The notes beneath the pieces were generated by a model that saw only the letters and a list, made by a program, of their open reading frames with translations, ran no database searches and was not told the origin of the DNA. This document shows, piece by piece, positions 1 to 64,000 of a stretch of 64,000 nucleotides of DNA. A program made the position numbers and the translations under genes. The stretch's first letter is position 1; each line of letters begins with the position of its first letter. This stretch comes from Prostheceraeus crozeri (taxonomy: Eukaryota > Platyhelminthes > Polycladida > Euryleptidae): assembly GCA_907163375.1 (NCBI GenBank), contig CAJQUW010003434.1:124001-188000 (forward strand). The letters run 5' to 3'.

Positions 1-484
1 GTGTTTCAATTCGTGAGGATTATTCGATATCTCTGAGTCTTTGGGGGCGTTGACATAAATTTGCATCCTCTCCGTGTTATTCTCGGATATCAGTGTATAG
101 TTGGTGAATGGTCGCAACTTGAAGCAGCATTAGTTCGTTTGAAAATGTCAATGTACCATTGCAAGACGAAGTTTCGAGAGTTACTCGTCATCTTCATCAA
201 CGGATAAATAAAGACGTGTCCTGTCCTGGATTACTTTTTCCGATAGAGCAGTTAAATCTAACACTTACACCGTCCAACGTCATGGCGTTACTTCGCCTTC
301 ATAATGAAAACTGCGATGAGACTCTTCATTCCAATAATTCAAGTTGCAGTATCGTCTACTTCACACATTTCTTGCATTATATCGCCTCGGCAGTATACTA
401 GATAATTGAAGCGAATCTCATGTAGAGTTCATCGCAAAGCAAGTGCTTGATTCTCTAAGCGGCATTTCAAGGAAGTGAAATATC

Positions 485-664
485 TTGCTTGATGAAATTT
501 ACGTTAAGCCATCAGTCAGATGCCGTGGTGGTCATGTAATTGAATTTTCCGTCGATGAACCAACCAAGCCGCTGAAATTCAATCGATTATCGTGCCTTCC
601 AGTTGTGTTTCACATCAACGTACCATACATTATTCGAGAACTTGCATTTTCAGTTTTAAAATGA
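485..664 (+). pseudogene. P-superfamily transposase, catalytic-domain fragment 1
   Basis: An open stretch reads LLDEIYVKPSVRCRGGHV followed by a segment resembling the first acidic block of the RNase-H-like fold in P-element/THAP9-type transposases. It ends at a TGA after about 60 codons. Reading resumes near 1,950, after an inverted repeat, with a stretch that matches the next part of this fold. The family assignment comes from pattern recognition only. The gene is clearly dead: it has stops, an inverted duplication and insertions. The left 480 bases of the window show only a short open frame (159-401) that I do not recognise. Confidence 0.5.
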
Positions 665-1865
665 GTTATGATAGATTTGCTATTTTTCATTAAGAAAACA
701 TGTTAGCATGACAATGAATCACGCACGAGGAGAACGAGTATTTTTAAACAAATCATCCCTCTTAATAGAATACTTACACAACATGAATCCTTCTGTCCAT
801 TCTTCTCCTCTTTGTGCCCTCTGCAAACCACAGCCACACAACACAAAGCATCTTTTCTCTTCCACACACAACGCTCACACCGTGGGACCTCTGGGCTTGC
901 CCCGTCAGGTGTGCGGAGCTCATCCGCCGCTGGGAGCGGGCAATTGGTCCGCCCGACACCTGACGGCCCACCACGAGTATTTTCTGAGTTTTCTTTTGAT
1001 ATATTGGTCATCAAAATCGGTGACCTATGAAAAATTAATGATATCGTGAAGTTATCACAAAATCATGACTCTTTTGACTGAAAATGTTATATTCTCAATT
1101 TTTCATAAAAATGTTCATGTTTGGTGTCTTCGGAATCCTTACGATTATGTAAGTTTTATTCAAATAAGTTCAATAGTTCTTTTTCAAGCCTCTTCAACAT
1201 TTTTTGTCATTAGCACTTAAGTACATAAACACCATGTAAAGTGAAAGAAGGTTCAAAACAAAACAATTAACAAATGTATGTCCTTGTTCCTCTCAGAATG
1301 ACTGCAGATTGTTTACCGTGTATGTTTGCGTAACATGTACTTAAGCGGTAATAATAAAAAATGCTGAAGAAGTTTGAAAAATAACTATTGAACTTATTTG
1401 AATAAAACTTACATATCCGAAGTCCTTACATCGCAAGGATTCTGAAGAAAATAAAGATTTTTTGAACATTTTTGAGGAAAAAGTGAGAATATAACAAAAC
1501 ATTTTCAGTCAAAAGAGTCATGATTTTGTGATAACTTCAAGATATCACTAATTTTTTTCTATTTCACCGATTTTGATGACCAATATATCAAAGAAAGCTC
1601 AGAAAATGCTCATTCTCCTCATGCCTGATTCGTTATCATACTTTATTATCGTACATGTTTTCTTATTGAAAATTTGCAATTTGTAAATTGAGTGATTTTC
1701 GTATTTTTAGCACTGCTCAGCAAATACAATAACGGATGCAAGTCTATCATAACTCTTTTTAAAGCTGAGAATGCAGGCTCTCGAATAATGTATGGCACGT
1801 TGATGTGCGACACAATTTGAAGACACGAGAATCCATTGAATTTCAGCGAAATTAAGGTGGTCCGT
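560..1865. repeat. Imperfect inverted repeat (foldback) inside the P-like remnant
   Basis: The left arm (about 560-1,235) and the right arm (about 1,335-1,865) are reverse complements with scattered mismatches. Landmarks are the ATATATTGGTCATCAAAATC block at about 1,000 and its complement at about 1,575, and the CATACATTATTCGAGA block at about 625 and its complement at about 1,785. The arms are separated by about 100 bases. The left arm contains the transposase fragment at 485-664, so part of the coding region was duplicated in inverted orientation. The left arm also carries an extra 228-bp insertion that the right arm lacks. Confidence 0.85.
745..972. mobile_element. Short retroposon-like insertion with 11-bp target duplication
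   Basis: The 11-mer ACGAGTATTTT occurs at 734-744 and again at 973-983. The opposite arm of the surrounding inverted repeat preserves the empty site, with one copy of a similar motif and no insert. The insert is AC-rich in its left half and GC-rich in its right half. It has a GTCAGGTGT/ACACCTGAC inverted pair near the right end. A relative of the GC-rich half lies at 44,037-44,105. There is no coding capacity. The long target duplication fits a SINE-like retroposon better than a cut-and-paste element, but I cannot place the family. Confidence 0.6.
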
Positions 1866-1962
1866 TTTTTGTTATCAGCTGTGTAGAACAGTGCTTATTT
1901 TTATGGTGCGATCTATATTCAAGAATATTTGATTAGTTACACGTCTTGTACCGGTAATCCCT

Positions 1963-2151
1963 TTGACGGGAGAACAGCTACTGAGCTATCTCCTGCCAAC
2001 GATGAATGTTGTGGAAAAATCTGGTGGACATGTAGAAGTGATCATGCATGATAATCTATCTGTGAGCAGAAAATTACATACTCTGCTCTATTTAAGTTTC
2101 CTGCTGCTTGTGATTGAGATTTATCAAAGACATCGCGGATCGGTTCAATAC
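1963..2151 (+). pseudogene. P-superfamily transposase, catalytic-domain fragment 2
   Basis: The reading LTGEQLLSYLLPTMNVVEKS, then a GGHVEVIMHDN-like segment, resembles the part of P/THAP9-type transposases that carries the second catalytic acidic residue. A neighbouring frame reads FIKDIADRFNTTAPDKSRLW only if 2,151 is joined to 10,876, the two sides of the 2,152-10,867 insertion. This therefore appears to be the upstream half of the gene whose C-terminal part is at 10,868-11,675. It is decayed and not expected to make protein. Confidence 0.5.
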
Positions 2152-3090
2152 CACAGATCTAGAAAGGGATAGATGGACTGCTTTCCGCGTTTCCCTATTT
2201 CAGCCGTGAAGCCTGAAAACTTCCCATCGCCGCCACGCCTGCTCCCGATATGTAGTTCTCATACGATGATGAAAGTCATCCCAGTAGCCATTTATAATAG
2301 AATATAATGCTTACTAATTTAAATTATTAGTTAAAGTAGTCCTAAGGAGGACTGATGGCGTTCTCCAATCCGCAAGTGTACAAAGGCAATGCTACTGTAA
2401 CCATTGGATTAATCAGTTCTTAAAAGAACTCAATGTAGCTTTCTCGTGGCAACGAATTAAAATTGATCAGCTTTGGCCCAATATCTGGTAAAAATGGAAA
2501 TCTTAAGACTTGTAATACTACTCATTCTTGCTGTTGATATACTAATACCATAGATTCCAAACACTGCCGTATACACGTTCAAAACAGACTTCTAATATAC
2601 TGTACCGACTACAGATGCTGATAGTGGAAATAGAATAAGACAATGGTCACCATAGGTTAAGGAAATTAAAAAATGGATATTATAAAACAACAGGAAACCG
2701 ATGAATAAAAATTGGAAAAGTGGAGGTAAAATATGGAAATACAACGATGCTACTACACTGATTACAAGTGAACTATATCTGACACTACACAAAGTGGATA
2801 AGTGGAAAGTGGATAATGGAGGTAAACAATAGAATTACAATGACACTCTACTACACCGAAAGCAATGAAACTATACACACTATACCTAAGACTACACATG
2901 GAAAATACTATTTCTTCACTTGAATTTGTTATCGCCAGTTTCTTCATCCGTCTATAGTACTTCATGTAATTCCACATTTCTTCATTTGAATTACAATACA
3001 TCGACCATTACTTCAGTTACCGATTAAGGGATATAAAACATAATACTGCAGTCCGTCAGTCATCAGCAGGTACTCGTCTAGTTGTGTTTC

Positions 3091-3130
3091 GACCCCTAAC
3101 CTGAACACTCAAACCCAGACGAGCGGGGTC
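3091..3130. other. Candidate RNA pseudoknot in the PLE 3' region
   Basis: Two perfect complementary pairs interleave. CTCGTCT at 3,073-3,079 pairs with AGACGAG at 3,117-3,123. GACCCC at 3,091-3,096 pairs with GGGGTC at 3,125-3,130. The order stem 1, stem 2, stem 1', stem 2' is an H-type pseudoknot on either strand. The same motif recurs 4,351 bases away in the second copy. I tried to fit hammerhead and HDV-like ribozyme cores and neither fits. Function is unknown; recognition of the 3' end by the reverse transcriptase is one possibility. Confidence 0.4.
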
Positions 3131-3610
3131 CCACACATAGTGGCTGACAAAATACTGAATAGGTAATGATATGTCTTGAAAGATATGTCACAAAGATAAA
3201 TCAGATATCATTCAATTGTTGCGTTTCCCATATGTAAACAGATCCTGTCATTAAATTCATCACATCAATAAATACAGTATGCTTTTTGCGATCCTCACAT
3301 GTAAACAAATCCTGTTCATCAATCTTTGCCTTTTCGATTCCCACAAGTAAACAGATCCTGTTCATCCTCGAATCCCATAAAGATGTAATCGCTGTGTGAT
3401 AAATATGTAATCCGCCTTTACACAAACTTCGCCTCATACATCAAGACTTAACAATGGGAGCTCTCTCATCTCCCGTAAGACACGCTAAGCGCTCTGTATT
3501 CACTCTTCACTGCCCACCCCCATATGATGGCTACAAGTCATTGTTAGTCGTTTATTCACCTATGCAGCAAGGCATTAAGGAAAATGTGAGTCGTTTGTTG
3601 GTCGCGTGCC

Positions 3611-6400
3611 TCATTGAAATTCACAGAGTGAAGTGAATTGTCGAGCCGAGAAAAGACCATATTTGTGAAGCGATTCATTATGCCTTGTGAGAGCCTTTTC
3701 TGTGTAACTCATCAAGTCATGCTGAGAATAACCTCTAGATTTCATGATATTTAGTGTCTTGTTAGTTTTGTGTACAGCGTCTTGTAACTTCGAGCATATT
3801 CTACAATATCTGACTACCTGCGACGCGAAAACATGAAGGGTCATCTGTAATGGGATCATACTCTCTGGAAAAGTCAGTTGCACCACAGAGAAAGAGAAGT
3901 CATCTACCTTGTGATATACTGAAGTTCTCAACCTGTTCTGTGAGATTTGTATTTTCACATCAAGGTAAACTACCTCTTTATTGTTATCACCATTTCTCTC
4001 CGCCAACAAGTCAGGTGGATAAATTCTTTGAATCAACGAATTAAAGTGTTTATAATTGACAACACATATATCGTCTATGTATCTTGATGTAGGTGATAAC
4101 AAGCGTGCTAAATGATATTTCTTAGCTTTTATCAAATTTTGCATAAAAACATATTCGCAGTGTAAGAGGAATAGGTCAGCTAGGAGTGGACTAGAATTTC
4201 CTCCCATTGGAATGCCTTTAATCTGCCTGAAAACTAAATTACCGAATGTGACGTAGGTCTGTGATAATAGGAAATGTATGGCTTCTTTTAACTTCTGTTT
4301 ATCAAAACAGTGATAACCACTATATTTTTTCATTGAGCAAAAGGACTTATCATGTCCAATGCAAATAAATTTTCTATTTGAGGAATTAAACACCAAATCC
4401 ATAATAGCGAATATGTGATCTTCAATCAATTTTTGATCAAGATTCGTATATAAGGTTGAAAAATCGAAAACTTGCAATGAATGAACTTGTGTCGAATTTA
4501 ATCTATGTAGAAATTCTTGTGTGGACTTTATACTCCAGAAGCAATCGAAACCGCTGTTTCTCTTAATTGCCATACAATATCTCTGAAAATTGTCACGCAA
4601 AATACTTAAGGCTGAATTTACTTTGATGGAAAGCTTTTTCGATGTGCATTGTCGTGCTCCTGCTATGAATCTAAATTTGCATGGAGTTTTGTGAAATTTT
4701 GGAATCCAATATAATTTTGGTAATTTTCTGTCTTTTTCACAGACAGATAGTTTAAACTCGCTTTTCATAATTGTTGTGTGTTGCTCAATTACATTCTGCG
4801 CTAAAATTTGCTCTGGACCATAGGTATCATTACCCGATATGTTCGACGTGGAAATATCAATTCCCAACTCGGCTAAGAGAATTTTGAGATAAAACTTTTT
4901 GCAAATGAAGGCATAATTATTAGATGCTTTATCAACTGGCGTAATTATGACGTCATTCTGCAATTCTTTCAGATTTTTACCCATTTTGACATTAATCTTG
5001 TGTCGATTACTGTGTGCGCGAAATCTATTCGAGGATTTCTTGGCAAGATATATTCGATCTTTAATCAGTGTCATGATTCTTGATTTCCACGCTGAGAATA
5101 AAGTAGCCTCAAGCTTCTCTTTCTTACTTATTTTTGTAATATGCTCATCTAATGAATTACTAATTTGAGTTGTTGTGGCACTCCAACTAAGGCTTTTGGG
5201 GATTCTGTGTTTGGTACCAAAACTGAAGAGTTGACGTAAGTCTTCATCATCCACAATATCCAGATCACCCGTTATTACGTGACCATAATGTGGGTAAACA
5301 AAAGATTGCCTCTTGCTACATGAGCATGGATTGTTCATGATGTGCATCACATCCTGAAACTTTAGGTTATTCAAAAAACGCCCATAATTGCAAAACTTCA
5401 ATGCAGTGGGTTTATCTAATTTATAGAATATTTTCGGTGGATAACGTTCTTGAATTGTGCTTGGAATTAGCTTGCACACACTGTGATCGCAGAATATAGA
5501 CATGAGATTGAGTGAGTCTATTGTCTGAGATTCGAACGGGATGATAATGGTTGCTCGTTCTTTTACATTTTTGTTCTCCGAGTCTAGATTAAGTTTATTT
5601 TGAATATATGCTGTTAGTACAAATGTCATCATGTTTGCCTCATCCCTTGTCTTGCCTAGAATGGCTCTTAGCATAGTTTTAGGGAGAGATTTTAGATGAT
5701 GATAAAACCTTGACATCCTACGCGTCTCAAAAGAATCTTGTAATTCTTGATAGGTATTGTCAAGTTCCATAATACCTGAGCTTTTTCTACCCGATTTTCT
5801 TATTCCATGACTCCTTTTTCGTCTGCTAATCGGATAACTAAAAAATTGATCATTGGATATGGACTGCTGAGATACACATCCACCTCCCAAAACTCTATCA
5901 TTCAAACCCAAGGGGTATAAGGTATTGAGCATCTTGATATGCATGTCTTCCTTGCGGTTGAGCTCTCTGTTTATCTCTTCCGGTGATATGTATATATTGT
6001 CATCAACATGATCAATAATTTGCAATTCAACATCAGTCCAAGAATGATGATCTTGCTTAAAGTGATTGCTAAGATATGTGTTTAAGTGACCTTTTAATAC
6101 TGAATGACGATGACCATTTAATCTACAATGTAGCGGTTGCTTTGTCTGTCCTACATATTGCATTCCACATCTGCTACATGATATAAGATAAATAACATTT
6201 CTACTTTTACAAGTAAAAACACCTGGCTGATCAAAGATAAACCGGTTGCCTGTACTGAAACTTTCGTAGCAATTTTCGGTATTCAAAGATTTACAGCAAA
6301 GACATCTATTGCTACCACAAAATCTAATGTTTTCCAAAGTAGAGGGCGCTATCCACTCCTTCGCATTAACGCTGAACACTTTTCGTACCATATAAACCAT
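3611..6400 (-). CDS. PLE reverse transcriptase with N-terminal GIY-YIG endonuclease
   Basis: The 929-residue ORF is intact. A Cys cluster (CGSNRCLCC, residues 28-36) precedes a GIY-YIG domain at about 69-170, with VIYLI, the CSRC zinc-ligand pair, QYVGQT, a conserved Arg at about 93 and a His pair (HFKQDH). The reverse transcriptase follows. It has a PVDKAS motif near 489, DFSTLYTN at 646-653 (catalytic Asp), GIPMGGNSSPLLADLFL from 729, the YIDD box at 774-777 and YLDVKI. In canonical PLEs the nuclease is C-terminal; here it is N-terminal, as described for the Naiad-type clade common in invertebrates. An intact frame plus a matching partial copy suggests recent activity. The start is the first ATG of the open frame. 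Confidence 0.92.
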   Translation of the reverse strand: MVYMVRKVFSVNAKEWIAPSTLENIRFCGSNRCLCCKSLNTENCYESFSTGNRFIFDQPGVFTCKSRNVIYLISCSRCGMQYVGQTKQPLHCRLNGHRHSVLKGHLNTYLSNHFKQDHHSWTDVELQIIDHVDDNIYISPEEINRELNRKEDMHIKMLNTLYPLGLNDRVLGGGCVSQQSISNDQFFSYPISRRKRSHGIRKSGRKSSGIMELDNTYQELQDSFETRRMSRFYHHLKSLPKTMLRAILGKTRDEANMMTFVLTAYIQNKLNLDSENKNVKERATIIIPFESQTIDSLNLMSIFCDHSVCKLIPSTIQERYPPKIFYKLDKPTALKFCNYGRFLNNLKFQDVMHIMNNPCSCSKRQSFVYPHYGHVITGDLDIVDDEDLRQLFSFGTKHRIPKSLSWSATTTQISNSLDEHITKISKKEKLEATLFSAWKSRIMTLIKDRIYLAKKSSNRFRAHSNRHKINVKMGKNLKELQNDVIITPVDKASNNYAFICKKFYLKILLAELGIDISTSNISGNDTYGPEQILAQNVIEQHTTIMKSEFKLSVCEKDRKLPKLYWIPKFHKTPCKFRFIAGARQCTSKKLSIKVNSALSILRDNFQRYCMAIKRNSGFDCFWSIKSTQEFLHRLNSTQVHSLQVFDFSTLYTNLDQKLIEDHIFAIMDLVFNSSNRKFICIGHDKSFCSMKKYSGYHCFDKQKLKEAIHFLLSQTYVTFGNLVFRQIKGIPMGGNSSPLLADLFLLHCEYVFMQNLIKAKKYHLARLLSPTSRYIDDICVVNYKHFNSLIQRIYPPDLLAERNGDNNKEVVYLDVKIQISQNRLRTSVYHKVDDFSFSVVQLTFPESMIPLQMTLHVFASQVVRYCRICSKLQDAVHKTNKTLNIMKSRGYSQHDLMSYTEKALTRHNESLHKYGLFSARQFTSLCEFQ

Positions 6401-6606
6401 GAGAAAATTTGCCAGAGCCTCGAAAAGAGCGAGGAATTTGCCGAGGTTGGACTTTCAAATTCCTGCTATCTATTGGCATTTGCGCCTAAGTGACTATGTA
6501 TGATAATTATTAAGATGTGGGACAAATTAGGCATTTCGCCAGCTAGCAGAGGTCCAGTAGCGGGGTCGTGAAACCACCTGCATCTGAAGACATACTATCC
6601 AAGTAA

Positions 6607-9374
6607 TTCTCATACGATGATGAAAGTCATCCCAGTAGCCATTTATAATAGAATATAATGCTTACTAATTTAAATTATTAGTTAAAGTAGTCCTAAGGAG
6701 GACTGATGGCGTTCTCCAATCCGCAAGTGTACAAAGGCAATGCTACTGTAACCATTGGATTAATCAGTTCTTAAAAGAACTCAATGTAGCTTTCTCGTGG
6801 CAACGAATTAAAATTGATCAGCTTTGGCCCAATATCTGGTAAAAATGGAAATCTTAAGACTTGTAATACTACTCATTCTTGCTGTTGATATACTAATACC
6901 ATAGATTCCAAACACTGCCGTATACACGTTCAAAACAGACTTCTAATATACTGTACCGACTACAGATGCTGATAGTGGAAATAGAATAAGACAATGGTCA
7001 CCATAGGTTAAGGAAATTAAAAAATGGATATTATAAAACAACAGGAAACCGATGAATAAAAATTGGAAAAGTGGAGGTAAAATATGGAAATACAACGATG
7101 CTACTACACTGATTACAAGTGAACTATATCTGACACTACACAAAGTGGATAAGTGGAAAGTGGATAATGGAGGTAAACAATAGAATTACAATGACACTCT
7201 ACTACACCGAAAGCAATGAAACTATACACACTATACCTAAGACTACACATGGAAAATACTATTTCTTCACTTGAATTTGTTATCGCCAGTTTCTTCATCC
7301 GTCTATAGTACTTCATGTAATTCCACATTTCTTCATTTGAATTACAATACATCGACCATTACTTCAGTTACCGATTAAGGGATATAAAACATAATACTGC
7401 AGTCCGTCAGTCATCAGCAGGTACTCGTCTAGTTGTGTTTCGACCCCTAACCTGAACACTCAAACCCAGACGAGCGGGGTCCCACACATAGTGGCTGACA
7501 AAATACTGAATAGGTAATGATATGTCTTGAAAGATATGTCACAAAGATAAATCAGATATCATTCAATTGTTGCGTTTCCCATATGTAAACAGATCCTGTC
7601 ATTAAATTCATCACATCAATAAATACAGTATGCTTTTTGCGATCCTCACATGTAAACAAATCCTGTTCATCAATCTTTGCCTTTTCGATTCCCACAAGTA
7701 AACAGATCCTGTTCATCCTCGAATCCCATAAAGATGTAATCGCTGTGTGATAAATATGTAATCCGCCTTTACACAAACTTCGCCTCATACATCAAGACTT
7801 AACAATGGGAGCTCTCTCATCTCCCGTAAGACACGCTAAGCGCTCTGTATTCACTCTTCACTGCCCACCCCCATATGATGGCTACAAGTCATTGTTAGTC
7901 GTTTATTCACCTATGCAGCAAGGCATTAAGGAAAATGTGAGTCGTTTGTTGGTCGCGTGCCTCATTGAAATTCACAGAGTGAAGTGAATTGTCGAGCCGA
8001 GAAAAGACCATATTTGTGAAGCGATTCATTATGCCTTGTGAGAGCCTTTTCTGTGTAACTCATCAAGTCATGCTGAGAATAACCTCTAGATTTCATGATA
8101 TTTAGTGTCTTGTTAGTTTTGTGTACAGCGTCTTGTAACTTCGAGCATATTCTACAATATCTGACTACCTGCGACGCGAAAACATGAAGGGTCATCTGTA
8201 ATGGGATCATACTCTCTGGAAAAGTCAGTTGCACCACAGAGAAAGAGAAGTCATCTACCTTGTGATATACTGAAGTTCTCAACCTGTTCTGTGAGATTTG
8301 TATTTTCACATCAAGGTAAACTACCTCTTTATTGTTATCACCATTTCTCTCCGCCAACAAGTCAGGTGGATAAATTCTTTGAATCAACGAATTAAAGTGT
8401 TTATAATTGACAACACATATATCGTCTATGTATCTTGATGTAGGTGATAACAAGCGTGCTAAATGATATTTCTTAGCTTTTATCAAATTTTGCATAAAAA
8501 CATATTCGCAGTGTAAGAGGAATAGGTCAGCTAGGAGTGGACTAGAATTTCCTCCCATTGGAATGCCTTTAATCTGCCTGAAAACTAAATTACCGAATGT
8601 GACGTAGGTCTGTGATAATAGGAAATGTATGGCTTCTTTTAACTTCTGTTTATCAAAACAGTGATAACCACTATATTTTTTCATTGAGCAAAAGGACTTA
8701 TCATGTCCAATGCAAATAAATTTTCTATTTGAGGAATTAAACACCAAATCCATAATAGCGAATATGTGATCTTCAATCAATTTTTGATCAAGATTCGTAT
8801 ATAAGGTTGAAAAATCGAAAACTTGCAATGAATGAACTTGTGTCGAATTTAATCTATGTAGAAATTCTTGTGTGGACTTTATACTCCAGAAGCAATCGAA
8901 ACCGCTGTTTCTCTTAATTGCCATACAATATCTCTGAAAATTGTCACGCAAAATACTTAAGGCTGAATTTACTTTGATGGAAAGCTTTTTCGATGTGCAT
9001 TGTCGTGCTCCTGCTATGAATCTAAATTTGCATGGAGTTTTGTGAAATTTTGGAATCCAATATAATTTTGGTAATTTTCTGTCTTTTTCACAGACAGATA
9101 GTTTAAACTCGCTTTTCATAATTGTTGTGTGTTGCTCAATTACATTCTGCGCTAAAATTTGCTCTGGACCATAGGTATCATTACCCGATATGTTCGACGT
9201 GGAAATATCAATTCCCAACTCGGCTAAGAGAATTTTGAGATAAAACTTTTTGCAAATGAAGGCATAATTATTAGATGCTTTATCAACTGGCGTAATTATG
9301 ACGTCATTCTGCAATTCTTTCAGATTTTTACCCATTTTGACATTAATCTTGTGTCGATTACTGTGTGCGCGAAA
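6607..9374 (-). mobile_element. 5'-truncated tandem copy of the N-terminal-GIY-YIG PLE
   Basis: This copy matches 2,256-5,023 throughout. It lies immediately upstream of the full copy, in the same orientation. It retains the reverse transcriptase half and the 3' region but lacks the nuclease. At the truncation point the 10-mer GAAACGCTGC is present twice in tandem (9,371-9,390), which may be a junction footprint. No clear target duplication flanks the pair. Confidence 0.9.
7962..9374 (-). pseudogene. Truncated PLE reverse transcriptase (C-terminal half)
   Basis: The open frame is equivalent to residues from about 462 to the end of the 929-residue protein. It includes the DFSTLYTN, GIPMGGNSSP and YIDD motifs. 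The N-terminal GIY-YIG and linker are absent. A few foreign codons from the junction precede the homologous part. It could in principle be translated, but without the nuclease domain it is probably not autonomous. Confidence 0.85.
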
Positions 9375-9710
9375 CGCTGCGAAACGCTGCAATTGATACC
9401 TGTGGTGTTGTTTTCAATTGATGATGATTTATTTGATAAGGGTGACAAAATTTGTGTACTTAACGAAGCTGGGATGAGTGTCATAACACAGTGTGGCGAT
9501 GTCGCAATACTTCAACAAGATAAAATTGAATTTGACATGCATTCTACCGACGCTAAATGGCGATTTTATCATTAAATAAAATCCTCACGCCCTAGGCAAT
9601 TGCTATCAATTCTCCTACTCTTAACCCGAAACATGTGTTCAAAAGGCATAAGAAAGATAAAATTTTCGAACAGGTTTGCAAAACTTTACAGAAATTTCAT
9701 TTCTTGAGAA

Positions 9711-10244
9711 ATGGTTACCTCGTGTTGTGTTCCGCGATGCCACAACCGTGCTTCGAAAAACTCTAACATTTCTTTTCACGCCTTTCCGTTCTCAAACCCC
9801 GATTTGTTGAAGAAGTGGCTTCATAACATTCGACGTAAGAACTTTACTCCCTCTAAGAATTCATCACGCGTATGCAGTGTTCATTTCACCGATGATGACT
9901 ATAAAAAGGGCGTAAGTGTTATTCATGCAAAGGGACAGTATGGAACTCGCCCCAGAACTCGAAGGAAGCTGAAGGATAACGCAGTGCCTACTGTTTTTGA
10001 AGCGTTCCCCCTTTATCTGCAAACACCTTCCAAAAAGCGTCGATCCCCAAAGCAGCGCAATCTTTTTGAGCAGTCTTTTGATGCAACTTCTGCCGAGTCT
10101 CAGTCACCAGAGGGCCATCATCGGAACCCATGGATGTGGATCAAGACTCAGATATCCGCGCAATTCCAAAACGCATGGATCAGGCTACTCAAGTTGGTCG
10201 GTAAGCAAGATAATCAGTCGATTAGCGGACCACAATGTATATAA
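9711..10244 (+). CDS. THAP-domain protein
   Basis: The first 90 residues form a THAP zinc finger: C-x4-C (CCVPRC), a central FHAFPFSNPDLLKKWLHNIR with the conserved Trp, CSVHF (C-x2-H), and an AVPTVF box. THAP domains bind DNA in P-element-type transposases and in domesticated relatives. A GTAAGC splice donor at 10,201 follows residue 163, with an acceptor-like CAG ending at 10,341; joining these would reach a stop within three codons. Either way only a short THAP-only protein is encoded. It lies in the P-like insertion and probably represents the transposase N-terminus without its catalytic part. Confidence 0.8.
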   Translation: MVTSCCVPRCHNRASKNSNISFHAFPFSNPDLLKKWLHNIRRKNFTPSKNSSRVCSVHFTDDDYKKGVSVIHAKGQYGTRPRTRRKLKDNAVPTVFEAFPLYLQTPSKKRRSPKQRNLFEQSFDATSAESQSPEGHHRNPWMWIKTQISAQFQNAWIRLLKLVGKQDNQSISGPQCI

Positions 10245-10867
10245 AGCTAAAAAATAATATATAACAATAAATATAATATATAAATCAAAATACACTTATG
10301 AAATTTTCGTGTATGCTCATACAATTATTCTATAATTGCAGCTAACTAGCACTCCGGGCTCGGCCCTTACCCGTCCCCCTGGCCAAATTTCTACAAAACT
10401 TATCAGGCTGATCACGTCGAATTATGTTAAAATTCGCCTCTTTCTGTACGGTAAGATATATTTTGAAAGTAATATCTTTAATTCAAAAGTCCTATCACGT
10501 CAGCAGGCAATGAAGCTGATTCTCTTTAGAGGCAAATAAATTTTGATTTACCGAGTTTTCTTTTGAATAAAACGTTACTTCGCATGCACCTTATTTTCTA
10601 TTTAAGCTACATTTATGTAAGCAATCATGATGAGTGAGAAAGTATGACATTGCAGGTCATCAGGAATTGTCAACATTTCTATGATTCGTTATCAATTATT
10701 ATAGTCGTTGAAAGTTAATGTGCTTATTATCATTACATTCTCACAGACACGTGCATGCCGACATTTGTTTCTTGCCTACATACCGGGATTGTGCGCGCGC
10801 GCGTGGCAGGGAAAGCAGGCTTCACGCAAATCGGGGAGTAGTCCATCTATCCCTTTCTAGATCTGTG

Positions 10868-11675
10868 TTCAATACCACAGCACCAGACAAATCAAGATTG
10901 TGGCCTGATACTCCCTAGCAACCTCGAAACGACCTGCATATTTGTGAAAGCATTGAACGGCATATTTCATTTGTGTGCATGTAAAGAACTGTTGAAGGGC
11001 AACGCAGTGAAATTTCTTCTTCTCGGCAGAATTCAAAGCGGCGCATCAGAAGGTGAGTTCCGCATTTACCGTGGTATGTTTGGTGGACTATACCACATAA
11101 CATACGAATTGTTAATCACCGGTAAACTTCGCCGATTAGAATTGATTCTTAATCTTGAAGAATTGACGGAGCCTCAAATCCATAATGACATCGGCTGTTG
11201 CGTCTCAGATTTCTCCTCCGATGAATCGGAAGCTATTGACACACTGTTCAACTATCCTACCAGCCTTAGTGATCATGAAAGACAAACAATGTTCTACATT
11301 GCTGATTATATTCATAAGAAAGAAAATTGTAAAGGCACAACAATTGAATCCGGTCAACACAGTGAATCATATTCCAACAGCAAATTTGTTAACTTAGTTT
11401 CGCGTGAAAAACTAACTGTCCCTTTCGGAGGATTATCCCAATTTTTCACTTTTGTGCTATGTTTTCTTCAAAAGTTTGAAAACCTGATATAAACGACACC
11501 TTGTAGGAGCTTTTGTGGTTGTATTTCAGTCATATTTCTTCGATTCCCAGTCACGAGATGATATTGCTTCTCGACTAGTGAATGCCTTCATGAAAAGAGC
11601 AGTCAGAATGTACAATGATTCTTTGCCAACTGCATCGAATGAGCGCAAGAAGAAATCGTCACATGAGTACTAATT
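10868..11675 (+). pseudogene. P-superfamily transposase, C-terminal remnant
   Basis: This is the downstream half of the transposase gene split by the 2,152-10,867 insertion. Recognisable pieces are a LLLGRIQSGASEGEFRIYRG segment, resembling the conserved fold-closing region of P-type transposases, then VSDFSSDESEAI and an ADYIHKKENC stretch. A likely intron ends near 11,530 (TTGTATTTCAG). A final open piece follows, ending SSHEY with a TAA at about 11,671. Frames change and stops occur between 10,900 and 10,990. Positions 11,676-12,692 hold no gene; they contain the 3' flank of RAD1. Confidence 0.55.
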
Positions 11676-12471
11676 CTTCTTTTCTACCATACAACATAGA
11701 AAGTAGGATACATTAAAATGGCGCAAATTGTAATCTTATCACTGCATGCGCTCCATTATTGTTACTGGTAGTCTCCTAAGTAACACTGTCAAACTGACAA
11801 CTTATTTGTTTGAGCACTTTTATACTGCTTATCCCTTAAAAAGAGATAATTGAGTGAGAAGTAAGATCTACAACATATTGAGAATATTAACATAAGTCTG
11901 CGGCTTTCAGCCCATTGTCGACGAGTTGCATGCCCCGGTAGTAGCAAGATATCTAAGCAATCCCTGCTCTGATACACTCTTATTGTCCTAGCTTACGGTA
12001 TAATTTCGAATACAATCCATCCTCGAATGGAAGAAACAATAATATAACCCCCTTCAATTAGAACCCGCACCTATAATTATCGATAGAGGCTTTTGTGAAT
12101 TTTATTATAAAACCAATGCTTTTAGAGTGTGACGCCATATGACAGACATCTTTACATTGACTAACAATGGCTGTTGATAATACTCATTCTTCAGCAGTTG
12201 TCCTAACTGAATGTTTTAATCATCATGTTTTCATACAACCAACATAACATGGATCATAATTATTCTTGTTTTCCATCATAAAATATGTCCTTTTCAGTTA
12301 TCTATCCCCATTGCTTTCTTTCGCATTGACTACAGTTCTATTTAAAATGATACAAATTATAATCGATAATAGCTCAACAAACTGATCAATATCACATCAT
12401 CACTCAACATAAGCTTCTAGTAAGTTCTCCTGTTAACATATCCTGCGTCTAGTAATCATATTTTCTTTAGA

Positions 12472-12477
12472 TTTATT
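12472..12477 (-). terminator. Candidate RAD1 polyadenylation signal
   Basis: TTTATT on the plus strand reads AATAAA on the minus strand, about 215 bases past the RAD1 stop codon. It is a candidate only; other AT-rich matches exist nearby. Confidence 0.3.
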
Positions 12478-12692
12478 AACTTTCGTATTGTGCCTCATCA
12501 TAAGTGCACATAGTGTCTGTTGGGCTTCATCACTAAAAAATCGAGACAGCTTAATCACAAGCAAGAAAATTCATTCATACAATCCGCCATCGTATAGAAT
12601 CCCCACTTAGATTGCAAAAAATGATATAACCCGCGAATTCACTCGATTAGAAACGGCAATATTTCCAATAAAGTCAGAACGTTCACTTTTAG

Positions 12693-12845
12693 TCAACGCA
12701 TCTGTCTGTCACTGGATTCGTTACTGATGTACTTCTTCCCCGTTTTATGTCTCTTCTTCTCGGTCACGGGGATGGACGAAGTTGCGATGATCCTTTTGTA
12801 TTTCAAATGATCTAGAGCAATGTCTTCCGACAACTCTAGCGTCTC
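12693..12845 (-). CDS. RAD1: RAD1 last coding exon
   Basis: Preceded by a CAG acceptor at 12,846-12,848. It encodes 50 residues and a TGA, beginning in phase 0 directly after the EFF of the previous exon across a 148-bp intron. The tail is basic (KKRHKTGKK) and ends SSDRQMR. Confidence 0.8.
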   Translation of the reverse strand, partial: ETLELSEDIALDHLKYKRIIATSSIPVTEKKRHKTGKKYISNESSDRQMR

Positions 12846-15800
12846 CTGGAATGCTTGTATACAGGCTTGCCACTGCTATGTGTATCATTAAAATCAAAAA
12901 GAATTATACATTTTGCAATATGAAAGAAAATATTTTTTTTTATATTTTTGCAAAATGAAAGAAAAAAAAATCTTTCCTTTATTTTGTACTTACAAAAAAC
13001 TCCACGAAACAAATTTGCCCATCGTCTGCTCGAATCATGAATTGAAGACAAAGAAATCCACGATCATCGGTTCGTATTGATACACGCGACGACAAGGAAA
13101 GAGCCTTCATCACGGGTTTCAGTATGGACAATTTGTATCTAAATAAAAGAAGATTGAACGACATTTTCCTTTGCATTGAAACAAAAGGACTTTTCTGTGC
13201 TAGAACACATATACTTATAGGTAGAAATAGGATTTTCAAATTACTAAATTCACGTTATTAATTAATGTAGGTCTTCATACTAAAGTTGAGATGGCATTCT
13301 GCTTCTTGGCTCAATTTTCAAGTTTGCTAACTTAGTAGATCTAATTCATACCGCTCTTTTCCACTAGAGTTAAATAGATATGTTAAGTTAAGCATCTTGT
13401 CCAAATTATCAATTGCATCCAACGTTTTATAGAAATCACTGTGTGAAATTGAGTTATAAATTGTTGGAATAATAATACCCTATGTAGTTGGATTTCAGCT
13501 ACCGGTATTCAAGTTTAATTGTGGATTGATGCAATCTCTCATGTTCAGATTCAGGTTCAATGCCGTTGCCCGTTCACCGGGCCGTGGGCGTGCCTCACAG
13601 ATCGTCAATCCACGCCTTTCTCTGTCTTCCTCTCTTCGCTCGTTCATCCACTTCGTCTTCGAACGTCGCCAACATCAGGCTCTCGGGCCTCCGCTTCCAA
13701 TGCGCGTACTTTGCCCTCGATAGTCTCCAACAGTCCATTGTTTTCTGGCACTTCCACTTTGTCTCGCACCCTATTCACTTGGTGGCGCTTGTGAGTCGTG
13801 CTCCCCGGATACTACCATTCAATATTCGCCGGTAGTAACTAATGCAAACACAGCCGAGTGCTGGGCGGCTGTAAATAACTTAGTTCACCCCAGAGTCTGG
13901 GGAGGGTAGTGGGACCCTGATGGAGGAAATGCCATCAAAACATCTTCGGCACCCACAAAATTTGGCGTGACAGACGTCAATAGTTGGTGAAACTCTCTGT
14001 CTAGATCGGTGAATCAATACTTCACCCAGTCTCCAACCTGTCTTTGCCAAGCGTGGAGTCTGTAAACCCGGCAACAGTGCAACTTGACTGACACAAGCAA
14101 AAATTCACGGCCCTCAGTGCCCAGCAGCGCAACCACTCAAGATCAGCTAGGATCCGTCGGCAGTTGTGCAGAGGGTATTGAAGAATCACTGGGTTAGGAT
14201 CAGCAACGAAATAACATTGCAGCTGGCTACATTCAACGTCAGATCAATCTGCTCAGATGATAAGATTGACGAAATAGAACACGAACTTGAATCCACAAAG
14301 ATAAAATGGGACATCATCGGCCTGAACGAAACGAAACGTAGAAATTGTAGACAAACGTTGCTTAAGAGTGGCTCTCTTCTCTGTCATTCAAAAAGAACTG
14401 TGGACGGCTACCAAGGTGTGAGATTCTTGATTGAGAGCAACTGGATTTCAAAAGTCGAAAATTTCGTGGCTACCTCCCCCACACGCATTGCAAGTCTAAC
14501 AATAAAACTGAATAAACGATACAAAGTCAAGATCATATAGGCGTACGCACCAACAACGACTTCAACAGAGGAAGAAATGGAAGATTTTTACAACGACCTG
14601 GACGAAGTCATAAACACAAGAGAGCAGTTCAAGGTTATTGGTGACTCAACGCGAAGTCGGTATCGGCGACGATCCCAGAGAACATGTCACAGGACCGTGC
14701 GGTGTGGGTCAACGCAACCGTTGAGGTTCTCTATTGGTCGAATGGGCAGCGTCACATAACCTCTACACAACAAACAGTATCTTCCGTCGATGGACCTGGT
14801 AAGCTCCAAATGCACGAACAAAGAACGAGATTGACTACATCTTAACAAGCCTCAAAAGAACGGTGCAAGATGTATCTGTCGTCAATTGCATCACTTGTTG
14901 TCCACCTGACCACAGGCTGGTCCGCGCGAGGAAACGATTCGACATCAAAGCTGAATGAAAACAACTTGTGGGAAGCAACCAACAACGAAAATGTCTCCAT
15001 GATGACCTAGCCACTAAGACAGAAGAATTCGAAATAAGGCTTGAAAACAAAGTCTCGAATTTATATCCTAATGTCATGGAAAACATTGACATCGGAGCAG
15101 AAATAATTGCTAAAACCCTAAAAGAGACAGCTAAAGACGTTAATCCCCAGCCGATACATTTATCAACCCCACCCCAGACATCAAAGACACAAAAAGGCTG
15201 ATAACAATTACCTAATCCCCGAGAAAATTCCTATTATATTCCCAAGAAAAGTAACACTCTTGCTTATGACAATTACCGTACAATCAGCATCATAAGTCAC
15301 GCGAGTAAAGTATTACAACGCATAATTCATCAACGCATTCGCAACACGATTGTCTCGGTTATGAGAGAGGAACAAGCTGGCTTTCAAAAGGGTAGAAGCA
15401 CCTCTGAACAAATAAGTAATTTAAGAATGATTTGTGAAAAATACATCGAGCATCAAAAAGAAGTCTTTCATAATTTCATTGATTTCAGAAAAGCCTTCGA
15501 TAACGCATGGCATGATGCACTGTGGAAAATCATGAGTAAACATGGCATACAACAAGACTTGATCAAAGCCATGCAAACTCTCTACGAAAATACCAACAAC
15601 AAAATTAAAATAGACGATGTATATAGTGCCAGCTTTATACCAGAGGTAGGAGGTAGGGTGGTATAAGGATTGGTGGCAGAAATATGATTAACTTGAGATA
15701 TGCTGATGACATATATATATACTGTATATAAAAAGGAGAGAACCAAAAGATGATTTTGGTGTTACCGGTTTCCGTGTTTATTAAAATACACTTCGTCAGA

Positions 15801-18800
15801 CACCAAGAAATTATAGCAAACTAAAAGGCAACTATACATGATGATCTCTATTTAAAGAGGGCTTAAACTTTGAAATAAAGTAGCTTTCTTTACTTTCCCT
15901 CTGAGATCTAGTTGCATCATTAGAAAACTGATAGAAAGGCGCAGCTATAAATTTGATTTCCATGTTCCTACAACAAGAGGCCATATGTTTGCTTACGTGG
16001 AGCAAAGCAAGCCTGGAATTATTAATCTACTGGCGATGAACGGTCGCTCTATTACGTAAGATATCACCAGTTTGACCCACATAGAAATCGTTACAACCAT
16101 TACATTTCAGGAAATACAAGACATTACTTGAATAACAATTGAAGTTCTTTTTTATTTGGAAAGCAAAATCGCCAATATTTATCGCCGTGTCAGTAATGAG
16201 ATGGTCACAACATTTACACCTGCTATCACCACATTTAGTGATACCCGTAATAATAGCATGATCATTCTTGCGGAGAATATTCAATAAAGAGCGACTTTGA
16301 CGATAAGAAGGGACAACTATAAAGTTGTTGAAAGGTTTAATTAGATTGAGACTACCTGTGGTTGGGCGAATTATATTTTGATAAACATTTGGGTTGATGG
16401 GATTAAAGGTTGATACAAAAGGTAATAATGCTTTACTATTCACGCGCACTAATTTAAAGTATCCCTAGATCTTTGCAGCCAATAATCAATCGCTTCTATG
16501 CCCAAATTATGAGGGATGCTAGTGTATGAAGCTACGACGTCAAACGTTGCGAAAATAGTCTGATCATCAACTTCTTTCGGAAGTTTATTTAGAAAGTGAA
16601 ACGTGTCTCTACAATGACTCGGCAGTTTGTGCACCAAAGGTTTTAATAATTCGTCTACCAGTTCACTCAATCTCGAAGTATGAGCATCAGAATTATTTAT
16701 GATAGGTCTGAATTTTAGATTTTGAGGTACATCAATGTATATATCCGAACTTATCAATATTCATATTCCTAAAATGATCATTGTGCTTATGAATTTTACG
16801 AAGACCATATAAATAAGGAATTTTAGGATTAAACTTTATTAAATACGACCGTTCTTTTTTCGTTATACTTATTTCATTTGATTCTAATAATTGTTTTATT
16901 TTATTTAATGTAGTAAATGGATTATATTTCTTTACAGATGAATAAGCTTGAAGGTCATTTAAATGCTCTTGATGAATTCTTCGTTTGTAAAAATCTCTAT
17001 CTAAAGTTACAAATGCCCCACCCTTATCTGCTTTAGTAATATATAGATCCTGATTATTTTTCATAAAACCAATCGAACGATTATCTCTAAAGGACGTGTT
17101 ACGTTTCTTCGCAGGTGGTTTTGATACATTTGCTACATTTTTTTGAATTACATTTATTAAAGTATCTAATTCTGCATTTTGACCTTTTGGAGGATCGAAG
17201 TTACTTTTGCTGCACTTTAAATTTAGAGAATTATCAGAAACGTTATTTCTAAAATAATCTTTAAGGCGTAACTTCCTGCAACTTTGCTCAACGTAAGCAA
17301 ACAAACGCAGCTCTCGTGACTGTTTGCCGGCTGAACTTCTTAAGCTGAACATCGATATCCTGGCCCCCTTCATCGCTCACCTATTCAACACGTCCCTATC
17401 TTCCGGATCTTTCCCAACATCCTGGAAGGAAACAATCATCAACCCGATCCTGAAGAAAGGCAACCCTGACCCCACTGACGTCTCTTCCTACCGCCCTATC
17501 TCCAAGCTGTGCACACTCTCCAAGGTCCTTGAGCGTGTGGTGGCGCGTCAGCTTCTGATTCACCTAAACGCCCACAGCCTCCTTCCCGATCTCCAGTCAG
17601 CGTACCGGTCCCTGCACTCCACCGAAACCGCCCTCTTGAAGGTGACGTCCGATCTTCTCTCGTCCATCGACAGCGGTGACTTGTGCCTCATCGCCCTCCT
17701 TGACCTCTCCTCTGCTTTCGACTGCGTTCACCACGACATCCTCCTCCGTCGCCTTGAGTTGACTTTCGGCCTGAGTGGGGATGTCCTGTCGTGGTTCGCT
17801 TCATTTCTGCGCGACCGTAGTCAGACTGTGGTGTGTGAGTCCTCCACCTCATCCTCAGCCAGATCGTCGCAGGGGGTCCCTCAAGGCTCCGTCCTTGGCC
17901 CAATCCTTTTCCTGCTTTACACCTCAGACCTTCCCAACATCATCGCCTCCCATGGCTTCTCCCTCCATCTGTATGCTGACGACATCCAGATCTACGCGTC
18001 CTGCTCACCCTCTCAGGCTATGGATCTCTCCTCCAAGATGAGCGACTGCCTCGCGGAGGTCCACCGATGGCTGGCAAGTAATCGCCTTCTGCTCAACATC
18101 AGCAAGACAGAAGTCATGTGGCTCACCTCCAAAAGACGTCGTCACCTTGCCCCACTGACTCCCACCGCCATCAACCAAGAGAGTGTGATCAGTCCATCAA
18201 CCGTAGTCCGCAATCTTGGTGTGCTTCTCGACCCCTGCTTATCAATGCAACCCCAGATTTCGAATATCGTCTCCAAGTGCTTCTCGACTCTCCGTCAGCT
18301 CCGAACCATACATCGCTTCCTTCCCAGATCTGTCTTGAACACCCTCGTGGTCTCCCTAGTGCTCTCCAGACTTGATTACTGCTGCAGTCTGCTGTATGGT
18401 CTCCCTGATAACTCCCTCTCCAGAATGCAATCCGTGATGAATGCTGGGGCACGGATCTTGTTTCGTGCCCGCTCCCGTGACCACATCACTCCGCTTCTCC
18501 AGTCGCTGCAGTGGCTCCCGATCCGCCATCGCATCACCTTCCGCGTGGCGGTATTCGCGTTCAAGTGCCTTCGGGGAGGAGCCCCTTCATACTTGTCGTC
18601 CCTCTTGCATCGTGTGTCCTCCATCCCTTCCCGTAAAAGTCTCCGCTCGGCCTCAGGTGACCAGCTGCTTGTCCCAACCTCCCGCCTGAAGACTGTCGGT
18701 GCCAGGGCCTTCCCGGTCGCGGCTGCCCGCGTGTGGAACAGTCTGCCGGATAGTGTCAAAGCGGCTCCCTCAGTCCCTTCCTTCAAGAGGGCCCTGAAAT

Positions 18801-19292
18801 CCGAACTCCTGCTTACTGCCTTCAGTCACTGATGATATGTTTTTGTTTGCTTCTCAATTTCTAACATTTGCCTCTCTCCTGTGACGTCGATCGAATTTGT
18901 TTTGCTGCGTTTTTTTTTCTTGTGCCCTTGAAGTCTCGCCGAGACATAAATGTCACATAAATCTTTTCGTGAAAAATAAAAAAAAAAATAAAAAAATAAA
19001 TATGGCCTCTTGTTGTAGGAACATGGAAATCAAATTTGTAGCTGCACCTTTCCATCAGTTTTCTAATGATGCAACTAGATCTCAGAGGGAAAGTAAAGAA
19101 AGCTACTTTATTTCAAAGTTTAAGCCCTCTTTAAATAGAGATCATCATGTATAGTTGCCTTTTAGTTTGCTATAATTTCTTGGTGTCTGACGAAGTGTAT
19201 TTTAATAAACACGGAAACCAGTAACACCAAAATCATCTTTCGGTTCTCTCCTTTATTTATATTCATCAACTATCTCCATATCTCGCAATTTA

Positions 19293-19355
<63 letters not shown>

Positions 19356-22300
19356 TATATCGTCACAGAGAGTGAAGACGAATTGAGACAACTAACGAAC
19401 GCAGTAGACATGACGGCCACTCGGTTTGGATTGGAGAATAATGTCCAAAAATACAGAGTAATGGTGACTTCGAAACACGGCATTGACTTAAAAGATCCCA
19501 TAATGGTGAGAGGAGAACCGCTTCAACAGGTCAAACATCTCAAGTATCTCGGAAGCATGGTCACTCATGACAACCACTCGATGACCGAAGTTAAAAGCAG
19601 AGTTGCTTTAGCCACCACAGCAATGACTAAGTTGAACAATATCTGGAAAGACAAGCACGTGAAACTCATCAACAAAATCAAATTCCTAAGATCAATGGTA
19701 CTATCCACTCTTCAACATGGCTGTGAATCATGGACATACAGCAAGAAGGTAGTAGGAAGAATCAATGCTTTTGAGATGAGATGTTGTCGCAGACTACTAA
19801 AAATCAGTTATTATGAACACCAGAACAAACATCTCAGTTCTGGAAGAAATTACAAGAACTGCAGGGGATTAGATGAGAATTGTAGAAGCGGCGATAAAAC
19901 GAAAAAATGCTGTGGTTTGGACGAGTGCATCGGCACACGAGCGATCTTAACCTAGCGCACATTGTCATTCAAGGAAGAGTTCCCGGTGTAAGAGGCAGAG
20001 GAAAACCGCGATCCACATGGGCGGACGATATTGTTAAATGGACAGGAGGAAGTATAACGGAAGCTGGTAGACGATCCCTAAACAGGAATGAATGGAGACA
20101 AGAGACGCGAGCGGCTGCAATGAGTCAACGGCCTCACTAGGCTACGACATCGAAGAAGTTGCTGCTGTCATCCATGTCTCTGCGCCGTACAGCATCGCCG
20201 GTAGAATGCACAAGTTGAAAGCGCTAGTATTCAATTTCTGTGGAATGGACCGATTTCTCATTAGATTGTTGAACTTTGTGAACGCTGCCCAACAAGCCCT
20301 TATTCTGTATCATTCACTATCTGGCCGAGCTACATGGGTGCTGTGTTTCTTTCAAGGCCACACTTCCGATGGTGATGACTGCCTGTAGGGCGTGCTCGTT
20401 AAACATCACCTTCGTTTTCATAGGATGTATCCTCAGACAATCTTCAGTGCATTTGTTGTGGTTCTTAATGAGGTTTTGAAGTTTCTCTGGTGTGTGTGTG
20501 ATTGGCACGAGATCATCCGCAAAATGCATGATGGTGAAGAATTTTCCATTGATGTCTATTCCTTTGCCTTAAAGCTTTATTCTCCGGAAAATCATCCTCC
20601 AGGCAGGCATTGAAGAAGTTTGGTTAGAGAGATACTGTCTCCTTGTTGCACTTATCCGCCTTGATGTATTTTGTTGCTGTCTTCATGCAAGCGAATTATG
20701 ATGTTGCATTCTTGCCAATTTCGGTGGGATGTCAATGCAAGGTTTCTCTACCCTTCTTGATATTTGAGTGCCACAAAGAGCGGGACGAACTTGACAAATG
20801 AATGTCATACAGGGTGGAATGTCGTCCTCTCTGCACTTTCCGATAAGTTGGTTGACAGTGTGCAAGTGGTCGATGGTAGAGTATCCAGATGGGCGTTCTG
20901 TTGGTTGATGAGATTCAGGCATTGCCGTCTTTGTGTAAGATGATGCGTGAAAAATGTTGTAAAAACATCGGGAGAAGGATGACTGGTCTGTAACTCCTCA
21001 AGCCAGCTTTGTCACCCTTCTTGTGGATGGCGTTGATGATGGTGGCGATTTTGAGTCAGGTGTCTACTTGTCGGTGATGCACCTGCTTATTAGGTGTGTG
21101 AAAATCTCGACTACGGGCTCACCATCAAACTCCAGCATTTTATTGGTTACATATCGTCACCGGCTGACTTTCTACCCAGCAGTTTACTAATTCCACTTCA
21201 CTTTGAAGAACATAATCGACTTGGTCTTGAACCTGCCTCAATGCTGGATGATGGCGAATTTTGTGGGGCTCTGCTGATATAAAGTTCAGCAGAGCTTTAC
21301 ATAAATATAGCTTTTAATAAATATTAATTCTTCCGTTCTTCTTATCAGTCTGTCACGGTTTGTTAGTATAATTATCAAAATGTGAATCTCTTGTCGTTGC
21401 AATATTTGTCTTCTAAATCTTCTCTTCAGACTTGAATTTCTGTCTATTACTTTTGCTAGTTCTTTCACATTATAATTGCCAGCACTTGTATGTATATTGG
21501 CACTATAAATCCTATCAATATCAAACCGGAACAGGGAAGATTATTTTTCAACTTTAGGAAGTGGGACCGGAGTAAAGATTCAGTTTCAGGCATGGCGCTA
21601 TTTTTCGAACAATCGAACTATGTTAATTGCTGCATCAAATATGAAGTGTAATGATTTTCACATGACTGGTCAAGTATAATTAGGCTTAGACACTTTTGAG
21701 AACTCATGAATAGTTGCTAAGCATTTAGTTTCAAACAACTTAAGATTTGAGGTCACTCTATATGAGGTAGCCTAGTTTAGATGTGATTGGAATGAATAAT
21801 CATCCGATGAAGATGCCATGCAAAAAATGTGCGACAAGCGAGACGTCTTGTGAGATTCTAATATCTTCAGTTTTCATGAAATGTACTGCTGCTTACAAGT
21901 AAATTCAAATAAATCGATAACACCGAATAGTATAGGATCCTTCCTAAAATTGATTAAGAATAACAATTGATTTTTTTTCAAATTACAATTTGAAATGTCA
22001 CCATTTCATTGTGGTTCTTTTTGCTGTTGCAGCCGAACTTCCGAAAATAAAATAGTCTTGCAGCAAGTGAAGAATCGAGAGCCATGAATGCCCAGGAGAC
22101 AGTTTGTAAATGAAATGCTTTGAGTGAAAACGGAGTAGCACAGACTGACAGGATCTCAAGTAGAATTTAAAGTTCGATTACTTTGAGATGCATATAAAAC
22201 TTGACTGATCTTTGAGATGATTAAAGCTACCCTTTTGCATTCAAATGTTAGACGGACTTGACTATGATTAAGATCGGAGTCAAACATCGTGTAATGATTG

Positions 22301-25300
22301 CTGCAAATCACTTACCGTATCTTTTGCGTCATCGCACAACGGAAAGATTCTAAAACATCAGAATCTTTTGGGAAATCGTCCTGGAAAATGAAATAAACAT
22401 TTATTTGATAGTAAATTCATCGGTACTAGACAGAATGATCAATAAAAGTGACGGAGAACTTTCAGAATAAACTGTGAGAAAATACAATTTAATAATAAAT
22501 TGGAAATAACACCTTAAAAGAACAAATGAATCATTATATCAGCATTCATGATGTTTGTAACTTACGTGAGAACTTCCCACCAATCCAAATGTAGAAAACC
22601 TGAGATTGGGACTTTCATCAGAAATCGTAAGTTCCAATATTTCGCTAGTAAAATCCAAATCTTGAAATGCCTCTTTCAAGCCCTCAGCCTGAAACAAAAT
22701 AATTGCAACTATCGATTTATGTTCTTCGTTAAAATGTTACGAAACAAGACAAAAATATAAATCACATAGCTTGAACAACATGGCAATAGAGCAGTTTTGA
22801 TCATTACCTTCATTATAACTTTATTGAGAACATTGGCAGTTGCAAAATCAAAATCAAGAGTTTCATTCGCATCCATTGTTTTTAACTGACATTCGGTGAC
22901 AACTCCATTCTCTTCCAACCTACAAGTGTAATAGAAAAGAAAGCATTATCCATTGTTCTTGATGCTTCACCCACATTCGACAGAACTTCAGCATGTTATA
23001 GATAGGATTATAGTTGTCTGCAATCAAGCGGAAAGCAATCATGCAAAAACTTTAGATTTTTGGAAATAAAATAATTTTTATAAAATTAGGTTGCGGTCAT
23101 TAAACTACATCTACTTTTGCTGGAATACATTTAATGTTCAGAAAAGGGACAGATTGACGAACGCCAATAAAACTTTCATTATTCGAGTACAAAACTCAAT
23201 TTTTCGGCTTGGCCTTAGTCATGGGATGAGGAAGACGATATTCACAAGTATAAAATTTGAAAGAAGATATAATAAAAATTACTAAGATTTTCAAACATCA
23301 GGGATCAGGGAATTGAGCATTAATGGCAGTTAAATGATAAAATATGTTGGATGCAGGGCGACAGAAATGCTCATAGACTGTACTTAGTAATATCCTATGG
23401 GCTTCTCCAATATAAATCTGTTTGCATCTTAGTCATTCAATCTCATGAACCACATTTTTCAAAAAACACAAATTTTGTCCACCACAAATACAACTATGTA
23501 TGTTTACACTTGATTTTGTATTTCGGCTTTTGTGTTATGCTGACTAAGGCTAAGCCGAACATTTGAGTTTTGTAATCTTATAACAACTATCTTTGAGGAA
23601 AATCATAATACCGAATGTCCCAGAAGAAACTGAACCCTAATTGAGGTTACAAGCTATCGAGTTTCCATAGGTAAAAATGGACTTGCTTGTCATCGATGTG
23701 CTTTGGTCGACCTCCTCTATGCATCAAGCCATTTGTCGTCTCAAAAGAATTTTTGAAAATTATTTCTTGCAAAAGCCATGGTTTGCACACGTTAATAGAT
23801 GGTTTGGACGAAGTCCATTGCTTTCAACTCCGCTTCATGAAATACAGAATCAATTACATGCAATATGAATTTAAAGAATTTGTGTAGAGACTTCACTTGT
23901 GTGACATAGTATTTATTAACCGATAGAGTCATCAACATTGAGGTTTCTGTAACCAAGGAATTCCACAATCAATAAAGAAGTCATTGGTAATGTTGCTGAA
24001 TTCAATCAAGGATGCACAGAGATCATAGCAGCATCATCTTCAATTAAAAATTCAAAATCACTTGCATCTATCAGTGCACGTATGTTCATGCAATCCTGAT
24101 TGCTATTGGCAATGTGCTTTGGTCGGCCTCCTGTACGCATCAAGCCATTTATTGTCTCAAAAGAAGTTTTGAAAAATTATTTCTCGTAAAAGATATGGTT
24201 TGCATACGACGCTCTTTGACACTGGAAGAACGTGTTCATGATGTTAAAAGTTGTTATTTGTCGGAAATTGTGTGAGATTTATGTGACTTATTTGAAGATT
24301 TTCCTGAGATTATGGACCACATAGCGTGGTAGAATGAAGACTGCTTAGAGCCCATTAGAGCTCTTTTGAAGAATGTTAGGTGGCAGTTAGAGCTCTGCCG
24401 GAATAATCGGTCCATCTTTATTCGACCTAAAAATGCTAAGTGAACAGCATCAGCATTTGGTGTCTGAGGGTGAAAATAGTATTCATATATACTTTTAGCA
24501 TGACGGAGCCCCACCTCATTATGGCATCTCCGTCCGAAAATGACGATCATTTTCAGGGTAGATGGATAGACCGCCGCCGTACCGTGGAATGGCCTGCAAG
24601 ATCACCAGACCTCAGAGCTCCAGACTCCTTATTTGCGAGGAGTCATAACTGTATTGCACATAGCGGTTTGCATTTTAAACATTTGTTGCAGTTATTTATA
24701 ATACAATTATCCCACTTCATTATAATCTCCGCTTGTGATCATTTGGGTTCAGCTATTTCTGGACCACTCTGTATAATGAACAGGACGTGGGCGGGTCCAC
24801 GGTGAGGGCAATGTAGAGAGGCCATAAAGCCTTAGACTCCAAGTTCCAGATAAACAATTTCAATAGTAAGAAACCACAGAGCTATAACACATGTATTTCA
24901 AAAGGATTCTTCATTTTTTTGCCGAACGGTTTTATTAACTTGTGAAACACTGTTCAAAACCCTTTAAAATGGATTCAAAATCCCCCATTTTAACAGAGTA
25001 CTCAATCACTGCCTTCACTGCAGCCAGACCTCATCGTCCCATGAGGTCCTCACAGTTTGCACTTTCAGTCCATATACCCATCAGAATTTTGACTTTTTTT
25101 GGTGTATATCCTGTCTAAGACTCCCATTGTGAATAGAATGCAACAATTGGCTTTTCGCTACTGACTGCGGCAGGCGTATGCACCTGCACAGTCGCTTTTA
25201 CGTTGTGTGCCTTTGATGTCAGGAAAGCTGCAAATTGGTAGAACCCCCGTCATCCACAACCTGCTATTTTCTTCTCGATGAAATTTATCAATGATAGCTG

Positions 25301-28300
25301 CACGAAGAGAATCAATAAAATTATCAAGAATTATGATTTGCCGATAAAATTAGGAAGCCAGCCTGCCTCTAGTCTCAAACAATGTCTCAGTCGCAAGGAA
25401 AAGAGTAAACATGATAATTGAGAAGTCTGTGATCGTTTGGGGTGTAGTTTTACCTGCTCTGATAAACATCTAGTATATCGGTTTACTTGCAAGTTGTGTC
25501 ATGGCAGCTACATAGGTCAGACGTCAAGACCTTTCAATTTCCGATATAATGAACACAAGCGCAGCCTATCAAATAACAGCATGGATAGCACATTGGCAGA
25601 GCACGCAAGACAATACCATCATGGACATCTGGCGATCACAGACTTCCAGCTAGAGATTATTGACAGGTGCAGATCACCGATAGAGACGAGACTGTCAGAA
25701 GCCAATCATACTGCAGAACAAAGACCAGCACTCAACCGAAGACATGAAATCACCAGACGTTGAACGTGCCCTCACTCCTGCCAAACCTTGATAATGCGAG
25801 CCGGCTCGCGAAAGCTCGGAATTGTACATATCTTTTAGTAAATAGACTGTACATATTTTTAGCATCTTATCTTTTCTCGGGGAGACGACACAAGCGGAAG
25901 TGAGATTCACTATGAAATTTTGAGCTACAGTTTGTGTAGATGTCCTTAAGTAGTAGTACATACTGATGATCGACTCCTTGGTTAACTAATGATTTTAGGA
26001 TGGAATTTGTCTCCACTGAGTTGAACACCTTCTCGAAGTCCGCGAATATAAAGCAAAGGTCGTGACTTTTGCATTTTTCTTTCAATTGATCTAGCAAGTG
26101 GATGCGATCTACGGTACTGCAATTCTTACGATGGCCTGCCTGTTCTCTAGTTTAATTTTCGTCAAGTTTCTTTTCAAGTCTGTTAAAATTACGTTCGTGA
26201 AATTTTGTATACATGGGAAAGTAGACTGGTCGGTAATTTTTTTAATTCTGTCTTATTCCCTTTCTTGTGTATGACAATTAACTCAGATTCTTTCCATATG
26301 CTTGGAATCGTCAGTTATTTGCCATGGTACATCTTTCCTTCGATAAAATGTTGGTAACAAAGTTAAACAGATGGGTTGAAATTATAGAGTTTGAATGAGT
26401 CCATGTTGCACTTGAACACCTACCGTTATATGTCCACTATATATGGAACGCGACCTCTCTCACACTGGGCTAACACTAACTGCGAGGCGTGCGCTTCTTT
26501 CTGCAAAATATGTCTGTGTGGCATATCTCTATGATGTACCGGTATGACATTCTTTCTGGGATCGTGAGATCTCTATTGTTTTTATCTTTTAGTAGAATAT
26601 GCTTGTGTAGATGTCTATTATGTTTGTGAGTGGTATCTTGTTTTATGTGCGTCATGGATTTGTAATTTGAATTATAATTACAGCAGACTTGGGGCTGCAA
26701 GCACGTCTGGTTATTCTTGATAATGACCTGGGGAATCTAGTATTAGTATTACAATAATACGACATACAACAGTCTGCGCATTGGAGTTCCTCGCGTCAGC
26801 ATATCGTTGTGCTGTTTAAATGATTTGACTAAACTGGTATCTCCGTTACCAGAATTTGAAGAAATCAGCTAAGTTGTTTTTTTCATATTAGTTAAAATGC
26901 TAAAGAATACTCACATGTTTTTTATTGATAAGCTTATTTACTTTGGTCCAATATTCCTTATACCTAATTTTCGTATTATCTATTTATGAACTGATTGAAA
27001 GTGGGGAATTGCGATGATCAAATGAATGATTCAATCAGAATTTGTTCAACTACGATATTTTATAAACAATTCCGATATCACTATTTAAGATCTTCATAGG
27101 AGCAGCCTATATATAGAACATTAAATGAGATACAAAATTATGAAATATTTATGTATGTACGTCATGTCATGTTATGTACGAGTATGCCATCATTAACCTG
27201 AATACCAAGGAAAACCTTGTAATTCATGTACCATCGTACTTGGTGTAATGGTCAGCTATATATACTTTAACATGGTCGTTTGATTGTTTCTTAAACACCT
27301 AAGTTACAAGAATTTTCACTGAGAGCAAACCATACTTGTATGGTGTCTGCCTCACTAATCAAAGAAAATGATCTACACTTGCATCACTTACAAGCACATT
27401 AATCCTAGGTTCTGTTTTTCGATACTTTAATTCAAAACCATAAGATTCGGTTAAAACATTTGCGAGCTGCAGGCCGGCCCGCGGGTAGCGCTTAAAATCT
27501 GTGGGCCGGGCCGAAGTAAATACTGCGGGCCACGGACCGGGCCGCTGAATTCTGGCCCGCATGCAACTCTGGGTCAGACATGTGTTGTACAGTTTAGCAA
27601 GCTCCTTTGCCAGTGGCTCTCCTGCTTCCTTTATCACATCGATTTCGAGTTCGTCTGGTTCTGGAGCTTTATTTCTTTCTATCTTTTCTAAGGCTTGTAT
27701 GACTTCGTTCATAAGAATGGGAGACACGGTTTCCTCTAAGGTTTCAATTCCGTCGACAAAGGTTGTAGAGCGGCACAATTCTTCATAGAACTCTTTGATT
27801 ATTTCAAGAATCTTCTCTTGGTCCGTGATTTCGTGTCCGCTTTTGTCCTTTAAGCTGATTATTCCTTGTTTACTTAATTCAATGTTCTTTTTTATTTTCT
27901 TCAAGCTTCTGTTTTCTGAGATTGTCTTTTTAATGAGCTTCATATTCTTGCTTCTACTGTGTTCTCTCAATTTCAATCTGATGACTTTGCACAGTTCTGA
28001 ATACTGAATTCGACTGACGGCGTTGTCTCTTTTCCAATTTCTTCTTTTTGTCTGAAGATCTTTTATTTCAGTAGGAAGGCTTGTGCCATTTTCCTTTTTT
28101 GTTCTGCCAGCAATTTCTAAACTTGATTGCTTAGTAACTGCGATGATTTTGGCATTGTGTTGATTGATATCCAAATCTTTTTCATTCGCCTCTATTTCTT
28201 CGAATGTTTTCAACATGGTATGAAATCGGTCTTTGCTGACTCTTAGTTGGTTGTAGTTTGGTTTCGACGACTTTTTAAGTTTCTTTGCACGTTCATGCTT

Positions 28301-31300
28301 GGTGTCGATATCTATTCTGCATCTCAACATTGTATGGTCACTCCCCACATTTACTTGATTTAGCGTAGATATATCTGTGATGTGGTGCAACTCGTTGATA
28401 AGAATGTAATCATTGGGCGCCCTCCATGTCCATCTTCTTTTAGCATTCTTCTTGAAGAAAGTGAAGTAAATATAGTTATCATTTTCTACTGAAACCTTTT
28501 CAAGCTCAATGACTTTGAAAATATAGTTTATAATAAAATTACATGCTATCATATACAATATGAAGCCAGAGAAAGAAGGTTAGAAGTGTTTCTATTTACT
28601 GTTATTCCTATGTCAAACTTTATAGTAAAATATCCTAATAAGTATTTCTCAATTTTGGGAGAATGTCTTTGCCTTTATCACGCTGGAAGATCAGTGGTGC
28701 GTACAACGCCAACATAGAACTCGAACAAGTAATCTGGGTGGAACTGGTGTCGACAGCATTTTTAGTTTTCGAAAATATCTGCATTAAGAAGAACTCGCAT
28801 GTTATGTCGTTGCTAAACTCATTCATTGATTCGAATATGGCTGACTGTAATGGGTCAAGAAAATGAGAAAGATGATCGACAAATCAAAATAAACTTAATT
28901 TTAGATTACCCAATCACCTCCAATAGAAATTGAGAAAAGGACTGCCGTTGATAACTCACAATAGATCAAGAGTCGACCCGCGTTCCTGATATGTCATAAG
29001 TAATGCTGTTGAATTCATGTGTGATGCTGTTATGGTCGTTCCACCAATCATACCAGAGCCTCCAAATATTGATAAGCATTCCTATAAAGTGAAAACAAGA
29101 TGTTGATCGTTGAAAATGCATATCAGAAATTTAATCAAAAACAGTGAAATTCACACCAACGTAATATTAATAATAATATGTGGAACAGCCGCTCTTACCT
29201 TTCATGGGGAATAGAAACACATACAAAAACTTCGCTAGGGAGCTGAAGTCCCTAGCGATTCTCCTATCTTCGACGGACGACCGGGTAGACAAACGGAGAA
29301 AAATTATCTCTGCCACTCCCGAAATGGTGAACCTCCTCTGCCCTGGCTTCCTCTACCCTTAACATTAGCAGATGTTCTAATTGTTCCAGATGTTCATTAA
29401 AAAATCTGCCACATGAGCGCAGTTCCACTAATAATGACGAAAATTTCTACTGGTCTTTCGATGTCGACAATTTGTGAAGAAGACTGCTTCTTTGTGTACG
29501 ATATGTTGGAGAATTCAGTAAAGAAAAGTCAACTGTCCTGTAGGCGATCTTCCTGCATTATGAACACAACCTGCTAGACCCCTCGAGAAAACTGGGTTGG
29601 ATTACTTCGGCTCATTAACTCTCCGTCGCAAGTAGAAATGTGGCTATTTTATTGGCATGTGCGATTACAAGGGTTGTCCTCGTCACTTCAGGTGTGAACT
29701 CAATTCAAGAAGCTGCCTTAGCTATCCGTCGATTTTTGCCCGACGAGGTCAATCGACTCTCCTCAACAGCGACAGTGGCCGATCTAAGATGGCATCTTAT
29801 TGTTCCCCTCTGCTGCGCCTTGGTGGAATGGGTTTTGGCAGACTTGCCGGAACAGCAAAATGTGATTGTCTGACAAAATTGGGCAATGCTTCTCTCTCAT
29901 ACACTGAACTGGTCACCGTCCTGGCGCTATCAAGGAACAGCATCAATCGCCGATGTCTAACCTCGAACGGAGAGGATGATCTCATTCCCGCCTATTTTCT
30001 CTACGGTTCCTCCCCTACACCGGTCTCATGTTCCTGCTCTTCCGCAGTCTCAAGACATCCGTGAATCATAGTATAGTATAGTAAAGTATAGTAAATGTAC
30101 AGGGTGGACCAGAAAGGTCTGACGGTTTTCAAAATGGTGTCATTGTCGAACTAAAATGATTTGGCTAATAAACGACCTATATCCTAATAGTGTATATTCA
30201 GGAGTTTATGTACCAGCAGTTAATCGCAGTCGTAGCATCAAAGTAACGTCACAATGATGTCTCAAAGTTTTCACTTGAAATTGCCCCATCGGCGATCGAT
30301 GCATGCATTAGCGCGACCACTAAATGAAGTGATAAAAAAGACATGACGATAAATTGCTGACGCCGATCTAAAAATAGATATGATGCTATCATAGTTGAAT
30401 AAAGCTGCCCGTAGCATTTTGCTCGGTGCCATTCGTCATGAATCGCTGGTCAGTGAAAGAGCGCATTTTTGTGGTAGAGACTTTCATTAAGACAAATTCA
30501 GTGACTGTGACTCAGCGAACTTTTCGACGGCACTTCGACAAACGATACTCGCCTTCTCGAATCTTACAATGGATTAAAAAGTGGTGTGAAGAGGGTTCGG
30601 TGCAATACAGTCTCCGCCGCTTATTGTGTGGCCGCTTAGTGTGCGCATGCCGCTTATTATGTGCAAAACACAGATTTGTAGTCATGAGACATATTAAATA
30701 TATTGAATCTGCGCCGTGTATAATGTGCACGGTTTTCCATGCTCGCCGCTTAATAAGTGCACAGTTTTCTGTCACATCATTGATTGGCGTCTCAACAACC
30801 CTCTAAATAGGGAATATTCTGCTCGTTTGTCATTGGCTGTTGTTTCTAATGATGCAGTGCTCCGAGATTCACTCATCGCAAGGCGTTATCCGTTTATCAC
30901 ATTCTCCGTACCGTGTGATTCTGAAGTGTAACTGTTCAAGTCGCTTTAACAGTATGCAGCGCACAGATTTATCCCTGATAAAAAGAATAAGCATAGGTGA
31001 AGCAGATGGGACAATTGCGGAAATTGCAGCAAAATTTAGCGTCCACCGAAACACCGTCACCAAATGCAGAAAAAATTTGGATAGCAACAAAAGGTATGCA
31101 ATTTTAAAATCTTATTTTGATGCGACTTTATTCTGAAAGCTGTTCATTTATCCACAGGGCCCTCGTTGATGGTGCAAACAGTAGCCGAAAACGACAACGG
31201 ACAGGAAAAGCTCCCGAGGTCGAGAAAAAGTTGGTCGAGTTCATCAAGCAGGGGCGCAATGGCAATTTCTCATTAGGTCGTGAGAGATTGATGGTGGCAG

Positions 31301-34300
31301 CAACTGAAATTGCCAAGTCATCTGGAGACGAATTTAATCCAACTGATGGTTGGCTTACTAGAACTCTGAAAAGAGAGGGCATAAAGTCTGTGACTCTCCA
31401 TGGCGAATCTAAAGCTGTAGATCGCAGTGTCTGTGACGACTGGCTTTCGAATTCATGGCCTCTGATTAGAGCTAACTATGCCAGTGTAGCGATATTTAAC
31501 ATGGACGAAACTGCTCTTTACTACAAAGCTCAGAGCAATCGCACCTTTGTGACAAAGGACGATCCGAGAAATTCTGTTAAATGTCAGAAGGATCGTTGGA
31601 CTGCTGTCTTATGTTGCAACATGGAAGGCACAGTCAAGATTCCTCTATTCGTAATCGGGAAAAGCAAAAATCCTAGAACGTTCCCCAAAGACCATTCGAA
31701 ACTTGGTCTTTTGAGTTGGGAGAGCAATCGAAGCGCATGGATGACTAGCGAGCTATTCTCGAAATGGCTTACCCTTTTTTTCAGAACGCATAAAGAAGGA
31801 AATGGGCGAAAGACGTGTTCTTCTCATTGTGGACAATGCCACGTCTCACAAGGTTTCCTCATTCCCCTCGAATGTGGAACTCTACTTTTTGCCACCAAAC
31901 GTTACAAGTCGATTTCAGCGACTAGATGGTGGCGTTATTCATTCGTTTAAGTCTCATTACCGATCTCATTTGAGCAAACTTGCCATGCGTTGCATCGAGG
32001 AAAAGAAAACATGGAAAGATTTTCTCTCAGGTTTTACAGCGAGACAAGCCATTGAGATAATGCAGAAAGCATGGAAAGACGTAACGTCAAACGTCATCCA
32101 AAACTGTTCGAAACACGTTGGTTGGTCCAATGACTTCAGTGATGAGGTGGTAGAACTCGAAGACATTGACTCCTGCGACGACATGACCTCGAACACAAGC
32201 CGAGAAGAAGAGAGAGAAGAAATTCATGCGACGACAATGGATTTGGAGGAGTTTTTGAACCAACCAAATAATGATGAAGTAAGTTCAGTTTATCTTCGAT
32301 TAACCAGTTCCATCGACCGATTAGATAAATTTTCTTTGTTCTTTCAGATCCAATCAGATGAAGAAGATCAACACATCGAAACAATTTCAAATTCTGAAGC
32401 CGTGGCGATGCTCCTGAAGCTACAGTGCTGGGCAGAAATAAATTGCGAAGAAGCTGTGAACAAAATACAAGATGTGCTCAAACTAGCAACTTTTAAGAGT
32501 GCTTCTCAGTCTAGAATAACTGATTTTTTTGAGACTCTGTGAAAATGCGAATGAATAACAGCCTTTTTAATGGAGTAACTCGAGTTTTCAATTTAGCCGG
32601 TTAATGTGTGCAAATCTGAGCTTTGAGGTCATGCACACATTAAGCGGCGGGGACTGTATTTGCATTCTCCTGGTCGTACGAAGGAAGTTCGTTCCCCTGA
32701 GACCATCATGCGTGTCAGGGACGCTATTCAGAGGAGTCCAAGGCGATCAGTACGCCGTCATTCAGCAACTCTTGGCGTAAGTCGTGGAACCATGCAACGG
32801 ATTGTGCATCGTGACTTAAAACTGCATCCATACAAAATTCAAGTTGTTCAGCAATTGTCGGATAATGACAGTGTCGTGAGAACAGAGTTCTGCGAAAGGT
32901 TTTTAGAGCTCGTGGAAGATCCTGGATTTCTTGACTCTCTTCTTATGTCAGATGAGGCACATTTTCATTTAAGGGGCTTCGTAAATAAACAGAACTACGG
33001 GTATTGGGCACCTAACAATCCCCGATACATACACCAGAAACCTCTTCATAGTGAAAAAGTTACTGTTTGGTGCGCTATAACATCTACCAATATCATCGGA
33101 CCTTACTTTTTCGAAGATAATGACGGCGAGAACGTGAGTGTTAACAGCGAGCGATACGATACCATGCTTCACAGCTTCTTGATGTCATTTCTTGAAGATA
33201 TTCCATTGAATGAGAGACAGAAACTTTGGTTTCAGCAAGACGGGGCATCACACACGCCGCGTCAATGCATGCAAACTCTGCGGCAGATGTTTCCTGGACG
33301 ATTGATATCGCGATACGGCGACATCAACTGGCCTCCTCGTTCGCCGGACCTTACCGCGCCGGACTTCTTTCTGTGGGGTACTTAAAACATGAGGTTTATA
33401 AGAAACGTCCCTCTAGCATTCCTGAATTGAAACATGCGATTCAAACTGAAATTAGGAACATTCAACAAGACACAATTCATCGTGTCATGCACTCCATTCC
33501 TCAAAGACTTCAAGAGTGTTTGGAAAATCGTGGTGGTCATCTTTTGGACGTCATTTTCAGGAAATAAAAGGTAGATTTATTGTTGAATTTGTTTTATAGC
33601 TAAAATTATTGACTGCAGAAATGATTTATTTAGTAGGTCAGCATATCAGATTAGTTTCAAAAATTAAGGAGAGAGGGAGTGTTAAGTTCTGTATGGAAAA
33701 CATCGAAAAAAATTCGTGATTTTTTGGTTTTTCTGTTACAAGGTTTCAGAACGTACAATAAGCCTATTTATTGGATTGATGTATGTGTACATAAACTCCT
33801 GTGTATGGCCAGTTAGTATTCTCTCATTGCAACTCCGTAACTATTCTAGGACGCAGATGGCAATATTTTGAAAACCGTCAGACCTTTTTGGTCCACCCTG
33901 TATATTGAAATGAATGAAAATCAGTCGGTACAAGGTAATTGCAACTCGAAATAAAGGTAAGTGAAAACATATACACTGACAGAATTAGTGATGCTTTAAG
34001 CACATAAATTGTTGAATAAAGAAATGCACGAAGGAATGAAAGAATTATGTCGTCGAGAGGATCGTATACAAGGCATTGCGAGTTTCTTCGTCCGTTCAAG
34101 AACTTTTGGCATAAGATGGTTCAAAAGATGGTCGAGACTCATCATTGAGCGGAAAACTTTTAAAGCTTGATGGTATCTTCGAATGAAACGAGGGATAAAA
34201 TTGTCACAGAAACAATCAGGACCGCAAATTAGTCGGTGACGACGACGCCTAACTTTCTCAAGCTTTTCACACTCCTGTTTAGGCAAACCGATAAGAAATG

Positions 34301-37300
34301 GGTTGCAAAATTCTAATGTACTTACAACAAACGAATAGTATAAATGTAAATATAAAAATAAACCAAAGACCATTCTCTCGAGTTCTGGCTACAGAGACCC
34401 ATCGTTTTTTCGCTTCATCAATCAAAGATCGAACTTTATCTTTGTAATGTCTATACAGGGCAAAATTACCGGAACGATAGGCATCATATCGCTTATTTAT
34501 GGTACTTTTTATTACCGGAGTTACCCACGGCTTATCATGCTTAGTGAAAGGAATAATACTGGAGGGTGTACATACTTTGGCTATATCAATAATTTGATGA
34601 AATAAGTCGCATTTAATATCCAGGTCGTCATTCGATAAGTAAAAGTATTGCCATGGAAAAGATCGAAGCATCTGAACAAAAGTTGTAATATGGCTGGCTC
34701 GATAATCGTAAACCTTTCGTTATGTCATTTCACGAGGAATTGTGAGTTTTGGCATCAATAATACTGATTGATGGTCAGAGTTACACAAACTTGGGCCAAC
34801 TAAAGCACTTTCATAGCAATTCACCAAAGAATCATCAATCATGACCCTATCCAAAATAGAAGTTCCTCTAGTCGGCGACGAAACCATTTCACTAAGGCAA
34901 AAATTGGCCATAATATCAGCAGTTGAAATCATCCCGTGAGAGAAGGTGAAATGACCATAGACCTAGGATTAGGGAATGACTTCCTGCTTTCATTCATTCA
35001 CAATCATCATCAGATGATATCAGCCCCCCTGTGGACCCGATGGCAAAAGGAATATCTAAGCGCCACCCTCCTCGCTCTAAACATTGCTTCGAATAATACA
35101 TGAACGATCAAGAAGTTATTGTCCCGCCTGTAGGTGTTTAAATTCCTCATATAAAGTAGCCGTTTGGGCGTTTCACGAAACTGATCAACGGAGGAGATGG
35201 ACGCTTCGTGTTTGCGAACTCAAGACTCAGAATTCGACTATTCATCGTCCCTTCAATCGTCTTTATCTGTTAGAATGTGGTTCTGATTAACGTCATGCTA
35301 ATCAAAGGGGATGTGATGGATTCTACGTATGTGCATCATTTATTATGACTTAAATGACTGACAATTATTTTACTGCCTTATTTTATGCTATGTGTATTTC
35401 TCTCTAAATAGTGTATCTGTGGCAAGAATATGTAAATATACAGCTGTTTGACAATTTAAGTCGATTTTGGTGCCTCAAATCCTATGATTTTAACATCCAA
35501 TGGAAGTTGGAAGCCCCTTATACCTTGACCGGGCCTTAAATCGTTAATAAACAATTTATTCCTGATAAAAGTCTAATGGTATGTTACGTTGAAATTCCCG
35601 ACTGATTTCCTGGGTTCAACAATATATCGGGCGATTCCAGGGTTTTTCGTGCCATTCTGTTCGGAGATATACATATGCATGTAAAATAACTAAACGTTTT
35701 AGCAATTTAGTTCAAAAGTCCGCTCTATACGAATGTGGCTGACTCACTAAAAGTATGTTGAGACTGATGCGGAATATCACTTGATCTTCACGAACATGAA
35801 ACTTTTGGAAGAGGCTTGACTGGATGAAAGCATTTGCTTGAACGCATTTTGAATCCTCAACTGTTACTTTCAGTCCATTTGAAGATGCCACAATAATCGC
35901 CGTCTGCAAGGAAAGGTACCAATGAATTATCTTCATGAAATGATCACGAGAGTGATCGCTGAAAGGACATTAATATAAAGCTACGAACATTAATTGCATT
36001 CAAAATTTCTTCTTAAAATTAAATTAATCAAGAAGTAAGAAATAGTCGACGAAAAATGAATGAATGTAGATAACTCCTTCATCTGATGCAGGTTCAAGAT
36101 GATAGTTGGATAGAGATTCTTCAGTTAGATAGATTAGTTCCCGAATAATTGAGTGAAGGGCGGTAGGCAATAGAATATATTTTGTAATGCAGAGCGATCT
36201 AAACATCCTGCTGTCAGGCTTTTTTACCTCGCGCCTGGTACTGCACCGTAACTTCACGTCTGCATCTCGTTCATGGAATCGCGCAACACATCCTATCTTA
36301 TGAAATTGCGAGACTGGCGGAAGATATGGCTAATAGCTTTCAGAATGCTAACCCTCACAAGAGGACCTTATCAACGCTTGTTGATCAAGCATGAGCCTTC
36401 GATAGGGTAGATCATCTTAGGCTGCACACGGCTGTTAGAGAGGGGAATCCCTGCTCGCATTTGTAAGTTGATTTTTTCATTTCTAAGCGACAGAAAAGCT
36501 GTTACAAAAGTAGGCATGAATCTTTCTGAATTTTTCTCGGCAGGAGTTCCCCAAGGCTCTGTAACCGGCAAAGCTCTTTTCATAATCTACATCATTCATC
36601 ACATTGACAGCTTGACAAAGAAGTTAGACAATATCAGCGGATTAGAGCATGGTCTGTAAGCAGATGACTTCACCATCTAGACGTCAGACAATGATACACG
36701 TAGAGCCGCAGATCGTGTGCAGACTGGCCTCGATGCTATCTATAGCTGGTGCGAGGGGCATCACATGAGAAATTTTGCCTCGCAAAAATGTGAGTGCATC
36801 CTATTCCCAAACTGAGGCGGGGACAAAGTTGATTACAGACGCCCAGTTCTTCATCTTGGAGAATCACAACTGCATTATTCAGAGGAAGGTAGACTTCTTG
36901 GAATCATGCTGACAAGGGACTTACTTCGACCGACATCGTCAAGAAGAGTAGGAGAATTGAACGCCCTTGCTAATTCTGAATGGGGCAGCAAAGCAGCAGT
37001 TCTTCGTCAGATGTATGCGGGTTACATAAGAAGTGTTTTGGAGTATGGGGCTGATATCTGGAGTTGTATGATATCCGATTCGAATCTCGTTAAATTGGTG
37101 CGAATTGAGAACCGAGCATCATACTGAATGTGTAAGAACTAGAGATGGAGTCATTGCTGCTTGAGGTAGATCTGGCTATCCTCTGCAAGTTAGATTTCAG
37201 ATTGCTGCTACCAAACGAATTGAGAAGATGAAAAGGATGCCAGACGTTGATCATATAAAAAAGTGGTAGAAAGCGATAGCCCGAATAAACGAATTTTAGA

Positions 37301-40300
37301 GAACTAGCACATGGAGACCTGAAGCTAACAGAATCCTGATGTACATCGACAATTGGAAAAGAGAACCCGTTCAACAGTGTCGTCAATATCCACCTTGGGA
37401 GAATCTCAGTAATATTACCAAAGTTTCATTCTACCCCGAAATGACAACAAGACGAGTTAAACGAAAGGGACATGATGTCGAAAATCAAAGAGAACGAAGA
37501 CAAGCTGCCAATATCTACTTAGCACGAGACAAGTCACACTTTTGCCTGACGCCGTAGCGAACGGTCGCATCATCTGCTCCTTCGTTCAGGCAACTACGTA
37601 CTTCGCTTTCTACACGTACAGCAAGTTCACCTTGCCACATGATTTTTATACCTGCGAACTTCTTAAATATTCTGCTTCTCTATTGCTCTATCGCCTGAGC
37701 CTTCGTCGTATTTCAAGGCCGATCTGGACTTTTTAGCTGATCGACTTTCATTAATCGTCGCCATCGCCCATTACTTCTCTTTGTCCTGTCTGCCTGTTTT
37801 CAACCTCTGAGTCATGGCCATCACACTGATTTCGTCATTCTCGCTGCTACTACTTTAGACATGTACGTCTCTATCCTATTGTGAACATATTCTACAGTCC
37901 GCTGACAGTGACCTTCGCTAAGTCATGAATCAGGCCATCCCATCGCCTCATCTGATGCTTTCACATTATGACGTGTATTGGAGCTGACTACTGCCTTGGC
38001 TCTCTCCCACTGCGATACTCGCGTGAAGAACTCCTTCGCCTCCGCTCGCCCTCTCTTCCCTTGGGAAGGGTGTGCCGGCGTTTATTCTTTCACCGCCTAC
38101 TATCTAAGCCTGGGCGAGAGCGAACTCCCCAACTCCCCTTTCTCCGAAAAGACCACCTCACTGGCAATGATCCTGACGATTCTCCCTCTGTTTCGACGGA
38201 TCAACTACGTCACTCATTAACTTCCCATTCACGGCCTCTGACTGCTAATGTTCCTCTCTCACTGACTAACAATGATGCTAATTACAGCTGCGGAATTCCA
38301 GTCAGGTTTTCCCGACGCTCAACTCTAATTGTGAAGCGCGGCCATGACCGTAACCATCGTCAACGACATCTCCGTACTCTACCTCGTCTGGACCGTCACC
38401 ATCTTCACATCGGCTCTTCTGAGAATGTTAACCTACTCAACTTCGGCTCCTTAAATGTTAGATCTCTCCTCCACAAAGATGATGATGACATTGTGGAAAT
38501 CTTACGTGATCGATCTTTCATTTCCATGTTCCTTGTGGAGACGTAGCATGACGGAGACTCCGTTTGCATCAGGAGACTCCGTCAACTAGGTTACAATGTT
38601 GCCGATCGACCTCGTCATCGTGGATCGACGAATACCATGTCTACCAATCACGGGGGAGTAGCTGTCGTCTCTGTGCCCTTTGTCCATCATAAGATCATCC
38701 AAATTGATTTGGAAATAAAAACGTTGGAGTTTATCTGTGTTCGGCTGTCATGCGGCAGCTTCAGCGCTGTTGTTTTGCTGATTTATCGTACAGGTCCGAT
38801 TTCGTCGTCTTTCTTCAACGAGTTATCACGCATCATCTGTTCCCTAGCAACCTTCTCCGATCCATTTATTGTCGTGGGAGACTTTAACATTCACTTGGAA
38901 AGACATGATAATCCTCATACTCGTGAGTTTTTTGACCTCATGTCTTCTCATGAATTATTTTCGCGAATCAATTGTCCTACTCATAACTTGGGCGGATCCT
39001 TGGATGTTCTCTTCACTCAAAACGACTGCTTGCCACTTAAAGTGGAAGTGATAGAAGTCTGCCTCTCCATTCACATCTCAAAACACCAACCACCCACCAA
39101 CGTTCACAAAGCTAACAACATATTCACTGATGCAATCTTACAAGCAGACAAACTCCACATACCAAGAGTGATCCAACAAACCAAAACACCTGTACTACCG
39201 ACTCATGTGAGACAGGCCATCCAACAGAGAAACAATATCCGCAGTGTAGACTTAAAAGATTCACAACTCAAAATACTCAATACAGAAATCACAAAAAGAC
39301 ATCAACGAACACAAGCAAAGCACTTGGATCAGCAAATTTTCTTCCGGTTGGTCCTAACGGAAACACGAACAAACTCTGGAAAACCACACACACACTCAAC
39401 GACAAGGGCGGAAAACCACCTAAAAATATAACTATAAACTTCTTCAACAAACCTCTTCACGCGACACCTATACACAACACCTACATGATGAAACATAGGT
39501 CCTTCCAATTCCTGAACACCTCACACCAGGGATCGCAATTCACCCACGAAAAAAAACGGAAAATCGGGGTTTGAATGCATAAATTTGAAATATCTACATT
39601 ACACTGATTTCGTAAAACAAATGGAAAAGTCGGAAAAGCGAAAAATTGCGATCGCTGACTTACATTACACGCAAAGCAGCTTTTAAACAAAACAAAATGT
39701 CAACACCACCTTCTTCATCTCCTCACGCAACAACCACCACCTCTCAGACAGCAAAACCCACAATTTTCAACACAAGGAAATTCATCCCCAAAACACAGTC
39801 ACCCAATGCAACATCCAATCTACCGCATTGGATTTTTCGCTACTTCCGAAAAGTCTTGGTGCCTGCTGTCACCAACATTCTTAATCGCAGCTTGGCAGAA
39901 GGCAAGGTTCCACAATGTTTCAAAGAGGCCTACATGACACCAATTCCAAAAAGTCAACATCCAAAAAGCGTCGCTGATTACCAGCCTATTTCTCTATTAC
40001 CATTGCTTTCGAAGGGTGTAGAGAAGTTGGTCGCAAGATTTTGGATCATTCTATTTATGACTCATATGGACAGCTCGCAATTTGCCTGCGTACCTCGACC
40101 AGGCTGAGGAACTACGTGTGCACTTAATCTCATTTGCCATAAAATTATCCAATTTCTAGACAGCGATTCTGGTGCAGTCAAGGTACTTACAGTAGATTTT
40201 GAAACGACTTTCGATCGCCTTCCTCATTCAACCATATTGACAACTGCAGTCACTCAAGGCTTTACTAAACAAGCCTTCATGTGGTTAGAAGGTTATCTAT

Positions 40301-42520
40301 CTGAAAGACGACAATGCATCCATCTGTCTTAATCTATTTCTACGTGGTTGACTTTGGGCCCCTACTTTTTTGTTTGGCGTCTTCTTCCCTAAAACCTGTT
40401 CATCACAATTCATACATGATCAAGCATGCTGACGATGTTACGGTCCTTCACTTCGTTCGGTGGCAAAAAGATGACAGACTTCTATCAGATGTTGAAAATA
40501 TTCATTTTGGTCGTCTAGCATCGGACTTACTCTGAACAGTTCCAAATGCACAAGTAGATATTGCGTGACAAAGCGAACCATATCACTTCATTCACCGATA
40601 TTAAATCAAAGCGAAATCTGTCATTTAAATATAGAATTTATTATTATTATTCGGACGGAGTAAGTATACTTGGTGTCTTCTTTCCACCAGATATGCATTG
40701 GTACTGTCTCTTCAACTGTGCGACCCAAAAGGCCAACCAAAGTTTGTTCATCATCAGAAATCTGACACGCTCTGGTTGTCACCCTTCAATTATATGTCAG
40801 GCTTACAATTCCCTAATACGAACCATTAAGCTGTACTCCTATCCTGTTATCTGCCATGCTCCTCTCTATTTACACGAGTTATTTTACAAGGAAGAGAGAA
40901 GAGTAATGCGCATTATTCACGGAACTTCAATGTGTACTATACAAACAGAAGCCGATCGACGGTGTCAATCCCTTCTTCTTAAACTCCAGAAGAAATGTAA
41001 TCATCCTTTAAGAGTTGTATCAAATATATGCATATATATATACCAACCGATGAAATGAATTCCTTAGATCAAATATAAAAGAAAAGTCATTGGAAATTGT
41101 ATTCGGCGGTTCAGGCTAGGAACGTTTGTGTTCCCACTTTGTTAGCCATAACCATTAATTTTGAGTTATTTATTTGACTGCACTAATTAAGACAATTATA
41201 ACGTTTCTCTGAATGATGATAATTTGTGTGAGTAGCGATTCTTTGTATTTTCTTGATACCATTCATTCGCTACATATATAACCACATTCTACAACTGCAA
41301 CTGCAAGACAAGTACATTTTTCGTCTTTAGCACATCTTAGCACAAGTACATCGTCGTTTAGGCCTCCTCCTTTGTGATCAAAATATTGCTTTAGGATCAC
41401 CCTGTCACGTCAACAATAGCTGCTCAAGGGAATGACCTGATATTAGTCTACTTTTTCTGATTTTCCTTTTCTTGAGGTCTGAAGCCGGTGCATTTTTGTT
41501 CTGGGCATATAAACAGTCTGCAGAATTATCAAGTTAATCAGGTGATCAAACTAAGAAATTGAACTTGAATTCTCTCAATATTGATGAATATAAGGAATCA
41601 TTAGGTCAATCATCTCACCAATAACACCGTGCTCTAGTAACCGGGGTGTGTAGTACCCAGTATGTGTCCGGGCTTCTCAACCCGGTTGATAAGCATTACT
41701 ATTTTTCAGCAATTATTTTGTAATTAAGAATGAACGCAGACATCAATGCAGTCAACCTTAGACTACAAAAGGCTATATTCATTCGATTTCTACAACGTAC
41801 TTATTATCCATTCTAGAGAAAAGCAGTGTGATTTTATAAATGATTTTAAATATTTCTTCCCAAAATCATTCTGTCTTTTACCATGTTCATTATCCTGAAG
41901 CTGGTTGAGAAACCGAAGTATTGATCAACAATGTATTTTTGAATAGCCGCAACTCACATTTTTGTATTATTCTTTCCTAATATTCTATATTATGCTGATA
42001 GAAGGCAGCTTCAAAGTTCTTATCCTTCTATGTAAAGAATGATGAAGTCAGAAATAGGTTATCTCCAATTTTACGCAAGCTGCACATATTGAAATTTAAG
42101 TTCACTCGACGCATTTCTATACGGCATATGTCTACGATAGAATACTGGGAAGGCTACACTTGATATAATCTTTGTAGACGAAACGAGTCAGGAGAACTAT
42201 TATTTTAAACTTGTCGTAAAATTGAGAGGGAAGCTTTTCTGATTTCATTATCATGACTGACCTCCCATACAGACAACTTTATCTGTTTGTAATTAATACA
42301 TGCAGATGGTATCATACCAGACACTTTGGTTTGAATCATAGTAAATCGTCACAAAAGTAGTATGCTCGAATAACTGCAATGAACTGTGATTCCAAGTTTC
42401 TGAAAATTGTTGGAGTCTACAAACCTCGCGAAAGTGTATGGCTTTTAAAATAGAAATGAGACCACGACAATTGTCGATCTTCACCGAGAGGAGACCATTT
42501 CTCGACACGGTTGAGTCATC
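12693..42520 (-). CDS. RAD1: Cell-cycle checkpoint protein RAD1 (9-1-1 clamp subunit), split gene
   Basis: RAD1 forms the ring-shaped RAD9-RAD1-HUS1 clamp loaded at damaged DNA in the nucleus to activate ATR signalling. Seven or more minus-strand exons were found by homology and splice sites: 42,425-42,520; 35,748-35,903; 28,960-29,081; 22,808-22,919; 22,566-22,688; 22,316-22,380; 12,994-13,138; 12,693-12,845. Codon phases match at every junction. Diagnostic stretches are ISILKAIHFRE, KCVQANAFIQ, ECLSIFG, ETLDFDF, LRFSTFG, FPKDSD, VSIRTDDRGFLCLQ and GQICFVEFF. The C-terminal tail (residues from ETLELSED) is lysine-rich and variable, as is usual. The first coding exon, about ten residues by analogy, was not found. 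No coding damage is seen, so the gene is probably functional. Confidence 0.93.
12994..13138 (-). CDS. RAD1: RAD1 exon (conserved clamp C-terminal region)
   Basis: The TTTAG acceptor and GTAAGTA donor are both clear. The 145-nt exon completes an Arg codon from the previous exon and encodes YKLSILKP through GQICFVEFF, the best conserved RAD1 block. Confidence 0.93.
14166..15710 (+). pseudogene. RTE-like endonuclease and reverse transcriptase, 5' portion
   Basis: Three open pieces in different frames (14,166-14,540; 14,968-15,201; 15,361-15,666) carry the endonuclease N-terminus, the linker and RT blocks. RT landmarks are EEQAGFQKGRSTSEQISNLR, the catalytic FRKAFDNAWH and INLRYADDI just before the interruption. 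Several frameshifts and stops are present. Confidence 0.8.
15758..15804 (-). ncRNA. Hammerhead ribozyme motif, left PLE repeat
   Basis: On the minus strand, GGTGT precedes CTGACGA. A GTGT/ACAC hairpin follows with an extra A/G at its base, then GAA, the self-complementary ACCGGT, A, and ACACC. Stem I (GGTGT/ACACC), the CUGANGA core, stem II, the GAA core, a tiny palindromic stem III and a cleavable A17 are all in order. PLEs are known to carry such minimal hammerheads, often acting as dimers. Confidence 0.7.
16027..17303 (-). pseudogene. PLE reverse transcriptase with C-terminal GIY-YIG, core deleted
   Basis: The upstream frame (to about 16,735) has the PLE hallmark TKADKGGAFVTLD and an IPYLYGLRKIHKHN segment. 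A second frame (16,449-16,757) has KFRPIINNSDAHTSRLSE and TFDVVASYTSIPHNLGIEAI, the first catalytic Asp block. The sequence then jumps directly to a linker and a GIY-YIG nuclease (16,027-16,449: VLYFLKCNGCNDFYVGQTGD). The YxDD-containing RT core is missing, so the element cannot retrotranspose by itself. Confidence 0.85.
17304..18999 (+). mobile_element. CR1/L2-like LINE, 5'-truncated, youngest layer of the nest
   Basis: It interrupts the right PLE repeat. The PLE reads GTAAGCAAAC up to 17,303 and resumes with ATATGGCCTCTTG at 19,000; the left PLE arm shows the two joined. The insert is visibly more GC-rich than its surroundings. It keeps an intact RT frame and ends in an A-rich tail (about 18,970-18,999). 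Truncation within the RT and an A-rich 3' end are normal for target-primed insertion. Confidence 0.88.
17324..18832 (+). CDS. LINE reverse transcriptase (CR1/L2-like), N-terminally truncated
   Basis: An open frame of about 500 residues starts inside the RT domain, so no native start is present. Blocks in order are PILKKGNPDPTDVSSYRPIS, LLDLSSAFDCVHHDILLRR (catalytic Asp), SQGVPQGSVLGPILFLLY, LHLYADDIQIYA (YADD box) and LNISKTEVMWL. A C-terminal region follows with RLDYCCSLLYGLP, LQWLPIRHRITFRV and AARVWNSLP. No stops or frameshifts are seen. Codon use is GC-rich compared with its neighbours. Confidence 0.88.
   Translation: MPAELLKLNIDILAPFIAHLFNTSLSSGSFPTSWKETIINPILKKGNPDPTDVSSYRPISKLCTLSKVLERVVARQLLIHLNAHSLLPDLQSAYRSLHSTETALLKVTSDLLSSIDSGDLCLIALLDLSSAFDCVHHDILLRRLELTFGLSGDVLSWFASFLRDRSQTVVCESSTSSSARSSQGVPQGSVLGPILFLLYTSDLPNIIASHGFSLHLYADDIQIYASCSPSQAMDLSSKMSDCLAEVHRWLASNRLLLNISKTEVMWLTSKRRRHLAPLTPTAINQESVISPSTVVRNLGVLLDPCLSMQPQISNIVSKCFSTLRQLRTIHRFLPRSVLNTLVVSLVLSRLDYCCSLLYGLPDNSLSRMQSVMNAGARILFRARSRDHITPLLQSLQWLPIRHRITFRVAVFAFKCLRGGAPSYLSSLLHRVSSIPSRKSLRSASGDQLLVPTSRLKTVGARAFPVAAARVWNSLPDSVKAAPSVPSFKRALKSELLLTAFSH
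19182..19228 (+). ncRNA. Hammerhead ribozyme motif, right PLE repeat
   Basis: The same motif occurs in inverted orientation, with GGTGT, CTGACGA, GTGT/ACAC, GAA and ACACC in order. Stem III reads ACCAGT rather than ACCGGT, so one of its three pairs is lost and activity may be weaker. Confidence 0.6.
19294..19360. repeat. (TA)n microsatellite
   Basis: A nearly pure TA tract with one C interruption lies at the right junction of the PLE and the split RTE-like LINE. The left junction also sits in a short TA tract, so the PLE probably inserted into it. Confidence 0.9.
19368..20140 (+). pseudogene. RTE-like LINE C-terminal portion
   Basis: This continues the protein cut at 15,710. It includes LKYLGSMVTHDN, the conserved LSTLQHGCESWTYSKK segment and FEMRCCRRLLKISY. 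After a frame change it reads WFGRVHRHTSD and GRGKPRSTWADDIVKWTG, the usual C-terminal block of this LINE type. It ends near 20,140. Confidence 0.8.
20310..21290 (-). pseudogene. RTE reverse transcriptase fragment
   Basis: Minus-strand RT pieces in order are THLISRCITDK with a linker, INAIHKKGDKAGLRSYRPV (plus-strand 21,000-21,060), GYSTIDHLHTVNQLIGKCRE (20,683-20,922) and MHFADDLVPITHTPEKLQNL (20,317-20,529). This resembles the BovB/RTE family. It has many frame changes and stops. The next stretch, 21,300-22,315, is AT-rich RAD1 intron with nothing recognisable. Confidence 0.75.
22316..22380 (-). CDS. RAD1: RAD1 exon (FPKDSD block)
   Basis: 65 nt between TTTTCCAG and GTAAGTG. It encodes DDFPKDSDVLESFRCAMTQK and ends in phase 2, matching the 9-kb downstream intron junction. 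Confidence 0.9.
22566..22688 (-). CDS. RAD1: RAD1 exon (LRFSTFG block)
   Basis: 123 nt between TTTCAG and GTAAGTT, phase 0 at both ends. It encodes AEGLKEAFQDLDFTSEI through LRFSTFGLVGSSH. Confidence 0.93.
22808..22919 (-). CDS. RAD1: RAD1 exon (ETLDFDF block)
   Basis: 112 nt between CTTGTAG and GTAATG. Its first base completes a Leu codon from the previous exon. It encodes LEENGVVTECQLKTMD, then ETLDFDFATANVLNKVIMK. Confidence 0.93.
23610..24775 (+). pseudogene. Mariner-type transposon remnant
   Basis: Around 24,470-24,620 the frames read HDGAPPHYGI and WPARSPDLRAPDSL, the last catalytic blocks of a mariner-like transposase, with stops between them. Left of this, two related copies of a 96-bp stretch (23,696-23,791 and 24,112-24,208) occur in direct orientation. 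The ends near 23,615 (TGTCCCAGAA) and 24,760 (TGGACCACTCTGTATA) look like degraded termini. The region 22,920-23,600 is intron without recognisable features. Confidence 0.55.
25437..25763 (+). pseudogene. PLE GIY-YIG endonuclease fragment
   Basis: About 100 residues are readable: VYRFTCKLCHGSYIGQTSRP with a GIY-YIG core and CxxC pair, then FNFRYNEHKR and LAEHARQYHH. This is the C-terminal nuclease of a canonical PLE, related to but distinct from the one at 16,027-16,449. No reverse transcriptase is recognisable upstream; 24,800-25,430 hold nothing I can assign. Confidence 0.75.
25867..26330 (-). pseudogene. RTE-like LINE reverse transcriptase, downstream fragment
   Basis: Reads ESELIVIHKKGNKTELK, then LDQLKEKCKSHDLCFIFADF and a KSLVNQGVDHQYV segment on the minus strand, with stops. 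It continues the LINE at 27,573-28,558, whose protein breaks off just before this point. About 1.2 kb of other sequence separates the two (26,330-27,573). Confidence 0.7.
27460..27573. mobile_element. GC-rich end of an unidentified DNA transposon, possibly hAT
   Basis: A GC-rich stretch of GGCCCG-like repeats ends in GCATGCAACTCTG exactly where the LINE coding frame is broken. The CAG...CTG-style terminus and GC-rich subterminal composition are reminiscent of hAT elements. The matching far end was not found, so the assignment is weak. Positions 26,330-27,360 are AT-rich with no gene seen. Confidence 0.3.
27573..28558 (-). pseudogene. RTE-like LINE endonuclease C-terminus and RT N-terminus
   Basis: A largely open minus-strand frame reads RRWTWRAPNDYILINELHHI and VGSDHTMLRCRI, the end of an APE-type endonuclease. 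A basic linker follows, then LEKIERNKAPEPDELEIDVI and AKLYNTCLTQS, the start of the RT. Homology stops abruptly at 27,573 and resumes at about 26,310. Confidence 0.75.
28960..29081 (-). CDS. RAD1: RAD1 exon (ECLSIFG block)
   Basis: 122 nt between CTTTATAG and GTGAGT. It encodes ECLSIFGGSGMIGG through QERGSTLDL plus two bases of the next Leu codon. Confidence 0.9.
29090..30096. other. RAD1 intron sequence without an assigned gene
   Basis: Two relatively GC-rich islands (about 29,180-29,365 and 29,640-30,064) contain short open frames. Neither shows a family I can defend. A TATAG microsatellite (30,067-30,096) precedes the mariner element. Confidence 0.5.
30608..32656 (+). mobile_element. Pogo/Tigger-type DNA transposon
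   Basis: The ends read CAGTCTCCGCCGCTTA on the left (30,608) and the same with one change on the complement of the right end (32,656). TA flanks both sides (30,606-30,607 and 32,657-32,658). Subterminal copies of CCGCTTA at 30,617, 30,632, 30,650 and 30,746, with relatives near 32,597 and 32,641, look like transposase binding sites. Length is 2,049 bp. Confidence 0.92.
30954..32542 (+). CDS. Tigger/pogo transposase with two introns and one frameshift
   Basis: Exon 1 (ATG about 30,954) encodes an N-terminal helix-turn-helix (ISIGEADGTIAEIAAKFSVH). A 64-nt GTATGC...CCACAG intron (31,094-31,157) joins it in phase to RKRQRTGKAPEVEKKLVEF and the CENPB-like second DNA-binding domain. The catalytic domain follows with NMDETALYY (first Asp), LLIVDNATSHK (second) and LPPNVTSRFQRLDGGVI (third). 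Reading shifts by one base near 31,780 at a run of seven Ts. A second GTAAGT...TTTCAG intron (32,279-32,347) has a length divisible by three, so it is silent for the frame. Apart from the T-run shift the gene looks intact. Confidence 0.85.
33960..34935 (-). pseudogene. CR1-like LINE remnant with RT core deleted
   Basis: Minus-strand pieces: an endonuclease C-terminus (34,720-34,932, GTSILDRVMIDDSLVN and SDHQSVLL), a linker with KHDKPWVTPVIKSTINKRYD (34,385-34,671), then directly the C-terminal STLEFCNPFLIGLPKQECEK segment (33,996-34,340). The catalytic RT between the linker and tail is missing. No function is expected. Confidence 0.65.
35748..35903 (-). CDS. RAD1: RAD1 exon (KCVQANAFIQ block)
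   Basis: 156 nt between CCTTGCAG and GTGAGT, phase 0 at both ends. It encodes TAIIVASSNGLKVTVEDSK through VIFRISLNILL. Confidence 0.93.
36400..37560 (+). pseudogene. LINE reverse transcriptase remnant
   Basis: Plus-strand pieces in changing frames: FLSDRKAVTKVGMNLSEFFS with SAGVPQGSVTGKALF, a GL-ADDFTI box at about 36,660 after a stop, then GELNALANSEWGSKAAVLRQ and YIRSVLEYGADIWS. The tail near 37,400-37,550 (PPWENLSN, RERRQAANIYLARDK) resembles the segment before the RNase H of I/Ingi-type elements. Stops are frequent. The gap 34,940-35,740 is intron with nothing recognised. Confidence 0.6.
37968..41058 (+). pseudogene. CR1/jockey-like LINE remnant, composite
   Basis: Begins with a YSREELLRLRSPSLPL-type 5' ORF end. 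The endonuclease follows (38,440-39,050: LNFGSLNVRSLLH, VVGDFNIHLER and a CPTHNLGGSLDVLFT stretch), then a linker (39,100-39,430: IPRVIQQ, QRNNIRSVDLK). RT pieces come next (39,830-40,330: TPIPKSQHPKSVADYQPIS, VDFETTFDRLPH) and a C-terminal part (40,561-41,058: GVSILGVFFPPDMHWY, SLIRTIKLYSYPVI). The endonuclease and linker may derive from different elements joined at about 39,065. Many stops. Confidence 0.6.
39529..39655. mobile_element. Possible MITE with GATCGCAATT ends
   Basis: GATCGCAATT near 39,531 and its complement AATTGCGATC near 39,645 bracket about 110 bp of A-rich, noncoding sequence that breaks the LINE frame. The flanks show no convincing target duplication. Confidence 0.35.
41060..42290. 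other. AT-rich RAD1 intron, nothing recognised
   Basis: No open frame or repeat with a family resemblance was seen between the composite LINE and the first recognised RAD1 exon, apart from short TA runs. Confidence 0.5.
42425..42520 (-). CDS. RAD1: RAD1 first recognised coding exon (LKAIHFRE block)
   Basis: 96 nt, phase 0 at both ends. The acceptor is TATTACAG; the donor GTTTGT is weak. It encodes DDSTVSRNGLLSVKIDNCRG and ISILKAIHFRE. There is no in-frame ATG before the acceptor, so an upstream exon must exist. Confidence 0.88.
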
Positions 42521-42524
42521 CTGT

Positions 42525-45500
42525 AATAAAAATATGCAAGAATGAAGGCTAAAACATAAAATATCATAAAAAGCGATAACATACCCCCAGGTCTCATGAC
42601 CAAAGTAGAAATAGTAAATTTGAGTAAAAAGTAAATTAATCCTGTTATACGGATATTCCAGATATAAGGGAGCAGGTTTGCTACAAATTTAATAAGTTGA
42701 CATACATCAGGCATAGACAAGGCCTGGTTCAGTCCCGTGGAAAAGTTAACATGCAAAATAATATATGCTTTGAAAACTGAATTTTGAAAGAATCTCACGC
42801 GATTCCATGTGACTTCTCCGGCTGGAATGCATTCTTATAATCGTAAAGATAATGGATGAGAAATTGATTCTAATTAGTCAGCCTCATGGACGACTGCTAA
42901 ATGCCATTAAAATTAATTTAGATGCATATCAATTTAATTATTGACAGCGAGCCAAGAACAACAAATGTGAAACAACCACAGAGTTCAATAATGAAATGAA
43001 AGTAATATGACAAGCAACCGATTTCACAAATGAGGAATTTCATAAGGAATCGCTTTCATGGTCGCTGAGAGTCATCAGAGGTAGCTATCCATAATTTAAC
43101 AAGAATTTTGAGCTTGTCAATATGAATCTCAGCAGTGTTTGGTATTGAAATCATGCTTGCAGTATACACCTACATGTATACTATTGCTCTGACAGCACAG
43201 AAGTAGCATAAGCGCAAAAGCATAGTAACTGGACAGTTGATGATAAAAAACGGACCACCTGCATGTAAATGATGTCGAATTCTCATGCCTTCCAATCGTG
43301 TCGCGCATCAACACACTAATCGGGATCTTGCTTTCTTTCAAATAACATTTAATAATAAAACTTGTACTCGCTGTTGCGTTAGCCGGACACTGGACAGTGT
43401 TCAAAACATGACAATTGTTCAATTCATCAAGTTTCCAAAAAGAAAACAAGTACGTATGTGACGATAATGAATTTGACATGAGAACGAGTATTTTCCGACC
43501 TTTCATTTGAGAAATGTTTTGATCGAAATCGGTACACTAGGAGAGAAATAGTGACATCGTTAATTTATCACAAAATGAATTTCTATGTATAAAAATACAG
43601 AAGGCACCACATATCGCGGACTTAGAACACTTCGCAGAGTGATAAAAGATCGTACTCGCGAAGTCCTCTTTTAAATCCTTAAAATGTCTGTGAATGAGCC
43701 ACACAATAAGGTGGGTTATTCCATGTGGATGCTATCCGAATGCAGAAAAGTTTTCCATTGAATTCGCAATGCAGATGCCAATGACTTCTATCCACTGGCG
43801 ACACCACTGCTTAATGGTGTTGGCAAACTTGAAGAAGCTATCGAAAAGTACATGCAAGTCGACTTCATAAAGGAGGATCGTATAATTGATCTAAATGATG
43901 ATTGCCTTTCTTGAGAGAATGCGCAGACAGCACAAAATCTTCTATCAATTCTTCTACAATTTCTCCTCTGCAAATCACAATCGTACAATATAATCAAAAC
44001 ATCTCTCATCTTGCACACAGATTTCTCACACTATGAGCACTGTGGGTCACCCCGTCAGGTCTTAGGAGTCTTCCACCGCCAGGAGCAGGCGATTCGCCCC
44101 CTCTGGAGCCTCTCTCTCTCTCTCTCTCAATAGCAGCGAGGGTGTGGGTGGACATCGAACTACCACTACGACAAACATCTCCTATACGAGTGATAAATCC
44201 AAGAACATCCTTCAAATTTCGGGAGATTTTATGCATGGCATCGTCAAACAGGATTTATGATTATAATCACAGTAGGATAATACGCGTAGTTCGGAAGCCA
44301 AAAAGAGTTTCCCCAGGAAACGAGGCAAAAACTGAAACGTTCACAGAAAAATGTACACCTTACGGATATTACTAATCTGTGCGTTTGCCCAGTTCTATCC
44401 AGTTCCTGTTCTTGTCAGAGAAACACATGCAAATTCAATGGGAAGCAGACTGAAGTTTTCTAATTAAAATAAGTTTTTCTATGTTTTCTCTAATCAAGTG
44501 AAAAGCACTAACTCTAGAGCCATATTTTTGACATGGAATGTTTTCAGGTCATTTCTTGTCAGGTTTCATGTACCTGTGTCTATGATGCTAAAGTAAACAC
44601 ATTCAGATTATGTAGGCATTCTAATGATGGCAAACATAACATTTTGGCCAACGCTAGCCACATATAGTCACATGCTCGCACATCATCCATCACAAGTATA
44701 ATAATATCACATACACATAGTGGGAAATGACACAATATCCCATTATATATACTTGCAATATCGAGAATCATGGTTCTAGACTTAGTACTCTTCCCTAAAT
44801 CAGAGCAAACATACGAAATTTCAATTTTGCCGATAACTTCAATCTGCTCAGCATCAGATTTACGTGCTTTTCTTTGATCCTTTCTGACTAGAACAACAGC
44901 TGGATAGACCTCGGCACACGCGCAGCATTGTAGTAGAAATAGACTATACATTATTCTGCGGACGTCTCATTTTCGGTCTCATTCCCCGCAGAAACTCGTC
45001 CTGGATAATTTGGCTCGACAACATACATTTTTGATGTAGCATCATGGTTTTCGATCGCCTTTATATCTTAAATGTGATTCAACACCATACATGGAAGCAA
45101 CACTCAGCCAATGGTCGAACATAAGTGATATATGCCTTCATGACATGCATCAAGATTGCGGACAGCCAGTTCGCCAGGCATTCTATGCGCCAGGGGGTTA
45201 TTCTGTGCCAGGGCATAGAATAGAAATATGTCCTCAGACTTGAGCACTTTCATCACAGAAATTCCTTGGCAGTCGCACACGCTGTGCTTCGACCTTTCTA
45301 TAAGGGCTCGACTGTTCTCAAACTAGCTTTAAGTATCTAGAATGGCTGAACAGGCTTTATTTAGAAATGCTTGTTCAGCTATTCTAGATACCGGGTTTAG
45401 GGTGCCCACATTAGTCCATGTAATTTAGAAATATGCTGCAACAAAATTTTGTGATGATATGGCACTAAACGGTATAGAATTTTGAAGTAGGCCTACTTGT

Positions 45501-47200
45501 TATTGTAGAGTTTCAGAAAACTATTTTAAAAAGGACTGAAACATTATGATATCTTAAAATCCAGGACAGAAATTGTATAAGAATTTAATCTTCAAACAAG
45601 AATTGACAATTTCTAGAAACCCTTTTTACCAACTAAGCCATTTCAGCCAGTCAGAAAAACCAGTGTTAAACTTTCCATTCTACAACTTATGACCTCCAAC
45701 TACACTGCTCCTGGAACAGTTAATTACATACACTCTAGGTCTAATGTGGTTAGTCCACAGCTATCATGTACATGTAGATTAACTGAATCCAATATTCATC
45801 TGTTTTAGATTCATCCATCAATACATTAGCATGTAAAATCACCAGCAGAAATAATAATAATAATGACGTATTTATTTCGAGCCCTAATATTGGGAATCGT
45901 GGGGCATTCAACTTTACAAGATATGAACAAAATGCAAAAAATGTTAAGGCAAAACAACATCAAATAAATAAGTAACATGACAGTAAAAAACGGCTTGGTG
46001 ATGACAGCAAGTTACATGCTGAAGTTGCTATTACTCAATTTTGACATGGAAATTATGAAAGAATTTTGAAGCAGCGAATTAGTTATTTTGGGCATGCGAA
46101 ATTTTCCGGAGTACGGAATGTTTCCAGAAATAAGTTCGATCGGTCATGAAACTTGATCTGGTAACAATAGAAGAAGTTTCAAGTGAGGGGACTTTCTTCA
46201 CTGAAAATGTACTTGTATTCTCAAAAGCTGGCAATTTTAAGCTTAGCTGGGGTAACACGTAGTAGCTGGAAATCAGCATTGCATTACTACATGAGCATAT
46301 AGTTACAGTCATAAAGTATATAGTAGGTAGGGTGACTCAAGAAATGTCTGCATAGAGTGAAAATGTTTGCATCAAAAAATTCAGCTTTTGCGGAGATTAC
46401 GTTCTTGCGGTTTAAAAAACATCATCACTTTTTAAGAAGGGGTGTAGCCTATAGGCAGAGCTGCTTCCAGCAATATGCTGGATTTGAATCTAGCATCGTG
46501 TTACTGTATATCCAGCAACAAATGGTCATGTATAGAAAAGACTATGAATACGATGTATGCTGACTACATGTTGACGAAATGTCGTGTGTAACCGAATCAA
46601 CATTGCTAACATGCATCCCCCGGAGGGTAGAATTTAGTGCACCGATTAAGCGTAGTCGATGGAACATGGAGCACTGCAACTTTTCTATTTCATACCGTTC
46701 TACCGACTAAGTTTGCCATTTTTGCGTCATAGTCCCACAAGTGTAGACTAGCAGCATTAACGATTTATGTTCATTGTCCATTATCTCATTTTATGGTTTG
46801 ATTGTGATTGTAATGGATTTGATATAGCTATGATGAGTTGATAGAAAATTGATTGTCTAATAGCTGGGGCATTCCATCAATGGAATGCATGATGCATAAT
46901 ATTTCCTCCATGATTTCTACAGGAGATGACATCTTTTACTGGATAAGCATTGTAACAAAAGATAGGAAGCCTAAATTCACTGTCTCCGATGAAAAAGTTG
47001 ATTGATACAGGTGAAAGCAGCTGAAGTGGTCTTGAATATAGTGGAAAATGAAGCCAACATGCAGAACTCTTAACGATATTAATGAAATGTATCTGTTGAT
47101 CATCAATGCAGGATATGTTACTTCTTGGTGACATTTTCCTGAAAGCTTATGTATATGGTGAAATCGGCTAGTAGTAAGCAAAACTCCACTTCTGGACCGC
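42525..47200. other. Region upstream of recognised RAD1 exons, no assigned gene
   Basis: This stretch should contain the missing RAD1 first exon and promoter, but I could not identify them. Open frames at 43,129-43,506 and 44,580-44,951 (minus) are over 100 codons, yet neither resembles a family I know and both could be chance. A CT microsatellite lies at about 44,108-44,128. Simple AT-rich sequence fills most of 45,000-47,100. Confidence 0.4.
44037..44105. repeat. Second copy of the GC-rich half of the 745-972 retroposon
   Basis: It shares with 882-965 the order GTGGG, CCCCGTCAGGT, GGAG, CCGCC, GGAGC and GGC-ATT-G-CC with small indels. It shows the repeat is dispersed. A CT microsatellite abuts it. 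Confidence 0.5.
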
Positions 47201-47218
47201 GCAAGATGGCCGCCATCG

Positions 47219-48094
47219 CTGAGTCCCCCCCCCCCTCTGGCACGGCAGAGTGTCGTGGTCGGCCGCCGTGGTGCTTCGTGTCTGAGTCCCCCCCCTCTGG
47301 AACGACAGAGGTTGTGGTCTGTCGTGGTGTGCCGGCCAGGTGGGTCCACGTTCACAACATGTTCGCTGACGTCCCCCCTCCCCCTCTGCAACGACAGAGT
47401 GTGAGACTCGGGTGAGTTGGTCCGACCGCCTGGTTGACGTGGGCGACCGTCTAGGTTGACGTGGGCGACCGCCAGGATTAGTCTTGAGGCTATAGTGTGT
47501 GATGTTTTTGGTGCAATCTGCTGAATGTTGGGTTGTAAAATGGGTTGTTTCGAGTGGAAGGAGTGGTCGGATGAGAAAACGGAGGTCGGATTCGTATTCA
47601 GCGTGAAATTCTGCATCGGTAGGGTGAGTTTCAAGTCAATCGGAGAGAAAAAGTTTTCGGCTGACGTCCCCCCCCCTGGACAGCTTGCTTCGATTTTGGC
47701 TTCCAGTGGACGGATTTTGTCGTGCGATAGCTCGTTTGAAAGCTAAGAGTGAGACAAATTCAGTGAAAGAATCGGCTTGTTCCTATCTGTCTTCGTTCAA
47801 AAGTTAGAGCGGTTACAAGATTTTAGGTCGGAGCTCGCTCACCTGAAAAAATCCTAAGTGTCAGAGTGGCTTTGTATGGGTAAAATTTTGAAAATTTTCC
47901 AAAGTGTGGAATTTCGACCTGTGACCGTCACCAAAACATTTTTCATCAAATTTCACTGACCTCCCCCCCCCCCCCGACAGCAATCTTCTAACTTTGGTTC
48001 TAGTGGACGGATTTTGTCGTGCGATAGCTCGTTTGAAAGCTAAGAGTGAGACAAATTCAGTGAAAGAATCGGCTTGTTCCTATCTGTCTTCGTT
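47219..48094. repeat. C-tract modules and 93-bp direct repeat at the viral left flank
   Basis: Five modules carry a CTGAGTC/CTGACGTC-like start followed by a run of Cs: 47,219-47,250; 47,282-47,310; 47,365-47,400; 47,660-47,692; 47,955-47,990. Three of them end in CGACAGAG-like sequence. GGTTGACGTGGGCGACCG occurs twice (47,432 and 47,454). A 93-bp block at 47,705-47,797 recurs exactly at 48,002-48,094, each copy downstream of a C-tract module. The stretch ends about 200 bases before the viral promoter and may be the element's terminal or regulatory region. Confidence 0.7.
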
Positions 48095-48238
48095 TAGATG
48101 TGAGACGCCATTTAAGATTTTGGGACATTGGCGAAAAACGACAGAGTTAGAATTTGGGACGTTTTGGGCTGTAGCTTCAAAACGAAGCATCGGATTGGAA
48201 AACGGAGGCCAGATTTGGAATCAGCTTGATGTTATTGT

Positions 48239-48287
48239 CCAATGAGGATCATCATCCAATGAGAATCAAGCATTTCTTTATAAATAG
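48239..48287 (+). promoter_or_regulatory. Candidate viral early promoter (two CCAAT boxes and TATA box)
   Basis: CCAAT at 48,239-48,243 and 48,256-48,260 precede TATAAATAG at 48,279-48,287, about 100 bases upstream of the first ATG (48,387). A TCATTCC stretch near 48,308 fits an initiator position. This is the clearest polymerase II promoter in the window. Confidence 0.65.
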
Positions 48288-48386
48288 CGAGCCTTCCACA
48301 GTGAGAATCATTCCATCGTTGAATCACACGAGTGACGGACGCACATTTTCTCTCTCCCTAGTTCCCTATTCTATTATCCAACTAAA

Positions 48387-49162
48387 ATGGTAAGTCGCTA
48401 CTTCCCTCCCTCTCCTCCCTTGAACGTAAACTTAATACAATCTTTTTCCATTTTCAGGCATCTACTCCATCTGCTGCACTAGTAGGACAAAATGGCGGTC
48501 AAACGTTACAAGGTTCGCTACGGTCAGATCATCTACAACTGAGGCCAGTGGAAGAAACAACCAAGGTACATAATCCTACACCGCTACAGCGTAAATTTAA
48601 ACAAGTCTTGCGTTATGGCGATCATAGCGTAGTACTCCAAACGGGAATGCTCCCTTCCACGGATGTCAAGATAATGCACAATCAGTATGGGGACTACATA
48701 CTGATCCCCGTGAGTCCGTACATTCGCCACCAACTTGATATTATTGAGGAGTACGTGACATTAAATATGGACATTCCTACTCCTCTTGCTCAAGAGTGGA
48801 AGGCGAGAGATGACAAGGATACTCCCTATAGAAAGATTTGGGATGGTAATCACATTTGCCTACCGGTGTCACATTGGTGTACTTACTATAAGAAGGATGG
48901 AGATCATTCAATACCCATCAGATGTGATGAGCTCGGAGAAGGTACTTGGGATATCCTTTTCAAAGTGAATGGGCTATATTATGGTCGACACAAGGATAAT
49001 AAAATAGCCTCTCTCTCCATGCATATGGAATCCATCCTTTATATTCCGAAACCACCCAACGTGGACGACATAATTGATCAAATCCTTAACAGCAGTGGTA
49101 CGAAGCGCAAGTCGGAGAAGAATGCTACATCAAAACGCAAATCAAAGAAGGAGAATTGCTAG
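48387..49162 (+). CDS. Spliced hypothetical viral protein with basic tail
   Basis: The first exon appears to hold only the ATG (48,387-48,389). It is followed by a 68-nt intron (GTAAGT at 48,390 to TTTTCAG at 48,457). The frame then runs MASTPSAALVGQNG and on to 49,162, about 235 residues. The unspliced frame has no ATG near the start of the conserved part, which supports splicing. The middle contains SVVLQTGMLPSTD and LPVSHWCTYY. The end is a likely nuclear localisation signal (GTKRKSEKNATSKRKSKK). I do not recognise the family. Position and basic tail would suit a DNA-binding early protein, but that is a guess. Confidence 0.65.
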
Positions 49163-49196
49163 TCCTTTCCTAACTCTACCCTATGACAATTCGCTT

Positions 49197-49322
49197 ATGT
49201 GCTTTGAGTGTCGTAGACGTGGTCTTATTAGATACATTTTACTTCTTCGTTGCCATCATATCATTTGTGTATTTTGTCGTGAAAAGCATCGATGTAATTC
49301 TTCATTTTGTAATATGTTATAG
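49197..49322 (+). CDS. Small RING-like zinc-finger protein
   Basis: A 41-residue frame starts MCFECRRRGLIRYILLLRCH and continues HIICVFCREKHRC with CNSSFC. The spacing C-x2-C, then C-x-H-x2-C-x2-C, then C-x4-C resembles a short RING finger. It may be an exon of a larger spliced product, since the frame is open upstream to 49,074, overlapping the previous gene. RING proteins often act as ubiquitin ligases, but there is no direct evidence here. Confidence 0.45.
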   Translation: MCFECRRRGLIRYILLLRCHHIICVFCREKHRCNSSFCNML

Positions 49323-49356
49323 AACGTTTCCTTAGATGTGTAAATTTCCGTTTTAG

Positions 49357-49905
49357 GCTTCTATCATCATTTTTATGGATTGTGAGGGTGAACCTGTACA
49401 GGAGCTCAGTGCTATTGCTATGAACAATTGGACATATCAGATTGTTAGTGTCTATCATCAACATGCCAACTGCGATCCCAATGTTGATCAATGGGCGAGA
49501 AAACACATTCATGGACTTAATCTGAAATATTTGCAAGACTATGGCTTTTCTTGTGAAAGTGCTCTTCTTATTGACTTTAAACGATGGTTAGCTGCTTTCA
49601 ATGTTATACGCATCTTTTGTAATAATCCTGGTAAGGAGAGGAAAGTATTTCCCAATCTAATCATTGATGATATTTTGCTCCCACCTTGGGATAGTAGAGT
49701 GAATCAACATTATCATGAAGTCACGAAACGTTTTAAGGATTTGTGTGTTCCTATTTTGTCTGTTCGTTGTAGTAGCTACGTTCATAACCAATGCTTCTTT
49801 CCTCCTTACCTCAACACTGCCAAAGTCCTGTATGGTTATCATTGCTCGCTGTATGATAGTTATCAGCTGTATCTATTTTATCTCTTTCAAACCATTGATT
49901 TATAA
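49357..49905 (+). CDS. Candidate DEDDh-type exonuclease
   Basis: From the acceptor at 49,351-49,356 (TTTTAG) the frame reads ASIIIFMDCEGEPVQELSAI. A hydrophobic strand followed by D-x-E is the first motif of DEDD exonucleases. Near the C-terminus YHCSLYDSY supplies H-x4-D, the DEDDh signature. A WARKHIHGLNLKYLQDYG segment lies between. Starting at the internal ATG (49,375) would remove the first strand, so a spliced start is more likely. The acceptor exon begins GCTTCT, in frame with the shared ATG leader at 48,387. A role in viral DNA end processing or repair is possible. Confidence 0.55.
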   Translation, partial: ASIIIFMDCEGEPVQELSAIAMNNWTYQIVSVYHQHANCDPNVDQWARKHIHGLNLKYLQDYGFSCESALLIDFKRWLAAFNVIRIFCNNPGKERKVFPNLIIDDILLPPWDSRVNQHYHEVTKRFKDLCVPILSVRCSSYVHNQCFFPPYLNTAKVLYGYHCSLYDSYQLYLFYLFQTIDL

Positions 49906-49992
49906 TGCATGCTTGTTACCGTTATTCAATAAATGTTACTATGAGAAGAGTTGTTGTTTTCATGCAATGGATGGGTTAGATAAAGGGCGATC

Positions 49993-50403
49993 ATGTCTTT
50001 CTCAAACGACTGCGGAACATTACGTTTTCATAGGCAAAGTTTAAAAGGAGCTGTTCAAGATTATGTGATAAAATTTCATAAAGATGAGACCGACATCGAA
50101 GCAGTGGTCGATGATACTAGCACTCTTTTTCTAGAATTAATGAATACATTCTCTGATAGCATTATCATGGCGCGATTAGTTGCGAAAATTAAGTTTAGTC
50201 ATTTTGGAAAGCAAGAGGTGGAAAGTCGATCTTTCCATTTTGCTTCTTACTCAATGGAAGTGGTAGATCACCCCCAAGAATTTTTTAAAAGGCATATGAT
50301 AAAAATTGCTGAACGTCTTAACGCATTTAACCATCATGGTAGCAGTCTAGTGATTGAAGCGATTTCAGATATTCACATTCAACTTTCCATAAAGAAAAAT
50401 TGA
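49993..50403 (+). CDS. Conserved-type viral hypothetical protein
   Basis: A 136-residue frame: MSFSNDCGTLRFHRQSLKGA, a central IEAVVDDTSTLFLELMNTFS and RSFHFASYSMEVVDHPQEFF, ending LVIEAISDIHIQLS. The arrangement resembles an N-terminal module seen in larger proteins of adintovirus/Polinton-like elements, here standing alone. Function unknown. Its stop is three bases before the next gene. Confidence 0.55.
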   Translation: MSFSNDCGTLRFHRQSLKGAVQDYVIKFHKDETDIEAVVDDTSTLFLELMNTFSDSIIMARLVAKIKFSHFGKQEVESRSFHFASYSMEVVDHPQEFFKRHMIKIAERLNAFNHHGSSLVIEAISDIHIQLSIKKN

Positions 50404-50405
50404 AA

Positions 50406-50729
50406 ATGCAGTGGTACTTGATTGTGGCACAACTGGTTTTCGAGCTATGTCTGCTCACTCTCGAAGTATATTCCTTCTGTACATGCGTCTATTATTTAGA
50501 AAAGGCTAGCAAATTCATATCTTCAAAAAGACTTGCTATAGACATCAGTAACGGTGAAACTATGTGTTGCGATGTATGTAAGCGAAAGGATGGAAATGAA
50601 AAGCGCATCTTCAAGAGATGTAAGCATGCTTTTTGTCAACGCTGTTTCATACGTAATTGCATTCAACTTTGCCAATGTAACCACTGTGATATTGCTCATT
50701 TCGAGTGTCACTTATGTCGCAATAGTTAG
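50406..50729 (+). CDS. Membrane-anchored RING-like protein
   Basis: About 107 residues. The N-terminus is strongly hydrophobic (WYLIVAQLVFELCLLTLEVY with a following CTCVYYL), a likely signal anchor. The C-terminal half carries CCDVC, then CKHAFCQRC and CIQLCQCNHC with HLC at the end, a RING-like metal-binding array. Membrane-bound RING proteins in other viruses commonly act as ubiquitin ligases on membrane targets. That role is inferred only. Confidence 0.6.
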   Translation: MQWYLIVAQLVFELCLLTLEVYSFCTCVYYLEKASKFISSKRLAIDISNGETMCCDVCKRKDGNEKRIFKRCKHAFCQRCFIRNCIQLCQCNHCDIAHFECHLCRNS

Positions 50730-50780
50730 TACCTATGCAAATGTGGTAAAGATAGGTTTTAGCAAAGACTAACACGGAAA

Positions 50781-51137
50781 ATGGCGAAACGTAAAATGAC
50801 GAAACGTAAAAGTCAAAAGTTTTCTTCAGCCATTCAAGCTCTCCGACGAATGAAAGCAAATCAGCGATACAATGCTATACGACATGCTAACGATAAATTC
50901 ATTTGTGAAATTATTTCTCATGTGAGGAAGTTGAGGACGAAGAAATTAGCGCCAAAACAACGAAAGTTACTTAAGCGATATGCTACGAAATTGCGTTTCA
51001 ACTCCAATCCTAAAGTCGCCCTTCAAAGAAAGAGGAAAACTCTAACACAAAAGGGCGGTTTCCTTTCAGCAATACTTCCAATGATAGCTCCTGCCGTGGG
51101 CAACCTATTGGGAAATATCTTTGGCTCTAAGCGTTAA
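50781..51137 (+). CDS. Basic virion-type protein with hydrophobic C-terminus
   Basis: 118 residues. The N-terminus is very basic (MAKRKMTKRKSQKF), followed by a helical region and a KRKTLTQKGGF junction. The hydrophobic glycine-rich end AILPMIAPAVGNLLGNIFG follows. This layout recurs next to the packaging ATPase in adintovirus/Polinton-like elements. It may bind DNA and interact with membranes, but its role is not established. Confidence 0.65.
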   Translation: MAKRKMTKRKSQKFSSAIQALRRMKANQRYNAIRHANDKFICEIISHVRKLRTKKLAPKQRKLLKRYATKLRFNSNPKVALQRKRKTLTQKGGFLSAILPMIAPAVGNLLGNIFGSKR

Positions 51138-51168
51138 TTATGCAAATGTTGAGTCTCAAAGTAATAAA

Positions 51169-51784
51169 ATGGATTTCAGACTTCAATGTGATAAAGTTCT
51201 GACTGTATCAGGTCCATCTCATGCAGGTAAAACTGTTTTCACGCTGAATTTATTGGATAAAAGAAGGGAGTTGTTTAAGGAACCTATCAATCGAGTGATT
51301 TGGTGTTATGGTATTTATCAACCGTCGCTGTTTCAGGAATTGCAAAGTCGCAACTTTATTCGACATGAAGGAATTATTCCAGTGGATAAACTTCAGTCTA
51401 ATGATGTTGTTGTATTGGATGATTTATTAAAAGAAAGTAAGAATTCAAAAGATGTTACAGATATGTTCACTCGCGCAGCACACCATAAAAGGTGTTTTAT
51501 CATCTATATTACACAAAATTTGTTTCCTGATGGAAAAGAAGCTCGTACACGAAACCTGAATACACACTATTATGCTATTTTCAAGAATCCGCGAGATAAA
51601 AGTCAATTTGAAATTTTAGCGCGACAAGTTGCACCAGAGGATCAAAAGCCTTAATTGAAATTTTTCAAGCAGCTACTGAAAAACCATACGGTTACTTATT
51701 CATTGACTTTACGCAAGAGTGTCCGGAAGAATTTAGATTTCGAAGTGATATTTTGAAAACTCCCATGATTATCTACAAACTATG
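51169..51784 (+). CDS. Packaging ATPase (FtsK/HerA-like), frameshifted
   Basis: Walker A is GPSHAGKT near residue 16 and Walker B is DVVVLDDLL. ARAAHHKR and YITQNLFP segments follow. The first frame stops at about 51,654. The typical C-terminal block (EIFQAATEKPYGYLFIDF region) continues in the next frame to 51,784. The break is next to a run of four As at about 51,645. This ATPase family drives DNA into capsids. Length over both frames is about 205 residues, usual for the family. The end overlaps the next ATG by a few bases. Confidence 0.85.
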
Positions 51785-52474
51785 AGTTCTTATTCTCGCA
51801 TGATTGTTATTCCTCAGGATGAATATGTACAATTGACTGCCATGCAGCAAGTAAAGCAACCTCTTGCAAATCAAATGTATAGGAAAGAAATAGATTATCA
51901 GCAAAATGTTCACATCAAAGATCCACATCGTGCTGTATTATTACAATCGGAAACTGTTGAGCAATTGAAAAACTTGAAGAATAAGATGCGTGACTCTGTA
52001 TCGACTGCTACACCTTTAGCATCTCGCGCACATGCCATATCTCTTTTCAATAGTATTGAGCCCCATCTCAATGTAAATGATAGAGGAGAAATCATTACAG
52101 ATGAAAATAAAGTGATTGATGCTTCACGTTATGAAGACTTGATTCAGTATGCGACACGTAGAAAGCGCCGTCAGGGCTATGTTCCACCTGGTTGGTCATA
52201 CTTTCTTAAACTATTGAAAAAGCATAATGTGCCAAAATTTGCTTTAAATAATGAGACATTGAAAGAACTTCATTCAACAGTGGCTACTACTCCAATGCCT
52301 CAGGCGATGAAAATGCCAACAAATTGGTTTAAGACGTCACCTGCTACATCCCCTCCCACACTCACTAAGCAAACAAGAGGAAGAACTCGACGTAGATCTA
52401 CATCGCCACTAAAACTGGTAAAAGGAAAACGTAAAACAGCTCCTCCTAGGAAATACATGTTCTCAGACTATTAA
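51782..52474 (+). CDS. Viral structural-type protein, 230 residues
   Basis: It contains coiled-coil-like stretches (TVEQLKNLKNKMRD), then a GWSYFLKLLKKHNVPKFALN module typical of a protein found between the ATPase and integrase in this virus group. The C-terminus is Pro/Thr/Arg-rich (RGRTRRRSTSPLKLVKGKRK). Likely nucleic-acid-associated or capsid-associated. Precise function unknown. Confidence 0.6.
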   Translation: MSSYSRMIVIPQDEYVQLTAMQQVKQPLANQMYRKEIDYQQNVHIKDPHRAVLLQSETVEQLKNLKNKMRDSVSTATPLASRAHAISLFNSIEPHLNVNDRGEIITDENKVIDASRYEDLIQYATRRKRRQGYVPPGWSYFLKLLKKHNVPKFALNNETLKELHSTVATTPMPQAMKMPTNWFKTSPATSPPTLTKQTRGRTRRRSTSPLKLVKGKRKTAPPRKYMFSDY

Positions 52475-52475
52475 T

Positions 52476-52691
52476 ATGAAGCAGATGTGTTGCTTGCCAT
52501 GTAATGAGCCGCCAGAGGTGAATGTCGTTGTCACTTGCACTTGCTGCGCCAGCTCTCATAATGAAACCCCTAAGCAATGTGAACACGATCGCAAAACCGC
52601 TAAAGCTAAATGCTGTAGTTGTTGTAAATGTAGAAAGGGAAGAAAACAAAAAGATGAGAAGGAGGAAAAAGAGTCAGCCGTCATCGACTGA
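52476..52691 (+). CDS. Small cysteine-rich protein
   Basis: 71 residues with about a dozen Cys (CCLPCN, CTCCASSHN, CCSCCKCRKGRKQK) and an acidic-basic tail. It starts two bases after the previous stop and overlaps the integrase start (52,654) in another frame. The dense Cys pairs suggest metal binding. Family not recognised. Confidence 0.5.
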   Translation: MKQMCCLPCNEPPEVNVVVTCTCCASSHNETPKQCEHDRKTAKAKCCSCCKCRKGRKQKDEKEEKESAVID

Positions 52692-53742
52692 ACGTTTGAA
52701 GTCAATCTATTATGATGTAAAACATCCGGCAGGATTTGCATCTATCAAGAAATTATCAAAAGCGAGTGGTCTTCCACAATCACAAGTGAAACGATGGTTA
52801 AAGGGTCAGGCTACCTATACACTCCACAAACAAGCGAAAAAGAAGTACCGCACCCGCCATTATATTGTTCATGACATCGATGAACAGTGGCAAGCAGATT
52901 TGTGTGATGTTGCCTCCATTTCAAAACATAACTCGGGCAATAATTTTATTTTAACCGTCATTGATATTTTCTCGCGTTATGCGTGGGCTCAACCTTTAAA
53001 AACTAAAGAAGGGAAAGGAGTAGCAAAAGCATTCCAAACAATTTTTCGAGAAGGTCGCATTCCAAAAAGAATTCAGAGTGATCAAGGAAAAGAGTTTGAA
53101 AATCAGCATGTGACAAGATTATTTGAGAGGCATGACATTGAGTTGTTTAGTGTAAAGAGCGCTTATAAAGCTGCACTCGTTGAACGTTTTAATCGCACAT
53201 TAAAAAATCGCTTGTGGCGACATTTTACTACCAACTTGACACAAAATTGGACAAAGGTTCTACAAGATACACTCCATGCCTACAATCACTCTATCCATCG
53301 TTCTATTGGACTCAGACCAGTAGATGTAAATGCTGACAATGTAGATAAAGTGCGCGAATCATTCCAACGTAAACGCACTCATGTGAAAAGTGATGTGAAA
53401 ATTGGCGATAAAGTTCGTATCTCAAAAGTGAAAAGTGTTTTTGCTAAAGGGTACCTCCCGAATTGGACAGAGGAGGTATTTACAGTATCAAGGATTAATC
53501 AAAAAGACTCTCCGACCACCTACAAGTTGAAAGATTACGATAATGAAGAAATTGAGGGTAGCTTTTACCGCGATGAGATTGAGGTAGTCACTGAAAGTGA
53601 AACATATTTGGTAGAGAAAATCATTCGATGTAAAAAACGGCAAGGTGAAGAATGGTGTCTTGTTAAATGGACTGGTTATCCTTCAAGTATGAACTCTTGG
53701 ATGCGTCGTGCCGACATCTTTCATCTAAGTGATCGACAGTGA
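52654..53742 (+). CDS. Retroviral-type integrase with C-terminal chromodomain
   Basis: The DDE core has the first Asp in QWQADLCDV, the second in IQSDQGKEF and Glu in AALVERFNRTLKNR, with spacing close to D-D35-E. An SH3-like region (KIGDKVRISK) follows, then a chromodomain (YLVEKIIRCKKRQGEEW, LVKWTGYPSSMNSW). Polinton/Maverick and adintovirus integrases have this layout, and the chromodomain may steer integration to chromatin. The ATG at 52,654 (MRRRKKSQ) was chosen because upstream codons overlap the Cys-rich ORF. The frame is intact. Confidence 0.9.
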   Translation: MRRRKKSQPSSTERLKSIYYDVKHPAGFASIKKLSKASGLPQSQVKRWLKGQATYTLHKQAKKKYRTRHYIVHDIDEQWQADLCDVASISKHNSGNNFILTVIDIFSRYAWAQPLKTKEGKGVAKAFQTIFREGRIPKRIQSDQGKEFENQHVTRLFERHDIELFSVKSAYKAALVERFNRTLKNRLWRHFTTNLTQNWTKVLQDTLHAYNHSIHRSIGLRPVDVNADNVDKVRESFQRKRTHVKSDVKIGDKVRISKVKSVFAKGYLPNWTEEVFTVSRINQKDSPTTYKLKDYDNEEIEGSFYRDEIEVVTESETYLVEKIIRCKKRQGEEWCLVKWTGYPSSMNSWMRRADIFHLSDRQ

Positions 53743-53783
53743 TTCATGCAAAGTTGTAACTAACAATGTTTAGGGTTTGAGCT

Positions 53784-54240
53784 ATGAATCCAACTGCCTC
53801 ATTTTATTCACGACCCTCCTACGTAAGTGGTGGAGGACAAATTTACATCGGTGCTCGCCGCCAACGTGGAGGTAGCATACTTGGTGCACTGAAATCTGTT
53901 TGTAGCACCTCTCATATCCAATGTCGGTAGATCTTTAAAACGAAATGTTTTAAGTAATGCCGTTGGCTTTGCTGGTGATGTTGCTAGTGATCTTTCCAGA
54001 GGTAGAAGTTTTAAGAGCAGTTTGTTGAATCGTGGGAAGGAACGCGGTTTAAAAACATTGAAGCAGACCATTGCTGGTGTTACTCAAGGAAAGAAATCAC
54101 CTAAACGAATGAAAAAAGGAAGGAGGAAACATCGCGGAGCTGGTAAGGTGCGATCTTCAGTCAAAAGGCATTCACGCAAACGTCGTAGAGGCTCTAATCA
54201 TTCATCAGGCGCTAAACGACGACGCTGCTATAACTTCTAA
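53784..54240 (+). CDS. Basic minor capsid/core protein, frameshifted
   Basis: The first frame (53,784-53,930) starts MNPTASFYSRPSYVSGGGQI and has GARRQRGGSILGAL. From about 53,900 the homologous continuation is in another frame: NAVGFAGDVASDLSRG, then NRGKERGLKTLKQTI and an Arg/Lys tail (KKGRRKHRGAGK, HSRKRRRG). This resembles the basic core protein that precedes the capsid gene in adintovirus/Polinton-like elements. The single break lies between about 53,890 and 53,905. Confidence 0.7.
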
Positions 54241-54242
54241 TC

Positions 54243-55519
54243 ATGGAGTGTAAAACTTCCGGTTTTTGTTTGTTCGATCAACAAGCCATACAGACAGATA
54301 TTCTTAGTTCAAGTATTGTAGATTATCATCCTCGAACAGCTGAGAATGCTGGCCCATTGAATTTGTTATTCCTGGTGGTAGTGATGACTACATAGATTTG
54401 AGTTATGCGATGCTTGATTTGAGGTTTAGAATTCAGCAAGCAGATGGAACTGCTATTGACGATGCACATAAAGTTGGACTGAACAATTTACCATTGACTA
54501 CATTACTTCGCGATGTTTCTCTAACGATTGGAGAGCAGCAGGTGGAAGGTGGTCAAAGCGATTATCCCTATAAATCATATTTCAATCATGTATCACAGTT
54601 TCATCCAGCAGCACAAAAAAGTCATATGGAAGCCATGGGATGGTACAGAGATGAAGCAGGAAAATTTGATGTTGAAACAAACAGTGGCTTTGTAAAGCGA
54701 TCTGCTATGATTAAAGATAGTAGAGTATGTCAGCTATATGGTCCGCTGAATTTAGACTTCTTTAGACAGTCAAAGTTTTTACTCTGTAATACCAGCATGC
54801 GACTCAAGCTGACATTGAATAAGCCTGAATTTGCGCTGAATGCATTTGCTAAAGTTGACAATTTTAGAATTCATGTGGAAGATATTGCACTTTACATTCG
54901 TCGAGTAGTACCGAATCCAAGTGTCATTAGAGGGCATGCTGAAGGCCTTAACCGCCAAAATGCCATTTACCCCGTTCAGCATACAAAGCTTCTCACCTTT
55001 ACAATTCCGAAAGATCAAAAGAGTTTCATGAAAGATGGCCTCTTTCCATCGGAAGCACCGAAGCTCCTCATGGTGGCAATGGTTGAAAATGATGCATTTA
55101 ATGGTAATATAAAGAAGAATCCTTTCAATTTTAAACACAATCAGTTAAGTGAAATTGCTTTACGTGTAAATGGTGTGAGTCATCCTGGTCCACCCTACAA
55201 ACCAGATTTTGCTTCGGATCAATTTATGCGCAGTTATGTTGATTTTATGGATGTCTTTGGCTTTTACAATACGGATGACACCAACGGACTGACTATGAAA
55301 GAGTTTAAGAGTGGATATACTATTGATGCATTTGATTTGACTGCTGACAGCGATATTAGTGCACCCTATCGTCAAGCGAACGTGCCTCATAATATTCGTT
55401 TGGATTTGACGTTCAAAAGAACACTAGCTGAGACGATCAATGTATTAATTTATGCAGTTTTCGATTCAAATATTGAAATTACAAAGTATCGTGACGTGAT
55501 TCTTCAGTATAATCGTTAA
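54243..55519 (+). CDS. Major capsid protein candidate (double-jelly-roll type), frameshifted
   Basis: The start frame (MECKTSGFCLFDQQAI) stops at 54,395. The rest of the protein, from about 54,355 to 55,519, is in a second frame and includes GGSDDYIDLSYAML and LTIGEQQVEGGQSDYPYKSY. A long remainder follows, including FYNTDDTNGLTMKEF. Layout and motifs match the abundant invertebrate homologues regarded as the capsid protein of adintovirus/Polinton-like elements. The break is at a short run of Cs near 54,353. Combined length is about 425 residues. It abuts the protease gene. Confidence 0.8.
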
Positions 55520-55980
55520 TGAGTTGGTTGACTGCTGACGATATTAAGACTAAAGTGCAGCGTAATGCAGACGAAGCGACGTTGAAAGCTTTCGATAATG
55601 TCTATTCACTCGATACCTTACCACCTGCAGTAAATCACTATCCCATCTTTATTGTGCTAAACACTCATTCACAGAATTTAGGCGGTGAGCATTGGAAAGC
55701 GATCTTTATTGGAGAAGACCGACGTGGTGAACTATTTGACTCTCTTGCTCAACCTCCAAATATACCAACACAGCAGTGGTTGAGAAAACATACGCGTCAA
55801 TATCAGCGAAATGAACGCATACTACAACATCCACTTTCATCAACGTGTGGTGCTTTTGTACTGTACTTCATCTTAAGACGTTTACATGTATCTCGATTTG
55901 CATCTGTTATTCAAAACTTTTCATGTAATCCATCCTCTAATGAAAAAATGATTTGTAAGTTCTATCATGATTTGAAATAA
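55519..55980 (+). CDS. Adenain-type cysteine protease
   Basis: 153 residues, intact. The catalytic set is readable: His in GGEHWKAIF, Asp in GELFDSL, Gln in ILQHPLSS and Cys in STCGAFVLYF. This family matures capsid proteins in adenoviruses, Polintons and adintoviruses. The ATG overlaps the capsid stop (TAATG), indicating a coupled operon-like transcript. Confidence 0.85.
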   Translation: MSWLTADDIKTKVQRNADEATLKAFDNVYSLDTLPPAVNHYPIFIVLNTHSQNLGGEHWKAIFIGEDRRGELFDSLAQPPNIPTQQWLRKHTRQYQRNERILQHPLSSTCGAFVLYFILRRLHVSRFASVIQNFSCNPSSNEKMICKFYHDLK

Positions 55981-56007
55981 AAACATCATGTTGGAAAAAA
56001 TTGTTTT

Positions 56008-56553
56008 TCATTTTACAATCCGCTGGGTACGTACATACTCAATGAGATAGTCTAGGATCATATTTGCTTGTACATGAGATTTTAGTCCAGTAATGATCAC
56101 TTTACTATTATGAAAGATTGCCACATGCACAGGTAACCAACAACTAATGAGAGCTGCAGGAAAAAGTTCGGGTTCATAACACAAACTGTAACTGCTGGTA
56201 CGAATCTTCAAAAATGATAGACTGTCACTCAATTGAGTAGAGATCACCATATTGTCCACAGTCAGATTCGACATCACACACCTCTCCCTCTTCCATATCC
56301 GACGTAGTAGTCTTTGTAGCTCTAAGCGCATTGACTGCGCCGATGAATGAGAAAGGGCGCCGAGAATCTGTACAGTCCCATTTGGGAAGAGTTGAAGATT
56401 CCGTGAATTGTTCATCTTCACCACTAACATTTGAGGACGGCCCGGGTAATACTTGCTGTTTGGAAGCTGTTGGTGTAATGTTGTGAGATCGATTTTGGTG
56501 TAGAGTCTGAAGCGACGGAGAATGTTGACGATGTTGTAGTGATGGCGCTTCAT
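56008..56553 (-). CDS. TATA-binding-protein-like viral protein
   Basis: The minus-strand frame continues open to 56,697; the ATG at 56,553 was chosen to avoid overlap with unrelated codons. Two pseudo-repeats are visible: NLQLFPNGTVQILGALSHSS in the first half, and YEPELFPAALI followed by IFHNSKVIITGLKSHVQAN in the second. F-x2-G-x-V-x-I-x-G plus the YEPELFP box are hallmarks of the TBP saddle fold. Large DNA viruses are known to encode TBP-like factors, and a role in late viral transcription is plausible. It lies tail-to-tail with the protease gene. Confidence 0.65.
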   Translation of the reverse strand: MKRHHYNIVNILRRFRLYTKIDLTTLHQQLPNSKYYPGRPQMLVVKMNNSRNLQLFPNGTVQILGALSHSSAQSMRLELQRLLRRIWKRERCVMSNLTVDNMVISTQLSDSLSFLKIRTSSYSLCYEPELFPAALISCWLPVHVAIFHNSKVIITGLKSHVQANMILDYLIEYVRTQRIVK

Positions 56554-56875
56554 GATGAAAGAATGAGTAAATTGAGCGATGTACCTTCCTTTTATACTTT
56601 TCCCAACTACCTTGATGAAATGTGAAGTTAGTATGAAGTTGGGAATGATAGAGTTGAATTCGCCGATTGTTGACGCGCAGCCAGATGCGATTTCCAATAC
56701 GTGAATGTCTTTTCATATAGAAGTATTTCAAGTCCTTCATGATATGATGTAGAGATTGAAAATGACGATAAGATAAAGCAAACTCTCTTCTCACATTTCC
56801 AGTTGAATCTTTGAAATAGACGTTTCGATCATGATCCGTTTCAATACGTTGTAGGGAATCTAATTTCCAACTCAT
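56225..56875 (-). CDS. Viral duplicated-family protein A with acidic tail
   Basis: 216 residues. The first 110 or so (WKLDSLQRIETDHDRNVYFK, then FQSLHHIMKDLKYF and a WEKYKRKVHRSI motif) are paralogous to the neighbouring gene at 56,898-57,254. The C-terminal part is Ser/Thr-rich and then acidic (DMEEGEVCDVESDCG). The region 56,225-56,553 overlaps the TBP-like frame on the same strand in another frame. Family unknown. Confidence 0.55.
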   Translation of the reverse strand: MSWKLDSLQRIETDHDRNVYFKDSTGNVRREFALSYRHFQSLHHIMKDLKYFYMKRHSRIGNRIWLRVNNRRIQLYHSQLHTNFTFHQGSWEKYKRKVHRSIYSFFHHEAPSLQHRQHSPSLQTLHQNRSHNITPTASKQQVLPGPSSNVSGEDEQFTESSTLPKWDCTDSRRPFSFIGAVNALRATKTTTSDMEEGEVCDVESDCGQYGDLYSIE

Positions 56876-56897
56876 GATGTGTAGTAGTCATGTCTGA

Positions 56898-57254
56898 TTA
56901 AGATTTGCATAGTAGGGCGATGAACTCACGACGAATAAATGTCATGATGGAGCGATGTATATATCTTCTATACTTCTCCCAATTGTATTTGCGAAATGAG
57001 AAACAGTTTGCGGAATGAGAATGGTAGATTTGAATTTCATTTCTGTAATGTTGAAGCCAAACTTGATCACCCAAGGAGATGAATCTTAATGTTTCAAAAT
57101 ATTCCAAATCCCTCATGATATCATTGAGGTTGACAAATTGTCGCCATGTTAATGTAATTCCTCTTGATGTATGACCATGAGAATTTTTGAAATGTACGTT
57201 TCCATCACGATCAACTCTGATATATTGTAGAGAGTCCAAAATCCAAGTCTTCAT
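56898..57254 (-). CDS. Viral duplicated-family protein B
   Basis: About 118 residues starting MKTWILDSLQYIRV. It shares with protein A the blocks LDSLQ-I, D-D-NV-FK, R-F-L-IM-DL-YF, WL--N-IQ-YHS and WEKY-R--HRSI. It lacks the acidic extension. The start at 57,254 aligns with the paralogue; an ATG four codons upstream is possible. It is divergent from the fibre-like gene, with only 35 bases between starts, so the two probably share a promoter. Confidence 0.6.
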   Translation of the reverse strand: MKTWILDSLQYIRVDRDGNVHFKNSHGHTSRGITLTWRQFVNLNDIMRDLEYFETLRFISLGDQVWLQHYRNEIQIYHSHSANCFSFRKYNWEKYRRYIHRSIMTFIRREFIALLCKS

Positions 57255-57289
57255 GATGTTATGCAAAGTTGCAGATTAGCAATATAAAA

Positions 57290-58687
57290 ATGTCGTTTTA
57301 TCATATTTTGCTTAGCAATGCGGCTACAAAGAGATTTACTAGTAATCGAGCTGCACTCTTTTCTACTCCCATTGATCATGCACAACAGCTAAATGGGAAT
57401 TGGGAAGTGGGTGTCACTCAACTTGTTTATAGCAACTGTGTCTATACTTTTGATCATGAGGTGATGACTATTAATATGAGGCGTACAGCTGCTTATCAAT
57501 GTGAAAAGGGGTGCCGAGTATACATTCCACAGTGGCCAAAGAAAGATCTCTTATCATGTAAAAAGTTTATATATGATTTCTTGAATAAAGCGAGTAAACA
57601 TATTGTCCAATTTACTCCGCACAATGATGATTATAATTATGTACATCATGTAGTTGAGAAAGATTGGATTGTTGGTTTAAGTCCAAGTTTAAGAAATGAT
57701 TTAGGTTACCTCGCTAGCGCCTTGACAAGCTATGATAATTTTAACGTTAATTACCACATAAGTGGCCATAAACAGTTAATATATCGAGAGGAAGCTTATT
57801 ATGTAGATCTTATTCCAAGAAATGAGAAGACGTTGGTGAAGAAGATTGTGATTAAGCCAAGAAAGACAAACATGACTCCTGAAACATTATTGAAGAAATT
57901 TAATTATCTCCTTCGAGTTGATGGTAAACAAGTGGCAACATTGACTTATATTAAATCATCTAATCATATTGCAATAAGCAAATTAAATGATGATGATCTA
58001 GTATTAGTTTGTTCAAAAGATTTTCATCAGTTCTTGCGACATCGTTCTGCAGCTGTTCATGGAAAATCTGATATGCAACATTTACCATGTGAAAGGTCAA
58101 ATCAATTTGATACAGAATGGTCCGTATCTTTATACAGAAAGTGTGTAGAGCCTTTAGGTGGTATCTTACATGAAACAAGAGTGTTGATGCCTCGCATTAT
58201 TACTTCGGTTAAATTGGTTGTAGATTATTTAAATGAAGTGATTAATGACCAACATATTTCATTTTCTGAAAAAGAAGGTACTTTGTCTCTCATTATAAGT
58301 GGAAAAGGTATTGAACTAATTATGGATAAAACTCTAATGGACATTTTGGGTTTTGATCAAAATATCTTTAAAAGTGGTACTGTAACCAAAGCTAGCGCAG
58401 ACATGTCGCTATCGCGTCGTATTAACTATTTTCAGATATATTCCAATATTGGTGAAGATGTACGTGTGGGAGATGTTGAAGCTCCATTGCTAGCAATGAT
58501 ACCATACCAGCCAAAAAGCTGCAGTATTTTATCTGAGCATACTTTCAAGAAAGTGCATTATACAAAGCTGAAATCGAACTACATCCCACAAATTGATATT
58601 GCCATTTATGACGATGCTGGTGCGTTGATCCCTTTTCATAAAGATGCTGTGACAAGTATCACACTCCATTTCCGAATGAAGAGTTAA
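57290..58687 (+). CDS. Fibre/penton-like virion protein 1
   Basis: About 465 residues, intact. The N-terminal module SFYHILLSNAATKRF with QLNGNWEVGVTQLVYSN matches a motif common to virion proteins encoded beside the capsid gene in adintovirus/Polinton-like elements. Later parts are beta-rich with VLMPRIITSVKLVVDYLNEV and a C-terminal DIAIYDDAGALIPFH that resembles the end of such proteins. Likely an exposed virion component. An inverted second copy is at 61,936-63,334. Confidence 0.7.
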   Translation: MSFYHILLSNAATKRFTSNRAALFSTPIDHAQQLNGNWEVGVTQLVYSNCVYTFDHEVMTINMRRTAAYQCEKGCRVYIPQWPKKDLLSCKKFIYDFLNKASKHIVQFTPHNDDYNYVHHVVEKDWIVGLSPSLRNDLGYLASALTSYDNFNVNYHISGHKQLIYREEAYYVDLIPRNEKTLVKKIVIKPRKTNMTPETLLKKFNYLLRVDGKQVATLTYIKSSNHIAISKLNDDDLVLVCSKDFHQFLRHRSAAVHGKSDMQHLPCERSNQFDTEWSVSLYRKCVEPLGGILHETRVLMPRIITSVKLVVDYLNEVINDQHISFSEKEGTLSLIISGKGIELIMDKTLMDILGFDQNIFKSGTVTKASADMSLSRRINYFQIYSNIGEDVRVGDVEAPLLAMIPYQPKSCSILSEHTFKKVHYTKLKSNYIPQIDIAIYDDAGALIPFHKDAVTSITLHFRMKS

Positions 58688-58726
58688 TGCAAACGTATGC
58701 TAATATATTTTTCCAATGTGAATAAT

Positions 58727-60249
58727 ATGGAAAGTGAAAATAAGGACTCGTTTCTAATCTACTTGCCCAGTAATGCTTCTATGAATAAATTTCCCAAAAA
58801 TAAACCATCAGACTATCGAGTAGAATTAAATCGGCCACTGCATTTAGAAGGTGAATGGGAGGTTGGCGTTTCTAGTATTTGCTATGATAGCAATATTCAG
58901 AATGTGAATGATTTGGAAGAAATGATATTGACTCCTCGCACCCATGATGGAATAACGATGAATAATGCATTTCAGTTCCCATACAATTTAACATCAGATG
59001 GAAAGTGGAACTATGAATGGATTCAGATAAAATCAGATTCTTATGAACCATTTGGGAATGAGAAAATTATTAAGGCATTCAACAGTGGTAATACTTCCAT
59101 CATGAAGAATAAAAATCAGAAAGCTTATGAGTTTACTATCTATCGTTGGAGTGGGAGACAGTTCCTCCGCTTTCATTCTTTTACTAAAGGTCTTACGCTG
59201 AGGTTGGATAGTGAATTCTATCCACATCTTGGTTTTGGTCATGGACTACATCTAACGTCAATTGCTACTGCAAATGTTAAAAAGTTTATTCAAATCGAAT
59301 CAACAAATTTCATTATAGATTTAAAATATTTGATGAAGATGTTGTAGAATGCGAAGAACGCATCATTTTGAAAAAGCGTGGTGTTCAACCTTTATCACTT
59401 ATTGAGTTAGTAAAACGATGGAATGAGACTGTGGGTAAGATGTATGGAGAGAAAATTATGGCGGACAAAAATAAGTTGGTTATTCAGAAATATAATGACA
59501 AACTTACAGTTTATTTCTCTCCAACCTTGCGTCATTTTGTAAGACATTATACACCTATTATTGGAAGCGGTGTGGTGTACGCTTCTCATGAATATCACAC
59601 TAAAGCTGATTCAGTTAATGATGAATGGTGGGTGGACATCTATGGTGATCGCATCAAGAAAATTTACCAGTCTTATGAAGAATCTAAAGTTGCTATCAAT
59701 ATAATGCCGCGTCTATATCATACAGTTGAAAGCTTCATTCATGTAGTAAATCCTTATATACAACAGAAGTTGAAGCATGTGATGAAAAGTAAATATGATG
59801 TAAAGACACACCACATTTCGTTTTCAATTGAAAATCAACGCGTTGTTCTGAGACTGGGTGATGACATTCAATGTCAATTGAGTAAAAATTTGAAAAAACT
59901 CTTTGGTTTTTCAATGCTACTACAAACTGTGTTTGCTGCTGCGCATACGATTGGTATAGAAACACCAATGACACTTGATAAACATGAACAGCACCTTTAC
60001 ATTCAAAGTGATTTGATTCTACCTATTTCTGTTGGTGAGAAAAAAGAATACATTTTACGTGATTTCATTCATGATAAAGACGCTTCATATGGAATAGTCG
60101 AGAAGATGTTTGAATCTATTTTCTATCATCCCGTCGTCAAACAAACTATACCCTCTATTGCTATCAAAATTACCAATGGTTTACAAGAGTGCATCCACGT
60201 GAAAGATACTAAATCCCTCATAACGTTAGTGTTTCGGAAAACAAAGTGA
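58727..60249 (+). CDS. Fibre/penton-like virion protein 2, frameshifted
   Basis: The N-terminus DSFLIYLPSNASMNKFPKNK with LEGEWEVGVSSICYD is the same module as in protein 1. The first frame ends at 59,347. The continuation (KKRGVQPLSLIELVKRW onward, ending LITLVFRKTK) is in another frame to 60,249. The break is at a run of As near 59,283. The inverted copy has one more A there and is uninterrupted at that point. Confidence 0.7.
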
Positions 60250-60332
60250 AGTCACTTTATACAAACATTTAGTGAAATTTTGTACATGATGTGAAAGCAA
60301 TAGACTTTCTAAGTATAACAAGGTCTATGGCT

Positions 60333-61896
60333 TCACATTTTTGTACATAATTTCAATAATGTAGTATAAAGAATTAACTTTGTTTTCCGAAACACTAACG
60401 TTATGAGGGATTTAGAATCTTTCACATGGATGCACTCTTGTAAACCATTGGTAATTTTGATAGCAATAGAGGGTATAGTTTGTTTGACGACGGGATGATA
60501 GAAAAATAGATTCAAACATCTTCTCGACTATTCCATATGAAGCGTCTTTATCATGAATGAAATCACGTAAAATGTATTCTTTTTTCTCGCCAACAGAAAT
60601 AGGTAGAATCAAATCACTTTGAATGTAAAGGTGCTGTTCATGTTTATCAAGTGTCATTGGTGTTTCAATACCAATCGTATGCGCAGCAGCAAACACAGTT
60701 TGTAGCATTGAAAAACCAAAGAGTATTTTCAAATTTTTACTCAATTGACATTGAATGTCATCACCCAGTTTCAGAACAACGCGTTGATTTTCAATTGAAA
60801 ACGAAATGTGGTGTGTCTTTACATCATATTTACATTTCATCACATGCTTCAACTTCTGTTGTATATAAGGATTTACTACATGAATGAAGCTTTCAACTGT
60901 ATGATATAGACGCGGCATTATATTGATAGCAACTTTAGATTCTTCATAAGACTGGTAAATTTTCTTGATGCGATCGCCATAGATGTCCACCCACCATTCA
61001 TCATTAACTGAATCAGCTTTAGTGTGATATTCATGAGAAGCATACACCACACCGCTTCCAATAATAGGTGTATAATGTCTTACAAAATGACGCAAGGTTG
61101 GAGAGAAATAAACTGTAAGTTTGTCATTATATTTCTGAATAACCAACTTATTTTTGTCCGCCATAATTTTCTCTCCATACTTCTTACCCACAGTCTCATT
61201 CCATCGTTTTACTAACTCAATAAGTGATAAAGGTTGAACACCACGCTTTTTCAAAATGATGCGTTCTTCGCATTCTACAACATCTTCATCAAATATTTTA
61301 AATCTATAATGAAAATTGTTGATTCGATTTGAATAAACTTTTTTAACATTTGCAGTAGCAATTGACGTTAGATGTAGTCCATGACCAAAACCAAGATGTG
61401 GATAGAATTCACTATCCAACCTCAGCGTAAGACCTTTAGTAAAAGAATGAAAGCGGAGGAACTGTCTCCCACTCCAATGATAGATAGTAAACTCATAAGC
61501 TTTCTGATTTTTATTCTTCATGATGGAAGTATTACCACTGTTGAATGCCTTAATAATTTTCTCATTCCCAAATGGCTCATAAGAATCTGATTTTATCTGA
61601 ATCCATTCATAGTTCCACTTTCCATCTGATGTTAAATTGTATGGGAACTGAAATGCATTATTCATCGTTATTCCATCATGGGTGCGAGGAGTCAATATCA
61701 TTTCTTCCAAATCATTCACATTCTGAATATTGCTATCATAGCAAATACTAGAAACGCCAACCTCCCATTCACCTTCTAAATGCAGTGGCCGATTTAATTC
61801 TACTCGATAGTCTGATGGTTTATTTTTGGGAAATTTATTCATAGAAGCATTACTGGGCAAGTAGATTAGAAACGAGTCCTTATTTTCACTTTCCAT
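60333..61896 (-). pseudogene. Inverted copy of fibre-like protein 2
   Basis: It matches 58,727-60,249 with a few substitutions and one 3-base deletion. It is open where the first copy is broken. It has its own break at a T/A run near 60,505, which shifts the last 40 residues. The stop after FRKTK present in the first copy is replaced here by Leu, extending the end by 13 residues to 60,333. Confidence 0.8.
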
Positions 61897-61935
61897 ATTA
61901 TTCACATTGGAAAAATATATTAGCATACGTTTGCA

Positions 61936-63334
61936 TTAACTCTTCATTCGGAAATGGAGTGTGATACTTGTCACAGCATCTTTATGAAAAGGAATCAACG
62001 CACCAGCATCGTCATAAATGGCAATATCAATTTGTGGGATGTAGTTTGATTTCAGCTTTGTATAATGCACTTTCTTGAAAGTATGCTCAGATAAAATACT
62101 GCAGCTTTTTTGGCTGGTATGGTATCATTGCTAGCAATGGAGCTTCAACATCTCCCACACGTACATCTTCACCAATATTGGAATATATCTGAAAATAGTT
62201 AATACGACGCGATAGCGACATGTCTGCGCTAGCTTTGGTTACAGTACCACTTTTAAAGATATTTTGATCAAAACCCAAAATGTCCATTAGAGTTTTATCC
62301 ATAATTAGTTCAATACCTTTTCCACTTATAGTGAGAGACAAAGTACCTTCTTTTCAGAAAATGAAATATGTTGCTCATTAATCACTTCATTTAAATAATC
62401 TACAACCAATTTAACCGAAGTAATAATGCGAGGCATCAACACTCTTGTTTCATGTAAGATACCACCTAAAGGCTCTACACACTTTCTGTATAAAGATACG
62501 GCCCATTCTGTATCAAATTGATTTGACCTTTCACATGGTAAATGTTGCATATCAGATTTTCCATGAACAGCTGCAGAACGATGTCGTAAGAACTGATGAA
62601 AATCTTTTGAACAAACTAATACTAGATCATCATCATTTAATTTGCTTATTGCAATATGATTAGATGATTTAATATAAGTCAATGTTGCCACTTGTTTACC
62701 ATCAACTCGAAGGAGATAATTAAATTTCTTCAATAATGTTTCAGGAGTCATGTTTGTCTTTCTTGGCTTAATCACAATCTTCTTCACCAACGTCTTCTCA
62801 TTTCTTGGAATAAGATCTACATAATAAGCTTCCTCTCGATATATTAACTGTTTATGACCACTTATGTGGTAATTAACGTTAAAATTATCATAGCTTGTTA
62901 AGGCGCTAGCGAGGTAGCCTAAATCATTTCTTAAACTTGGACTTAAACCAACAATCCAATCTTTCTCAACTACATGATGTACATAATTATAATCATCATT
63001 GTGCGGAGTAAATTGGACAATATGTTTACACGCTTTATTCAAGAAATCATATATAAACTTTTTACATGATAAGAGATCTTTCTTTGGCCACTGTGGAATG
63101 TATACTCGGCACCCCTTTTTCACATTGATAAGCAGCTGTACGCCTCATATTAATAGTCATCACCTCATGATCAAAAGTATAGACACAGTTGCTATAAACA
63201 AGTTGAGTGACACCCACTTCCCAATTTCCATTTAGCTGTTGTGCATGATCAATGGGAGTAGAAAAGAGTGCGGCTCGATTACTAGTAAATCTCTTTGTAG
63301 CCGCATTGCTAAGCAAAATATGATAAAACGACAT
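61936..63334 (-). pseudogene. Inverted copy of fibre-like protein 1
   Basis: It is colinear with 57,290-58,687 at high identity but broken by at least three single-base length changes: near 63,112 (A/G run after CEKG), near 62,335 and near 62,105. All lie in or beside short homopolymers. The first copy is intact at the same sites. Confidence 0.8.
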
Positions 63335-63369
63335 TTTTATATTGCTAATCTGCAACTTTGCATAACATC

Positions 63370-63777
63370 ATGAAGACTTGGATTTTGGACTCTCTACAAT
63401 ATATCAGAGTTGATCGTGATGGAAACGTACATTTCAAAAATTCTCATGGTCATACATCAAGAGGAATTACATTAACATGGCGACAATTTGTCAACCTCAA
63501 TGATATCATGAGGGATTTGGAATATTTTGAAACATTAAGATTCATCTCCTTGGGTGATCAAGTTTGGCTTCAACATTACAGAAATGAAATTCAAATCTAC
63601 CATTCTCATTCCGCAAACTGTTTCTCATTTCGCAAATACAATTGGGAGAAGTATAGAAGATACATACATCGCTCCATCATGACATTTATTCGTCGTGAGT
63701 TCATCGCCCTACTATGCAATCTTAATAGATATGTTACAGCCCAAGAGGTTGAAATAAGATTCCCTACAACATATTGA
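63370..63777 (+). CDS. Inverted copy of viral duplicated-family protein B
   Basis: It is identical to 56,898-57,254 for nearly its full length (MKTWILDSLQ through FIRREFIALLC). It then reads through into NLNRYVTAQEVEIRFPTTY because one A is missing and the sequence beyond has diverged. Downstream (63,740-64,000) a degraded version of protein A is visible. Confidence 0.7.
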   Translation: MKTWILDSLQYIRVDRDGNVHFKNSHGHTSRGITLTWRQFVNLNDIMRDLEYFETLRFISLGDQVWLQHYRNEIQIYHSHSANCFSFRKYNWEKYRRYIHRSIMTFIRREFIALLCNLNRYVTAQEVEIRFPTTY

Positions 63778-64000
63778 CACGGCTCATGATCGCAAACGTC
63801 TTTTCAAAGATACAACTGGAAATGTGAGAAGAGAGTATTTTATTTCACTTATCGTATTATAATCTCTTACATCCTATCATGGAAGGACATGAAATACTTC
63901 TATAGAAAAGAAATCAGTATTGAATCGCCTCTGGAGCGGTCACAACGGTCGGAATTCACTACTCCTCCAACTTCATCCTAATTACATTTAAAAGGAAGTT
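63740..64000 (+). pseudogene. Degraded inverted copy of viral protein A
   Basis: Pieces equal to DSTGNVRRE, MKDLKYFYMK and the downstream region can be followed to the window end, with indels and substitutions absent from the rest of the arm. Confidence 0.6.

Follow-up and report, generated by a model that had tools for sequence, protein, structure and literature searches.

The question raised by this locus is whether a virus-like element with an unusual gene set replicates without a polymerase of its own or is simply cut short in the available sequence. The window, a 64,000-nucleotide stretch of DNA from Prostheceraeus crozeri, carries the element's genes between about 48.3 and 60.3 kb. An earlier note had described an adintovirus- or Polinton-like element here, lacking a visible family B DNA polymerase (PolB). 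The genes are as follows.

48387..49162, plus strand, first element gene, no assigned function, with a putative 68-nt GT-AG intron (48390-48457) directly after the ATG
49375..49905, plus strand, DEDDh exonuclease candidate, by motifs only (DxE at residue 2, HxxxxD at residue 156)
50400..50729, plus strand, RING-like open reading frame (ORF) with a strict C3HC4 pattern from 50568
50781..51137, plus strand, core-protein candidate, adenovirus mu-like
51121..51654, plus strand, packaging-ATPase candidate (Walker A GPSHAGKT, Walker B VVVLDD)
51782..52474, plus strand, basic protein, an ORF with no assigned function
52522..53742, plus strand, RVE integrase with a chromodomain at the C terminus (Pfam, motifs, PDB matches)
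54243..55519, plus strand, double jelly-roll major capsid protein (MCP), by relatives and predicted fold
55519..55980, plus strand, adenain/Ulp1-type cysteine protease candidate (HW and STCG motifs; C48 and C5 matches)
56008..56553, minus strand, two-lobed TATA-binding protein (TBP) homologue (Pfam TBP, 9.9e-20; start judged from P0170)
56225..56875, minus strand, d1, a small paralogue whose conserved part (56539-56875) abuts the TBP start
56898..57266, minus strand, d2, the other small paralogue, by alignment with d1
57269..58687, plus strand, penton-base protein 1 (49 relatives, structure model, fold matches)
58697..60249, plus strand, penton-base paralogue 2, split into two ORFs in the left arm, by paralogy to penton 1

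The chromodomain integrase, the double jelly-roll MCP, and the penton together support the assignment to the Polinton/adintovirus type, as the note had proposed, and what is seen in the window is, judged from sequence, the left part (about 12 kb) of an integrated Polinton/Maverick-type virus (order of adintoviruses). The integrase exceeded the Pfam cut-offs for both rve (1.2e-10; 41.9 bits versus 32.6) and Chromo (6.4e-7; 29.6 bits versus 25.1); D126, D187, and E221 are all present, and the PDB matches of the ORF product are integrases and HP1. The MCP, which has 455 relatives and was compared with P0050, contains a frame shift between 54353 and 54368. Its structure model and fold matches correspond to a double jelly-roll, confirming at the level of predicted fold the capsid candidate named earlier (the MCP alignment comprised 20 of the 120 relatives listed, out of 455). 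The model of penton 1 is a jelly roll with a long insertion, apparently threefold repeated; the penton alignment drew on 21 of its 49 relatives. Penton 2, whose left-arm copy changes frame between 59347 and 59368, shares 22.6% identity with penton 1 (E value, 4e-13). The pair of structural proteins previously called fibre-like therefore exists, but its identity is corrected to penton base, for the first protein by predicted fold and for the second by paralogy only.

The remaining plus-strand genes are candidates of varying quality. The packaging ATPase of the earlier reading retains its Walker motifs, but its family matches (PHROG "ATPase," 0.0032; Pox_A32, 0.079) fell below curated cut-offs, and its frame seems broken near the 3' end in a three-frame translation inspected by eye. 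The core protein likewise resembles Adeno_PX at a level under the curated cut-off (0.0024; 18.1 versus 25 bits), and the protease, with its two motifs, reached 19.4 bits against a cut-off of 20.7 for C48 (0.001) and 0.048 for C5. The proposed DEDDh exonuclease has its motifs but no match in Pfam, NCBIfam, or PDB and is a weak candidate. As for the two RING-like proteins, one has the strict pattern, with no RING model found in Pfam, and the second is represented weakly, by zf-RING_5 at an E value of 0.34. No family match was found for the first element gene in Pfam or NCBIfam, and no credible one for the basic protein in Pfam, NCBIfam, or PHROG. A TATAAAT motif lies 108 nt upstream of the ATG of the first gene, and its putative intron was deduced from the reading frame in the DNA. 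Integration would proceed through the RVE integrase, DNA packaging would use the A32-like ATPase, and maturation would use the adenain-like protease.

Polintons/Mavericks (PMC4028283) share with the element an RVE integrase, a double jelly-roll MCP (PY), a penton (PX), and, as candidates in the element, ATPase-like and adenain-like genes, and are described as 15 to 20 kb long; the single-copy element seen here measures only about 12 kb. Unlike them, the window yielded neither PolB nor terminal inverted repeats: no inverted repeat joins 47-48.4 kb to the palindrome center described below, and the right end of the element lies outside the window. Also unlike them, there are two pentons, which come after the protease and TBP/d1/d2 instead of lying beside or one gene from the MCP, and a TBP gene. 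Adintoviruses (PMC11071296) have a similar retrovirus-like integrase with a C-terminal chromodomain, hexon-like and penton proteins, and in some genomes duplicated pentons, comparable to the two found here, whereas their defining PolB with an OTU-like domain was not seen in the window.

The TBP-like protein and the duplicated gene pair of the earlier reading both held. The TBP homologue scored 70.6 bits in Pfam (cut-off, 22.9), in two stretches, and has 24 relatives; NCBIfam TBP models matched below their own cut-offs (66.4 versus 181 bits). A profile of 17 sequences (the window's and 16 of the 24 relatives') matched TBPs in PDB, with one match spanning both lobes. Of the four DNA-intercalating phenylalanine positions that we take to characterize the TBP family, three are kept; the remaining one, located in the N-terminal lobe, is aligned to a proline. 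The homologue would most likely recognize the element's promoters and recruit host TFIIB and Pol II. The proline, through which DNA bending may be altered, and the presence of TATAWAW in the 200 nt preceding just 3 of the 15 gene starts of the element (one at -7; no control) could also indicate a decoy, one that would dampen transcription in the host by binding its TFIIA/TFIIB or TATA sites. We regard this as somewhat unlikely, as the C-terminal lobe and three of the four phenylalanines are retained and the TBP start is itself preceded by a TATAAAA motif at a distance of 43 nt. TATA boxes were rejected as a mark of TBP use in their own right, given the uncontrolled 3 of 15; eight TATAWAW sites occur on both strands of the 12 kb, again with no control. 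The paralogues d1 and d2 are 44% identical over 112 amino acids. Their likeness by eye to PC4-like transcription cofactors was dropped, with no PC4 in Pfam or the PDB profile search.

Viral TBPs have been reported from seven families of large double-stranded DNA (dsDNA) viruses (PMC11410667); African swine fever virus (ASFV) B263R is an example. The present case is like these in being a virus-type genome with a TBP homologue and unlike them in being a Polinton-type element of middle size in which none of the identified genes encodes an RNA polymerase. Among the papers listed by literature searches, none described a TBP in such an element, and PMC11071296 does not mention one. If the assignment is true, the TBP of this roughly Polinton-sized element would widen the occurrence of general transcription factors encoded by viruses, from large dsDNA viruses to the adenovirus-like branch, and would suggest that the host polymerase can be given a promoter-recognition factor by a virus that itself has no visible RNA polymerase genes.

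From 56.6 to 64.0 kb, the window forms a single palindrome centered near 60.31 kb, with a loop of about 12 nt.

56605..60307, plus strand, left arm of the palindrome
60308..64000, minus strand, right arm, repeating the left arm in inverted orientation, a probable fold-back artefact

The palindrome is absent from the earlier gene reading. In the right arm, the penton 1 copy has three frame changes and the penton 2 copy is open (60412-61926), with a frame change near its 3' end. The arms are about 99% identical, and the center and outer flank are less alike. We counted 27 substitutions (18 transitions) and 8 gap openings over 3,351 aligned positions in the arm zone (56890-60246), compared with 22 substitutions (2 transitions) and 26 gap openings over 258 positions in the outer zone (56605-56889) and 8 substitutions (1 transition) and 7 gap openings over 56 positions in the center zone (60247-60307). 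Arm and outer-plus-center zones differed both in transitions (Fisher P value, 9.8e-6) and in substitutions versus gaps (P value, 0.0055). Beyond 63.72 kb and at the center, the arms are separated by many indels and transversions, with strand asymmetry in the outer stretch (right-arm orientation: A>C 7 versus T>G 1 and T>A 9 versus A>T 0, of 23 substitutions). The asymmetry is not what mutation would be expected to produce, and the differences in these stretches look like uncorrected read error. We take the palindrome to be a probable artefact of sequencing or assembly, a fold-back by which the element is truncated near 60.3 kb; at about 60.31 kb, a long read folded back on itself, or a chimera, would have reversed the contig. 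Fold-backs make up about 0.55 to 0.6% of Oxford Nanopore (ONT) genomic reads (PMC12870357), although the platform behind this contig may not be ONT.

The inner differences are of another kind. They are mostly transitions and often silent (14 of 25 coding differences; expected fraction, 0.20; P value, 9.6e-5), and at all four penton 1 sites that differ between the arms the independent protein P0001 agrees with the right arm, so the arms look like two real haplotypes or copies. The right arm would then represent 56.6-60.3 kb a second time, from another haplotype or copy, rather than new sequence. A right-arm excess of T>A (6 versus 1) suggests that some arm differences are also errors.

Several observations count against an artefact. 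Transitions in the outer and center zones (3 of 30) fall below the random-error expectation (P value, 0.0033), and of the 24 bases deleted in the outer zone just 6 sit next to an identical base, unlike textbook nanopore homopolymer error; silent differences are not clearly in excess when penton 2 is taken by itself (6 of 13); and head-to-head haplotypes require that the fold-back read derive from one haplotype and the contig from another. The palindrome could instead be genuine, either two element copies head to head or an inverted duplication (a snap-back defective genome or concatemer junction), with the arms kept alike over 3.35 kb by gene conversion. Arms at 99% with a less similar center and outer flank are what a conversion tract would leave, and the arm differences are partly under coding constraint. 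Old neutral divergence, however, is expected to be rich in transitions and poor in indels, whereas the center and outer flank show indels as often as substitutions, few transitions, and, in the outer flank, strand-asymmetric changes. Gene conversion on an old palindrome was considered first and rejected by this type of differences, and a genuine palindrome is in our view unlikely.

For the polymerase, the palindrome is a caution: if genes are tallied across a fold-back, a truncated element may appear whole and devoid of a polymerase. In line with the earlier note, no polymerase model matched, at E values up to 1, any of the 30 ORFs of at least 80 amino acids overlapping 46.5-64.0 kb in a Pfam scan. 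This absence carries little weight because the second arm is the first arm reversed and the right part of the element is outside the window. The suggestion that PolB lies past the window in the second arm thus fails for the 3.7 kb of the second arm in view, where the sequence is that of 56.6-60.3 kb inverted; assumed from the family, the gene would lie right of 60.3 kb, outside the available sequence. The other suggestion, replication with borrowed enzymes, was not supported. A lineage truly without PolB, replicating with host or helper enzymes, would fit the 12 kb without such a gene. Adenovirus-class virion genomes without recognizable PolB or integrase are known (PMC11071296), and most Polinton-like viruses lack protein-primed PolB (pPolB) and an RVE integrase (PMC11071308). 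These PolB-less genomes are described as also lacking the RVE integrase that the present element has, and with its right part unseen we consider such a lineage very unlikely. Taken jointly, we hold it probable that the window contains the left part of a Polinton/Maverick-type virus truncated by a fold-back at about 60.31 kb, with PolB to the right and the TBP as its own promoter factor. A genuine palindrome combined with a PolB-less Polinton-type virus that borrows its replication machinery and carries its own TBP and two paralogous small cofactors is highly improbable. For the gene set as a whole, the element, integrase, capsid, TBP, and gene pair stood, while the fibre identity (penton) did not and the palindrome had been overlooked.

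Relatives with genomic context were sought in viral contigs with the MCP, the integrase, and the penton, MCP, and TBP alignments, and in genome contigs with the MCP and penton alignments; none was confirmed in either search, from which records near the source genome were possibly excluded. By eye, the 24 TBP relatives had no contig size in common with the 49 penton relatives or the 120 MCP relatives listed of 455, and TBP-MCP linkage was not found there. Contigs of 21290, 16350, 9770, and 6173 nt occur among both MCP and penton relatives, a hint of linkage. Sizes of 1196 and 1862 are also common to both lists, yet these are too short to hold both genes, and equal contig size is therefore weak evidence. 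A search of DNA with a degenerate pattern for NTDDTNG, a motif of the MCP, identified 21 loci. Against these, tblastn of 15 element ORF products gave a best E value of 0.47, and of 193 relatives, P0074, an MCP relative, alone matched, at two loci (5e-4; 33% over 69 amino acids).

A Polinton/Maverick-type element begins at about 48.3 kb in the window. Its first gene carries an apparent 68-nt intron immediately 3' of the ATG and is followed, in order, by a DEDDh exonuclease candidate, RING-like ORFs, a core-protein candidate, an ATPase candidate, a basic protein without assigned function, an RVE integrase with a chromodomain, the major capsid protein (MCP), and an adenain/Ulp1-type protease candidate. 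Next, encoded on the opposite strand, come the TBP homologue and a pair of small paralogues; two penton paralogues follow. Two 160-nt direct repeats with C-runs (47668-47827 and 47965-48124; 86% alike) adjoin the first gene on the left; the left end of the element may lie at these repeats or near 47.17 kb. In the N-terminal region of the integrase (52522-53742), an HHCC finger was looked for and not found, and a helix-turn-helix may take its place. Residues 43-105 of this protein weakly match DUX4-chain homeodomains (3.5e-5 for the whole sequence, with no single stretch passing). The predicted structure of penton 1 (57269-58687) contains an insertion, residues ~90-366, of three similar helix-strands-helix units.

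The TBP homologue was located as follows:
56008-56553, minus strand, two-lobed TBP homologue (Pfam score, 70.6 bits; cut-off, 22.9)

It matched 35 solved TBP sequences at E values up to 0.01, and a family-profile search gave a best solved-TBP match of 3.9e-24. A single query scored 71-318 bits against 24 database relatives but 32-49 bits against solved cellular and archaeal TBPs; the element protein therefore belongs to a divergent TBP group. TBP has four DNA-intercalating phenylalanines, as seen in TBP-DNA structures; three of the four are kept here, and the N-terminal-lobe one aligns with a proline. Viral TBPs were reported from seven families of large dsDNA viruses in a 2024 study (PMC11410667). 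Among the papers that our literature search listed, none was seen to describe a TBP in a Polinton-type element. Judging from the element's family, the RVE integrase would mediate integration, the MCP, pentons, protease, and ATPase would build the virion, and an unseen DNA polymerase B (PolB) would perform protein-primed replication. The element's own TBP could steer host Pol II to element promoters; that it acts as a decoy seems less likely. What would be new is that the element supplies its own TBP.

The earlier note had described a Polinton/adintovirus-like element without visible PolB. As an observation this holds, as no polymerase model in Pfam matched any of the 30 ORFs that are 80 aa or longer and overlap 46.5-64.0 kb (longest, 504 aa). 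However, the absence carries little weight because of a palindrome, in which 56605-60307 and 60308-64000 are inverted copies of each other. The element is visible over only ~12 kb, up to 60.3 kb, and Polintons are described as 15-20 kb (PMC4028283), leaving room for a polymerase gene. PolB-less relatives are in print and are described as without RVE integrase as well (PMC11071296, PMC11071308).

Comparison of the arms proper (56890-60246; 3,351 aligned positions) revealed 8 gap openings and 27 substitutions, including 18 transitions. The outer zone (56605-56889; 258 positions) held 22 substitutions (2 transitions) and 26 gap openings, and the centre (60247-60307; 56 positions) 8 substitutions (1 transition) and 7 gap openings (zone contrast by Fisher test: transitions, P = 9.8e-6; gaps, P = 0.0055). 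Among coding differences in the arms, 14 of 25 were silent (P = 9.6e-5; penton 1, 8/12; penton 2, 6/13), and P0001, an independent public relative of penton 1, carries the right-arm residue at all four amino-acid differences in that protein. These two observations indicate that the right arm is genuine sequence from a second haplotype or a second copy. In contrast, outer-zone changes were strand-asymmetric (A>C 7 versus T>G 1; T>A 9 versus A>T 0; counted on a slightly different alignment with 23 outer substitutions), which points to base-calling error rather than mutation. The palindrome presents the picture of a fold-back read joined to the contig, which would be without support at the junction and far end and corrected in the middle. 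Such reads make up ~0.55-0.6% of nanopore genomic reads in one survey (PMC12870357). Against this reading, the window may come from another sequencing technology, transitions in the outer and central zones (3/30) fall below even the random-error expectation (P = 0.0033), and only 6 of 24 deleted outer-zone bases lie next to a like base.

Frame changes occur in the MCP, the left copy of penton 2, and the right copies of both pentons, and probably in the ATPase candidate. Near-identical, intact versions of the MCP and penton 1 exist in other public records (P0050 and P0001, respectively). Of the eight gaps that separate the two arms, four lie within A/T tracts four or five bases long. The breaks may reflect decay or residual read errors. 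Another MCP relative, P0051, is 86% identical and filed under a "Pseudomonadota" MAG; this bacterial bin probably carries eukaryotic contamination.

The window, which is eukaryotic DNA, also holds transposable elements of ordinary kinds, namely, reverse transcriptases, a Tc5-type transposase, and a THAP gene. ORFs noted in it are:
3611-6400, minus strand, 929-aa ORF with a weak GIY-YIG match (0.0078)
17324-18832, reverse-transcriptase ORF (RVT_1, 2.2e-31)
31117-32542, two overlapping ORFs encoding a Tc5/pogo-type DDE transposase (DDE_1, 2.4e-18 and 9.5e-21)

Being split over two ORFs, the transposase is probably frame-broken. Identical 300-nt direct repeats (2252-2551 and 6603-6902) lie on both sides of the 929-aa ORF; the unit at 2252-6902 is perhaps a recent Penelope-like element. 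The reverse-transcriptase ORF lies between 262-nt inverted repeats that are 97% alike (15725-15986 and 19000-19261).
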